Source of the DNA: Epinephelus fuscoguttatus
Lineage: Eukaryota; Chordata; Actinopteri; Perciformes; Serranidae
Assembly: GCF_011397635.1 (NCBI RefSeq)
Contig: NC_064760.1
Span: 26,882,856 to 26,946,855 of the forward strand
Length of the DNA: 64,000 nucleotides
Reading direction: 5' to 3'
Numbering within the stretch: position 1 is the first letter of the stretch; each line of letters begins with the position of its first letter. Of this stretch, positions 1-64,000 are shown piece after piece. The notes below the pieces were generated by a model that searched no databases, had not been told where the DNA came from, and saw only the letters and a list, made by a program, of their open reading frames with translations. Both the position numbers and the translations under genes were made by a program.

Positions 1-894
1 AATAATATAAATAATAATAATAATAATGTGTGGTTATCACAAAATCCCACTGCACACCAGAGAACTACTACTGTATTTACATTATGACCTCATAACCACC
101 TGTGCCTGACCCAGACCTGACACCAAGAAGAAGGTTTAGGGTAGGTTATATGAAGATGATGATAATGTTAGAAAGATAGAGTAAATATTAAAATAAGAAT
201 AAAAAAACATCTTTAGGCAACAAAATAAAGTGCTTTAACATCAGTGGACCAACATCAAGCCACAGAGCCCTTCTGTCCAAACCATCAATAAATTAATTTG
301 ATCTCTAGACATTTGCAGCCTGTGTGCATACAACTTATTATCAACTGTAAACAAACCTGTCTTAGCGTAACCTTAAGAATTCACCAGCGGGGAGAACAAA
401 ACTCATAATTAAACAAAAATGACAAACAATATACAAAAAAACAGCTGACGACACCGCGGCGAGTGCAACAAGCATTATCAAGCTACATGAATGAAATTGC
501 CTGACACTTTAACAGTAGAATAGAACATGGACACAGCAGGGATGTACAAACAACATAAACTCCACAGTGGCTGCAGCAACAAACACACAAAGCAAAAAGA
601 AAGCACATTGTCTCACACCAGCCAACACATTCTCACTCCACCCTCGTCACATATCGACATTTGGTCACAGACTTTCCACGTCGAGATACCACATGCAAGG
701 TACAGTGGGTGTGTCAGTTGTTGATGTTGTGATGCTGTGTCAAATTCTGCCTGTGACATGCATTGTCTGTTTTCAAAATACACTTCTGTTTTCACAGGAA
801 TCGTAAAGTTCGCATACAGTCTCTTTCAAAACATAAGCACTACGTTGGTACAAGACCCTTCCTTCAACAGCAAAGGCACATGGGTACGTTAACC

Positions 895-896
<2 letters not shown>

Positions 897-934
<38 letters not shown>

Positions 935-951
935 ACACACACGTGTTTTGG
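897..951 (+). repeat. (CA)n microsatellite
   Basis: Nearly pure CA dinucleotide run with a single interruption. Confidence 0.9.
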
Positions 952-1460
952 CAACAAAAGCACATGGTTGAGTTTAGGAAAAAAGAACAGTGTTTGGCTT
1001 TACAATCTTACAGGAAATGACCACTGGCCTTACAGGTGAAAGTCAGTGGTTGCTGGACCTATCCACCACCCATCACGTAGCTACCTCCAACCCGGACTTC
1101 TGCCACCTCAACTTTCGTTGTTGTCCCGCCACGTTTCCCCCTGATGCTGCCGGGCGCCATTAAACAATAATGGCAACCAGCCAGGTGTCATGCCGACGTG
1201 AAAGTTGGCTTTCTTTAATCAGCGTCTGATGCCGGAAGTCACTGACCAAGTGCCGGATTTTGACGACTTTGGAGTGAGTCCAGGTTGCACCAGCATATGC
1301 ACGCACAGCATTACATTTCTAGGCAACCGAGTTACATTCATGACTGAGTGTATTTTAATACTTGCTTGTTTGAACATTATTCTGCAAGTCCTGTGAGGCA
1401 GGACATCCTCCTCAGTCTGCTCCAAACCGAACATTTTATCTTGTTTATTCCCCATGCAAA

Positions 1461-1469
1461 ATATAAAAG
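1461..1469 (+). promoter_or_regulatory. TATA-like element, copy 1
   Basis: The sequence 'atataaaag' lies about 25-30 bp before a block conserved in the second copy of the duplication. Spacing and conservation suggest a core promoter, but no coding exon could be attached downstream. Confidence 0.3.
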
Positions 1470-1811
1470 CCTCTCGAGTCCCTGGATCTGCAGGTTGCTG
1501 TCATAAAAAGAACAATTTAAACATCTTAAAGTGTAATCAGATAAAAGGTATCAAAGTGTGCAACAACTTCTTCTTTTTTTCTTTTTTTACACTATTTATT
1601 TCTGATTTTAAGGAATGATGATAAAGATGATGATGTTTTTTACATGCTTGTTTTATTAGTTGGCTCGACATCAGATGCAGCACTCCTGATCTCGTTTTAT
1701 ACTCCTTGTACAATGACAATAAAGGGTTTCTGTTCTATTCTATTCTACTCTACTGTGAGTGAACTCTGCTATACTGCCTTAGTTTTTGAAAGGGGTGTTG
1801 GGGTGGGGGTT

Positions 1812-1839
1812 GTGATGATGATGATGATGATGATGATAA
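1812..1839 (+). repeat. (GAT)n microsatellite
   Basis: About nine GAT trinucleotide units in a row. Confidence 0.85.
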
Positions 1840-1879
1840 TGTTATATGATAAAACTAAAACACATGCCCATCTACACTA

Positions 1880-2490
1880 GTGGGACAGCATCAAACCTTA
1901 TTTACAGAGTCTTTATTTCCAAACCAACAATAAATTAATTTTCTGCAGACATTAACTGCAGTCTGTGCTGACTGATTATTAGTTACAAATAAACAACCAC
2001 CTCCCTCGGTGAAGCCTCTCAAAATATTAACCAGAGACAAAAATGACCACCAAAATAATACCAAAAAAACGTTATGGACATGCAACAAGCATTATCAAGC
2101 CACATAAATTAATTAACCTGACAGTTTCACAACAAAATACACATCCCCAGGATAGACAAACAACACATGTATTTATATAAACTCCACAGCAGCTGCAGCC
2201 ACAAACACACAAAGCAAAAAGAAAGCTGCACAAATATGAACCAACAAACAAAGTAACATTTCTAGGCAACTCAGTGATAGTTGAGCGCTCCTCTACACAG
2301 TGAGCTACGTGACTGACTCACCTGTTTGCACGCCACTGCATGTGTCTCCCGCGCTGCAAAGTCCTCCAAACCCTGCCCCAGCTTTAACCTCAGTTCCTTC
2401 ATTCCGGTGTCAAATATAAGCAGCCCCCTCAGCTCAGCCTCTCTGCTCCCTGGCTCTGCGGGTTATTGTCAAAAAGCAGCAGAAAGGCCT
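1880..2490 (+). repeat. Copy 2 of the diverged tandem duplication
   Basis: Matches copy 1 block by block: 'caacaataaattaatttt' near 1926, 'caacaagcattatcaag' near 2083, 'cacacaaagcaaaaagaaag' near 2205, 'acatttctaggcaac' near 2258, then a TATA-like module and 'ctggctctgcgggtt' near 2450. It is shorter than copy 1 because the middle of copy 1 has extra sequence. Confidence 0.6.
2414..2420 (+). promoter_or_regulatory. TATA-like element, copy 2, with a possible short first exon downstream
   Basis: 'atataag' occupies the same place as the copy 1 TATA-like element. About 90 bp downstream, 'ccgaaggtaaac' near 2501 looks like a splice donor, so a short non-coding first exon is possible. No downstream exon was identified; this rests on pattern only. 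Confidence 0.25.
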
Positions 2491-4717
2491 CACACACCTC
2501 ACCGAAGGTAAACGTTCCTGAGGTCACAGCTAGAGGATGCACCACGTGTAGGATATGATTGCATTCACGAAGTTGCCACACCCAGGTTGCACCTGTTGGT
2601 CACGTGACATAGGCGTGTTTGATTTGTGTCACTTGACGTACTCACCGGGTGTTGATCAAGATCAATGTGACTTTTTTGGCCACATTTTATTATGGTACAT
2701 ATCATTTACTTAAGTCATGCTTAACTAATACATGACTAATGATGAGCTGCCCTTAACAAATGATAGAGTCACTATGACTTTATAGATAGGTCATCAATTA
2801 AAAAATGTTAATTCACAATTACTTCACACATTCTGCACATAGCTGCATTGCAGTTGCATGGAAGTTTATTTCAGACCCAAACTTTTGCTCAGCCTCTAAA
2901 AGAAAAACAGTATTTTTATCAAACTGGTCACAAGATGCAAACATTTACACGTTGCCGCATGACCCATGTGCATGTGCAACACGGGGTGAATCATGAGTTA
3001 ATATTGATGTTAATTATTATATTTGATTGTTGTGGTTGAAGCACAGAGACAATGGTTAAGAATGATGCATTGAAACTAGTGCAAATTAGCGCAGCTTGGA
3101 CTGCAGTGGGAGAAACGGCTTTAGATTTCGGTGAGAATAAGAACTGCCAGACGCTCTAAAGTCTTCTGAAAATATGAGAGATGGAAGCTGTCAATTTATA
3201 GTTTACTGTAGCTGTGAAGAAGCTGTCGACGTTAGATTTTATGACAAGTCAACTTTTATTACATACACCATCAATCATCAGTGACAAGCATGCTTCAATC
3301 TCAAAGAACTGCATCTTAGTTTTTCCACCTTTTGTTTCTCCATAGTTTACAGTAGGCCTACATATAATATGGAAGGGTTACAAACTAAAGTAACAGAAAT
3401 AATGAAAAAGTAAAAGTGAGAAATAGAGGGTAAAGACTAAGGTTTTCACTGGATAAAGACAAACATCTTCCACCCAACAAGATTGCCTTTATAGACAGTA
3501 TTATTACATAAATAGTGAGGATTGAATGTTGAGAATAAATACACCAAACATGCTGATTTTTTTGGATTAATTCATTCAAATTCTGATGACATCATAGACC
3601 TCATGATAACCTTGTTCAAACTATAACTTGAAGCTACAAACATTTCTGGGGAATGAAGTCAGTGCAGATTAAGGCTGCAGATGTGGAGCTTTAAACACTC
3701 GATGAGAGGGTTTTTTTCATTGAACTGTAAATCAGTCATTGACTTAAGCTGTTTACTATCTCCACCGGTTACATCGTGTGTTGTGAAAAGCCTTTAAACA
3801 GGAGGAACCTCAGTTTTAGGAATGTGCCTGTGTTTGAACTCAGCCCATTAAATCAGTCACAGAGCTCCAAAATGAGATTACTTGAGAGGAACTCCTGCAT
3901 TTGACCAAAATAGGAAACTATATTTCACAAGAAATACCTGTTGCAGCAGAGGGGGTGTGTGATTTTGTTATCCACTTTTGAATTTTATCAATTTGGCCTT
4001 TTTAACTTTACCTTTTAAGTTGCCTGCCTGAAGCTCCTGATTGATTTTCAAGGACCACACATAGACAGAAAGTGAGTAGATCTTATGTCAGTAGGGATTT
4101 ACACTGAGACATTATGCTCAAGCACATTTTTTTCTCCATTACAAAGTATCCTCCAATGCCATTGAAGCATAGTGCTCCTTTTAGAAACCTAAAAAACTGA
4201 CAACAAAGTTAATGTGGTTTTGGCACAAAAGCCTTTCGCTTGTAATTGTCCAGTTAAGCACCCTCCCACGGTGAGGAAAAACAGAGGCGCTTCTCCCAAA
4301 ACGCGCAATTCTTTCCCGCACAGTTGCGTAAAATGGTGCAAATGTACAGTTTGTTATGCGTTTTCTGTGGAGCGCACGGTTTTTCTTGCAATGATGCGTC
4401 ATGCGCGCTTCACGGACTCGTGTTTAGGTATGTTTGGCCAGTGCATGGGAGAGCTGTGTGTGGCGCAGAGGAGGCAGGAGATGACTGCTGCCCCCCTCAC
4501 TTCTCCACTGAGCCCTCAGGAGAGTGGAGGGAGAAGGATTTCATGGGGTCTGTACGACTGCACACTGAGCGGTTTTCTCTGATAAAACATCTCAGCGGTG
4601 ATTTGGAAACGAAATTGCAAACACGCAGTCACACCATGCAGACTTAGACCATTCAGACAGGTTTTTTAATGTAAAGCTCTTTCTTGAGTTGCGGTTACAA
4701 GTGATCTGAAGCCTGCT

Positions 4718-4756
4718 ATGGAGGACCTCTTGAGTCAAAATGAGTCTGAGCACTGA
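4718..4756 (+). promoter_or_regulatory. Upstream ORF overlapping the adra1b start codon
   Basis: A 12-codon reading frame starts at ATG 4718 and ends at TGA 4754-4756. It runs across the adra1b start (4740) in another frame. Its start context has G at -3 and G at +4, which is favourable; the receptor start has A at -3. Ribosomes that use this start would terminate past the receptor start, so it could reduce receptor translation. It only matters if the mRNA 5' end lies upstream of 4718, which is inferred. Confidence 0.5.
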
Positions 4757-5703
4757 CAATGTCACAAACTTGTGGAAAAATGGTTCCTCGGAACTCGGCG
4801 GGACTCCGGGCGCGTCCTACCCGGTCAACTTCACCAACAGCTCCGGGGGGAACCACACGGAGGTGGACCTCACCCGAGCCATCCCGCTCGGCTTGGTGCT
4901 GGGGGCTTTCATCGTGTTCGCAATCGCAGGCAACATCCTCGTCATCCTCTCGGTGATGTGCAACAGGCACCTGCGGACACCGACGAACTACTTCATTATC
5001 AACCTGGCCATCGCCGACCTGCTGCTGGGCACCACGGTGCTGCCGGTGTCCGCCACTCTGGAGATCTTAGACTACTGGGTGTTCGGCAGGATCTTCTGTG
5101 ACATTTGGGCGGCGGTGGATGTGCTGTGCTGCACCGCGTCCATCATGAGCCTGTGCGTAATATCCATCGACCGCTACATCGGAGTGAGCCACCCGCTGCA
5201 GTACCCGTGTATCGTTACGGAGAAGCGGGCTCTGCTGGCCATGCTCGGGGTGTGGGTGCTGTCGGTGGTCATCTCCATCGGACCTTTGCTCGGGTGGAAG
5301 CAGCCGCCGTCGCCGGACGACACGGAGTGCCCCATCACCGAGGAGCCATTTTACGCGCTCTTCTCCTCCCTCGGCTCCTTCTACATCCCTCTCATCGTTA
5401 TTCTGGCCATGTACTGCCGGGTGTATATAGTCGCCAAACGGACCACTAAGAACCTGGAAGCTGGTGTGATGCGCGAGAGGATGAACTCCGGTGAGCTGAC
5501 ACTCAGGATCCACAAGGGCTCTCAGGTGCACGAGGAGCCCGGTAGTTCAGGCACCGGCAAGGGCCGCGCACACCAAGCGAGGAGTTCCCTCACGGTGAAA
5601 CTTCTGAAATTCTCCCGGGAGAAGAAAGCGGCAAAAACTTTGGGAGTTGTGGTCGGCATGTTTACGCTTTGTTGGCTGCCCTTCTTCCTCGCCTTACCCA
5701 TAG
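4740..5703 (+). CDS. adra1b: Alpha-1B adrenergic receptor, exon 1 (N-terminus to TM6)
   Basis: Encodes the first 321 residues plus one base of a Gq-coupled plasma-membrane receptor for noradrenaline and adrenaline. The short N-terminus carries N-glycosylation sequons (such as NGS, NFT and NHT). TM1 begins near residue 45. TM2 follows the [10 protein letters not shown] block, which is characteristic of the 1B subtype. TM3 contains [11 protein letters not shown] with the amine-binding Asp, then DRY. The TM5 serine region is [17 protein letters not shown]3 carries TKNLEAGV and [11 protein letters not shown], and TM6 contains CWLPFF. The exon ends after the first base of the Gly codon of LPIG at a consensus GTAGGT donor. 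Reading on past the donor gives a short false C-terminus. The start was chosen for its A-rich Kozak context and family length. The teleost a or b ohnologue cannot be told from this window. Confidence 0.96.
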
Positions 5704-7633
5704 GTAGGTTCAACAGGTCGTCCATACTGTGGTCTGTTACACCGTCATAAATGAAACCCCCACCTCCTTTTCCTCACAACACACTCCCACTTTTTAAACT
5801 TTATTACATTCAATTAGCTAATGAGACTTCCAGAAAAAGGCATTTCAGCCATTTAAATGTCTGTAGCAAGTTAAACTGAGGAGTTTAAAGCTGCAGGCCT
5901 TGTAAATCATATCTATAGCTCTCACTTGGAGAGTCTCCTGGGTAGAATTTACTGCTCTGAATTGTCACCAAACCTATGAGTGGGCTTTGATTTACTTTAG
6001 TGGTCATTTTATAGGCCTACTGCAGGAGTAAAAAATAACATCCCCCATTTATTATTGCAGCATTTCATATAAATGGCGCAGTAGGAGTGGATCTATATTA
6101 TTTCTATGACTTCACAGCCTCTGTGTATGTAAGTAAGTTCAATTGCATCATATTTTATGTCACAGACTTTAAAATTGGACCAGCTTTCAAATGTTCCAAC
6201 TCTACAATGCCAAAGCCAACACTGGCGTTGTGATCTCTAAACTCAGAGCCTGTAATATGGGATAGAACATGTTTTCAAGAGGCTGAGAAGGAATTCTTTA
6301 CAGTCTTATCCAAACATTATTTGTGTTATCTTTGCATTGATTCCCTGAGTCTCAGTTAATCTGCTGTGCAACAAATAGCTGGAGTTTGCCAAGTGAAAAG
6401 TAGGTGGCCCCCCTCTGCTCTGGTCGGTTTGTTCAGAGGCCTGTGGGGCCCGCTTGGGCTCCCTGATGCCACCAAGACTGGCAAGCATTCAACACCCCGC
6501 TGTCATGGCTGTTTAAAAACCTGCAAAGGAAATTAAACAATATATTCTGTGGTGAAATGTTCACGCTGCGGGCTGTGTTGTGGCGAGGAGGCTAAGAAAA
6601 TGTCTTTATTTAGTGATGGAGTCTGGGCTCACGGAATAAAGTCTCAGCTACAAGCATGGCTGCTGCATTTTAGAAGATTGTTCCCCTGATTGGCAGGGTG
6701 ATGATTCCTTATGACACTGTAGATAATGGTTATATATATTTGTGACCATGTGTTTGTGTATCGGCGTGTGCCTGTGTGTGTACACATTTACTGTGGTCAA
6801 ATGGGAATGTGTTGATGCCCCTGGCATCAGTCTGCAGCTCATCACCTCCTCACATGGACACACACTCATCAGTACCTAGGGCAGGATCACTACGCAGTGT
6901 CACATAGCTGGGGTTATTTTGCTTCGAGGCGTTCTTGGTGAGATACCAAAGGCACGTAACAAAATATAATTTTCCAAAGTTCTGATTTTCAGATCTGAGA
7001 GGCTTCAGAGAGCAGATTCCAGGGAGGGAGTTGAGGTTCAGGAGGGGCCTGTTTATGTAACACTAATCAACAAACTGCCAAGAAACCCCCGGAGGGTACG
7101 TTTCTGTGTACAATCTCTGGTGTAGCATACTGATACATTGTCACAGAGCACCATGCGACCTTATTTCATGCTCATTTTTAACTGGCCTCAGAGATGCATG
7201 GAAGACAGACATACAAAGAAGTCCACAAATCTTCTGGTGGAGAATTCCACACAATGCATCTACTGTATATAGATTTATATATCCGCCATGTCAAAGCAAA
7301 ACACTGAAACTGCTCTCAACATTACAGGCTCGTCTGTTTGCAAAGGGGTATCTGTGGTGATATTGCTGTTCAGTTTACGTGTGTGCCCTGTTCTCTTGTG
7401 TAACTCTTGTCAGAACTTAAATATTCTAAGTGTGATAGGGCAGCAGCTCTCCGCTCATGTTGCTCCGTGAGTATTCATTAGCCTCCACCCACAGTGTGGG
7501 ATTTCCTGTCTCACACTTGTTATTACCCTGCTCCTTCCTCTGCATACTGTCACTGATATGTAATGTATGTGGGGGGTTTTTTGGTTGACGGTGTGTGCGT
7601 ACCAGTGGCTGCGGACGGCACATGTGTTTTGTT

Positions 7634-7659
7634 TGTGTGTGTGTGTGTGTGTGTGTGTG
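7634..7659 (+). repeat. (GT)n microsatellite
   Basis: Pure GT dinucleotide run in the adra1b intron. Confidence 0.9.
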
Positions 7660-8499
7660 GAGTGCTGGAAATTGTATGTTTGTTTATGTCAGCATGTTTG
7701 TGTGTGTGTTGTGAGTGATTGTGTCAGTGTGGCTGCAGCTTTCTGAACAATTTTAAAGCCAGAAAAGGTGAAACTGAGGCTGGATGCCGCCAGCAAGATC
7801 CACTGCAACCTCTGACCTCTGAGGTCTCAACCTGAGAACATCTGCAGCTTAAAGACACATGGGAATTCTGTTGTTCACGGCTGATCTGACCTATCTGATC
7901 CTAAATCTTGTAAACACCTTGTATTTGTTTTTGCACATAAATGGCAAGCATACAGCTACCAGTCCCAAAGTTTGAGTCAGTCCTTTTCAGGTTCTGAATT
8001 ATCGTGTCTCCTTGTACGCCTTTAACTTGGAGCAAAGTAAGGTATACAGACTCCAAGATTATAAACATTACATCAAAGTTTTTTAAGTTAGTGTTGCTCC
8101 AGGCAAGCTTCCTTGGACAAAAAGCAGCCCAAAATTTCACACACACTCACTGAGAGCTGTCTAACGTAGCCTGTTTGTCAGTAAGGGTGACATATCTAAA
8201 CTTAAAGTTATTTCAGAACATTCTTGTATCACATTATGAAAAAAAACACACTGTAACATTTAATTGCACTGCAATAATCACAGTGCAGGAATTGACCATA
8301 AAAGGCTGTTTGAGGAGCCAGACACAATGAAAGCAGTCAGAGTTGTACTAAAATGCTTATAAAACCTTCTATATGATTGGAGCAGGTTTTTAAAACATCT
8401 CTGTATTGAATTTTCAAAATATTCAGGTACACAAAAAACAAAATCACCACATGATATACACAATATACAACCCTGATTGAGCAGTCTTATCTTTAAAGG

Positions 8500-8890
8500 G
8501 GCTCTGTGTGTAATTCAGAGTGAATGAGTTGTCTGCACACATTTCTCAACGTGGGGGTGGCTGAGCCAACAGCTCGCAGCTAATGTTGCTAACTTCCTAA
8601 ACAGTGCTGACAGAGTTAACAGTGTTAACCAGCAGGGAACCAGAGGGTGGGTGCTACGCTTCTGTAATGGCCCCGTCCTGATATCAGCAGTGACTGCCGC
8701 GTGAGTGCAGTGCAAAGCAGCAGTGATGAACTAGCCAGTGGGATACACACATGCACACACAGTTGGACAGGCCACAACAACAATCCACAGAGAAGCTCGG
8801 AAATCAAATCCCACAGATCCTCTGCACAGGACGCCATTGTTCTGCTATTTCTTCTAATCTCCTCTCTATCTCTCCAACAGGCAGAATAAA
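8500..8890. repeat. Dispersed repeat fragment shared with the CARD-FIIND loci
   Basis: The segment containing 'gctgacagag', 'gttaac', 'ccagagggtggg' and 'acgcttctg' resembles, in order, sequence at 28.6-28.75 kb and at 61.22-61.38 kb. It is therefore a dispersed repeat and not unique intron sequence. The family was not identified. Confidence 0.45.
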
Positions 8891-9847
8891 TGTCTATACT
8901 TCTGAGAAATGGCTTATCAACTAAACATTTCCTGCAATTAAACTGGTAAACTGGTTTATAAACAGTGTGCTGTGAGATCTGCCGCTGCGCACCTCACAAC
9001 TGTGCGTAATAGTCGCGTGTAATAACTGCTCCTCGTCCGTTAGACTCCACGACTTTCATGTTTGTCTCACTGACAGGTGGAAAGCCTACAAATTTTTAAG
9101 ATCTTTTAAGATTTAAATAGCACATAATTGCACGATTAAAATGAGCACTGCTTACATTGTGCTTTCAATAAATACTACTGCATTTTTTAAAAATTATTAA
9201 TTGTGTCTCAAATTATTCTAGGGGGGGACAGCTTTACTGAAGGGGGAGTCATGTCCCCCCTGTCCCCCCCGGGATTTCTGCCCCTGCAACTAATCTATTG
9301 AGCAGCTTAACATTTTTCAGACACAATTCTAGTCCGGATAGAAAAGTTTCCACACATTAAGTGTATTTACTGCAGACTGACAGGGAAATGTATGTGGCAA
9401 TTATGCACAAGATATAAATACATTCACTGAAGAGCAGTCACAAAATGATACTTTGACTTTTATGAGTAACAAGCAAAACCGAAAAACACACACAATAAAT
9501 TATTGGATTCCTAAAACATAGATTAGCTTTAAAATACTCACTACAAGCACAACATTGGTTCAAAGAAACAGCAGAAAAGTCAGTAAATGAAATTGGGCTC
9601 ATCTTGACACACTGAAGGACTAGACTCAAATTGTCGGCAGCTACATCTGCACACAGAGCTGAAAACAAATGTGCAGTACAGGAAGATGTATGTATAAAGA
9701 AAACATAGGCCTACAGCTGGGGCTGCAACTAACTGTGTTTGTTATTTATTATCCTGCCAGTTGTTTTCTCAACTGATTAATGGTTTGGTGTATAAAATGT
9801 CAGAAAGTAGCAAAAAAAATGCCTAAGATGATGTTTTAATAATGCTT

Positions 9848-9876
9848 TTTTGTTTGTTTGTTTGTTTGTTTGTTTG
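9848..9876 (+). repeat. (GTTT)n microsatellite
   Basis: About seven GTTT tetranucleotide units. Confidence 0.85.
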
Positions 9877-12621
9877 GTGTAGGACAAGTAAAAGTGAGAA
9901 ATCCTTACATTTTTAGGCTGCAACCAGTATTGTCACACAGTTTGGCTTGAAAAAATGAAATCAACTGACAATTAATTAGTTACTAAAATTACTGCCAGCT
10001 CATTTCCTGTTCATCAATTTATTGATTTACTGACTAAATACAGGTAAACAGTGATAGGTAGAGTAAACAAAAACACTACTTAAATAAAAGTATTGTTACT
10101 TTTTAATGATATTGACTGAAGTAGAGAAGTACTCATAAAAATAATCAACTTAAATAAGGGTAAAACCGATCCTGTAAGTGGTTAGTAGCTTCATTAGATG
10201 CAGTTTATTTCATCAGCATATTACATTCTCACAGGTCCTCAACAGATGATAACAAATGTGAAGTGCACGGAAATTCATCTAAGTGCCATATCCCCCATAC
10301 CAAGGGGGAGTTTATTGTTGTTTATGTTTATTTCAGCTGTTAAGTTTTAATATGGCGGTCTATGGGGATCGTCTCCCCTCTGGAGGAGGGGAACTGCAGT
10401 TTTTGGCTTCATTTTTCAGCCCTGGACGTTGCCGCTTGTTCAAAACACCTCTGCTCCATCTGCGGTGTTTTGATGGGCTAGTCGTATCTCTCGCTGTTGG
10501 ACAGTCGTTGTCATGCATGTGAGCTTAGCTTAATATAAGAATTTATAAGACATATCTTAGAAGGTATCGGTAAAAAAAAGCGAGAAGTGTGTAGCAGAGT
10601 ATAGGACATATTTATTGCAAATGTAGGCTACTTGTGCAAGAGAAAAAAAATCTGCAAAACAAGTAGGCTACTCTTAAGCCTCGTTTCCACTTTCATGTGT
10701 GTACAGAGACGAGTGCCTGTGAAACTCCTTCTCTCGTAATATTTAGGTCTGGAGTTTGCCTCGACTGTGTTAAAAAGATACTGAACTTTTGCAGTGGATT
10801 TCAGAGAGACCGTATGACAGTGTGCTAGCTTAGCTAACAGGCTGCTAACTGGCTAACAGGTTATTTACTTCAAACCAGTTGCCTGTGTTGATTGTTAAGT
10901 GAGTTTGTCTTATTAAAAATAACTTGTTTATCCAGTTTTAACACATTATGAATCTGAGTAATGTTATTCTGCTAAAATATGGTTATACATTACATACAGT
11001 CAGATTGTCATGATGACTCATTCAGCTGTTCATACTTCTTTTTAATTAAATATTTCACAAAACATGCCATGTACCTGGCAGGTTCTGTTTTTGTCGCAGT
11101 AATGTTTCAAGCGCATTTTCCAAACTACTGGATGGCGGAAAAACACTGACAAAATTAACCTCCTCCCATGGCTACAGGTAGTTTCTATCAGGTTTCTGTC
11201 CATCCGTAAAGAAATGCACTTCCTTGCATTGGACACTGAAGGTATCATCCATATATTTACGAATCTATAGACACCAGTCATATAAGTGGCAATGAGGCGT
11301 TAGTGCTCATTTATGCTCAACTTTAGATATGGAGACAGACAGACGCTTCTGTCCGTACTCTGCATTCATTGTGTCCATATTTGTGCAGGTTCTTTAAGAG
11401 CTTATGGATACGGATGAAACCGAGTAGTACCGTCACAGATCTTGGAGGCAGTGTACCAAATTTCAATCGAGATATGACCTCAGGAGACATCGAAGAAATT
11501 TAAATAATGGCCGAACAGAACAAATAGGCAATATAGTCAAAAGAATCCTCGTGATGTACATAATGGCTGCACAAACCATCACTGTCTACCACACTGCGAC
11601 CATTTAAAGGTCCAATATCACAGCCTCCTCCACCTACGCTTCGTTTGTTATTGTCTGAAACTTTTGACTCTGCCCTCTAGTGCCATCTATTGGCTGTGTC
11701 TATCCCAGCATAATGGACGCATGGAAGTCTGAAGACAGTAATGTTTCTGTTTGAAAAGGACGCATCTATTTTTGTACGTAAAGGCAGTATCAATGTACAG
11801 TTATTGTAAAATGTATTATTAAAGATATTACTCAAGTAAATGTAACAGAAGAAATGTGATGTGTTTCTAGCTACACTTCAAGTAAACAAAGACAACAAAA
11901 CAACATCTACAAAAAATTCTTAAGAGCATTAAAGCACTGAAAATCAGTGTAAAATAAAGTATTTTTACTTTAAATTATGAAGATTCAGTGGAGGGACTCG
12001 TCTACATTTAAGTGTTTGATTGAGTCATTCTCTTGTTCTCCTCTTCCAACTTAGCCCAAAAAAAAATCCCCAGTCCTCAGCAGATATGTGTCTTATTTCA
12101 TTGCACACATTGTCCCACGGCTCTTTAACACCCAGCGCCGGCACTAATGTCCTGTGAAGGCATCACATTTAGCAACTGGTGCAAGCAGTGTGCCCATGTG
12201 TGAGAGAAACCAACACTTTGAGGTGTTAACCAATTGTTTCCATGTAGAAGTATTTTGGGAAGAGATACTGTGCATGTGTGCATCTCAACATGCGTGTGTG
12301 TTTTTGTTCCGTGAGCTGGCCGACCCCTGCGCTCGGGGCTAATTGAAATGGTTTTTGAAAGGGGAAAGAAATGGCAGTGTTGAGTGTCAAAGCAATGGGG
12401 AAGAAAGAAGGTGGCAGATCTGAGCTGGAGGGGCCACAGGGCAGCGCGGGTGAAAGTGTGGGTCCCTGGGATGTCAAACCAATTTTCCAAAAATAGCTTC
12501 ATGTTATGGTTTCATTGAAAGCAATCTGCGAGGGCAATAACTTCTGTCTTTTTAGATTAAGAGATATTAATCATATTCATGGGTGTGTTATGAAACAGGA
12601 TGCGCGAGTCTTTGAAGAGCA

Positions 12622-12624
<3 letters not shown>

Positions 12625-12658
<34 letters not shown>

Positions 12659-12688
12659 TGTGTGTGTGTGTCTGTGTCTGTGTGTGTA
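12625..12688 (+). repeat. (TG)n microsatellite with TC interruptions
   Basis: TG run with a few CTG interruptions near its 3' end. The Cys-Val reading frames across it are a by-product of the repeat. Confidence 0.9.
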
Positions 12689-12790
12689 TGCATGCGCTCT
12701 ACATGGAGCGGAATCGGCATCACCTCGTCCAATTAGTGAGAATAACAGGATGCCTTGTTTTGTTAAGATGTTCCTGTGTTTCACAGTGAG

Positions 12791-12792
12791 AT

Positions 12793-12824
<32 letters not shown>

Positions 12825-12842
12825 CTGTGTCTGTGTGCGTGT
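12791..12842 (+). repeat. (TG)n microsatellite
   Basis: A second TG run about 100 bp after the first, also slightly interrupted towards its end. Confidence 0.9.
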
Positions 12843-13680
12843 GCTTGTCCTCAGGAAGGAGGTGCTAAGATTTCTCTTAACAGAAGGGCCGAGACCACGA
12901 ACAAGAACCCTCCCACGTTTATCTCTATACCATTGTCTCTCATCTTCTGCTGTTCGTACATTTCATATTATTTATTTATACTTCCTTTCAACATAAACAC
13001 TCTTCAAGGGACAAAAATGGACCACATTCACACAAAACTTAAACACATTAACATGTACCACATCTGGCCACAGGAAGGTAGGATGTCAGCCAGATTTATT
13101 TCTGTGTTTCCTTCAATTTTACTCGGCACTTGTGTAGAATAGAGGCACAGACACATGCTGGCAGAGTCCCACCTTTTGCTCTCTGCAGGGGTGTTTAGAG
13201 GGTCCTTCCTGGGAAGCAGGCAGAGCAACACAGCTGTGTTTGCCTGTGCAGTGTTTATTATTAACGAGGACAAGAGATAATGGGCAATCAAGACAAATAA
13301 ACTGTTAATAAATAAAAACAATAAGAGAATATGGTATGTGCAAATTAGCAAATTTTGTCCTCTTCTTGTTTTTTGTACTGCGCCCTGGATGGCTTTTGCG
13401 TTATTCATTTTCTCATAATGCTCTCCACTCACACTCTTCTCCACCATTTCCCTTGTGTTCGATTATGGTTTGAATGTCAACATTTTTCTAACTGCGTACC
13501 CTTCTTCCCCATACGCTATTTTTTTTCTTAAGTGTCTCAACTACTGACTAAACCAAGAGAGCCGCTTACCAATTTCAATGCAAATATACATGTTTATCAT
13601 TCTGTACGTCAAATAAAGAAATAGATAGGTTAATTTGTCCCAGCACGGGATGAAGCTAATAAAATTATTCAATTAATCCA

Positions 13681-14311
13681 CAGGTTCCCAACCTGAGGGT
13701 CCCGACCCCACTGGAGGTCCCCAAAGCTTCGCAGGGGGCTGCAAGGCCTTCTTAATTTAAAGGGGTGTAAGAAAACTTATTAGAAAATTAACCATAGGCC
13801 TATATCTCAGCATTTTATTCATTTCTGTGAAGAAAACTAAATGATTTTTTTTAAAACATTAGATTATTAATCAAGATGTAAACTTACAAAACATCTCACA
13901 GAATAGGGACACATGAAGACGTGAACACAAGCTACAATCACAGAGCCTTGACTCTGCAAAACAGCCTCGTCCTGCATTAGAAAAGTACACGTAGAGCTCA
14001 CAGACAATGACCAAGCGTCATGGATAAGACACAGAATTTGTGGGAGAAGAAGCCTAGTAAGTGTGTATGATTGCTGAAATTTAAAATAATATGAATACAT
14101 CAAAAATTTCCTAAAAGTTTCAAGAAAACTCATGTCTAATTAAATACTTACTGCAGCTATTGTGTTCATTATTTGTGTTAATTGTACAGTTTACCAGTTA
14201 TTATGTACTGTTGTTATTGTTATGCATTAAATGCCATATAAATATATCCATAAAACACTTACTCAAGGGTTGGCAGTTTACGCAATGACAGAAAAAGGCT
14301 GGGAACCACTG
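13681..14311. mobile_element. hAT-like MITE
   Basis: Begins 'caggttcccaacc' and ends 'ggctgggaaccactg', imperfect terminal inverted repeats of a type widespread in fish hAT non-autonomous elements. The sequences 'ttaatcca' on the left and 'ttaatcaa' (from 14314) on the right look like a slightly diverged 8-bp target duplication, offset by two bases on the right. There is no coding capacity. Confidence 0.6.
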
Positions 14312-14782
14312 AGTTAATCAACTAAATTTGGTACTCAAGTGCATTACCATTACAGCTATGTTTACTATATACTCATTTACAATCGTTTTGTTGAAAAAAT
14401 TAGTTATTAATCGGTCAACCAATGTGCTGTATAATAACCTTAATTCACTGCTCAAGATCACTATCATTATCGTCATTTTGTCATCATAATTGGAAATGCT
14501 TGGCTGTCATCTGCCAAAGCAGAACAACAGAGAGGTTATCAACTACTATCAAAGACAGACTGAGAGACAGACGGGAAGACCAGTTTTTAATTCCTTTTCC
14601 TCTGTATCCCAATCACAGGCATAACTCACAGGGTTATGTAATCGCATTTAAGTGGTCGTCCCAAAGCGAAAATAGCATGTGAAAATACCAGCCACTGAGA
14701 AGAGACCCATTCATCTAAAGAACAGGAGGCCAACACACATTCAGACAGCCGGCTCTAGTTTCATCTCACAGTCTGGCAACCA

Positions 14783-14804
14783 GACACACACACACACACA
14801 CACA
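14783..14804 (+). repeat. (CA)n microsatellite
   Basis: Short pure CA run. Confidence 0.85.
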
Positions 14805-14916
14805 GATTGTTATGCTGTCATTCAGGAGCCACTAAATCAAAGTTGGAAGTGACATTTCCTCATATTGTAACACCAACTATTTTTGTCGAGGTAGAAAATT
14901 GACTGAAGCATTGTAA

Positions 14917-14942
14917 GTGTGTGTGTGTGTGTGTGTGTGTGT
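14917..14942 (+). repeat. (GT)n microsatellite
   Basis: Short pure GT run. Confidence 0.85.
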
Positions 14943-16237
14943 ATTTTCTCTGGATCTTAAATGGAAAAAAAATTCTGTGATGTCAACTTTGCATAGTTGC
15001 AGGTTTTTGATTATTTCCACCTCCAAAAGTGGACACAACTCCCCTCAGGCTGTTATCATTACTCGCGACCAATAACACATTTCACCCGCTGGCTGCTTAT
15101 TACATGATGCATTTTAAAACGCTTGCGATAATTGTTAAAGTTGTTGATGTGATGTTCATGAAGAAGCAAGCTGGGGTGTCAGTGTCTGCCTATAATATCT
15201 TACCAGAGGTAATTTCACACTTGAAAGCCTGAGATTATAGTGCATCCTCAGTCTCTCCAGGAATGTGATATTAATTCAAGAATGTGGGCTGGTGTAAAGA
15301 AACAGTTTTACTCGTATCTTCCCACACACACGAACACAAAGTTTTCTTTCTTTCGCACTAATCTTACACTTGCTGTGTTTTTATCTGCAGGCTTTCCCCT
15401 CTCACCTCATTAGCTTGTAAGATATTCTTCCTGTGTTTGAGCAGGAGGAGAAAAAGGCACCACAAGGGGAGATTAATGCAGTTTAACACATGCCAAACTC
15501 AACTCATTAGCATCCATGACAAACTTGCCTCTTTTATAGTGTTGCCGTTTCCATCATCATTATTGCCTGATTGAGTTTTACTGACAACATATGCAAACAT
15601 ATGCAGCCACAACTTTTGCAATAACAGCATACAAATATTTTGCACTGACAACAGGTGCAGGTGCAAGAAAAAAAAGTTTTCTGTGATAGGGAGACCCCTG
15701 CAAACCGTCAGAGAAAAGGTGCCATTTCTTTACAGCTGTCTACCCTTTGCTTGGAGGAAATCATGTCTTGCACAGTGTATTTATCTAAAAGGGGAATCCA
15801 GGGTCATCCCACTCTCAACCCCTGTATTCTTATCTCCAGATGAACTGTGGAAAAACGGCTGAATCTGTTTTTCAAAAGGGAGCACTTCATCTGCTTCTGT
15901 AGGCCTTCTTACATACAAGGTCTTTCTTTGATGAAAAATAACGTGGAGTTGGATGGTGTCTTCTGTGATTCACATCCTCTCTGCAGGCAGTCTGACTGTA
16001 AAGCCTTATGTATTTCTAATTAATGCTGCCACCTACTGGGTAAAATATAAGCTGCATGACTCATAGTCAATTTTCCATGATCAGGGATGCACTGATCCAG
16101 CACTACCATGATTAACTAAATCGAATATCGGCCGTTATGTAATCGATCTGGATTTAATTTTCTTCATTAGTGTCCTATAAAAATTGAGTGTTTCGATTAT
16201 CAGTTACATTCATTCTGTCATAACAGGCTGGCAACTC

Positions 16238-16269
<32 letters not shown>

Positions 16270-17623
16270 CAATTCTTGGCCTCATTACTTTACATGGAAA
16301 TTTTTCCTACAACTTTTAAGACGTACAAATGTTAAAACTGAGATAAGGATAGCACTGGTGTTGCATCATCACTCAGGTATTGGTATTAGGAGAAAAAATG
16401 TTGGATCTGTGCTTCCCTAATTATGAGGTATTTTCCCCTTTTAGTAGCTTTTAAATTGGAAAAAACAGCGAAATATTCAGACACGACACTATTCATGTTT
16501 CTCTATGGCTGCACCATTCCATCAAATATAAATATGTCCTGTGTGTCATTTTATACAAATTTCCCCCAAATTTTGCCCAACACATTTGGTATCTCTGAAG
16601 ATGTGTTAGTAATGACAGATCTACCAGCAGGTCAGTGGTTAATTTCTACAAACAGATCCTGCATTTGTATGCAGAATCTGTTGGGATCAGGACAAGATAT
16701 TGGTATCACAAATGTTCTGGTTTCCATCCGTAGTTTGGTTGTAGTCTGAGCAGAATTGACCAATCACGTTTGAACACAGCAGGTAAACAATCTATGAAAT
16801 GCAATCTCAGACCCTACTGGCTATCATCTGACAACGATTAAGCTTTATGTCAGGTTTTATTTCACATCTGCAGTCATATGTAGATATCTGTTTATAGAAA
16901 TTAGCCAAAATGCCCTGTCCACATGAGAGGACATTTTGACTCAGACATCCGCTGGCTACACTGGATCAGCCCAAAATATTAGCCGTCACCCCAAGACGCT
17001 TTATCATCGTCAGACAATAGCTGATGGGTGCCAAGACTGATTAGTGTTTAATCAGTGACAAGTCTGACATTGTGGTGCATATAATCAGTTTCCCTACAGA
17101 GAGTTAGTTCAGAAGATCAATGTGACTCCTGTGTCTGTGAGCTTATCATAGACTGAGAGCAGGGGATGGCAATTCTGGAGTCTCAGCTGGTTGCCTGGCA
17201 ACCCCAAGAAACAGCTACAGCACGTTACATCTCCTAAAACCATTTTTTCATTCTTATATTTCTTTGTGCAAATGAAACAAACAAGACTGACTGTGTTAGC
17301 GTAAGGGAGGCTGGTGGGTGTATTTATTAACTTAAGAAAGAGCTAGGTTAGCTTGTTAGCTCTCCTACTTCTAGTCTTTATGCTAAGCTAAGCTAAACGC
17401 CTCCTGGCTTCACTTCATACTCAGCACATATGAATGAGTGTGGAATTGATTGTCTCATCTGTTGATAAAAAATAAAAACATCAGCAAGCATGTTTCCCTA
17501 AATGTTGCAGTATTCCTGTTAAGATCCAAAACACATGGACTAAAATCTTAAGTGTTTCCGTACGAAGCCATTGGCAACTAATACCAGCATTTCCATTTTC
17601 TCTTTCTGTTCTACTGTGTCCAG

Positions 17624-18189
17624 GGTCTTTTAATGTGAACTTGCGTCCACCTGATGTCCTCTTCAAAGTGATCTTCTGGCTGGGCTACTTCAACAGCTGC
17701 CTGAACCCCATCATCTACCCCTGCTACAACCGAGAGTTCAAGCTGGCCTTCATCCGCATTCTACGATGCCAGTGGTCCCAGCGCAAACGTCCCGGCTGGA
17801 GGGCCTACAATTATCGCTCCTCCAACTTCAGCTCCTCCGGACACTCACGCAAAAGCTCAGCGGATCATAACTCCAGCTGCTTGAATGGCAGCCAGCGCAC
17901 TCTGCCCTCCTCAGCCAGTCCGAGCCCAAGCTACCTGAGCCAGGGTCTCCCACCTTGTCCTGAAGGGGAAACATTATACATCTGGGGGGCCAGCACCCCA
18001 ACTCCCTCCACACCCAATCTGCTGCCTGGCAGCCCTGCAGACTGCCAGGCAGGAGCTCTAAGAGGGGAAGGAAGAGGAGGGAAACCAGCTGAGGAGACTA
18101 CTGGTGGCATTTTCTCTTTCTCCTTTGGGAAGAATAAAGACAGGGGCGGGATCAACAAGGACAGCATGGTGCCTGATGACAAGGTGTGA
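17624..18189 (+). CDS. adra1b: Alpha-1B adrenergic receptor, exon 2 (TM7 and C-terminal tail)
   Basis: Completes the receptor; joined to exon 1 the protein is 509 residues, close to the mammalian length of about 520. TM7 carries [17 protein letters not shown], the NPxxY motif with its usual context, followed by the [13 protein letters not shown] helix-8 region with a palmitoylation-type Cys. The tail contains [19 protein letters not shown], which matches the 1B subtype and not 1A or 1D. The acceptor is 'gtccag' at 17618-17623, and the codon split G/GG gives the conserved Gly. The tail is rich in Ser, Thr and Pro, as expected for kinase and arrestin regulation. TGA is at 18187-18189. Confidence 0.95.
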
Positions 18190-18664
18190 CCACTGAGTCA
18201 CAAACAGAGCGTGGATGTAGGATTTCACAGGTTTGCTGCATTCACTGTACATGGTCCCATGATCATTCATCAGTCAGTGCATTGTCGTTGTCATTAGTGG
18301 TCAGTGTAAGGTGAAGGTAACTGAGTATTGACTATGCTGCTGTATCAGAGGTATTTTGTCCTATGTTACTGTATCTGTGGTTGATATAGAAGGGGAATTT
18401 CCTTTAATGGACAGTTAGGGGTTCAAGACAGTTCATCAGAATCACTGTTCCCTGCCCTCTCTGGGACCAGAAAGACACCACTGCATGCATCCTGATCAAA
18501 CATTAAAATACATTGGAGGGGAAAAGGACACATTTTCAGAAACCCAACACAGCCTTCCATTCAGTCCATGTCTGCCCTGTAAAAAGACTCGTGTAAAATG
18601 TGTGGTAAGACAAATGATCACCTTGCTGTTGCAGTCACTTGATATCTTCATGGTATGTTGTGGA

Positions 18665-18670
18665 AATAAA
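18665..18670 (+). terminator. Candidate poly(A) signal of adra1b
   Basis: AATAAA about 475 bp after the stop codon. A second AATAAA lies near 18780. Which one is used cannot be told from sequence alone. Confidence 0.5.
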
Positions 18671-18964
18671 GTATAACCTGGTTTATCTGCTGTGCGCACA
18701 ATCATCGGATATCATCTTGTTTGTATGTTTGATGTTCAAAAAGTTCTGAATATCAGTATTAGAAATGTGATTGATACAAGAATAAACACAGACCGTTGAT
18801 CAAATGTTGCTTGGACGCAAAGTCTCTCTCTGTAACTTGCGCCGGTATGTACGATCATAGATGTTAATGTTAATCTGATGAGAAAAGACCAGAGGTGGGT
18901 GTTGCTTCTTTCAAGCAAAACTGTGTGCTGATTGAAGAGAGGGGCATAGTTCAAGCGTCTAAGG

Positions 18965-19427
18965 CAGGGGTGTCAAATTCATTTTAGTTCATGGGCCACA
19001 TACAGCCCAATTTTGACTCAGATGGGCTGGACCAATCATCCATTGCATAGTCAGTAACATCATCTCCAATATTTTCCCTTTTTCTGTGTAAAGAATTACA
19101 TTCAGTAGTGGTCCATCCTTTTACAAAATAGCTGAACGGCCTGAGACGTCTTAAGAAAAATAGGTGCAATTTCAGTCTACATTTCACCTCCATTACATGT
19201 GCATTTATTCATACATTTCCTGATACAGATTCTTTTGAACTGAAGCCGCTGACTATTTTGCACAGTGTTCAATATCTTTAAACATGGTCACAGTAAGTGT
19301 TTATTGTCATATCAGAAAACTGTATTCTTGTCAGGGTGGAAAAGCCTCTGAAGTAGAATTTTACATGAAGTCAGCATGGAATCTATGGTCCGGCTCTGGC
19401 CCACAGGCCGTATGTTTGACACCCCTG
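18965..19427. mobile_element. hAT-like MITE with 8-bp target duplication
   Basis: Starts 'caggggtgtcaaa' and ends 'tttgacacccctg', a 13-bp perfect terminal inverted repeat. The flanks 'gtctaagg' (18957-18964) and 'gtcgaagg' (19428-19435) match at seven of eight positions, as expected for hAT. There is no coding capacity. It lies just past the adra1b 3' end. Confidence 0.85.
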
Positions 19428-19456
19428 GTCGAAGGTGAAGAGCAAACTATTCAGGG

Positions 19457-20469
19457 CAGTGGTTTTCAACCTTTCTTTGAAATAATGTACCCCCTTTGAA
19501 ATATTTCTTCAGCCATGTACCCCCTGAACAACATAAATTATTTTGGTGGAACAAATAAAAAAAACAATATGATGAGGTACAACACAGCACTGCGCTATCA
19601 GGGACTTTACATAAAAACAACCTTGTAACTAAAATAACACCTAAATGCTACATATGAAATGTTTAGAATCCATTAAGACATTCACAGCAAAACAAATTTT
19701 TGTCATCATGCAAAAATGGCATTGCATAAAGTTGCACTGCAATTTTTTTTTTTTAGGAATTATGTGTGACTGATATTTTGATGCCTTCACATAGCCATGG
19801 CTGGAGGCAATATGTTTTCGGGTGTCTGTCAGTCTCATTAAGTGAATATGACATCTCAATAAGGCCTTGAAATTAAGACTCCTTAAATTTGGCACAAACA
19901 TCCGCTTCAACTCAACGATGAACTGATTAGATGACTGAATTTGGTAGTCAAAGGTCAGAGGTCACTGTAATCTCACAAAACATAGTTTAGGCCATAACTC
20001 GTATGCTAACTATGACAACGTTTTACATCCAAAAGGTCAAAGGTCACCTTCATTGTAACATCATAATGTTCGGCAAAAACATGTTTTTGGTCATTATTCA
20101 AAACTCAGGAACAGCAGGAGAGACAGATAATGAATTGGTGACACAAAATTTGGGTGGTCACCTTGAAACTGTGCTGACTGCACAGATCTTCCGCGCTGCC
20201 GTGTTGAGGATGTGCGTGAAGCATCCACATTTTAGAATTTGTAGCTTCTTTGCAGCAACATCTATGTTTAAATCATTGTCTGCTGTCTTGGCTACATGTG
20301 AGTCTGAACAATCAAGAATGTAAAATTAAACTTGACTTGCTGGCCAAGGCATTCAACCACAAGGTGGTAATTCTATAGCTTAAAATAACATTTAAAAAAA
20401 CCTCAAATACCCCCTGCAATACTCCAAAGTACCCCTAGGGGTGTGCGTACCCCCATTTGAGAAACACTG
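19457..20469. mobile_element. hAT-like non-autonomous element with a nested repeat
   Basis: Begins 'cagtggttttcaacc' and ends 'tttgagaaacactg', imperfect inverted termini common to fish hAT MITEs, with 'taccccct' repeated inside both ends. The middle (about 19780-20310) reads like another dispersed fish repeat built on 'ggtcaaaggtca' motifs, so it was probably inserted later. The flanking 8-mers match only partly, so the target duplication is not proven. Confidence 0.6.
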
Positions 20470-20721
20470 ATTTCGAGGAACATTTCGCTGAGAGAAGTAA
20501 ATCCGAGGGTTTATTGCTGATATAGACAGAGACCTTCAATCCCAGCTTGACTGTTATACATCTAACTCTAAACAGCTCCTTGTTCTTTTATCTCACAGCT
20601 CGCTGACTCCTGCTGGTTGATCATTTATTCCTGATAGACCTTGTTTTGACAAAGGATCAATACCTGACATCTGCACACAAAGAGTCTTGTGCACATCACA
20701 GGACACACAGCTTCTTTTAGT

Positions 20722-21276
20722 CTGGTGCGTTCCATCGACAGCTGGCACTTTGGGCGCCACTTCTGCTGAGCGCAGTTCTTGCTGGTCACCTTCTGTATAT
20801 CCTCTATTTTTAATCTGAGCTGCGTGGCATTAGACTGATACGTAGCAGCATATGATCCATTGTACTACTCTACCCAAATGTCTCCCAGACGTGTCACCAT
20901 GCTGCTACCACTCTGTTGGATCCTGCCTCTGTTCATCTCCTCCATTTGCATCTCCTGCTGTGGGAAGCAGCAGCACACAGGATACTTAGACCTGTCTGGC
21001 CGTGTTTCATGTACCCTACGCCTTTGCAATCTCTGCAATTTCTTCCTCATTCCCAAGGGTTTCATGCTGTCTGCCTATGGGAAAACCTTCAGAGCTGCCC
21101 AGAGACAAGTGAGGTGGATCCATGCAATCAGTCACCAAACTGGGCAACTTCAGATCAACCACATGAGGACTGGCTTAACTACACAAGTCCAGGCTTATAT
21201 GGAAAGATATTCTTTGAAGAAGGAAAGGAAGGCTGCTCAGACACTAGGTCTAATTGCTGAGGTCTTTACCCTTTAA
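20722..21276 (+). pseudogene. Aminergic GPCR pseudogene (TM3-TM6 fragment, TAAR-like)
   Basis: In one frame the sequence reads LVRSIDSWHFGRHFC, stop, a TM3-like stretch ending SCVALD, stop, then YVAAYDPLYYSTQMSPRR and a TM4-like segment LLPLCWILPLFISSICIS. The second stop (TGA 20836-20838) replaces the Arg of DRY and the first (TGA 20767-20769) follows the TM3 Cys; the DRY one fits CpG decay of CGA. After a frame disturbance come SAYGKTFRAAQRQVRW and then KKERKAAQTLG, the TM6 entry of amine receptors. TM1, TM2 and TM7 were not found. It is most like trace-amine-type or related biogenic amine receptors; the exact family is inferred. It is not a copy of adra1b. Confidence 0.7.
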
Positions 21277-21324
21277 GTTGTGCCTTGTTTCAAAGGTTAT
21301 AACAGTTGTTCCTGCAGAAGTCAT

Positions 21325-21555
21325 CTATGACATCTATTGCGCGTCTGTCCGTCCTGGAAGAGGGATCCCTCCTCAGTTGCTCTTCCTGAGGTTTCTACCG
21401 TTTTTTCCCCGTTAAAGGGGTTTTTTGGGGAGTTGGAGTTTTTCCTTATCCGCTGCGAGGGTCCTAAGAACAGAGGGATGTCATATGCTGTAAAGCCCTG
21501 TGAGGCAAATTGTGATATGTGATATTGGGCTTTATAGATAAAATTGATTGATTGA
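21325..21555 (+). mobile_element. 3'-end fragment of a LINE/SINE family with (ATTG)n tail
   Basis: The sequence with 'gaggtttctaccg', 'ttttttggggagtt', 'cttatccgctgcgagggtc' and 'tattgggctttata', ending in 'attgattgattgat', is a repeat seen widely in teleost genomes as a 3' tail of retroposons. No open reading frame remains. Confidence 0.6.
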
Positions 21556-21954
21556 TCTATATAGGAGAACAAAAACAAATTTGGGACCAACAGAGCGGTA
21601 TCGCGCAGGTTGTCCATTGTATGTCCTGTTAGTAAGTGGTAGTATTTAGCTGTGATTCCTCTGGGGACCGCAGTTTGGGTATATGGGTGCCATTCTGACT
21701 CATAAAGCAAACTTGCTGAAAGGGGACGTCACGCTGTATTAACTTAAAACTGTTAACAACTTTTTACAATCTGTTCACAGAGGACCACGCTCAGGACCCA
21801 TAACACCTGCAGTTAACTATTTGTCATTGCTTTTTCTGGCCCATACTGTAGCTGCTAGTGCACCCCCACTAATTTTTGATGCAGTTTGTTCTGGAACCAG
21901 GCCTGTGTTATCGTCATCAATGCTAGTTAGCTAGCTAGCATTAATATAAGGGGA

Positions 21955-22305
21955 GCGTACCTATGTTCCCCGGGTCCTATGTTCCCCGCTTTGTATGGGA
22001 CTGGGGAACATGGAACCCTTTTTAATAATAAGGGTTCTATGTTCCCGGCTTTTCCCCAAAAGGACCCGGGGAACATAGGCCCTTTTTTTTTAAAAAAAGG
22101 GTCCTAACCCCAAACCCCTAACCCTAACTCTAACCCCTTTTTCTCAAAAGGGTCCTATGTTCCCCGGCAACAGCCGGTCCCATACAAAGCAGGGAACATA
22201 TTTCCTTTTGGGGGAAAGCGGGGAACATAGGACCCTTTTTTTTTTTAAAGGGTCCTATGTTCCCCGATCAGGGAACATAGAACCCGGGGAATATAGGGAT
22301 GACCC
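21955..22305. repeat. Palindromic 'ggggaacatagg' repeat array
   Basis: The motif 'cctatgttcccc' and its reverse complement 'ggggaacatagg' occur many times in both orientations, separated by A- or T-rich spacers and 'gggtcc'/'ggaccc' half-palindromes. The whole block can fold on itself. A short stretch with 'ccctaaccctaac' in the middle resembles telomeric repeats. It is probably a foldback element or small satellite; the family is not known to me. Confidence 0.6.
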
Positions 22306-23154
22306 CTAATATCAGCCAACACATAGGCTAGTCTGAGGTGGGCATGGGCCTGGTTTTATTTGTTGTGGCATTTTTTTAGCTGATTTGCTTGGGAGTAAGC
22401 AAACAAGCCTGAATAGCTTCATGCATGAGAGTTTATTCTCTACAGAGAAGGCACAAAGTCAGGCTCAAAGCTCAGAGTTTGTGCCCAGAACAGTGAATAC
22501 AGGGCATCTTTATACTTGCACTCAGATGACAAGATGATGAGAAATCAATTGTAGCTTTCTTGGGCTTTCCTGATTTAAAATGTTCTCTTCATTGCATCAG
22601 AGGAACATACCTGTTGCAACATGTTAGGTAATCGGCTGTATCTGTTAGACAGTCAATGGACTGTCTTTGAAGATGAGATTACAGTGAATGCAAATCTCTT
22701 GATGATGTCAAGTAACGACTGATGTCTACAAAAGGGGAATGCAAAGGTCACACACTTACAAACACATAGGAAGAATGAAACAATGTAAGCGTATGCATAA
22801 GAAGACAAAAGTTCCACCACACATCATCGTTTAACTAACGTTGCATCTTCATAAACTTTGACCTGTTAAGCAGTTTGAAAAAATGAAAAATTGTTTTGCT
22901 GCCTTTTCATCTTAACTAGTTAACAGTTAGCTTCAGACTGAGAAAAAATAATACAATTCACTGTGCAGCTCAGAGGCTACCAGTAGTACCAGCAATGTTT
23001 AAGGTGGAATGTTAACACACCTCAATATGACAACTTTCACCATTCTGCTTCTTTTTATCTGCTTACTCTGGGCCGTATCAGTGAGAGACAACAACACAGT
23101 CAGCATGTTGACACAATAGAAGATAGAAGATTTTAAGCACAGACTAGCAGCCAC
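22306..23154. other. No gene seen
   Basis: AT-rich sequence between the palindromic array and the 3' end of the minus-strand CARD-FIIND gene. I see no exon, RNA gene or clear repeat. Confidence 0.5.
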
Positions 23155-23160
23155 TTTATT
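23155..23160 (-). terminator. Candidate poly(A) signal of the minus-strand CARD-FIIND gene
   Basis: AATAAA on the minus strand about 620 bp after the TAG stop at 23778-23780. It is inferred from position only. Confidence 0.35.
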
Positions 23161-23777
23161 TTCCTTCACCTTTCAGGTAAGATTCATACAAATACCAGAA
23201 ACAACATGAATTATCTTTTCATTCACAGACATTTTTCCACACATAGTAAAGACAAAACTTAATGACCCATCAGTAAATATCCAAATTTGACCTTAATTAA
23301 CAAAAAAAAACAGTGCCCTACCTTTTTGTTCATGTGAATAATATAATTTTGTTTATCATCTACATTTACACATGATCAGCAGACGCAGTTTCAGTCCACA
23401 CAAGAAATAAATCCAGCGTTAGTATTATACTCTCTTTTTAAATATGTTTTAAGCTTAATGCTCCACTGTGTTCACCACTTAGTTGTGTGTAGGAGAACTA
23501 CAATGGCCAACACAAACACACAATGGCCCTGACGAGAGCCTGTGTTTGGTTTCTCTGTTCTGGGCGACTGGAGAACAACATGGACAACTCTGTGGAAGAG
23601 GACCTACTCTGTATGTAGATATAAATGGCTCATTCAGGCAATGAAAACACAACCTATTTTCAGGTGATTATACTCTATGAATTAGATTCCATTTCTGCCA
23701 ATATATCCCCTGAATAAGATCAAGGCCTCCCTCACTCATGAACGTTGGCCAGCCCTGCTGAGACAGACCTTACCTGA

Positions 23778-24058
23778 CTACAGAGGTGGGCCAGAGGGCA
23801 GCCCCAGCTCAGCCCAAAGCATAGGGTCTCTGCTTTGAAGGTGAGTTAACAACTTCCTGCTGGCTTTGCATCCTTTCTTCCGTATCATGTCGATGAGGCG
23901 GCGTGCCCTGTTTGCACTGGTACTGTACTCCTGAAGTATCGAGTCTGTCTCCCCGTCATTCAAGACACCATCCTCCAACAGATCATCCAGCAGCTGGTTG
24001 ATAAGCTCTCTGGACACCCTCTCCACAAGTTTAGGCCTCAGTCTGGCAAGCTCCTTGT
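23778..24058 (-). CDS. Terminal exon: C-terminal CARD
   Basis: Encodes KELARLRPKLVERVSREL, then LLDDLLEDGVLNDGETDSI and ARRLIDMIRKKG, ending in RDPMLWAELGLPSGPPL and TAG. The helix pattern (LLDxLLxxxVLNxxE, then RxLIDxxxxKG) is that of caspase-1 and NLRP1 C-terminal CARDs. It begins at the acceptor 'tcctctag' with split codon G/AC. In the family this CARD is the effector that nucleates caspase-1 filaments after FIIND cleavage. The homologous exon is absent from the visible part of the plus-strand locus. Confidence 0.88.
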
Positions 24059-27000
24059 CTAGAGGAAAAAAGTGGGAAAAGGAAAAAAAAAAAAAAAAAA
24101 AAAAAAAAGGGGTTGGACCTAAATATTGGATTGTTCAGATTTTCACTTATCTGGTGGGTATTCAGTTTCCAATTTTGGGATTTTTTCCCCTTTTTTTCTG
24201 AGGAACGACAAAAAGAAAATTATAAATAAAAATAAATCACAGGGTTTCCCATACATTGATTTATTTGTGATGGTCCACTACTTTATCAATATTGACTGCC
24301 ACTATTCTATTTTATATTTTCTGTTTGTTTACTATTTCAAATGGGTAAATTGTTGTTTCATTGTAGAGCTACACACAGCATATTAATTCACGCAGCTCCT
24401 CCTTGCCCTGCTCCCTCTCTGTCTTTATCACAAGAGCTCTGCACCGGGGACAGTTGGGCTAACTGTTACCATCACATGGCTAAGGGCTTGGGTACATGCA
24501 GTGTTTTTAACCACCTAGAAAACCCGATGTCGATCACTGCTTGCTACTCTTGTGGCCACTCTGTGCCAACTTCACCTGAAGTTGCTAAGCGACCATACAC
24601 AGAGATCCAGAGTTCGTAGCTGATCTTCTTACAGGCATTGTTTTTTAAATGTCTCTGAGGCCTAAAATGCTGTTTCCGTTATATGGGTAGCCTTGATAAA
24701 ATAAAAAAATAAATAAATAAATATACCAACTGCTTCTCCATATGAATCATAAACCAATATTTAGGGAAGAAAGGGACACTATCTAACAGCTGTGATTGGT
24801 TGTTCCTCATCACATCACTGGGTGTGTGTTGCTGGTTCCAAAGGTGGAACGTTTTTTATCTTAGGGTGCAGCCATTACGCCCTGAAAAACAGACACTTGA
24901 GAATGCCTGTGTGCTGTGTCAGCATCACTCTCCCTTTTGAGTGCACCTTCCACGTGTCTCCATTGACATTATATTCAAGGGGGCAAAGAAACACAGGATG
25001 TGTGCGGGCCCTAGTGTTAACGATTATTAACAGCTTTAACGGCAGAGATGAGCCATTTCAGTGTTGGTGTGAGTTTGTTGGGACTGTTTAACAGCTCAGT
25101 ATTGGATGTTAGCCGCTGCTGCTGTGGTAGCTTGTGCTAAGGGGCAGACACACTGAACATTTGCCAGGAGAGCAGCTGTGGAGATGTTCCTTCAGCCCTG
25201 CGTCTAACCTGCGTAACAGACAGGCTAAATCTTATGATCTCAAATCCTACATTTGTGGAGCTAGTGTACTGTTTCTGCACTTCTGTTTTACAGCCCTTTG
25301 TCAGACATCATCTCAAATTTGGAGCCTGTTGTTATAACCACCCACCTCCACCCCAGTCCAAGTTTCAAATATTCCCTGTTGATTACTACCAAAGCCCAAA
25401 AAAATGCTATTTGGGAAAGGGCTGCAATGATTAGTCGACTAATTGATGACTAATCGACTATTAAAATAATCTGTGACTATTTTAGCAGTCGACTAATCCG
25501 TTGGAGTCATTTTTCATAGAAAAGTACTATAAAAGTACTCCAAAATACTCTTGTTGCAGCTTCTTACACTCAAATATTGGCAGCTTTACACACTCTCCCA
25601 TGACGGTGAACTAAAACCCTTTGGCGTGAGTACGAAACAAGACATTAAATGACAATAATTTGGGGGTTTGGGAGAGACAGACCGACATTTTTCAACATTT
25701 TAACACATTGTTTGATAAAATGATTAGTTGACTAATCGAAGAAATAATCGGCAGATTAGTCGCCAATGAAAATAATCGTTAGTTGCAGCCCTAATTTGGG
25801 ACGCCAATTTTTTTCCAAGAATGACAAAGGCATGACCCACCCTACTCTTTTTCTGATTTGTTAGTGCTCGTTGCCTTCCTTATATTTCATACATGTGTAT
25901 TTCTACTGAGTACTCATCATATATTATGTCTTACCATACATCACCTGAACATCACCAGTGTTTTGATAGTCATCTGAAATAAAATCCAGATAAACAATAT
26001 GTAAATTTTATGTTCTGCATTCACAACACAAGACACTTAATTTAAGCCATTTTAGCTAAACAAGAACAATATACAGGTGCCGTAAATACACACATCACAG
26101 AATATCATTTCATCACCACTGACCTTTTCGAATTGCACAGGTCCACACTTGTCCACTTGTTTCGTGTCTGAGTCCGAGCTCGAAATTACTGTCAAGATCG
26201 ACAATGAACACTTCGAAGAAGTTTGGGTCACACCATTCATATATGAGCTTTAATTTCTGTGACAGAAATATATAAAAGGGAAAGGAGCAGAGTTAGATTT
26301 TGTGCTGAGGTCAATTTTTAAAATGTGAGAAGTTGCACACTTGCTGATATCTTCAGGTGGCAAGCCACAGGGGCTGTATTTTACCAAAACAATGCAATGA
26401 CAGGACATGATGACGCCTCTGCTCTGCTCAGTGTGCCTGTTTTCCTGGCTGTTTTTCTGTTTCAGGATGCGGGTCAAGGAAGAGGGTCATCATTAACCTC
26501 ATGAGCCACATCAGGGCCTGGCCATGATATAGAGGCTCACCATCTACCAACAGAGCCTCCCTCCTCGTTTTCACTGATCGGTTACTTATTGTATTTATTT
26601 TTGTAAATAAATGAGCTCTTATAAGTATTTGTTCACTCGTCTCATTTCCGATCATTGTTCCAGCCTAAGAGCCGGGATTAACAATATCTTTAAGAAAATG
26701 TTGACCTTTTGGAAAACATGCTTGATCTGGCTGGTAAATCAGAACACAGTTAGCTTAGCTTAAACACTGAAAGCAAGGGGAAGCAGCTAGCATGACCGTG
26801 TTAATCCTTATGTTTGTCCATGAGTTTCATCCTTAAATAAAACACAGTGTATTTAACAAGTTGTCATTTACGAGAGATAATACAGACTGTTAGTTAGCTT
26901 TAGAAGGTGCTGGTCAGCAGATTCTGTAACCTTTGGACAGAGCCAGGCTAGCAGTTTCCTCCTGTTTTCAGTCTTTATGCTACGCTAAGCTAACTATCTC

Positions 27001-30000
27001 CTGGCTTTAGCTTCCTATTAGTCCATTTTATTTATTTCTGGACCACAATTAAATCAATAAGTAAATACAGTCCAAACTTTACCTTGGGGTAAATTTCTGC
27101 AGTGACCATATCAGCTGTGAGGATGAAATAGTCACGCATTTTCAGGGATTTTTCTGGGTATGGTTTTTGGATCACTTTGCATCCACTGGATAATTCCTTG
27201 TTCTGTATTTTCTGTGGGAAGAAAAAGACATTGTCAGCACAAAGATGCTTCAAGGTTACAGCAGCCAACATTGCTGCCTGTGTTTTGAAGTGTGAATCAA
27301 CATGGTGCCAGTAAGATATGTAATCACCTCTTCTAGAGCCGGATCACAAGGGATCACATAGACATGCAGTGTGAGGAATGTTTTGGTGGTCTTGTATATT
27401 AACACTTTACAGTGAATTCTCACGGAGAAGCCGGCTCTCATCAGGACTCCTCTTGGAGAGAAAGCTGGCTGAGACAACTTGACATGGGATGATGTGACCT
27501 CAGACACTTGTTCCACAATGTCTCCACATGTATCTATGTGGACGACTGCAAACTTGTCTAAAACTGTAGGGTTGTCTTCTGCACAAAACACACGTGTATA
27601 AAGGTTTTGAAAGACATACATCAAACATTACTGAGGTTGTTACATCTTGTTATTATCATATGATGTTGCTTACCTGTGCAGATCCAGTGTGGCAAATGTG
27701 CTTCATCTAATTTTCCAGCAATGACTGTAATGTCCAGTAGGGGACCTCCGGGGATGTACTGCTTGGTTTCCAGTCTGTCTGCGTGCCCCTCCCAAGAGCA
27801 AAACTGGTACTTGAAGCTGACCTTTTCCTTACAAACCCAGCGCAAGCCAGACACACTGCATTCAAAGGCACCTGCTTCAGACTGCAGGCTAATTCATGAA
27901 AGGGAGAACAAGTATTGTAAGTTTGGGTCTCCTTTGTGCTAGAATATTGTAAGATCAGAAATATCGTTAATGTAAACAGAAAACAAAATCTGCCTTGTTT
28001 TAATTTGCTGTGAAATGTAACAATACCACAATAATTGTAATTATGTATTGGCATTAACATAAAACACCGAAAAAGATCGTAGTTTTCCTTCTGTGAAAAT
28101 GTGTTTGCTGTGCCAAAGTATTTGAAGACATTTTTTTACCTGTAAATTGGAGCATCGTCTGCATCCACACAGTTCACTTCAGGCTCAAGTTTAATCCAGT
28201 CATGCTCAGGCAACAGATCACTTCCGGTTGCCCCCACACTCAAAAGAGGATCATTGTGTGACATCTGAAACAGGTTAAAGTAATAACTTACTGTAGATTC
28301 ACAGTATATTCTAAACAGTAGTACAGCTGATACTTTTGTTGTGGTGAGATGAAAAGAGTCTTGAAAGGTTCTGTATGTGACATTCAGAGCATTAATGTAG
28401 CTGCAATCAACTATTTGCTGTGTAAAGATTTTAAAGAGTAATGACGTCCTGAGCAGAGAATGAAGTCACGCTCACTCAGTGTGCTGTTATTCGAGCTTCT
28501 CTGTATTTTGTTGTGGTCGATGGTCCTGCTGTGGTTGTTGTTAATGCATGTTGGGCCCTGTGTGTTTATCATGCCAGCTAGCTAATCTGCCACTGCACAA
28601 CACTCATAGAGCATTTACCACTGACAATGCCATCCTGAACCACGCTGGTGGGACGCTGTAGTCGCCAAAGCGTAATGCCCACCCTCTGGTACCCTCCCAA
28701 CCTCATGTTAACACAGGTGGCTCTGTCAGCACTGTTGCTGTTGTTAGCACAGCTGTGTGAAGACAGACAAAACAGTCTGTATGTTTTTCTCCCGACAGCC
28801 AACAGAGGGACAGCAACCATCAGTCATGGTGGGTGGAGAGAGACTTGATGTGGTTGAACACTTTAAGTACCTAGGGGTAATCTTCGATTCTAATCTTAAT
28901 TTTAAGCAACATGTTAAAAAAGTCACAAATTAAATTTAACTTATCAAATCTCAAACATATAAGACCTTTCCTGACTATGGAGTCAGCGAAGATCTATGCA
29001 TGCAATGATATTTACTCACATTTCCTACTGTTATACAACATGGTCACATACATCAGAGAGTACTTTAAAACCAACCTAGTCTCTCTTCAAGAGAACACTT
29101 AAAACTCTTGACAAAAAACCTACACATTACCATTCTTGTAAAATTATTAATAAGTACAAAATCTTGGACTTTGATAGCCACTGGTTGTTTTTGGATGTCT
29201 GTCTCATCTTTAAGGTTTTGAATGGACTAGCCCCTTCACTATTACAGGACTTCTTCAAGAAAAAGTCTTCAAGAGTAAACACCAGAGCACTGACTAGAGG
29301 AGACTGTGATGTACAACGGCGCAGGACTAAATTTGGCCAAATGGTGGTGTCCATCAGAGGAACAGTCTTGGAACACACTGCCAGCTCATATTAGAAACTG
29401 TGACAATTACACCACCTTTAAAAAGACCCTTAAACAGTGGTTGAAAACAAGCCAGACCTGCTCTCATGGGTAACCTCTTTGTCTTGTCTATTTTGTGTAT
29501 GGACTTTTAACCTTTATGTGAATCGGGACTTATTTTTTGTGTAAGATTTCTACATGTTTTATCCATTTGTCATGGTGTATTGTCTGTATGTTTTTTTATG
29601 ACATCTGCCTTAGGACAACGGATGCAATTTAGCAACTGTGCTAACTCCGGCATATTTATATTGATGCTTCTTGCTGATATGTTGATTAATGTGTATTGTC
29701 CTAATCAAATAAATAAATTTAAAAAAAAAAAATACCCTGAATCACAGATATGCTCTGAGTGTCACATACGACTCTAAAACTATAGGAGGTAACTTCATGA
29801 AAAGATTGTTGTCACATTGGCTGAAACTGTCACAACATATACGAAGTATTAGAGACAGATAGTCTGTGAAAAGATTATGTCCCTCCTCCTCCTATTGCCT
29901 CTGGTGGCATTTGCTACAATCTACCACAGTGCACCAAAAACAACAAATCAGACCCAAGGAGTGTCTTTTTTTTTTAAAGATATTTTGGGGTCTGTCTGTA

Positions 30001-31118
30001 TTGGACAGGCCAGGATAATTGTGAAGAGGGGAGAGGGAGGATGACATGCAGCAAAGGGTTGCAGCAGGGACATTGTCATTGTACATGGGACACCTGCTCT
30101 ACCTACTGAGCTACTGGGCACCTGGAGTCTCTAACGTAGCTGTCAATTTTGTCAATCACTTCATGAACTGCAGTCAAACTGTCAAACTTGACAGTGCTGA
30201 TCAAATCTGAATCAAGATTCTGTTACTCCCTATTTTCATAAACATATTTTAGTGTACTGTTTAGCTGTAAAATAAAAGTTTATGACCTGACCACTATGGT
30301 GGAAATAGTCAACTGCAGTCACAAGCACCGCCCACTAGGCGGACCAGCTCTCTCATTTTACAGCTAAACAGTACATTCAAATATGTTCCTGAAAACATTT
30401 GAGGTGAAAAACAGGCAATGCAGAAACAGAGTCTTAATATTGTATTTATATATTGATATTTGAAATGTTGACTCTTGATTGTAATCATCAATCCATGCAT
30501 GTCAAAATTAAAATAAAAGTAGATGCAAAGCACAAACAACCTGCTGCAGAGGGCAAAAAGGATGCTTTAGACAGCTGAGGATCTACTCACATGGACTGGT
30601 TCTGGGTCAATAATCCCACGCTGTGCATCAAGTCTGAAATGATAAAGGATAATTGACTATGTTTACTGATGGCCCTTGCAGTCTGTTTCTCCAGCTGGCT
30701 TACGGAAACATACATTTTATTTATTCATTTACTCATTTTAAGTATAGAGATTAGCGTCACTGATCAAGGCAGAGACGGCAGTGCTACACATCTGAAAAAA
30801 AATCTATGCACACAAAGTATCAATTGCAAATAAAGAAAGTCCAAAGTAAAAGCCTGTGAATTTACGGTGACGTCTCCTCCGTGAGATGATGCGACTCCAG
30901 TCTCTCAATGATGCTGGAAAAGATTTCTTTGTGTCCAGCAGTTTTCAGATGACCATCGAGGAGTTCCTTCATCTTCTCCGCCGAGGTTGGGAGAGCGCTG
31001 ATTTTATCATAACTGTCCTGCTGAATGACTCCCTTGGTGAGGAGCTCATCCAAAATTGGTTCAACGTTGCTCACACCATGGATCAGCTCAGCTCTGCTTT
31101 TTCTCAAAAAGATCTCCC
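23778..31118 (-). CDS. CARD-FIIND-CARD inflammasome-type protein (NLRP1/CARD8-like), whole locus
   Basis: Nine exons seen with GT-AG borders and mutually consistent phases, plus the 3' CARD exon, give about 489 residues: ASC-like CARD, short linker, FIIND (ZU5 then UPA) and C-terminal caspase-1-type CARD. Exons in transcript order: 31118-30866, 30633-30591, 28264-28140, 27888-27674, 27578-27328, 27211-27083, 26256-26124, 25973-25935, 24058-23778. In NLRP1 and CARD8 the FIIND self-cleaves and the released UPA-CARD fragment recruits caspase-1; the residues for this are present. No NACHT or LRR exon was seen. The first exon opens with an acceptor needing one base from an upstream exon, so the true 5' exon (a PYD in the inverted paralogue at 57.3 kb) is missing or unrecognised. 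Function as a cytosolic danger sensor or adaptor is inferred from the family. Confidence 0.85.
25417..25793. mobile_element. hAT-like MITE in an intron of the CARD-FIIND gene
   Basis: Starts 'aagggctgcaatgattagt' and ends 'gttagttgcagcccta', terminal inverted repeats of a common fish hAT MITE. It is flanked by a perfect 8-bp duplication 'atttggga' at 25409-25416 and 25794-25801. The interior is full of 'gactaatcga' inverted motifs. Confidence 0.9.
25935..25973 (-). CDS. Short linker exon between UPA and CARD
   Basis: A 39-bp exon (acceptor 'tttatttcag', donor GTAAGAC) encoding DYQNTGDVQVMY. Its phases (two bases in, one base out) connect exactly with the exon before and the CARD exon after. 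It is too short to be found as an ORF. Confidence 0.8.
26124..26256 (-). CDS. UPA exon 3 of the FIIND
   Basis: Encodes KLKLIYEWCDPNFFEVFIVD, then GLRHETSGQVWTCAIRK, matching the end of the UPA fold, where a Trp-containing strand is followed by the CARD linker. The 133-bp exon runs from acceptor 'ctgtcacag' to donor GTCAGTGG and ends in phase 1. Confidence 0.85.
27083..27211 (-). CDS. UPA exon 2 of the FIIND
   Basis: A 129-bp phase-0 exon: KIQNKELSSGCKVIQKPYPE, then KMRDYFILTADMVTAEIYPK. It corresponds to the central UPA strands. It is joined directly, without frame change, to the exons on both sides. Confidence 0.85.
27328..27578 (-). CDS. FIIND exon with the self-cleavage site and UPA start
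   Basis: Encodes DNPTVLDKFAVVHIDTCGD, then KLSQPAFSPRGVLMRAGFSV and LTLHVYVIPCDPALEE. The Phe-Ser pair at codons 27462-27457 lies where CARD8 and NLRP1 cut themselves (SF-S in CARD8), and PRGVLMRA aligns with the following UPA strand. Two bases at the 5' end complete a codon with the previous exon; the 3' end is phase 0. In the plus-strand paralogue this exon is cut off after the CKVL codons and fused to PYD sequence. Confidence 0.88.
27674..27888 (-). CDS. ZU5 exon of the FIIND
   Basis: Encodes SLQSEAGAFECSVSGLRWVC, then KYQFCSWEGHADRL, DITVIAGKLDEAHLPHWICT. The LPHW motif (His codon 27687-27689) corresponds to the catalytic His of the LPHF motif in CARD8/NLRP1 FIINDs. The acceptor is the 'gaattag' AG, not the later 'ctgcag', because only this one keeps the reading frame. 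A second long frame across this exon is a shadow. Confidence 0.88.
28140..28264 (-). CDS. Linker exon before ZU5
   Basis: A 125-bp exon starting ATGTCACACAATG after 'cctgtttcag' and ending phase 2 at GTAAAAAAA. It encodes MSHNDPLLSVGATGSDLLPE, then KLEPEVNCVDADDAPIY, an acidic stretch that leads into the FIIND. The Met could be an internal start for a short FIIND-CARD isoform. Nearly identical to 61771-61895 on the other strand. Confidence 0.82.
28769..29733 (+). mobile_element. 5'-truncated LINE fragment (reverse transcriptase C-terminal part)
   Basis: Reads KTVCMFFSRQPTEGQQPSV, then ERLDVVEHFKYLGVIFDSNL, the FKYLGV motif of LINE reverse transcriptases (L2/Rex1/jockey-like). Further on come FKVLNGLAPSLLQDFF and RRRTKFGQMVVSIRGTVLEH, also typical of these proteins, but in other frames with stops. 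It ends in an A-rich tail at about 29720-29732. The sequence on either side is continuous in the plus-strand paralogue near 61200, so this is a clean insertion in the minus locus. Confidence 0.8.
29950..30122 (-). mobile_element. tRNA-derived SINE
   Basis: On the minus strand it begins 'aggtgcccagtagctcagta', a box A-like tRNA head, followed by a degenerate box B-like region and a tail ending in a T-run on the + strand near 29967. The head is a cloverleaf relic, not a functional tRNA gene. Confidence 0.65.
30591..30633 (-). CDS. Short linker exon after the ASC-like CARD
   Basis: 43 bp from 'atcatttcag' to GTGAGTAG, encoding LDAQRGIIDPEPVH. Phases (one base in, phase 0 out) fit both neighbours. 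The same exon is found at 59297-59339 on the other strand with identical coding. Confidence 0.8.
30866..31118 (-). CDS. ASC-like CARD exon
   Basis: Encodes GEIFLRKSRAELIHGVSNVE, then PILDELLTKGVIQQDSYDKI and AEKMKELLDGHL. The pattern RAxLIxxVxNVExxLDxL, with a short helix 3 and KMxxL, is that of the CARD of the adaptor ASC (PYCARD). Acceptor 'tttttctgcag', donor GTAAATTC, two bases in and two bases out. Reading past the donor gives a false stop four bases on. In the inverted paralogue the matching exon follows a PYD exon, so the original protein probably had PYD-CARD order. Confidence 0.85.
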
Positions 31119-32574
31119 CTGCAGAAAAAGTCAAAGATAAATTACTCATTGTTGATTTATTGGATTCACTGCAAAATACTAAACATACTTTTGAAAGAAC
31201 AAAGGTAGGCTAATATTTTCAAACTGTGAATTTTGAATTTTGGAGTTAAAAAACTGCATCTATGTACAAACATTTAGCCTAATGTTAAATTCAAAAACTT
31301 TTCATTTCCCATAATAGACCCTTCAACAAAGGTCCCTGGTCGGACTGAAACCAGGGATTTTGCAAATCAAGATAGCACCTTAACCTATGGGGCACTGAAG
31401 TGCATCACAAAACTGTGTTAAGATTTTTTTTTTCCTACAACATTTTTCAGGCAACAAACAAATTTAATAAGAATTCAGAACATGAAGATGCCAGGGGATA
31501 TCAAGCAGAGCCCAAAAAAAGTGAAAAATACAACAGAAACAAAAAAGTAGAAATAATAACATATAAATAAAATCAAAAGGAGAAAGAGAAAAGATAATCG
31601 ATTTAAAAAAAAAATAGACTTAAGATATAAATTTAAAAACAACAAATCAAAACAAATTTTTCTGGATCCTAAACTTTTACAGTATATGAACGAGCAATTA
31701 TAGATCTCAGCTAGCTCAATGCAAAAAAATGTATTGCATTATTATGGAAAGGGATTTATAGACCAAGGATTACTCAGTGGACAAAGCAGATGTTATCAAG
31801 TCTCCCATTAGAGAGAATAACTTACATATTAAAGGCCAAACAGCATACGTTTGAATTTATATGGGGACCCTTCATAGATGTTGTAAAGGATTTAGATTTA
31901 ACAGGTGAGGTGAGTGAGTAGGTTCGATGGACGATGCAGTTTTCAAGTTTATAATTTATTTTCAAATCATTCTGTTTTGCAATTTTTTTTCTAGACATCT
32001 GGATTTAACATATGTCACAATTAATATACTCCATTTTATGAGTACTATTTTGAGACATGACATTTGGAGATTTTTACTGGCTTGAACAGGAGCATAACTG
32101 TTTGTTTTTTTTGTTTGTTTGCGTTTAAGTATGTTTGTTGTTGTTGTTGTTTTTGTGATAATGCAGCAGGCCTTTATATTTACAAACATTGTATGAATGA
32201 AAAGAGGCTGTATCTTATAATGTTGAAAAAAAAAAAAATTATTGTGGCAATAATAATACTATAATGCATGGTGAAGGTAACTGGAGACCATGCAGTACAA
32301 TGCTGAGGGCATGACATAACTGCGTTCACGTTGTCTGAAATAAGAAGCGTTTTCATATATTGTTGGGTTTCTTTTAAGAACAATTTTCAGCAGGGCTTGA
32401 CTTTAGTACCTTTGCTCTTATAAATATGATGAGCACAAAACAAATTCAGGAAGGATATGATCAACAATGAAAACACTAATATCACACCAAACATAAGGTA
32501 TCCTACATGAGAGCAGCTCCAATGTAAGTGAAAGGTACTAACAACCCTCAAGCAACAAAAGAGCCAACATTAAA

Positions 32575-32612
<38 letters not shown>

Positions 32613-33050
32613 TTAGCTTGGTAATATTTATGTAAAAGCTCAAAGAAAATTAATACTTTAACTTGGTTGTTAGACATTTATGAGGTGAGCTTCTTCTGTT
32701 AATTTCTTCTAATAAGACTCATTTCTTTAAAAAAATTACAGCCTTTGAAAGAACAGCAAAGGAAAACAGAAGGAATTTTAAACATTTTGTGTCACCTGGC
32801 GGACTTTTGGCGGCAAACGAGTGGGTAGCTCTGGGTGCCAACAAAATGCAAGGGAAATCAAATACTGCTCATTTGCATATAGCACCCACGCTGCAACGAT
32901 ACAAAGTTGCATCAAAAATCTTACTTAAGTAAAAGTACAAAATTATTACCATCAATATATAGTTAAAGGCGCAGTATTTAAGAATGTGGCCAAAACGGTT
33001 ACTGCACTCAAATTCAAAATACTGCCGCGAGTCGTGTCCGCCCCCCCTCC
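31119..33050. other. Upstream flank of the minus CARD-FIIND gene, no exon found
   Basis: AT-rich. On the minus strand, about 32240-32670 matches the intron between the PYD and CARD exons of the plus-strand locus (57830-58130 and nearby), so it is the equivalent intron. A 31-bp poly(A) run lies at 32579-32610. I could not find the expected PYD exon here or further upstream. Confidence 0.6.
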
Positions 33051-33197
33051 CCTACAGATTTGAGGTTGCTGGACCGCTGCACGCTGGAGACTGATTTGTT
33101 TGCCCACGGGCAGTTGCCGTGGCAGGGCTGCGTCGCCGCGTCCTTGATCTTCGGTTTTCCAGCAGACCGTTCGGGTAAGTCCGGCTTCTCTGTTGCT

Positions 33198-33475
33198 AAC
33201 ACTGCTGCCAAGATACAGCGGAGGAGGAGCTGGCTGCTAATGCTATGTACCGGGACACTGCTAATGCTGCTTGCCATGCTGCTAACGCTGCTGCCAGGAT
33301 ACAGCTGAGGAGGAGCCGGCTGCTAATGCTATGTACCGGGACACTGCTAACGCTGCTGCCGGGATACAGCTGAGGAGGAGCCGGCTGCTAATGCTATGTA
33401 CCAGGACACTGCTAACGCTGCTCCCGGGATACAGCTGAGGTGGAGCCGGCTGCTATTGCATTGTACTGGGACCAA
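33198..33475 (+). repeat. 65-bp GC-rich minisatellite, array 1
   Basis: About four units of roughly 65 bp with the landmarks 'gatacagctgaggaggagc', 'ggctgctaatgctatgtacc' and 'gggacactgctaacgctgct'. Units differ by a few bases, and one has an extra 'aatgctgcttgccatgctgc' segment. Confidence 0.85.
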
Positions 33476-33952
33476 AGACTGTATAAAATAATGGACGTAG
33501 TCACCGTGACGTCATCCGTCCGTTTCTGAAGAGTGGATTTGAAGCTCAAAATACTCCGCTCTGGACGTCGCCATCTTGGCAGTGCCTGACTCCGCCCAAC
33601 TCCCAGACAATCAAAAATGGGCAAAGAGGTGGGCCAAAGGAAGCCTGGTTGCCTAAACACGCCCACCTCGCTCGGCGCTGCTAAGTTAGCTAAGGCTAAC
33701 AAGCTAGGCTAAGAAGCTACGAGGCTAAGAAGCTACGCTACTTTGGCTAGCCCTGTGGTGTTGGCTGCTCCCTTGGTGCCAGCTCCCTCATGAAACTTGA
33801 GGTAAGTTGAGTTTAGCTGAAACTAACGTTATACAACAAACTTTGAAACAATGATTCAGCTGTTATCTTAAAAAAAAAAAAACGCTTCAACTTTTTTTTT
33901 TAATATATAACGCTAATAATTTATTACACTCATTTTACTTTCATATACACAG

Positions 33953-34469
33953 TGTGGATCATTGGTGACAGCTATGTCTGGCGTGATGTCCAGAGAGCTG
34001 CAGAGACCTTGGGAGGCACCCTCAGCATGCCGGGCGTCCATGTCTGCTGGTTTGGCTGGGGTGGACTGCAGTGGGGAGGCTTTCTCTCCTTCTTCTCCCA
34101 CTCCCTGCGAGGAAGAGCAGCACCAGATGTCCTCATCATCCACTGTGGCGGCAATGACATGGGGATGGTCAGCAGTGTCAAGCTGGTCAGCATGATGAAG
34201 GAGGACCTGCACCAGCTTCACCTCCAGCATCCTGGCATTAAGATAATATTTTCTTCATTGGCCCAAACGTGCAGGTGGGAGGCTGGTGGCAATCCAGCAA
34301 AGATTGATAAGGCCAGGAAATGTGTGTTATGGCTACATTTGTTCATAGTTTAAATGGTGCCATAATTGAGCACCCTCACATCAGACACATTCATCTCACA
34401 CCTAGGGGAAATTATATGTTTTTAAGTAAATTAGTTAATTGTCTTAAAGACCACCTCCAAACGCAGTGA
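33953..34469 (+). pseudogene. SGNH/GDSL-type hydrolase fragment, frameshifted
   Basis: After a splice-like acceptor ('tatacacag') the frame reads WIIGDSYVWRDVQRAAETLG, then VCWFGWGGLQWGGFL and DVLIIHCGGNDMG. GDS carries the nucleophilic Ser and GGND the oxyanion Asn of block III. Near 34318-34322 the frame breaks; the other frame goes on as MATFVHSLNGAIIEHPHIRH and HLTPRGNYMF, with the block V His, ending at TGA 34467-34469. One small indel thus separates the halves. Proteins of this type are common in fish genomes and often accompany repeats; the parent element is unknown. AATAAA follows at 34604-34609. Confidence 0.7.
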
Positions 34470-34609
34470 ACTGCTTACAGTTGGCAGTGTTACTGCTTTT
34501 GAATTTGGCCTTTAGGACACATTTTGTTAGGCCTGATCATAGCCCAGGCTGTCATGGCTAATGTTGAGTTTTTGATATTCATCTATAACTTGTTTAAAAT
34601 TTCAATAAA

Positions 34610-36440
34610 TTCTATTTACATTTGCACTCCTTTTGTCTTTGTTACTGACTGAATGTTGTATTTCACAATCAAATCTGTCAATTGAAAGGACAAACAAATC
34701 ATATACTACAGACAAAACATTAAGCATTAATGTTTAACATTGTCACTGACAAAAAATTAAGCTGTCCATTTCTGTGTGGGCCTGATTATTTTAACTTTGT
34801 ACTTGAAGATAACTAAGCATCTTACACCCAGCAGCAGAGCCTGAGAAGATTTTGAAGAGTAACCTTTGTTTGCTGCTCTGTTAGAAGTCTAGTTTTAACA
34901 CAGAAGAATGTGACTGGATAAAAGGGCTCAAAGTGAAAAACAAAGAATTAGCTGGACACAATAGTTTTGAAGCCCCCAAGGAGGTATCACTTGTTCGCTA
35001 TGTTGCCAACTCTGAGAGGGTCTTCCTCAGGCAAAGGTACTGTGACGTTTTTATAGTGAGGCAAGCAGAAAGATAATCAGCCAATTATGTGTTGCTGGTT
35101 TTTTTTAGCCTCACTATATAAGTCTCAATACCGAGCAATACCCACAGAACCTTCTCATATGTCACAACCTCACAAATAAATAATACCTCCTACGGGACTT
35201 AAAACTATTCAGTGTGCACATATTTCCTTGTTTTTCACAAAAGGAGGAGACTTTCTCAGTGAATTTTCTTCATTTGTCTTAAAGAAATGTCCAAACAAAA
35301 CCAGCACATAACATCAGCTTTTCATTTTTTTTTTTTACATTCTGCTAAGACAAATGCAAACTTGGGTAAATGTTAAGACATAAATGAAAACATTAAGATG
35401 CCATTAATAACTATTATATTTTGTTAAAGGTTTAAATCACCACTATATTTCCAATCATCACAGAAAACTGATGAAAGACAGCTTTCAAAAAAATTGCTTT
35501 TACTCTAAAGTAAATTTTGTCTGATCCACTTTATATCACAAAAATTCGAACCATTTCACAAACAGTTTAACAAAATTAAGTCAAAGCTTGCATTCATGAA
35601 AACATCCATTTTAAAATGTTACAAAAAGTACACATGAAATAAATGAAAAGATTTATAACAGTAATTATAAAACCTATGGATTAGGACCCAGTGTCATAAT
35701 TTGCAAAATCTCAATTTCTTGTTAAACAACCTCTTTACTGTGGAGTAAATATCACATTGGTCGAGGCGTTGTAACTTTCCACAAGTGTCCTACATGAGAG
35801 AAAGATAATAGGTTAAAAACACAGGTAGAAAACATTGACTACAGCCTGTCTTGGTTAAAAGCCCACTCACCACCAAAATGATCTTATTGCTGAGTAAGTG
35901 GCTGTCATTCATAAAATAGTTTTGTGTTTAAGTTCTGTAGATATTCAACTTTATATTTGAATGTGATTTTAAATTTAACTGTACTATCAAGACAACTGGA
36001 GTATGAATGTACAGTATGCAATTCATCCACATTAAAATAATTGTTGCTATCAAAAGGAAACTGAACTGTTACCAAAGCTGCCACTGTGGAATCATGCTAT
36101 GTTCGGCTGTCTCATTATGAGAATATTTTTTCCATTGGTTCTTCACAGACTGTGTGTGGGGAAAAAGGTAGTAATTCTCACTTTGATAAAGGGTCTTTGC
36201 ATAAAAGGCACTAAAATGTTAAAGTTGGTAAATACATGTCATGTTCCTTGATTAATAAAATCTTCATTTGGCCTTTTGCATCAGGGGAACACTAAACTGC
36301 ACTGGTGTGTCAGTAATTTCACCTTATCAGGAATAGTACAGAGCAAGCTGTGCCCTAATCGAGTACTTAGTAATGTATGACAATTAGTAATTTATGTAAT
36401 GCATTTAAATGTATTATGGACAATAATTCATCATTTCAAA
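34610..36440. other. No gene seen
   Basis: AT-rich sequence with many short T- and A-runs. I recognise no exon with supported splice sites and no named repeat. Confidence 0.5.
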
Positions 36441-36616
36441 CTAATAAGTTTCTTGACTCTTTGTGAGGTACTGTATGAAAAAAGGTATCTTTATCCTGGA
36501 GTCAGTGCTGAAGTGATGACTCTCAAAGTGTTCACTGCACAGATGGGAAGTCTTGTTTGGAGTCCAGTTCTGTCTCCTCGTGTTGAGTGTCCACTGGTCC
36601 AGTCTGTCTGGGTCAC
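36441..36616 (-). CDS. THAP-domain fragment, exon 2
   Basis: After acceptor 'cctctag' the frame reads GDPDRLDQWTLNTRRQNWTP, then NKTSHLCSEHFESHHF, the C-terminal half of a THAP zinc-finger domain with the CxxH pair in LCSEHF and the Trp and Pro of the fold. The frame ends at TAG 36441-36443 without the rest of a transposase or regulator. THAP domains bind DNA and are shared by P-element-like transposases and host factors. It is probably a decayed or truncated gene. Confidence 0.65.
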
Positions 36617-37494
36617 CTAGAGGAAAACTTTACACAGACAAATAGATATTAAAAGTAATATATGTGTTAGGTTACCTACTTAACAGACTCCATTACATGC
36701 AAACAATACAACTTAACTTACTTCAATGTTTAACAGATCATAATCAATTTTTTTTAGCAAAACACAGTCCTCATATTCTGTCTGTGCATTACCTATTGTT
36801 GTGTAAGCACAGGCCTATATCATACACTAATCTTCTTAATATTTTATATGTGACAGTCAAATGTCACATTAGTTTTTTTTCCCAATTACGTTACACACCT
36901 TATTGTAATTTCACACAGTTCGCCACTTTTTAATTCACATACACAAGTATAGCCTTAATGTTACGTTAACGTTACACTGCTCATATGACAACGTTAACAT
37001 TGCAACAGGTTAGCTAACTAACGTGGTGGACCTTTATTTTCAAACCTCACACAGCCTCAGCCTTTTGTTCAAAATATTCTCCCCCTAAATGCCTAAATCC
37101 TAACACTTCTCTGTCAGGCTCTGACTTCGATACATCCACGGACTGGCGTCTTGCTCGAAGGCTAACCGTTAGCTGGCTGGTTAGCTAGTTAACGAGCTAA
37201 GCTTGTGTTGTATCATATTGTCTGTGGCTCTGTAACTTGATGTGGATGTTGCTGCTGTGATACAGGTCGCATTTGAAAATGAGACCTCCGGTATCAACGT
37301 GATTTTACATGTATTAAATAAAGACTTAATAATATAATAATAAGCTGACAAGCTAGGTGGTGACCGCAAACACCGATACACGCTGCTGACAAGCTAGGTG
37401 GTGACCATAGTGACCACAGACACCGATACCCGCTAATTAGTGCTAACATATAAACATAAATAAAATAATACTAGAATTTCAGAATTTCACTTAC

Positions 37495-37558
37495 CGAAAA
37501 CCTGGAGCACAGACTTCTTGGACGGTCTGTTGGTATAATTAGTCGAACAGCAAGCCAT
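37495..37558 (-). CDS. THAP-domain fragment, exon 1
   Basis: ATG 37558 opens MACCSTNYTNRPSKKSVLQV and ends in phase 1 at a GTAAGTG donor. Split codon G/GT joins it to the exon at 36616, giving the usual ...VFGDPDRLDQW run of a THAP domain. The second zinc-ligand position expected before TNR is Tyr (TAT) instead of Cys (TGT), so the finger may not fold. Confidence 0.6.
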
Positions 37559-38050
37559 ATTACTCCAATATTTGCCTGAAAAATTATCCGAAGGCGCAAA
37601 CACGGCTGAGAGTACAGGTTCAATGCCTTGAACATGGGCACGAATTGGCTGAGATGACGCCGAGCAGACGGCCGAGTCGAGGCTCAGCTCTGCAGCAGAG
37701 CCAGCGGCTAGTTAGCATGCTAGTTAGCCACCCGTGATGGTGCGACCTGTCAGTCAAAGTGACCACGCCCTTAATTATGCGCAATTTCAAACCTTAATAA
37801 CATTTAAACGGAAGAGTTAGAAAAAAGTTCACCCCCAGAGTTGTCATGAAAGGGGAACTTAACTATAGAGACCAAAACCATTTTTTGTACCAGGCTGTAA
37901 ACATGTTTATTTCTGCTCTAAAGTTGGGCATTTTAACACGGGGGTCTATGGGAATTGACTCACTTCCGGAGCCAGCCTCAAGTGGACAGTCAGTGAACTG
38001 CAGTTTTTGGCACTTCCACATTGGTCTCACTCGTCTCCCCCGGAGGTTGG

Positions 38051-38240
38051 GGCTTGACTGGGACACTGCTAATGCTGCTTGCCATGCTGCTAACGCTGCT
38101 GCCAGGATACAGCTGAGGAGGAGCCGGCTGCTAATGCTATGGACCGGGACACTGCTGACGCTGCTGCCGGGATACAGCTGAGGAGGAGCCGGCTGCTAAT
38201 GCTATGTACCGGGACCTGCTAATGCTGCTTGCCGTGCTGC
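38051..38240 (+). repeat. 65-bp GC-rich minisatellite, array 2
   Basis: The same 65-bp unit as at 33.2-33.5 kb, in the same orientation, about 2.5 units, including the extra 'aatgctgcttgcc' segment. The two arrays flank the SGNH and THAP fragments. Confidence 0.85.
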
Positions 38241-38299
38241 TGTAGCTCAGTCGTAACTGTAACTGATGCTGAGACTCTACTGACTGCGTGACTGGTAGA

Positions 38300-39600
38300 C
38301 GGCGGTGGGTGGCGCAACAGGCCAAAACACAAATTCAAAACATAAACATGATTTGCAGACTGTAAATTTTTTTTTTAAATTCTATTGTTATATATTATAT
38401 ATTCTGGCTGTACTATTGTTGTCGATGAGATCAGTATGTTATATGAACATTATTCCTTAGTCTCTGTGACATATTAGGAGGATTTTACGACTATTTGCTT
38501 TATATTTCTTACATATAGCTCCTTTAAAGTACCAAAAGTAAAAGTACTCATTATGCAGAATGGACCATTTCAAAATTATATCTATTACATAACTTAATTA
38601 AAATTATTGTTGCATTGATGTGTATATCACTTTAATGCTGCAGCTGGTGAAGGTGGAGCTAATCACTATTACTTTATATAGTGCTGAGTAGCCAAGCTGG
38701 CCATGACTACAGCCACACAGCTGCAGGTTTAAGGTTGTGAGCGCATGTGGTGGTTTCAAGCACAGAGCCAACATCATTTCTGCAGCAGTCAAACCAGCTA
38801 ACATTATTCACTGTTGAGATCCGCAGTCTCACCAGCACTGAACTCGGGGAATAATCTGACGGAGGCAGTAATAATCTTTAGCCTGTATGGCATGGCCTAA
38901 ACAAAAAAATGTGATGACGCAGCATACTGTAGACTTGCGCCTCACTGTGATGAACACAAAATACTGCCCCTCAGTAAACAGCAGTCACACAACAGTCACA
39001 TAGCAAATTGAGTACACAATATAAAAGAATGCCTCTTAACATTCACCTTTGCAAGTATGTCAGTGCTACACTTGACACATCATTAGGAGGTAAAACAATA
39101 GCCCCTTTAACACTACCTGTTCAAGGCGGGCATATTACGCCATTATTCCGCCTCGCCATTTTTTTTTTTATAAAAGGTAAAATTGCAGAATGGGGGGGGG
39201 GCAGAGTTGTCTCGCCTCTAAGCCGTCTGGGTAAAAGGGACCAGCGGCAGGACAAAACAAACGGAACAGGTGTGATGTTTTGATGATGTTTAATGTGTGC
39301 AACCCACAACTACAGTGCAAACAGTGCAGTCAGTTTCATCAGTCAAATAACGTCTCAAGAGAACAACAACAAAAGAGACTCACCCGTTCCGCGATAGGAA
39401 GACGATGCTCCCATGGCTGCCAAAATGAGAAAAATGTTTTAAAAAAAATGTTGACAGCTGCCTTCCTAATCACGTTCTTTTTCTCTTTCCTTTCAGTGCA
39501 TGCTGCAGTTGTAACTGACGACAGGGGATACGCCCCAAGTCCCTTCATTTTATACTGCTAACGCCTTACTTGAACCGGAAGTCGTTCGAGGTCCGCCATC
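38300..39600. other. No gene seen
   Basis: Mixed AT-rich sequence and dispersed repeat scraps, including a short G-run near 39194. No coding exon can be supported. Confidence 0.45.
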
Positions 39601-40013
39601 TTTAAGGCCGTCTCATGTCTCGTAGGCTCAATCCCAAACTACTCCCTACCCACTACCACTTCACTACCGAGTGTCACTCCAAATCAAGATACACTCGCAG
39701 CTGTGCAGGGCACTCTTGATTAAGGGGAAGTGTATGAAAGAGAAGCCAAACAGATGGGACGCCCTCGCCACTCTACCGGAAGAAGGAAGCAGATGTAACC
39801 ATGGATACCGACAGACGCTTTGTGAAAGCAAAATAGAGCAACAGGCTATAAAAAAAAAAATATTTAAATATTAATTAAAGTGAGATACATTAAAAATAAA
39901 CTTGGATAAGTCAGATAAGAGATACAGTGCAGTGTAATCAAAGTAATTAACTTGTTCATATTTTCTAGACACAGTTTACACATTTACAGATTAATTCATC
40001 TGGGCAATCTTAC

Positions 40014-40096
40014 CTCCATCCCATTCCTCTTTTTAGTGAAGAGACTCTCATTTTTAATCCGTAGATCAATTAACTGCTTTGTCTTTTCTTCTGTCC
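40014..40096 (-). CDS. MYB/SANT-like DNA-binding domain, exon 2 (fragment)
   Basis: After 'gttcacag' the frame reads TEEKTKQLIDLRIKNESLF, then TKKRNGME, to a GTAAGA donor. WTxxExxxLIxLRxxNExxF is the first helix region of MYB/SANT-like domains found in Harbinger MYB proteins. The Trp codon is split with exon 1 (T/GG). The remaining helices were not found. Confidence 0.6.
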
Positions 40097-40109
40097 CTGT
40101 GAACACAGA

Positions 40110-40154
<45 letters not shown>

Positions 40155-40350
40155 TAAATCATGAGAATGGGATGAGGACTTTTTTTAGACAGTTTTAAAT
40201 AGTTTATTTAAGCATATGGACGTGGAGGTTTTCATCTTTTGACACCAAACATTCTGTGAGTTTGTTTGAGACTGTAAAGTCAGGGTGAGGAAAACAAATG
40301 TGTGTGTTTGATCTAAAATATTTTACAAAGTAGAAAGACGGAACTCTTAC

Positions 40351-40372
40351 ATTTGTACGTTGTTTCCTCCAT
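40351..40372 (-). CDS. MYB/SANT-like DNA-binding domain, exon 1
   Basis: A 22-bp coding end, MEETTYK plus one base, ending at GTAAGAG. Joining to the exon at 40096 makes MEETTYKWTEEKTKQL, a typical protein start for this family. It is too short to be found as an ORF. Confidence 0.55.
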
Positions 40373-41008
40373 TGTGATGTTGCACTTCCTGCTGGGCTCA
40401 TCAGAAGTCTGCACTGATGCACACTCGCTATCTAAAGGCTGAGCAGTCCACTCGCACTCAACGATAATTGTTTGGGAAGGCCCTTAGTATGGCGAAGCTC
40501 AGCGTGACCGCACAAACAGAGGGGGAGTGAATAGGGCGAGGGGATAGGGGCCGGTTTGGGATTGGGCCTTAATCAGCAATCCTCGCTCCTCACTCCTAAC
40601 TCCTGACTCCTTGCATGTTTTCCTAAGTGGGAGAGACTAAACAGTTAGGTAAGGTGGCTAGGTTAGGTGGTTAGCAGTAATTTTAAGGGACATGGGACGT
40701 ACCCAACGTACATACTGTTGCATGGAGGATGCATGCAGGTGGGGCGTACTACTTGGTCAGCATTGCACTTTGAACTTTGACCCTCTTGCTCAAATATCCT
40801 TATCCTTATTTAAAGCCCAACTTGCAGGTTGGAGACCATGGTGAATAAATGTGAAGGAAAATGATGTAGAAACTTGATTTTAAAAAACAAAACAAAACAT
40901 ATAGGCACTACAGTGACATTTGGGGTCGTTTTTGTGAGAGAATTTTGCTTCCTCATCTTAAAACCCACTAACCGGAAGTTAGTTAGTTTGATTGAGTGTA
41001 ACATTAAT

Positions 41009-41744
41009 AGGCTCGTTCGAGATGAACTGTGCCTCGCCTGGAAAGTAGACGAGAGCAGGCGGCCACAGTTTCAATTTCCTGACAGCTTCCAGCAGCCTTC
41101 AGTCCGTACAGGAAGTCACAGACACACTAACATCCTGTCTGGCATGATGTCAATTCATTAAAAAAGTGATCAGACCCATATATCAGTTTGTTTTCAGTCT
41201 CCAGTTGTTTTAATTATGATAGATTCATTTATTAAAATGCTTTACAGGTGATCTGTAGTTTATGTTTATGGTTTATTATGTTTATGGTTTATCTTCCATT
41301 TGACATGAACTCTCCTGTAAATCAGCATCATATCAGTTTGACCTGTCCCCTCAACTACACAGGCTAAATAAACAGTGCTTGACTATAAGGTTAATACTTT
41401 CAGAGGGAAAAAAAATACAAGACAACAGCTTTCATTAAGGCTCAGTCAGATACAGTCAGGGCTTCATATCTGATGTTATTTTAAGAATCCTTACATCCCA
41501 CTGACCACAAGTCTCTGTGTTGCTAAATACTTCAATAATTAAAAAGTCCAGTGTTAATATACAGTAGACTCTGTATCTAAAACGTCATCTTGTTGAGTTG
41601 ACATCTGAACCAATCAGCTGTTAGATCAGGTGAGAGCCAGGCGGTGCAGTCGGTGGAGAGCAACTGCAGCGCCTGGCTCTAAAAACTGTGCGCCGATCGC
41701 CGGTGATCGAATCTGCGCAGGCCTGGCTCATCTCGAACGAACCT
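41009..41744. mobile_element. MITE with 'aggctcgttcgagatga' ends
   Basis: The left end 'aggctcgttcgagatga' and right end 'tcatctcgaacgaacct' are inverted repeats flanked on both sides by 'attaat' (41003-41008 and 41745-41750). Related ends occur at 57211-57262 (right end) and about 61068-61165 (left end), so this is a family active in the region. No coding capacity. Class is uncertain, possibly Harbinger-like. Confidence 0.7.
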
Positions 41745-41754
41745 ATTAATAAAC

Positions 41755-41957
41755 ATGGATGCCAGTACTAGTTTTGAGACTGAAGAGGTTGAAAATGTAC
41801 ATTCATATGCATATGACGGCCCACAGTCTTATAATTATGAGCCTGCTAGGCGTCCAAGAGACCAGGAACAGATCAGGGTGAGGAGAAATAACGGCCACAG
41901 GAGAGAAACAGAGCTGTGGTGTGAGGAGAACCAGTGGAGAACTGGGCAGGTGTCTTG
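41755..41957 (+). CDS. Possible first exon of a P2X7-tail-like (zinc-binding) protein
   Basis: ATG 41755 opens MDASTSFETEEVENVHSYAY, then GPQSYNYEPARRP and a charged stretch ending WRTGQVSW at a GTGAGC donor (41958). Fish and invertebrate proteins with the P2X7 intracellular-domain fold often begin with a YxFEP-like motif and put their Cys-rich part next, which would lie in a following exon. That exon was not found: the 12.6 kb transposon begins 200 bp downstream. The assignment is weak. Confidence 0.35.
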
Positions 41958-42154
41958 GTGAGCGACCAGCGTTAGCCAACGACAGCTAACCATGTCTAAG
42001 GCTGTGTTTACATCACAACATTAAGTTTGCCATCACGTATTAGGTTATAACGAAGCTACCAGTTGTTCTGCCAGTATTAAATAACTAATGCTACTTACCC
42101 ATAACAGAAACTAATGCGCAAATATCAGCTTGTATGAGACATATCTTGCTATGC

Positions 42155-42160
42155 GTGTTA
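42155..42160 (+). repeat. Left target-site duplication (gtgtta) of the 12.6 kb transposon
   Basis: 'gtgtta' directly before the left terminus; the same six bases follow the right terminus at 54788-54793. Confidence 0.85.
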
Positions 42161-42973
42161 TATGGGGTGCCGTTTGTAAAGTGGCTCACGCTGAAAATAA
42201 CATCAACATTTTGCCACATTTAGCTTCAAACAATGTTTAAAAAAGTGTTGTGAATTATTTAACGTCACCTTTTACCACATTTACAGCAATATTTGTTAAC
42301 TCAGAAATATATTAAATAGTTAAATCTAAATACTAAATGTGGCACCTAAATGTTAAATGTTAAATCTAAATATTAAATCTAAATCTAAATGTTAAATCTA
42401 AATGCTAAATCTAAATCTAAATATTAAATCTAAATCTAAATGCTAAATCTAAATGCTAAATCTAAATGTTAAATCTAAATATTAAATCTAAATTTAAATC
42501 TAAATGTTAAATCTAAATATTAAATCTAAATCTAAATCTAAATGTTAAATCTAAATATTAAATTTAAATCTAAATCTAAATGTTAAATCTAAATATTAAA
42601 TCTAAATCTAAATGTTAAATGTTAAATCTAAATGTTCTGGGTGAAACTAAATATTTAGCTAATATGCAAATTCACACTGTCGGCACCGGAAGTACCAAAA
42701 TAAAAGCTCGAGATGTCACACTGTGTTTATAGAATCAAATAACGAATTAAAACCAACTTATCGGGGGAAATGAACACTTGAACATACATTAGCGTGATAA
42801 TAACTACCTAAAATAACAAGAAACATGTTTGGAGAAATTTTATTTGACGTGTACTTTGAGTTGTTAGTGTCCCTTCTATGGAGGGTGTGGGACTTATGAC
42901 CTGTACTACAGGCAGCCACAAGGGACCGATCGAGATGTTTTGGCCAGCACTATCCTACCCCCGCCCCCACCCA
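42161..42973 (+). repeat. Left terminal inverted repeat
   Basis: Matches the reverse complement of 53963-54787 from the tip to a shared C-rich block (near 42955-42973). Its middle (about 42320-42640) is a low-complexity array of TAAATCT, TAAATGT and TAAATAT units. Confidence 0.85.
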
Positions 42974-42995
42974 CCCACTGTCGGCCACTTTCTCC

Positions 42996-43133
42996 ATGCT
43001 CCTTGCTGCTTGCCAACATGTCGACATGTCCGATTTAGCTGAAAACATTGGACGGGCCGTTCTGGCGGCAATACAGAATTTTAGCAGTGCATCGACAGCG
43101 ACAGTATCCGCCGTAGAGCCTCCACAACACTCG
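42996..43133 (+). CDS. DDE transposase, exon 1
   Basis: 46 codons starting MLLAACQHVDMSDLAENIGR and ending QHS at a GTAAGT donor in phase 0. A second in-frame Met at 43026 is an alternative start. It lies just inside the left terminal repeat, as expected for the N-terminus of the transposase. Confidence 0.7.
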
Positions 43134-43342
43134 GTAAGTTTGTTTTCCAACTCGCATAGCATTAGGTTCTTACCAAGGCTAACTTAACTAAACTAGCTAA
43201 CGTTAGCACAGTAGAGATTTGCTACTAGCATCAGTGCACATCATGCATAGCACATTTGTTTCGTTTCCTTTGACCGCTGGACATAATAACGTTAAAACAC
43301 ACTAAAGAAAATGTCGCTAATATTTTGTAAATGTCTCTTCAG

Positions 43343-43408
43343 GCTTCCACCAGCAATACACCTGGAGCAGCCACACCCGCCACCTCCACCGGGACATCAT
43401 ACCGCTCG
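43343..43408 (+). CDS. DDE transposase, exon 2
   Basis: 66 bp, phase 0 on both sides: ASTSNTPGAATPATSTGTSY, then RS. A Ser/Thr/Pro/Ala-rich linker between 'ctcttcag' and GTATAC. It is open in the frame that joins exons 1 and 3. Confidence 0.65.
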
Positions 43409-43576
43409 GTATACTTTCATACTCATGTAACCTAGCTAGCTGTTTGTTTGTTTTTAATCTGTGTGGTGTAATATTTCGATTTTAATTCCGATCATGGTGG
43501 CATATTACACACAACACCAACATGTTACAAGTTAATAACGTCTTTGGTATTTTATTTCTATTTTAAAACTCCCCAG

Positions 43577-43642
43577 GGCTCCAGCACCAGCGCGACCACA
43601 TCTATACCAGCAACAGACTTCGCCCCAGTGACCTGTCAGTCA
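43577..43642 (+). CDS. DDE transposase, exon 3
   Basis: 66 bp, phase 0: GSSTSATTSIPATDFAPVTC, then QS. It lies between 'actccccag' and GTAAGTA. Same length and composition as exon 2, so the two may have arisen by exon duplication. Confidence 0.65.
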
Positions 43643-43886
43643 GTAAGTATTCATTAATATTCATGTTCATATTTTTTTGAGTTGATACTATCTTTTGATT
43701 GTCCATTTTATTAATTTAAACGTTCCTTAAATTAACATACAGTACAATCTATATATTGTCTTTAGTCAGAAAGATAATGAGTAGATGTGAATGCTCATCT
43801 GTTATAGTGTCTAGAATTCTCTCTCTTGAATGACCCATCTTTGTTATAGAAACATGCTCAATGTCATATTCTGTGCTGTGTTCTAG

Positions 43887-44999
43887 GATGGCTACCAAGG
43901 AAGGCATCACATTTCTAAAGGGGAACTTGAACATGTTCTTTCACTGAAGACCACATTTACTGAAGCTGCGTCTATTCTTTCAATCTCGAGGCCAACTTTC
44001 TACAAGTTATTGCAAGACTATAATATCCCAACATCAAAATTTATCAGCATCAGTGATCAACAATTGGATCTTAAAGTGTCACAAATAAAAACTGAACACC
44101 CAAATGTTGGAGAAGTGATGCTTATGGGGCATCTGCGCTCCCAAAACATTGTGGTTCAAAGACAACGTTTAAGAGATTCACTGCGAAGGGTGGACCCAGT
44201 TGGTGTCCTAGCCAGGAGAAGAACAGCAATAGCTCGGCGAGTATATTCTGTCCCACATCCAAATTTCATATGGCATGTGGATGGAAATCATAAGTTGATT
44301 AGGTGGAAATTGGTTGTTCATGGTGCAATAGACAGCTACAGTAGGATGTTGATGTTTCTTCACTGCTCCAACAATAATCGAGCTGAAACTGTGAAAGACC
44401 TCTTTACCGCAGCTGTTGGACAGTTTGGTAGACCACTGCACATCAGGACTGATCATGGAGGAGAGAACGCTCAGATCTGGGAGGACATGCATGCGAGCAG
44501 GGGTGAAGGCTCTGTCTTAACAGGAAGCTCTGTGCACAACCAGAGGATTGAGCGTTTCAACCGAGACTTGAACAAAAACTGCAGCCATGTTTATGCACCT
44601 ATTTTTTATGAACTGGAATCACTGAGTATCCTAGACTTAGAAAATGCAACAGACCTATTTTGTCTCCATTATGTCTTTCTACCCAGAATCAACCGCACTT
44701 TGGAGGAATTCAAAGCTGGATATAACAATCACTCTATGTCATCTGAAGGAAATAGAACACCAGTTCAGCTTTTTACTCTGGACACTTATTTGCTTCGTCT
44801 TCACAACCCAGAACTCCCAACAGCAGAGGTAGTTTTTCGCTCCTCACCAAACTCTCAAAGAGGATTTTCCCCATTAAATGACAGAGATTTGCAAGAACTG
44901 AATTATACCATTAACCCTCTTCAAAATGACAACAATAATGGCAAAACGTTGTTTCAGAGAACACAGCAGTTTGTTTTTGATAAACTTGTCAATGTGTGA
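43887..44999 (+). CDS. DDE transposase (integrase-core), main exon
   Basis: 371 codons to TGA 44997-44999, giving a 460-residue protein with exons 1-3. Near the start, SILSISRPTFYKLLQDY looks like a helix-turn-helix. The integrase-like core has Asp in FIWHVDGNHKL, Asp in HIRTDHGGEN and Glu in VHNQRIERFNRD; 56 residues separate the Asps and 32 the second Asp and the Glu. HGAIDSYSRM matches the strand after the first Asp in retroviral-type integrase folds. No stop or frameshift was seen, so the enzyme could be active: it would bind the terminal repeats and cut and join DNA in the nucleus. The nearest family I recall is the Pfam-type 'integrase core' of eukaryotic DNA transposons. Confidence 0.88.
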   Translation, partial: DGYQGRHHISKGELEHVLSLKTTFTEAASILSISRPTFYKLLQDYNIPTSKFISISDQQLDLKVSQIKTEHPNVGEVMLMGHLRSQNIVVQRQRLRDSLRRVDPVGVLARRRTAIARRVYSVPHPNFIWHVDGNHKLIRWKLVVHGAIDSYSRMLMFLHCSNNNRAETVKDLFTAAVGQFGRPLHIRTDHGGENAQIWEDMHASRGEGSVLTGSSVHNQRIERFNRDLNKNCSHVYAPIFYELESLSILDLENATDLFCLHYVFLPRINRTLEEFKAGYNNHSMSSEGNRTPVQLFTLDTYLLRLHNPELPTAEVVFRSSPNSQRGFSPLNDRDLQELNYTINPLQNDNNNGKTLFQRTQQFVFDKLVNV

Positions 45000-47907
45000 C
45001 CCCAGCATAACAGGGACAGATAATTAACAGTGGCCTCAATTACAGTGTACTTTCAAAAGTATTCTTAAATGCTGTGAAACGAATATTGATGTTTTGTTGT
45101 GCTTCTTAAGGACTGCAACAGTTAAAGCGGGTCCCTTTTTCTGGCAGTGAGGCCTCTTGCCAACATATAGATGTTTGATACAGTGATGATACAGTGAATA
45201 ACACTCTTTAGGGCTCTATGTATTGATGCGTAACTGTTTTCCACTACACTAAATGTAATTTCTTTGGTCAAATATTCAGCTTGAACCACAGAACAAGTTA
45301 CCCTGTGATTCCTAAGGTTATGGAACTTTCATCAATGTGTGCCATGACTGCCACATTTGAAGAAAATGGAGTATAAAGTTGTAGTCTGTTCGTTTCATAC
45401 ATTATAAACAACTATAGTAACCATCTGAAATGTACATTGAAAGTGTAAGAAATGTAAAATTAAATGTAAATATTAACTTGAGTTATAACATCAATACTGT
45501 ACAAATATATTACAGCTCCTTAAGTAAAAGTATAAGTATTATGAGAAAAATGTACTTTAGTAGGCTATTAAAAGTAAAAAATACTCGGTGCAGTAAAATG
45601 ACAACTGTCAAGTGTTTTATTATATCTGTATCTGTATACATTACATACATTACTATTGTATCTGTATCATGTATCTCTGAGAAGATAACTGAGGAGTGTA
45701 CTACAAAGCGAGAGTAGTAGGTTAGCTCTCTTTTAAGATGGCTAGATCACCATGGTAATTTATGCTGCGAACATAACCTGGTCCGGACCAGATTATGTTC
45801 TGAGTTTCATCTTGAAATCGTCTAAAAAGCGCCTCTCACTGATCATCTCCTTTGAAAATAGCGTCATATGTGTCAGATTCTCAGCTGAGGGAATTAAGCA
45901 ATATTACACTAGAGGGCGTGCTTTACCGCGATGCTTGCCGCATCACTGTCGTGACAATAATGAGGTAAAGCACATCCTCAAGTGTAATATTGCGATTTAT
46001 ACAACAAGTTACTAACAGATTAAAAGATATAAATCAAAATATCTTAATATTTTGGGTAAATTTGCTCTCAAAATACTTAACTTTTTGCTAGTGTTATTTC
46101 CGTTTCCCTGGAAACACAAGGGGTCTGACTAATAACTGGAACACAATCAGTCACGTCAGTGGACTCCAATACGTAATGAAGTCTAGTTTATTACTCCAGC
46201 AAGTAGACCAAGCCTTAGTAACGACGTAGCAACAGAGGATTTCTAGTCCCTGTTGAGTCAGCAGCCAACTTGAACTAACGTTATTGCTTAAGTAGAGATT
46301 GTGAGATTTCCCAAACTGAATAAATACGGCTCATATAAACACTAAACTGCTTTGCAGCTCAAACAGGATGTAACTAAGTTATCTGCTGGAAAAAAAAAAA
46401 AATCACGTTTCCATGGACAGATGTAGTTACTACGTCTGCAAACTTAACATGTATTTTGAAACTCGTAGCTCCGTGTCACAGCTGATGGAGGTCTGCTGAA
46501 TAAAGATTAATGTTATAAATTATACCAGGAAACAGTAGTTAAATTAATCAACCATTGAAAAAAACACATCACGAAGTTGAAGTAACTATATTAGTCATTT
46601 TTCTCAGGTGACTGATTCCATATCCCTCAGATCATACAGTACAACATCTTACAGTATGTAGAAGGGTGAAATACAGTCCTCACAAAAGTAAACACCTTTT
46701 GTAATTCACATCCACAAACAGGAATTGAGTTTTGGAACGGCTTGGAAAAGCTCCTAAAACACACCCTAAACTCAATAGCTACAGGCAGAACAGAGCGCTG
46801 GCAGCAGAAGTTTTTTTTTTTTTTAATCACTGGTGCTTTGTTGGAGTTAGACTGTTGCAGTATACTGTATGTATGTGCAAGGAGGATATTACACTGTACC
46901 TGCACATGTAAAAAGGACATTATTTAATGGTATTCTGCAAACAGTCAAATTAGCAGCAGTTTGATTTACAATAGTACATTGTCTTTAGCATAAGCATTAA
47001 TAATACAAACTGACAAACCACAGAAACAATGAAAACCAGAGCTGATAGCTGAGAACTAGGCTCCAATTTTGATCGATAAATCCTTCTCAGGGATACATTC
47101 AGCCAAACCATAGCCCTTAAACTATAATGAAGTCAAAAGGGGCTATGGTGACACACTCTTGTGCAAGTGTAGCTACTTAATGACTATAGCCTTTTTTTAA
47201 ATCAGGCTGTAGTGTTTATGCTGATTGTTGATTTACAGAAATCATGAAGTGAAATATTTGTTCACATCATGTGTACATCACATAATGTTGCATTTTCTTT
47301 GCAAAAGAGCTCTAAACAGAAAATTTTACAAGATGAAAAGAACATGGCAAAGAAAGAATGTGGAGCAAGATGGGGAAAACACAAGTTATAGTCTTTATTT
47401 TTCAGCTTCATTTATGTAGTGCAGCTGAAACCAGTGCTTTATAATGTAATCAAACTACGTCCTCTATGAAATCACCTTCTCAAGGTAAACAAACATACTT
47501 ACACTTGCACATAGACACAATCAACCACTGGGCTGTAGTGGAAAGTTTTGGTGTTGTTACCTTGAGAGAGGCAGAGGATACACAGCGCACAACAGCAGCC
47601 TGTTTTGAAAAAAAATGGAGAGCCCTGCACTAAACAGTGGTGCATTATACTGCAGGGTTTCTTTTACTCACAAATGAACTTTTTTTTTTTAGTAAATTAT
47701 GAGTATATTTACAGTAAAAATCATAACTAAGACAGTACACTTTTGCTTGAGTTGTACTTGCAAAAAATTTGCCTTTACGTGTACTTTTAATGGTAGCTGT
47801 TAAGTCTCAAAAAACAAAACAAAAAAATACTTTAGTCCAGTTGTAGGCACCACAAAAAGTAATAGCAACACATATCAGAAACTACAGAGTGAAACCCTGA
47901 CATTTGT
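45000..47907. other. Transposon interior without genes
   Basis: Between the convergent 3' ends of the transposase and HECT genes. It holds the 32-bp palindrome at 45769-45800, a second hairpin with 'gtgctttacc'/'ggtaaagcac' arms at about 45900-45990, and otherwise AT-rich sequence. I see no exon. Confidence 0.55.
45769..45800. repeat. 32-bp near-perfect palindrome
   Basis: The 14-bp core 'ctggtccggaccag' extends to 32 bp with one mismatched pair (45777 with 45792). It sits in the transposon interior, about 0.8 kb after the transposase stop. Confidence 0.85.
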
Positions 47908-48215
47908 TTAAATGGTGCTGAATAAAGATCCATTCATTAGTGCTACTAGGAAGCAGTAGTTAAATTCATCGTCATCAGCCAATGTTGTTGCATTCACAAA
48001 AAGGTGAAGCTCATTTGCACATGTGTGTGCAATGGGAAGATGTTTGCTTTCATCATGAATAAATGTTAATTTAGGAGTTGGATGAAAACCAACGGCTGGG
48101 ACTTTGCTGCTCCCTGTAGCAAATGCCAGGATGTGACCGGGGCTCAAAGTCTTCAGGAATGCCTCCTCATCCTTGGTTAGAGTCCTGTCTCCAAATGTGT
48201 CTCTCAGCTCTTTCT
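47908..48215 (-). CDS. HECT domain C-lobe, terminal exon of the transposon UIM-HECT gene
   Basis: Encodes KELRDTFGDRTLTKDEEAFL, then HILAFATGSSKVPAVGF and HLPIAHTCANELHLFVN, to TAA 47908-47910. The Cys of HTCAN is the catalytic thioester Cys of HECT E3 ligases, and FATGSSKVPxxGF is the conserved run before it. The acceptor 'cttttag' leaves two bases to complete a codon, so the previous exon should end in phase 1. Confidence 0.82.
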
Positions 48216-48769
48216 CTAAAAGCAGAGGAAAACCAGTGTTGACTTGGAGACTGGAAAATACTCAAGTTTAAGAAAGACTGAGTCACTGACTAACTGAGTG
48301 ACTAATGGATTAATGTATAGGTATTTTGGTGAAAAAAAGTAACTATATTCTTACAAGCATATCATATAACTGTATTCTTGTTTGTGGTACATAAACATTA
48401 CATACTGTAGGTGCAGCTTCATGAGTTGTAAAGAATAAAATGAATCTGTAAATTTCCTGGATGGCCTTATTGTATAATATACTGAATTACATTACATTTC
48501 ACATTACACTACATTTCTACCTACTTTTTACATAAAAATAAATCAGAGGACAGTGTATTATAATTTCTCACACAAAATGTTGTCCCATCTTGAATATTTG
48601 TTTTGCAGACCAGCAATGCAGCCTGATACAAAAAATGTCATTGTTTTAAATTTATAGAAACTAACATTAGTTAAAGGATAAGTAGTACCTAAAGTTAGCC
48701 AGTATGGCTAGGTAATAGTCAAAGAAAAAGCAAAGGCTTACTTCTTCAGCTCAGAATATTGCACATCAC

Positions 48770-48993
48770 CTTTTTGAGATTCTCCCTTAACTCAGGGTCA
48801 CCTATATCATCAGGTGTCCCATGATCTTGAAGGATGTCCCCAGACACAATGTAGTCCACTACATGCGGGGACAGAAATGCAGGTGGTTCACCCCCTTGCA
48901 CTATTATTGTAGACATCATCTTGCCAATGATTTGATATACTCCATTTTGCAAGTGGAGGATGTTAAATCTTGGTGTGCATCCATTTGGTGTGT
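48770..48993 (-). CDS. HECT N-lobe, second exon
   Basis: Encodes DTPNGCTPRFNILHLQNGVY, then QIIGKMMSTIIVQGGEPPAF and DPELRENLKK. LQNGVYQIIGKMM, with a Gly-Gly turn and PPAFLSP, is typical of the HECT N-lobe. The only donor before an in-frame TGA is GTGATG (phase 0). The better-phased donor at 48742 (GTAAGC) would include the TGA. About 100 residues of the usual N-lobe that should follow are not visible. Confidence 0.75.
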
Positions 48994-49234
48994 CTGAAAG
49001 ATTAAATAAATTAACAGCGCATTCTGTACTGTGTACTCTGACGTTCCAACCCAATATTCATGGCCAGGTAACCACAAAATAAATGATCCCCTTCAACCAC
49101 AATTGACACCATGCAGTTAGAAGTGAAACTCTTAAATATATATCAGAAACCATACAGGTCCAAATCTGAAAGCAGAATTAATTTACCCATAAATGCTGTC
49201 TCTGAGCCTTAGGACTATAAAATCATTTCATTAC

Positions 49235-49527
49235 CTTCAAAAGCTCCACTGTCCTGGAAGATAGCCTTCACCAGTAAGCGGAAAAACTCTCGTCTGGGCC
49301 CCCCAAAGTCAGCAGCATCTTCCTCAGCATCATGTTCGTCGCTTGCAAATGTGACATAGAGCATGTCACAGCTTTCTGCAAACCTGGGTCTCTTAAACTG
49401 ACGTAAGGCTGTGGTCCAAACATTGGCTCGACTGATATAGACTTGTCTTGTTCCCGATGTAATAACTCTCTCACTATGAGCTTGTAGAAGGCCTGCAATT
49501 TCTTCTTTGCTCAGCATTTCAGAAGAC
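49235..49527 (-). CDS. HECT N-lobe, first exon
   Basis: Encodes SSEMLSKEEIAGLLQAHSER, then RANVWTTALRQFKRPRF, VTFASDEHDAEEDAADFGG and PRREFFRLLVKAIF. FxxxxxDxGGPRREFFRLL is the hallmark start of HECT domains. 293 bp, one base in and one base out, in phase with the UIM exon before and the exon at 48993 after. Confidence 0.85.
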
Positions 49528-49689
49528 CTATTTTAAAAAACACAATGACAAAGATAAACAGACCTTTGGATATCAGTGCATTCACTCTACAATCACCATG
49601 CTGATGATAACTGTTCCATTTCGTTTACAGTGTTTACACTGATGTAAAGAAGATATTTACAGTACTTAAAAATTACTTGTAACTCTTAC

Positions 49690-49785
49690 TTTAAAATATG
49701 AACAGCACTAGGTCCATCAGAGTCTTCTAGGAGACTACGCTGAATTGCCTCTTCAAGAGCTTCATCTTCCTCCAGATAAACAGGG
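49690..49785 (-). CDS. Ubiquitin-interacting motif (UIM) exon
   Basis: Encodes PVYLEEDEALEEAIQRSLLE, then DSDGPSAVHILK. EEDEALEEAIQRSL fits the UIM consensus (acidic patch, Leu, Ala-Ile, Ser-Leu) that binds ubiquitin. 96 bp with acceptor 'ttgctcag' and donor GTAAGAG; phases fit both neighbours. It suggests that the HECT protein recognises ubiquitylated targets. Confidence 0.75.
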
Positions 49786-50065
49786 CTGAGCAAATGAAGA
49801 TAGACAGGGACAGCAGAAAATTTAGCAGAAAGCACAAATATATGTTGTCATCCTCAAAGAATTATAGTCAAACTGCTTAATTTTAAAAAAAGATGTAATG
49901 ATGAAAGTGAATTCTAAATTATTAGTATTGATTTGATATCAATTCTGCATTGACAAAATATATTGGCCTAATAATTTTTATGGACACTTTCTATCTGAGG
50001 TTCATAATGTAAACAGACCAACATCTACACTACAGTACTTCTATAAACCCCAAACAATATCTTAC

Positions 50066-50192
50066 ACAAATTCTGCCAAATTATAAGGAAACAACTGTCT
50101 TGGGTCTTCTGCCTGTCCCCTATTTTCACTCTCTTGAGTGCTGCTCTCTGTCTCCTGCTGTCTGGCCTCACTTTCCCTCAGTGGTGAAGACA
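50066..50192 (-). CDS. UIM-HECT gene, linker exon d
   Basis: Encodes VSSPLRESEARQQETESSTQ, then EDPRQLFPYNLAEFV, from 'ttgtacag' to a GTAAGAT donor, phase 1 in and phase 2 out. Its start resembles exon c (51388-51466), and both have the same phases, so only one of the two can be used in a given in-frame mRNA. Confidence 0.6.
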
Positions 50193-50199
50193 CTGTACA

Positions 50200-51387
50200 A
50201 TGCACTGCATGAAGAAAAAAAGGTCAGCGGGAAATATTTTTGTAATAATGTTAATCTTATCTTATCTAAGAGCAACGTAACCCTAGTTTCATCTCCTCAA
50301 TCAAGACATTCAATCTAAATACAATTCACAGGTTGCTTACAGTGATCACAGTTGAGGCTGACAAAACAAAAACAAAAAATGAACTGGTGCCTAAGTTCTG
50401 TCAGGTTGGCGTTTTATGTTAAGCTTTGGTAACACCACACAACTTTCAAAGTCTGAAGATCACTGTATTGTTCACACTACACAACTGTCTGTCTTGTAAT
50501 CGGGAGTGTTGTTGTGGTTTGCACACTACATGACTGATCGGGGGTCACACATCTTTTTCACCACGGCAATGAGTCTGTCTGGTCTCCAAACTACATTTTG
50601 TCAGCATGTTACCGTTGTAGCTGCTGGAGGTGGAGCTAGTCTGAACTAACTTTATATCGACTACTAATACTTTTGGTCTTTTTTGTCTATATTTGGGCTT
50701 TTCTGGCTGCTGATCCACTACTGTTCTGTCTCTCCTTCTTGACTCCTCTCCTCTTCCAGCCCATGTCAGCTCCCATGGTCTGCTCTTATTGGCTGAAAAC
50801 ATGAATGAAAATGTAAAGCTACCTGCTCATATTGTGGTTCAGCAAGGACAAGTTTACAAATACTGAAAAGCTTGTGTATATTATGTGTATTCTGATAGAA
50901 ACTATATTACTGTGCCCCCTCCATATAAATAGATGCATGATAAGGCTGTGTTCAGTGAGCTACTGTGGATGACAGCAGGAGTGTCTGCTCTCATTGGTTG
51001 TAGTTCAGGCCTTGGCTCCCTGAGCTGTCGCTAATACAGCCTGCTACATATCTCGTCAGCGAGGCATCAGCGAGCTCTCGGATCGCATCATTGAATTTAC
51101 ACATAGTGACCATCATTCATAGGAGTGAGTGCCAGTTTGCATCTAATCTGGGGCGATCTCCAAAACCTATCCGCGAGTGGAAAATCAGGGCTACAATCCT
51201 TAAGTGTGAACTTAACTTGTGCAGTAAAATTACAGGCCTTGATCCAGAGATGAAATTGCACTTTCAAGGCAGCCAGAAAAAAAGATAAAGCAATAATGAT
51301 TGAGTTACCATACAGCCCATAAAAAACATAATATAAACAAACAAGTGTTTTAACCAACTTCTCCTTTGACGCAATGGACTTTCTTAC
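50200..51387. other. Intron of the UIM-HECT gene
   Basis: Contains a stretch at about 50400-50850 that looks like an inserted dispersed repeat ('cacactacatgactgatcgg'). An 85-codon minus-strand frame there has no phase-compatible acceptor and was not accepted as an exon. Confidence 0.4.
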
Positions 51388-51466
51388 TGTCTGTCATTTT
51401 CAATCCATTGACTGATGCCTTCCGTCTCCTGATGGTAGAGTTCACTTTCACTTGTGGAAGGTGACA
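51388..51466 (-). CDS. UIM-HECT gene, linker exon c (alternative to exon d)
   Basis: 79 bp from 'gtgcatacag' to GTAAGAA, encoding SPSTSESELYHQETEGISQW, then IENDR. The first part (SPxxxESExxxQETE) is similar to exon d, suggesting exon duplication. Phase 1 in and phase 2 out, the same as exon d. Confidence 0.5.
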
Positions 51467-51653
51467 CTGTATGCACTAAATGACATGTTATGAACAAAAG
51501 AAGGGAAAATATATATCAGTAATAGGAAACAAAGTACTTAGTACTCAATATGTTTAATATATTTATTTAATCACGTTTTTTTTTACCATTATTTGATCCA
51601 CTCAATCACTCAAGTAAGGTTCTAGTGAGTGCTGGGAGTACATTTCTGCTTAC

Positions 51654-52685
51654 TAGGGATGCACCGAATATTCGCTAACTGAATATATTCGGCCAAATAT
51701 TGCAAAAAAAACACACATTTGGTATTCGGTGGAATAAGTGAAAAGCAAGGCCGAATAATAGCGGTGTGTTTTGATAACGCAATCAAACAGCTTGCAGTGA
51801 CGGGCGGAGTAAAATGTCAGCAGTGTGGCGATATTTTATTCCATCCATCACCGCACTCGCATTTGCGACTAAAAATAGTTTTGTGCGAGCAAAATAAATC
51901 ATTCAGCACGCTGTGCGAGTACAGATTTCAACCAGCAGCAGAAACAAAAGGCGAATCCCGCCGGTTGTGGGTTGAACGGGGGTCACAGACACAGACAGGA
52001 ATAGCCTACGTATTCCTGTCAAATACGGTAGCCATAGTGCTTCGCGGTGCAAGATAAGGCTTACCGGCGACGGAGAAGCCCGGCTCCAATAATGTCCTCT
52101 TCTTGGCGTCATGACTGCCCAAAAGTACCTGAACAGCCAAGGCGTGGCGGCACACAGGTATGTGGCGTGTCAGAGGAGAAACAAGCCGTTCACATTTCTC
52201 TCTATGTGGCAGGTAACGGTCCACAAACCTCTCCGCGCTTTAGGGACTGTTCTTTACTTGTCAGGGGAGGAGGGTGGCTGGTTGATTTTTTTATTTTATT
52301 TATTTTATTTTGATCCCCCCTATGTTAATCACTTACTGATGCTGTATTGAAGTATGAATAAGTCAATAAGTAATTTATTCCATTGAAATATCGTTGATGT
52401 ATTATAGAAAAGTGATTTATCTTTTTATGAATGACAAAAGGCACATCTGCCTCATTTTCGCTGTGGTATCGTGATACTACTCAGAACCATGATATTTTCA
52501 TTGGTATTGTACAGTGGGTCCCAATTTTGGTACCGTGACAACACTAATCTGGAGGGGGTTCATCTGCAAAAACTAATGAAAAACTAAACAATGATATTCA
52601 GTATTCAGTACTCGGTATTCGGCCAAGCGTTTAATAATATTTGGCTTTGGCTTCGGCCACAGATTTTCATTTCGGTGCATCCCTA
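51654..52685. mobile_element. Nested hAT element (1.03 kb)
   Basis: Ends 'tagggatgcaccgaa' and 'ttcggtgcatcccta' form a 15-bp inverted repeat, flanked by a perfect 8-bp duplication 'ctgcttac' (51646-51653 and 52686-52693). Inside are broken reading frames with BED-finger-like scraps (such as QQCGDILF) but no transposase core, so it is non-autonomous. It interrupts an intron of the UIM-HECT gene and is younger than the large transposon. Confidence 0.9.
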
Positions 52686-52990
52686 CTGCTTACAATGGCA
52701 GAGACGCCCCCATGGATAGTATTCCAAGACATTAGGGACAATATACACACGCCTTCCCACACGAACAACACCAATGGCTTAGTGTAGGCCTTTAAGAGTG
52801 TCTGATTACCCTTATCTACATTTTGGGATGAGCAGAAATAGAACAGATAAGATTTTTTTATACATATGTGATAAAGTCATTGCAGTGAGAAAATAACTGT
52901 TGACTAAGCCTACAACCTGTTGCAAGACAACAATTTTAAATTCTAATCAACATGCTGCTGAGCAAAAGTTTTTTCATCTATCAGACCCAC

Positions 52991-53051
52991 CTCTCCTTCT
53001 CCAGCAGACTGGACTTTCAAAGTCACTATCGGAGAGTTCCTCAGGTTCCTC
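52991..53051 (-). CDS. UIM-HECT gene, acidic exon b
   Basis: 61 bp from 'tttttctccag' to GTGGGTC, encoding EEPEELSDSDFESPVCWRRR, ending phase 1. Phase matches the exon before (phase 0) and exons c and d after. Confidence 0.6.
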
Positions 53052-53264
53052 CTGGAGAAAAAGTATGTTATGTGTGATATATAATCTATCAAGTCAGTGG
53101 CAATGCAGACGTATTTAGTAGTACTTAAAACTAAGTTTACTTGGAGGAAAAAAGGCTATGTTAATTAATATAAAGAAGTAGAAAAAGCAACAGACGTATA
53201 TTTTGCTTCTAATATTGAATGTTGCCCATAAATGAATCTGTGTACTATAATATAAACTGTTTAC

Positions 53265-53690
53265 CTGTACAGGTTTGTGCATTAATGCCATTATATAGAG
53301 ACAGGTAGTTGAACTAATCGAGCCAACTTCTTTTCCACCCCACAGAAAACTGCTAGAGACATTTGGTTTCATTAGTCTTTTGCATCCCTTGATTGTACTC
53401 AAATACTCAAATGGAAATGACTGGCCCATAGACAATGCAAACGTTCTTCTGAAAATGGCTGTCATTTCTTCTCTAAGTTGTGCTTCAGACCAGTCAGATG
53501 TAAAGGAGATCTTCCCAATAAGGCCATCTTGTGCCAATTTTGCTCTTGAGTCTCCCCTGGGAATGTGGAATGTCGATGCTGAAGACAAAGGCAAGCATAC
53601 AACATCCCTTGTATAGTGTTTGCAGGCCTTGTTTTTTCTCACAAAACGTGAGTGTGTAGCATGTCTTTGAGGAACTGATGGCAGGGGGAC
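53265..53690 (-). CDS. UIM-HECT gene, N-terminal exon a
   Basis: 142 codons, phase 0 on both sides: VPLPSVPQRHATHSRFVRKN, then KISFTSDWSEAQLREEMTAI, FPFEYLSTIKGCKRLMKP and SSFLWGGKEVGSIS. The pattern W(T/S)xxxLxxEMxxIFRxxF...FEYLxxxxGxxRLxxP is one I associate with fish proteins that carry HECT domains and repeat-derived genes, where it precedes the HECT region. A candidate start, MNHL (53860-53849, donor GTATGT), would join in frame. Confidence 0.65.
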
Positions 53691-53848
53691 CTGAAATTAA
53701 TGAAAACACACAAAGAGACACCTGTGCATTAAAAAGAGATCCAGAAGTTTAGTTGACAGTTAATGCAAACCCATTATGGGGTCTCTATTCTATTGATCGA
53801 TTGATGGCGACAGGAAGACTGCGTGAATCCTGACATCATACAACATAC

Positions 53849-53860
53849 CAGGTGGTTCAT
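53849..53860 (-). CDS. Possible start exon of the UIM-HECT gene
   Basis: ATG AAC CAC CTG followed by GTATGT: four codons that join exon a in frame. It lies about 100 bp inside the right terminal repeat. Support is only the donor and the phase. Confidence 0.3.
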
Positions 53861-53962
53861 CAACCTTTTTATCTCTTTAAAATTAGCACTTAAGTCAATT
53901 AGCGACTTGTTAAATCAAAATGTTGGTGTTGTGTGTAATATGCCACCATGATCGGAATTTAT

Positions 53963-54787
53963 TGGGTGGGGGCGGGGGTAGGATAGTGCTGGCCAAAACA
54001 TCTCGATCGCTCCCTTGTGGCTGCCTGTAGTACAGGTCATAAGTCCCACACCCTCCATAGAATGGACACTAACAACTCAAAGTACACGTCAAATAAAATT
54101 TCTCCAAACATGTTTCTTGTTATTTTAGGTAGTTATTATCACGCTAATGTATGTTCAAGTGTTCATTTCCCCCGATAAGTTGGTTTTAATTCGTTATTTG
54201 ATTCTATAAACACAGTGTGACATCTCGAGCTTTTATTTTGGTACTTCCGGTGCCGACAGTGTGAATTTGCATATTAGCTAAATATTTAGTTTCACCCAGA
54301 ACATTTAGATTTAACATTTAGATTTAGATTTAATATTTAGATTTAACATTTAGATTTAGATTTATATTTAATATTTAGATTTAACATTTAGATTTAGATT
54401 TAGATTTAGCATTTAGATTTAACTTTTAGATTTAGATTTATATTTAATATTTAGATTTAACATTTAGATTTAGATTCAATATTTAGATTTAACATTTAGA
54501 TTTAGATTTAGATTTAGCATTTAGATTTAGATTTAATATTTAGATTTAACATTTAGATTTAGATTTAGCATTTAATATTTAGATTTAACATTTAACATTT
54601 AGGTGCCACATTTAGTATTTAGATTTAACTATTTAATATATTTCTGAGTTAACAAATATTGCTGTAAATGTGGTAAAAGGTGACGTTAAATAATTCACAA
54701 CACTTTTTTAAACATTGTTTGAAGCTAAATGTGGCAAAATGTTGATGTTATTTTCAGCGTGAGCCACTTTACAAACGGCACCCCATA
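53963..54787 (-). repeat. Right terminal inverted repeat
   Basis: Reverse complement of the left repeat with few differences; the low-complexity (T)TTAGAT array spans about 54290-54620. Next to its inner end, 53921-53959 has a 39-bp block that on the left side is found only 510 bp further in (43484-43522). Confidence 0.85.
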
Positions 54788-54793
54788 GTGTTA
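54788..54793 (+). repeat. Right target-site duplication (gtgtta)
   Basis: Directly follows the right terminus and is identical to 42155-42160. Confidence 0.85.
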
Positions 54794-55061
54794 TAACTCC
54801 GCATTACCGTGTATTGATGTCCACAGGGGGGAGAGGGAGAGAGAGATACAAAAAATTTCCTGATAATTTTTTGTATAATTGGCGCTTGTGTGGGAACTGA
54901 CAGCCCATGTCCTCAGCTGTGGAGAGTATGTGCTGCAGGGAGTTGGGTGCCTTCTGGGCTCTGGTGGAGAATCTGACCAGACCAGACATAACATGCCTCA
55001 TACTGCCCATCAACCCTCACGCGCCTGCTCCCGTCTCAAACACAGAGGCCTCCCTCTCCGC

Positions 55062-55178
55062 GGAGCCCGCCCGCCCTCACACATGCCCCTGAGGCTCAGG
55101 TCTCCGTCTCCGCGGAGAGCCCCAGACCGGAGAGGGAGACCTGAGCCTCACTGGTATGTGCGAGGGCGGGCGGGCTCC
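55062..55178. repeat. Long GC-rich hairpin
   Basis: Arms starting 'ggagcccgcccgccctcaca' on the left and ending in its near complement, ggcgggcgggctcc, on the right. Within them, 'gaggctcaggtctcc' and 'ggagacctgagcctc' pair perfectly. Arm length is about 45 bp with a loop of about 20 bp. No coding role seen. Confidence 0.75.
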
Positions 55179-55823
55179 ACCAGGAACATAATCCTCCTGT
55201 CCAAAATTAATGCACACGACCACATTTTTGGTCACAGATGAAGCCGTGAAATCGCGCCTCTTCACCTGCACAAAACGCACCCAGACACGAAAACTAACTC
55301 CACTCCTTTTTCTGTCCAGAAAACGGTGGACTCATGTCCTGACAGACTTTAGTTTGTGCAACCTGCACAAACACAATAATTCGGCATAATCACAAATGGT
55401 CAAATGCACTGTTAACAACCGAAAAAATACTAACTCACAAGTTTACTACCGCTCAGACACACTACCACCTACGACTGCACACTGGACATAGGCAGGGTCA
55501 AGGACGCAGAGTCCCTCTCGTGACATAGTATCAGGCGATGTTAAAAAAAAAAGCGTTTTTAGAAGAGGAGCTAAAAAGAGCCACTTTTTTCTCTGAATTT
55601 GTGCCCTTATGTTGTGTTAACCATAATACATTCTGAATTAACTTCTCATATGGTCATTTCAGACAAGGTTATGTACATATTTATATATTTTTAAAACAAT
55701 TTAACCTGCAAGTTGCACTTTAATTAAAAAGGAACATGTGTTTGGAGCACAGCAGATCTCAATGTGATCACTTCACATTTCTTTGGAGCTAAAACAAAAT
55801 GCCATTCGCTGAGATTTGGAACT

Positions 55824-55826
55824 GAC

Positions 55827-55867
<41 letters not shown>

Positions 55868-55868
55868 A
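55824..55868 (+). repeat. (TGAT)n microsatellite
   Basis: Eleven or so TGAT units, perhaps the tail of a degraded retroposon. Confidence 0.85.
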
Positions 55869-56000
55869 TAGTCATTGCTGCCTCTGTTAAGTGTCAGTGA
55901 GTTTTCATCTGTCTCTGTCGATGTGACAGTGGGACATCCAGGTATTTTTGGCAGACTGCCTTTGACACACAATGTATTGGGAAATATTAAATCTTTTTCT

Positions 56001-56075
56001 GGCGCCATGGTGGAGCAGTGGTTAGCATTGTCGCATCATGCCAAAGGGGTTCCTAGTTTGAATATAATACAATAC
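56001..56075 (+). mobile_element. tRNA-derived SINE head
   Basis: 'ggcgccatggtggagcagtg', then 'gttagcattgtcgc' and 'ggttcctagtttgaat' resemble the box A and box B head of a common fish tRNA-SINE. The body is not clear. Not a functional tRNA. Confidence 0.6.
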
Positions 56076-56589
56076 ACAGGCTTCCATCAGTTTTCACAGG
56101 CTCAGTTATCACTTTGTTACCTCATTGGGTGATAATGACATAATCAGCATTTATTTTAATGAAAATCTTCAAGATAATTGATTTAATTTAAACTTTAGTT
56201 GATCAATTTATATTAAAAGTGACCCCACACTGGTTATCTTACCTGTTCTTAACAAAGCCAGCATTGTGATAAATGTTTTTTTTTTTTTTTTTATCAGAGC
56301 ACTGTTTGTCCTGATTTGGTAATCTTGAAAAGTTTGTATCTGGATCAGGTTGATCCAGTCAAAATTGCTTTGAAAAAGCAGTAGCCTACAACAGTGAGAT
56401 GCATTATCTGATTCTGAATACCAAAACATGCGATTGGATCATTGTGGTCCAGATTTATTTTTCTGGCCAACTGTACCCAGAGGATTTGATCCAGAATGGC
56501 TGATTGAGAAAAACATTGAGGTCAAGCTAAACCATCCAAAGTGACAGAGACAGACAGAAGCAGAGCAGACTGCTGTAAGTCGGTACACC

Positions 56590-56591
<2 letters not shown>

Positions 56592-56635
<44 letters not shown>
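56592..56635 (+). repeat. (GT)n microsatellite
   Basis: Pure GT dinucleotide run of about 22 units. Confidence 0.92.
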
Positions 56636-56637
<2 letters not shown>

Positions 56638-57210
56638 GAGCTGACCTCAGTCAAACAGAGGACAGAAGTAGATACCAACAAACACTGTGAAAATAAACAC
56701 TTAAATGAAGGGAAAACACTGGTGTTTTTAATTATATCTACATTTTGTCAAATTCCACAATAGTCCGTTTCTAAGTTTTACATATAAGTCCGTCCGTGTT
56801 TTCCACTGTTTCACATTAATCCTTGAAAACAAAGAAAACGTGTGGCTGTCTCTGTATCCAGTTTTTTTTATTACAGTATTAAAAACATGCCTGATCCGTC
56901 TTGTTTGAGGAATCAACTCACAGTCCATTCTGATAGATATTTCCTGCCTGACAGAATGAGCTACTCTACTACATTTATAGAGGCTGTATGTCTGCTTCTC
57001 ACACATATCTGACCTGAGTGGCTACTAAACAAGGGTAGGGCTAGGGTAGGTCATTATGAGTGAAAGGCTTGGTTCATCAGAGTAGTTCATCCTGAGTGGG
57101 TAGCCAAACTTTCAGAACACCGCCTCGCTCTCGCGATTTTATCGCTGTCTACTTTTATGATACGTCAGAGGAAGTCGGGATGAAGTCGGACACAAAACCG
57201 GCAGGCACTG

Positions 57211-57262
57211 TGCGGAGATCGCCAGTGATCGAATCTGCGCAGGCTTGGACCATCTCGGATGA
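57211..57262. mobile_element. MITE right-end fragment directly upstream of the PYD exon
   Basis: 'gatcgccagtgatcgaatct' and the terminal 'catctcggatgagccta' match the right end of the MITE at 41009-41744. It ends 70 bp before the PYD start codon, so it may form part of the promoter or 5' untranslated region. Confidence 0.6.
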
Positions 57263-57334
57263 GCCTAATGAGAAACACCTACCGACTCTTGACAAGCACG
57301 AGTCATATCTGTGTTGCTTGAATCTGTGAGAAAA

Positions 57335-57587
57335 ATGGAGTCCAAACCCCTAAAAACTATTGTGCAGGACACACTGATGCACCTCAAATGCAGAGATGCA
57401 GCTATGTTCTGCCTCGAGCTGGACAGACGCATAAGTGTGCCGGTGGTTACTTTGTTGAAGCTGGCAGCAAAACCTGGAGACACCTCAGAGATGATAGACC
57501 ATCTGTTTTCAAGCTTCACTGAGGCTGATGCAGTGTCAGTGGCTGTGGATGTACTGAAGGAGATTGACTACGACACACTCAAACTAG
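57335..57587 (+). CDS. Pyrin-like (PYD) exon of the plus-strand PYD-CARD-FIIND gene
   Basis: MESKPLKTIVQDTLMHLKCR, then ELDRRISVPVVTLLKLA, MIDHLFSSFTEADAVSVAVD and VLKEIDYDTLKL. The run of an acidic helix 2, (I)P near the start of helix 3, then (M/V)xxxLxxxFxxxDAVxVxVDVLKEI and DxLKL matches pyrin death-fold domains of fish ASC and NLRs. 84 codons plus one base to a GTAAAG donor at 57588. ATG 57335 has A at -3 and G at +4; an upstream in-frame ATG (57311) is possible. The role is homotypic PYD assembly, inferred from the fold. No copy was found at the minus locus. Confidence 0.7.
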
Positions 57588-60500
57588 GTAAAGTTTTTGC
57601 ATACTCTGAACAGAAAAGTCTGACCTATCACACTGCAGGACATTTATTCCTCAAGACTGCTTGCAAATAATACACTGTTTGAAAAATTAAGGGAACACTT
57701 AAATCACACATCAGATCTTGATGAATGAATTATTCAACTTGAAAATCTTTGCTGATGTATGTTGTATAATTTGTTGAGAAAAAAGTCAATGGAAACCAAA
57801 ATCAACAACTCACTGAGGGCTGGATTCAAAATCACACTTCAACCAAGTTAAAGTATTCATTTCTTTTGAGCTTTTACATACTTGAGTGTCAGTAGGAGCT
57901 GCTCTCACCATATCCTTGATGAATTTGTTTTATGTTTACCATATTCCTTATTTATAAGAGCAAATGTACTGAAGTCAAGCCCTGCTGAAAATTGTTCTTA
58001 AAAGAAACCCAACAATATATGGAAACACTTCTTATTTCAGACAACGTGAACGCAGTTATGTCGTACCCTCAACATTGTACTGCATGGTCTCCAGTTACCT
58101 TCACCATGCATTATAGTATTATTACCTCCGCCAAGGAGGTTATGTTTTCGCCAGCGTTGGTCTGTTTGTCTGCAAAATAACTCAAAAAGTTATGAACATG
58201 TTTTGATGAAATTTTCAGGAAAGATGGATAATGGGACAAGGAACAGATGATAAAATTTTGTTGGTGATCGGTTGAAGCACAGTAGATAAAATAATAAATA
58301 AAGTCTATCGTCTGACATAGAATTAGAATAATTCCAATTTCTAAAGACGGTGAAAATAGCGCCATCTAGTGGCCGGAAAGCACATCTTGTTCTACTTGCT
58401 AAATATTGTAATTCTGAAGTTGAAATTAATGTTCTGTGTTGGAAAAAAGAAAGTGAAAAATACAGAAAAAACATACTATATTCTGTGTTGGTACAAAATA
58501 AAAACGAAATAAATACACTACAGTGTCTCCATGGTGAAGGCATATATAACCTAATAATGATAGTGATGCAGATAACCTAATTGTGATGCAGGCTGCAAAA
58601 TGTGATACAGAGGGGGAGGGAATATCAGCTACTTGGGGGAGGTTTGCACTCTCTGAGTGCTTTTCTAGTTTATTATTTGTTGTTTTTGAATTTATGTCTA
58701 AAGTCTATTTTTTAAAAATCTATTGTCTTTTCTTTCTCTCCTTTCGATTTTTTATTTATATGTATAGTTTATTTATTATTATTTCTACTTATTCATTTCT
58801 GTTGTATTCCCGTAGAGGAGCGCTTGAGAAAAAGCAGAGCTGAGCTGATCCATGGTGTGAGCAACATTGAACCAATTTTGGATGAGCTCCTCACCAAGGG
58901 AATTATTCAGCAGGACAGTTATGATAAAATCAGTGCTCTCCCAACCTCGGCGGAGAAGATGAAGGAACTCCACAATGATCATCTGAAAACTGCTGGAGAC
59001 AAAGAAATCTTTTCCAGCATCATTGAGAGACTGGAGCCTCATCTTCTCATCGAGGAGACGTTACCGTAAACTCACAGGCTTTTACTTTGGACTTTCTTTA
59101 TTTGCAATTGATACTTTGTGTGCATAGATTTTTTTCAGATGTGTAGCACTGCCGTCTCTGCCTTGATCAGTGACGCTAATCTCTATACTTAAAATGAGTA
59201 AATGAATAAATAAAATGTATGTTTCCTTAAGCCAACTGGAGAAACAGACTGCAAGGGCCATTAGTAAACATAATCAATTATCCTTTATCATTTCAGACTT
59301 GATGCACAGCGTGGGATTATTGACCCAGAACCAGTCCATGTGAGTAGATCCTCAGCTGTCTAAAGCATCCTTTTTGCCCTCTGCAGCAGGTTGTTTGTGC
59401 TTTGCATCTACTTTTATTTTAATTTTGACATGCATGGATTGATGATTACAATCAAGAGTCAACATTTCAAATATCAATATATAAATACAATATTAAGACT
59501 CTGTTCTGCATTGCCTGTTTTTCACCTCAAATGTTTTCAGGAACATATTTGAATGTACTGTTTAGCTGTAAAATGAGAGAGCTGGTCCGCCCAGTGGGCG
59601 GTGCTTGTGACTGCAGTTGACTATTTCCACCATAGTGGTCAGGTCATAAACTTTTTTATTTTACAGCTAATCAGTACACTAAAATATGTTTATGAAAATA
59701 GGGGTAACACTTTACAATAAGGTACACAAAAGTAGTTTGAGTAGTTAGAGTAGTTACTGAGGAACTAATGAGTAACTAACTGTTAGTTAATGGTCAGTTC
59801 TTCATTAACTCATGATCAAATTTCATAGAGGAGTTCATCACGACTTAATAATTAGTGAACTAGTTACTTCATCATTACAGAATCATTACTCATTAACCTG
59901 TCCATTAGTTAACCTTTTTATGCCCTAAGGTAAAGTGACACATGAGTAGTCTTTCATTAGGCTACTTCATCATTATCTTTACAATTAGTTCCTTAACAAA
60001 AAAAATCGCAGACAACAGGATTCTTGAGAAGAGTTTTATTCATTATTTTCAGACCACATACACATTAATATGACCATCCATGTCATTCTGTACGATGATG
60101 CCTTAGAAATAAATATGATAGTGTGTCACATTTTAGGTAGGCTAAGCTTAAAGAATTTATCATGGGGGCTGTGTGTAAAGTACTGTATACTGATCACACC
60201 GTTGTTCACAGTACAGTTGTTTGAGGTGCACAAAATTTAAAGTAGTTACTATGAAACAAATTTGGAATGAATGAGGAACTAACTATTAGTTAATGGTCAG
60301 TTCTTCAGTAACTCCTGATCAAATTTCAGAGGAGTAGTTACTGAGGAACTAATGAGGAACAAACTATTACTTAATCATTATCTACCCTTTTTGTGTACCC
60401 TAAAGTAAAGTGAGACATCAAAATGAGTAGGTAATGAGTACTGAATCATTACCTACTCATTTTGATGTCTTTAGGGTACACAAAAAGGGTAGGTAATGAT

Positions 60501-62772
60501 TAGGTAATAGTTAGTTCCTCATTCATTCCAAATTTTTGGCCGATTGAGCATGTTGAATCGGCGGCGGAGCTTGTCGGTGAGAGAGATCACTCTGATTGGC
60601 TGTTCAGGTTTTATTTCCTCATCCCTGTAGCGAGTGAATCTGCCTGTAGTGAAACCGGGGCTAACTGGTGCTTCCTCCTCAGGCTCCACTTCACTCAGCT
60701 GCCCACAGACCTGCTGCTTTTTCCCACTTTAACCTGAATGACAAACCGGGGCTAGCTGTGAGGCTAGGGGAGCATTAGCCGCAGCATGACCGGAGGGAAG
60801 CACAGCCAGTTAGCCTCTGCTAGCCTCCCAGCTAGCCCCGGCTCTCCGTTTGGATTCAAACGGAGAGCCGAGCCCCGTTTGTTATTCAGATTAAAGTGGG
60901 AAGAAGCAGTGGGTTTGTCTGGCAGCTGAGTGAAGTGGAGCCTGCGGAGGGAACACCTGGGCCGTCTGGATGTAATAGTCCGTGGAGGTGTTGCAGTGCT
61001 CGGCTGCACAGATAGGAAACCCCTTGGCTGACAGGATGTATCACTCTGTCACTCCGCGCTACTTTGTTAATAGGCTCATTCGAGATGAAGTGCGCCGCCT
61101 CGCCTGGAAAGTAGACGAGAAGGCGGCTACAGCGTTAAAGTTACCTCCTGTAGTTTTAGAGTCGTATGTGACACTCAGAGCATATCTGTGATTCAGGGTC
61201 TGTCTTCACACAGCTGTGCTAACAACACCAACAGTGCTGACAGAGCCACCTGTGTTAACATGAGGTTGGGAGGGTACCAGAGTTAAGTTTTTTAAGTTTA
61301 TAAGTTTATTCACTTTATTAATCCCCTGAGGGGAAATTCAATGTTTGAGAGGGTGGGCATTACGCTTTGGCAACTACAGCGTCCCACCAGCTTGGTTCAG
61401 GATGGCATTGTCAGTGGTAAATGCTCTATGAGTGTTGTGCAGTGGCAGATTAGCTAGCTGGCATGATAAACACACAGGGCCCAACATGCATTAACAACAC
61501 TCACAGCAGGACCATCAACCACAACAAAGTACAGAGAAGCTCGAATAACAGCACACTGAGTGAGCGTGACTTCATTCTCTGCTCAGGACGTCATTACTCT
61601 TTAAAATCTTTACACAGCAAATAGTTGATTGCAGCTACATTAATGCTCTGAATGTCACATACAGAACCTTTCAAGACTCTTTTCATCTCACCACAACAAA
61701 AGTATCAGCTGTACTACTGTTTAGAATATACTGTGAATCTACAGTAAGTTATTACTTTAACCTGTTTCAGATGTCACACAATGATCCTCTTTTGAGTGTG
61801 GGGGCAACCGGAAGTGATCTGTTGCCTGAGCATGACTGGATTAAACTTGAGCCTGAAGTGAACTGTGTGGATGCAGACGATGCTCCAATTTACAGGTAAA
61901 AAAATGTCTTCAAATACTTCTGCACAGCAAACACATTTTCACAGAAGGAAAACTACGATCTTTTTCGGTGTTTTAACATTAATGCCAATACATAATTACA
62001 ATTATCGTGGTATTGTTACATTTCACAGCAAATTAAAACAAGGCAGATTTTGTTTTCTGTTTACATTAACGATATTTCTGATCTTACAATATTCTAGCAC
62101 AAAGGAGACCCAAACTTACAATACTTGTTCTCCCTTTCATGAATTAGCCTGCAGTCTGAAGCAGGTGCCTTTGAATGCAGTGTGTCTGGCTTGCGCTGGG
62201 TTTGTAAGGAAAAGGTCAGCTTCAAGTACCAGTTTTGCTCTTGGGAGGGGCACGCAGACAGACTGAAAACCATGTGGTACATCCATGCAGGTCCCCTACT
62301 GGACATTACAGTCATTTCTGGAAAGTTAGATGAAGCACATTTGCCACACTGGATCTGCACAGGTAAGCAACATCATATGATAAAAACAAGATGTAACAAC
62401 CTCAGTAATGTTTGATGTATGTCTTTAAAAACCTTTATACATGTGTGTTTTGTGCAGAAAACAACCCTACAGTTTTAGACAAGTTTGCAGTCGTCCACAT
62501 AGATACATGTGGAGACATTGTGGAACAAGTGTCTGAGGTCACATCATCCCATGTCAAGTTGTCTGGGCCAATTTTCTCTCCAAGAGGAGTCCTGATGAGA
62601 GCCGGCTTCTCCGTGAGAATTAACTGTAAAGTGTTAAAGCTACAAGATCAACATTTAGACAACTCAGAGATCGTAGACCTCCTGGTTTCAAGCTTCACTG
62701 GGACTGATGCATTGCCAGCGGCTGTGTGGTTACTGAAGGAGCTTGGCTGTGACGGCGACATACTCAAACTAG
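57335..62772 (+). CDS. PYD-CARD-FIIND gene with chimeric FIIND/PYD exon (locus, continues beyond the window)
   Basis: Exons in order: 57335-57587 (PYD), 58816-59065 (ASC-like CARD), 59297-59339, 61771-61895 (linkers), 62148-62362 (ZU5), 62458-62772 (FIIND cut site fused to PYD tail), then 63942 onwards (second CARD). All phases agree: 1, 2, 0, 2, 1, 1. The inverted paralogue at 23.8-31.1 kb has the same CARD to ZU5 order but goes on to a full UPA and C-terminal CARD. Here the UPA is lost at the fusion and the gene reads into a second PYD-tail/CARD unit. It is a cytosolic immune sensor or adaptor by family; whether the chimera is expressed is unknown. Confidence 0.75.
57588..58815 (+). other. 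PYD to CARD intron (tandem copy 1)
   Basis: Nearly identical by eye to 62773-63941 at a constant offset of 5185 bp for about the first 600 bp. Includes a dispersed fish repeat at about 58120-58290 ('ccaaggaggttatgttttcg'). The same intron, without that repeat, is recognisable in inverted orientation at about 32240-32670. Confidence 0.8.
58816..59065 (+). CDS. ASC-like CARD exon (plus-strand gene, copy 1)
   Basis: EERLRKSRAELIHGVSNIEP, then ILDELLTKGIIQQDSYDKIS and AEKMKELHNDHLKTAGDKEI. Same CARD as 30866-31118 with about ten residue differences and a three-base shorter 5' end. Acceptor 'ttcccgtag', donor GTAAACTC; 2 + 82 codons + 2. Confidence 0.85.
59297..59339 (+). CDS. Short linker exon (plus-strand gene)
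   Basis: 43 bp, LDAQRGIIDPEPVH, from 'atcatttcag' to GTGAGTAG. Identical coding to 30591-30633. Confidence 0.8.
60258..60535. repeat. Foldback element 1
   Basis: 'aaatttggaatgaatgagga' at the left is answered by its complement at 60516-60535. Around the centre, 24-bp perfect arms ('gacatcaaaatgagtaggta...') surround an 8-bp loop. Arms total about 135 bp, with some differences. Confidence 0.8.
60673..60951. repeat. Foldback element 2
   Basis: 'cctcaggctccacttcactc' and 'gagtgaagtggagcctgcgg' are inverted outer arms. Inside, 'ggctctccgtttg' and 'caaacggagagcc' form a perfect 13-bp hairpin at 60840-60869 with a 4-base loop. Confidence 0.75.
61771..61895 (+). CDS. Linker exon before ZU5 (plus-strand gene)
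   Basis: MSHNDPLLSVGATGSDLLPE, then KLEPEVNCVDADDAPIY; 125 bp, phase 0 in, phase 2 out. Coding identical or nearly so to 28140-28264. Confidence 0.82.
62148..62362 (+). CDS. ZU5 exon of the FIIND (plus-strand gene)
   Basis: SLQSEAGAFECSVSGLRWVC, then KYQFCSWEGHADRLKTMWYI and DEAHLPHWICT. LPHW has the catalytic-type His. It differs from the minus copy mainly at the stretch after GHADRL (KTMWYIHAG instead of ETKQYIPGG). Confidence 0.87.
62458..62772 (+). CDS. Chimeric exon: FIIND cut site fused in frame to a PYD tail
   Basis: Starts like the normal FIIND exon: NNPTVLDKFAVVHIDTCGD, then KLSGPIFSPRGVLMRAGFSV and RINCKV, with the Phe-Ser pair at 62574-62579. After about 62630 it departs from the minus copy and reads KLQDQHLDNSEIVDLLVSSF, then PAAVWLLKELGCDGDILKL, the C-terminal half of a PYD, ending at the same GTAAAG donor used by the PYD exon at 57587. 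The length (2 + 104 codons + 1) keeps the reading frame into the next CARD exon. It probably arose from unequal recombination near the short match 'gttaaagct'/'gttgaagct'. Most of the UPA is lost here. Confidence 0.82.
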
Positions 62773-63941
62773 GTAAAGTTTTTGCATACTCTGAACAGAA
62801 AAGTCTGACCTATCACACTGCAGGACATTTATTCCTCAAGACTGCTTGCAAATAATACACTGTTTGAAAAATTAAGGGAACACTTAAATCACACATCAGA
62901 TCTTGATGAATGAATTATTCAACTTGAAAATCTTTGCTGATGTATGTTGTATAATTTGTTGAGAAAAAAGTCAATGGAAACCAAAATCAACAACTCACTG
63001 AGGGCTGGATTCAAAATCACACTTCAACCAAGTTAAAGTATTCATTTCTTTTGAGCTTTTACATACTTGAGTGTCAGTAGGAGCTGCTCTCACCATATCC
63101 TTGATGAATTTGTTTTATGTTTACCATATTCCTTATTTATAAGAGCAAATGTACTGAAGTCAAGCCCTGCTGAAAATTGTTCTTAAAAGAAACCCAACAA
63201 TATATGGAAACACTTCTTATTTCAGACAACGTGAACGCAGTTATGTCGTACCCTCAACATTGTACTGCATGGTCTCCAGTTACCTTCACCATGCATTATA
63301 GTATTATTACCTCCACCAAGGAGGTTATGTTTTCGCCAGCGTTGGTCTGTTTGTCTGCAAAATAACTCAAAAAGTTATGAACATGTTTTGATGAAATTTT
63401 CAGGAAAGATGGATAATGGGACAAGGAACAGATGATAAAATTTTGTTGGTGATCGGTTGAAGATAAAATAATAAATAAAGTCTATTGTCTGACAGCCTCA
63501 GCAGCAATTCCAATTTCTAAAGACGGTGAAAATAGCGCCATCTAGTGGCCGGAAAGCACATCTTGTTCTACTTGCTAAATATTGTAATTCTGAAGTTGAA
63601 ATTAATGTTCTGTGTTGGAAAAAAGAAAGTGAAAAATACAAAAAAAAACATACTATATTCTGTGTTGGTACAAAATAAAAACGAAATAAATACACCACAG
63701 TGTCTCCATGGTGAAGGCATATATAACCTAATAATGATAGTGATGCAGATAACCTAATTGTGATGCAGGCTGCAAAATGTGATTATTATGTGATCATTTA
63801 TTATTTGTTGTTTTTGAATTTATGTCTAAAGTCTATTTTTTTAAATCTATTGTCTTTTCTTTCTCTCCTTTCAATTTTTTATTTATATGTATAGTTTATT
63901 ATTATTATTTCTACTTATTCATTTCTGTTGTATTACCATAG
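62773..63941 (+). other. PYD to CARD intron (tandem copy 2)
   Basis: A second copy of 57588-58815 at an offset of 5185 bp, with one difference seen in the first 550 or so bases, then small indels after about 63460. Confidence 0.85.
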
Positions 63942-64000
63942 AGGACCACTTGAAAAAAGATAGAGCTGAGCTGGTCCATGGTGTGAGCAACGTTGAACCA
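63942..64000 (+). CDS. ASC-like CARD exon, tandem copy 2 (cut by the window end)
   Basis: EDHLKKDRAELVHGVSNVEP after acceptor 'attaccatag'. Same position and phase as 58816. In these 59 bases there are about seven differences from copy 1, most of which change the protein. Confidence 0.75.

Follow-up and report, generated by a model that had tools for sequence, protein, structure and literature searches.

CARD8, as described in PMC7483925, lacks NACHT and LRR domains and carries a FIIND with a catalytic histidine and a Phe-Ser site, a UPA, and a C-terminal CARD of the caspase-1 type behind an N-terminus without structured domains. NLRP1 of human, rodents and fish also ends in FIIND-UPA-CARD, and the fish protein is outlined in PMC9978379 as NACHT-LRR-FIIND-CARD without a PYD; the FS motif and the histidines H1186, H270 and H942 are given as catalytic in PMC8081665. 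Zebrafish Gbp3 and Gbp4, whose diagrams are labelled with GBP, FIIND and CARD domains in a figure legend of PMC4932187, have a FIIND-CARD end behind another N-terminal module, a GTPase. The adaptor ASC (PYCARD) consists of a PYD and then a CARD, after which it stops.

Here we describe a grouper gene array in which an ASC-like PYD-CARD is fused ahead of a FIIND-UPA-CARD. The array resembles CARD8 in its FIIND with catalytic His and Phe-Ser, its UPA and its caspase-1-type last CARD, and resembles NLRP1 in its FIIND-UPA-CARD end with a predicted self-cleavage site. In contrast with the unstructured N-terminus of CARD8, however, a PYD and a CARD precede the FIIND in the plus gene and its relatives, and a CARD does so in the minus gene; unlike NLRP1, the array has no detected NACHT or LRR; unlike ASC, the family continues through a linker exon into FIIND-UPA-CARD; and where Gbp3 and Gbp4 have a GTPase, this family has PYD-CARD.

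The window, meaning the whole stretch of DNA analysed, comprises 64,000 nt of Epinephelus fuscoguttatus (GCF_011397635.1, NC_064760.1, 26,882,856-26,946,855, forward strand), of which positions 23,778-62,772 hold the feature studied; coordinates called "extended" continue the numbering past the window end. The minus gene (31118-23778) has the layout CARD-FIIND-UPA-CARD, and no PYD exon was found when one was looked for upstream of its CARD exon:

30866..31118, minus strand: ASC-type CARD, the first coding exon found (Pfam CARD, E 7e-13)
30591..30633, minus strand: linker exon
28140..28264, minus strand: FIIND start
27674..27888, minus strand: FIIND (ZU5) with LPHW (Pfam FIIND, E 8e-26)
27328..27578, minus strand: ZU5 end and UPA start (Pfam FIIND, E 1e-9; UPA-FIIND, E 1e-7), with the catalytic His at 27540-27538 and the predicted cleavage site Phe/Ser at 27462-27457
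27083..27211, minus strand: UPA exon
26124..26256, minus strand: UPA exon (UPA-FIIND, E 3e-5, 25.1 bits, slightly below the cut-off of 27)
25935..25973, minus strand: 39-nt exon DDYQNTGDVQVMY
23778..24058, minus strand: C-terminal CARD of the caspase-1/CARD8 type, with stop (Pfam CARD, E 7e-19)

From its start at 57335 the plus gene runs out of the window; its 15 exons reach extended 73897 and encode 888 aa, exons 8-15 lying past the window end. Its layout, PYD-CARD-FIIND(cut)-half PYD-CARD-FIIND-UPA-CARD, is in frame throughout:

57335..57587, plus strand: exon 1, start codon and PYD (donor AG/GTAAAG, phase 1)
58816..59065, plus strand: exon 2, ASC-type CARD (Pfam CARD, E 6e-10)
59297..59339, plus strand: exon 3, 43-nt linker LDAQRGIIDPEPVH, taking CARD to FIIND in phase (TTTCAG/ and /GTGAGT)
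61771..61895, plus strand: exon 4, FIIND start (gene model)
62148..62362, plus strand: exon 5, FIIND (ZU5) with LPHW (Pfam FIIND, E 7e-25; ORF 62143-62412)
62458..62772, plus strand: exon 6, ZU5 end with the catalytic His and Phe-Ser (Phe-Ser at 62574-62579), continuing in frame into the 3' half of a second PYD
63942..64000, continuing to extended 64191, plus strand: exon 7, the second ASC-type CARD, interrupted where the window ends

The plus gene is thus two units fused, and ahead of its single complete FIIND-UPA-CARD lie two CARDs, one whole PYD and half of another. When the CARD exon was spliced straight to the first FIIND exon, the phases clashed; the 43-nt linker exon, traced via the predicted E. 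coioides protein P0001, which has a near-identical linker, resolves this clash. P0001 aligns with the plus gene over 888/888 residues at 90.5% identity with 0 gaps, and the exon 6 fusion of ZU5 to half PYD is present in it without a gap. Since the alignment is gapless over the full 888 aa, the internal fusion is inherited. The earlier note had listed phase-consistent exons for all four domains; the domains and exon phases hold up, but no single copy within the window contains all four, as they are spread across a minus gene without a PYD and a plus gene that exits the window.

A single protein uniting PYD-CARD with FIIND-CARD has support from the linker exon, which fits in phase, from the same 888-aa layout in P0001 and from other fish. 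The PYD-CARD-FIIND order was found in at least 17 of the 146 proteins listed in two database searches, from 16 named species, and these counts are lower bounds because one listing comprised 120 of 190 matches. Such database proteins are largely gene predictions, in which adjacent genes can be fused. However, a 2111-base contig encodes P0027, a 513-aa frame that runs from PYD through CARD and FIIND to UPA, its match ending before the last CARD, and P0012 contains CARD-FIIND-UPA-CARD without a PYD in 471 aa on 2473 bases. Both appear transcript-like, since their contigs leave no space for introns; none of the transcript-like sequences examined holds all four domains.

Pfam searches, named in the earlier note as a check, matched FIIND, UPA and CARD, whereas the window PYD (plus exon 1) remained under the cut-off (PYRIN, E 0.003) and was matched to PYDs by structure. 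FIIND (ZU5) and UPA occur in the window exons and in 10/10 relatives searched with Pfam, as in FIIND proteins of the NLRP1/CARD8 type. No NACHT or LRR was found on the 10 exon ORFs, 10 relatives and 91/101 further ORFs of the window with a length of 75 aa or more. Databases label these proteins NLRP1 or CARD8, and neither name fits.

The C-terminal half was assessed largely through the relative P0013. Here the match was rat NLRP1 for the FIIND-UPA stretch (stretch E 1e-22) and CARD8 for FIIND-UPA-CARD (E 5e-26). His310, Glu319, Phe336 and Ser337 of P0013 are invariant across 15/15 aligned rows, and their equivalents are kept in all three FIINDs that the two gene models contain, one of which lies past the window; the spacing of His310 and Ser337 equals that of H1186 and S1213 in human NLRP1, as read off the P0013-NLRP1 alignment. 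In the P0013 structure model the ZU5 was poor, with pLDDT <50 across 185-339. The last CARD of P0013, homologous to the minus C-terminal CARD, matches ICEBERG, caspase-1 and CARD8 in sequence and fold, which bears out through a relative the caspase-1 type proposed earlier; like that of CARD8, this CARD is predicted to bind caspase-1. At the level of sequence, then, the exon chain, its frame, its domains, the catalytic His with Phe-Ser and, via this relative, the caspase-1-like last CARD are established.

The front half likewise proved ASC-like, as the earlier note had claimed. The plus gene and its relatives have the PYD-then-CARD order of ASC, and a profile of six PYD-CARDs ranked full-length ASC first, with both domains covered (E 2e-23), the top non-ASC row being the CARD alone of NLRP1 (E 4e-14). 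In a PYD tree, 18/19 such PYDs grouped with ASC PYDs (83/77), with P0021 outside, and this ASC-side group was apart (100/99) from the 43 PYDs that other FIIND proteins contributed; the tree held 69/134 PYDs after groups >22 were randomly thinned and pieces <68 residues and FIIND-less proteins except ASC were dropped, and the tool flagged few columns and long branches. The CARD tree, from which 30/115 pieces were excluded (19 without FIIND, 11 from other contexts) after pieces <65 residues had been dropped, mixed the N-terminal CARDs among ASC CARDs and other FIIND CARDs; the N-terminal CARD may thus derive either from ASC or from a C-terminal CARD of a FIIND protein. Foldseek with the small PYD model gave 59 matches, none at E <=0.001 (best E 1.1, a viral protein on top), and when the 100 top-ranked Foldseek chains were compared with the PYD model by VIA-align, PYDs came first. 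The profile and the PYD tree support an ASC-like front end in the plus-gene protein and its relatives.

One feature sets these PYDs apart from ASC: the basic stretch (V/I)RR..V(E/D), common to six aligned ASC PYDs and presumably part of what builds the ASC filament, was found in 0/16 members. Some basic residues are retained at this position in P0014 and P0021.

We consider it probable that these proteins, which lack NACHT and LRR, work as FIIND sensors in the manner of CARD8 and NLRP1 and have an ASC-like PYD-CARD as the N-terminal fragment, a reading that includes a bait role for this fragment. By analogy with NLRP1 and CARD8, the FIIND would cut itself between Phe and Ser; the PYD-CARD-ZU5 fragment would remain attached and silence the C-terminal UPA-CARD; destruction of the N-terminal fragment would release the UPA-CARD; and this would polymerise and recruit caspase-1 through CARD-CARD contact. 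The ASC-like front would then be no working adaptor but a bait for proteins with which microbes bind, cleave or ubiquitinate ASC. This step goes further than the tripwire steps and is less certain: that PYD-CARD is an integrated decoy, such that an attack on ASC would also destroy the N-terminal fragment and free the UPA-CARD, is a tentative suggestion.

In favour of a bait role, the PYD varies more than any other domain among PYD-CARD-FIIND members, with mean pairwise identities of 37.9% for the PYD, 57.8% for the N-terminal CARD, 75.0% for ZU5, 73.7% for UPA and 67.4% for the C-terminal CARD (16 of the 18 PYD-CARD-FIIND sequences, without P0055 and P0122; UPA from 12 sequences and the last CARD from 14). 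Six ASC PYDs had a mean pairwise identity of 51.0%, in a different species sample from the array relatives. Between E. fuscoguttatus and E. coioides, the second PYD half has changed at 14/41 residues vs 7/176 for the first FIIND (about 26 synonymous sites in this two-species test; Fisher p 0.039 from rounded counts). Fast change extends beyond the proposed bait, however, since the first PYD (9/84 residues) changed less than the last CARD (13/90). The intron flanking the two PYD halves is identical at 599/600 positions, and the divergence between the halves may in part reflect gene conversion of this intron instead of selection.

Other readings of the array were weighed against the sensor with an ASC-like bait. 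PYD-CARD could still function like ASC and join PYD or CARD filaments, for example those of PYD-bearing fish caspases, bringing the UPA-CARD module into the speck or amplifying the signal. The domain order equals that of ASC, the profile match spans both domains of full-length ASC, and zebrafish NLRP1 is described in PMC9978379 as requiring ASC to reach caspases with a PYD-like front; P0013, however, already ends in a caspase-1-like CARD, and we regard this reading as rather unlikely. The earlier note's combination of adaptor and self-cleaving sensor thus stands as a joined layout without NACHT or LRR, while a working adaptor role is doubtful given the low conservation of the PYD and the lack of (V/I)RR..V(E/D) in 16/16 members. 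It is improbable that the array consists of decaying or misassembled recent duplicates and recombination debris without selected function: although the adjacent copy on the right (extended 79.6-89.3 kb) is disrupted by a 1-nt insertion in its cleavage site and by a break in a UPA exon, the minus copy has no PYD and the plus gene is a recombinant, all 888 codons in 15 exons are open, the E. coioides match is gapless through the fusion point, and the C-terminal CARD differs at 0/276 nt between minus and plus copies.

Even less probable is an inhibitor of the fish's own inflammasome, with the ASC-like and caspase-1-like death folds serving as decoys in the way of pyrin-only and CARD-only proteins; besides caspase-1, the last CARD of P0013 does match the caspase-1 inhibitor ICEBERG, but an inhibitor would not need the FIIND cleavage residues that are kept in 15/15 relatives and the gene models. 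We give very little credence to a repeating pair of adjacent genes, in which an ASC paralogue (PYD-CARD with a stop right after 59065) precedes a CARD8-like FIIND-CARD gene that begins at MSHND. The exon 2 donor (ACC/GTAAAC, phase 2) does overlap an in-frame TAA into which the CARD exon reads shortly past the CARD, the first FIIND exon opens with ATG, E. lanceolatus P0005 has its predicted start at MSHND, and the FIIND-CARD copy C15 has no PYD-CARD in the 20 kb upstream stretch examined. Nevertheless, the linker exon connects the two parts in phase at two sites of the plus gene and one of the minus gene, P0001 uses this exon too, P0027 runs from PYD to UPA on one short contig, and the joined order recurs in at least 16 named species.

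No PYD-CARD-FIIND-CARD protein was described in titles or abstract starts among the literature matches listed, in which subscription papers are mostly outside the coverage, and CARD8-like together with fish gave 0 matches. PYD-CARD ahead of FIIND-CARD indicates that the FIIND-CARD trigger can combine with quite different N-termini. Because the N-terminal fragment resembles one known protein, ASC, the bait proposal has a concrete target and is testable in fish cells. If it is true, ASC, a likely microbial target, would be guarded by a sensor built from a copy of ASC, and the 888-aa fusion gene would bear two ASC baits in series.

A Pfam scan of ten exon-sized reading frames of the window (G000:C9:26882856-26946855 in the grouper genome) identified a CARD, a FIIND across two exons, a UPA split into two pieces (one of them slightly below the Pfam cut-off) and a second CARD on the minus strand, and a weak PYD, a CARD and a FIIND on the plus strand. 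Exons were chained by splice sites and phase, also in the DNA that follows the window on its right, for which the same numbering is continued as extended coordinates:

31118 to 23778, minus strand: minus gene, nine coding exons (CARD, linker, FIIND, UPA, a 39-nt exon, CARD)
57335 to extended 73897, plus strand: plus gene, 15 exons, exon 7 being cut by the window end

In a self-alignment of the window, the inverted copies at 27384-28687 and 61348-62653 were 97% identical, a further direct copy began at 62657, and the likeness of the minus copy to the plus copy ended at 32459. The minus gene product has 489 residues counted from the CARD exon, the first coding exon found; a PYD HMM run on 281 ORFs from 31.2-57.25 kb found no PYD exon upstream of it (best E 0.68). 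Another minus-strand copy, at extended 79.6-89.3 kb (loci L010 and L011), has half a PYD exon, a single nucleotide inserted at the cleavage site and a broken UPA exon. The window also holds an open rhodopsin-type GPCR frame (4734-5747, plus strand; 7tm_1 E 2e-67), weaker GPCR pieces (17476-18186 and 20839-21273), a transposon-type integrase frame (43887-44996, plus strand; rva_4 E 2e-69) and a 95% identical inverted pair containing short AT-rich tandem repeats (42161-42973 and 53963-54787).

The earlier note had proposed that a single protein joins an ASC-like PYD-CARD module to FIIND-CARD. Since the CARD exon, when read on, meets an in-frame TAA and an ATG opens FIIND exon 1, we considered whether an ASC-like gene simply lies beside a CARD8-like gene. 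Splicing of the CARD exon straight to FIIND exon 1 was ruled out because the phases disagree. However, a 43-nt exon between CARD and FIIND fits phase 2 to phase 0 in three places, and its borders (TTTCAG and GTGAGT) are stronger than the CARD-exon donor (ACC/GTAAAC). Also against two neighbouring genes, the Epinephelus coioides protein P0001 includes this linker, and the database protein P0027 carries PYD, CARD, FIIND and UPA in a 513-aa frame, its whole contig measuring just 2111 bases; no last CARD was seen in P0027, whose final stretch lacks a match to the family. A second such protein, P0012, fits CARD-FIIND-UPA-CARD into a 471-aa frame on a contig of 2473 bases. Since the grouper parts span several kilobases with introns, both contigs are most likely transcripts. 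Our own HMMs found PYD, ASC-type CARD and FIIND in that order in 17 of the 146 listed database proteins, which come from 16 named species plus one contig without a name, or in 18 of the 150 sequences scanned when the plus gene and the other added sequences (four in all) are included. Taken together, the in-phase linker, P0001, P0027 and these 17 proteins bear out the proposal, and we are highly confident that PYD-CARD and FIIND belong to one gene.

A profile of six PYD-CARD pieces retrieved full-length ASC as the top PDB match over both domains (E 2e-23), the first non-ASC row being the NLRP1 CARD (E 4e-14). Of 134 PYDs, 69 were placed in a tree, where 18 of the 19 PYDs preceding an ASC-type CARD grouped with ASC PYDs (support 83/77), 16 of them in one group (98/98), while 43 other PYDs formed a separate clade (100/99); kinship with ASC PYDs is moderately supported. 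A CARD tree did not decide between two sources of the N-terminal CARD, ASC and a C-terminal CARD taken from some other FIIND protein. For the window PYD exon, the structural model (pLDDT 78) aligned best with PYDs among 100 chains compared; the tool advises caution where helical bundles are concerned.

At the other end of the protein, the FIIND-UPA stretch of P0013, from a Siniperca relative, matched rat NLRP1 (E 1e-22; the whole-sequence E of 7e-36 includes the N-terminal CARD), and its FIIND-UPA-CARD matched CARD8 (E 5e-26). Its last CARD matched ICEBERG, caspase-1 and CARD8, and Foldseek with the P0013 model agreed (caspase-1 CARD, TM by target 0.94), full-length ASC coming sixth and eighth. 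P0013 His310, Glu319, Phe336 and Ser337 did not vary across 15 of 15 aligned rows; as read from the alignment behind the NLRP1 and CARD8 matches, their spacing equals that of human NLRP1 His1186, Glu1195 and Ser1213. We take the Glu matching Glu1195 to have a part in FIIND cleavage. Both gene models retain the cleavage residues in all their FIINDs, three in number, of which one lies outside the window. An excerpt of PMC8081665 gives the Phe-Ser motif and the His corresponding to His1186 as catalytic in NLRP1 and CARD8.

The plus gene encodes 888 residues in a stop-free frame. In its exon 6 (62458-62772, plus strand), ZU5 ends about 20 codons past the Phe-Ser site, and the same reading frame then carries on into the latter half of another PYD, giving the order PYD-CARD-linker-FIIND (most of UPA missing)-half PYD-CARD-linker-FIIND-UPA-CARD. 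P0001 also has 888 residues and is 90.5% identical without gaps, fusion point included; since two genomes carry the same fusion, misassembly is unlikely. Because most of UPA is missing there, the first FIIND of this fused gene may be unable to cleave itself.

Across 16 family members, mean pairwise identity was 37.9% for the PYD, 57.8% for the N-terminal CARD and 75.0% for ZU5; UPA gave 73.7% (12 members), the last CARD 67.4% (14 members) and six ASC PYDs 51.0%. Compared with each other, the two halves of PYD in the plus gene show 17.8 amino-acid-changing versus 1.2 silent differences (dN 0.254, dS 0.05; Fisher p 0.039 for changing versus silent sites, with rounded counts), and the other exons compared gave dN 0.049 and dS 0.032. 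In the next intron, 599 of 600 sites are the same, and the switch from divergent to identical coincides with the exon border. This pattern would fit diversifying selection on the PYD halves, although conversion of the intron between copies could produce the same border. A comparison of E. fuscoguttatus with E. coioides showed residue differences at 14/41 positions in the second PYD half, 7/176 in the first FIIND, 9/84 in the first PYD and 13/90 in the last CARD; therefore, the first PYD is not faster than the last CARD in these two groupers.

The PYD-CARD of P0027 gave 17 matches in the grouper genome, the PYD matches being the window PYD on C9 and three on C8. The two of these that were read belong to the ASC type (54-59% against the P0121 ASC PYD), and about 5.5 kb downstream of one of them, in L038, comes an ASC-type CARD that runs into a stop. 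Since these PYDs (C8:10.67-10.70 Mb) adjoin arrayed exons of other FIINDs and PYDs, an ASC gene neighbouring FIIND genes would offer a simple route to fusion. Across C8 10.67-10.94 Mb (L037, L038), where ASC-type PYD and CARD exons stand next to the PYD/FIIND array, the CARD looks similar to the C-terminal CARD of the FIIND protein P0059. Elsewhere, CARD-caspase exons directly precede FIIND-CARD exons at G000:C5 24.571-24.585 Mb (L013, L014), and in three Epinephelus species predictions (P0003, P0004, P0073) unite caspase, FIIND and CARD in one protein. Predictions from E. moara (P0148, named cytolytic toxin-alpha-like, with a CARD additionally joined) and E. coioides (P0022) link one shared set of other domains to FIIND and UPA. 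A single open frame of 795 aa (L001:202-2589, plus strand; G000:C21 6.83 Mb) has, by eye, a long disordered-looking front, a FIIND and a CARD-like end, a layout resembling CARD8. In the database set scanned, a PYD rather than a CARD forms the C-terminus of many fish FIIND proteins, and some have several PYDs or caspase-type CARDs in tandem.

Passages of reviews give fish NLRP1 as NACHT-LRR-FIIND-CARD without a PYD (PMC9978379, PMC12436146), a portion of PMC11508797 places FIIND-CARD at the end of some fish NLRPs, and part of PMC4932187 draws zebrafish Gbp3/Gbp4 as a GTPase carrying FIIND and CARD. Among the matches listed in the literature searched, we found no description of PYD-CARD-FIIND-CARD; proteins of the family are already in databases, many labelled NLRP1 homolog or CARD8-like. 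Functional degradation is described in sections of PMC7483925 and PMC11781737. The exon chain, domains and residues were read from sequence; by analogy with NLRP1 and CARD8, the FIIND would cleave itself, the N-terminal fragment would silence UPA-CARD, and its destruction would release UPA-CARD. We consider this tripwire mechanism quite probable. Because the last CARD is caspase-1-like, it may recruit caspase-1 directly, as CARD8 does. Since the ASC-like front is poorly conserved, it might serve as bait for microbes attacking ASC rather than as an adaptor, a role that we put forward only tentatively.
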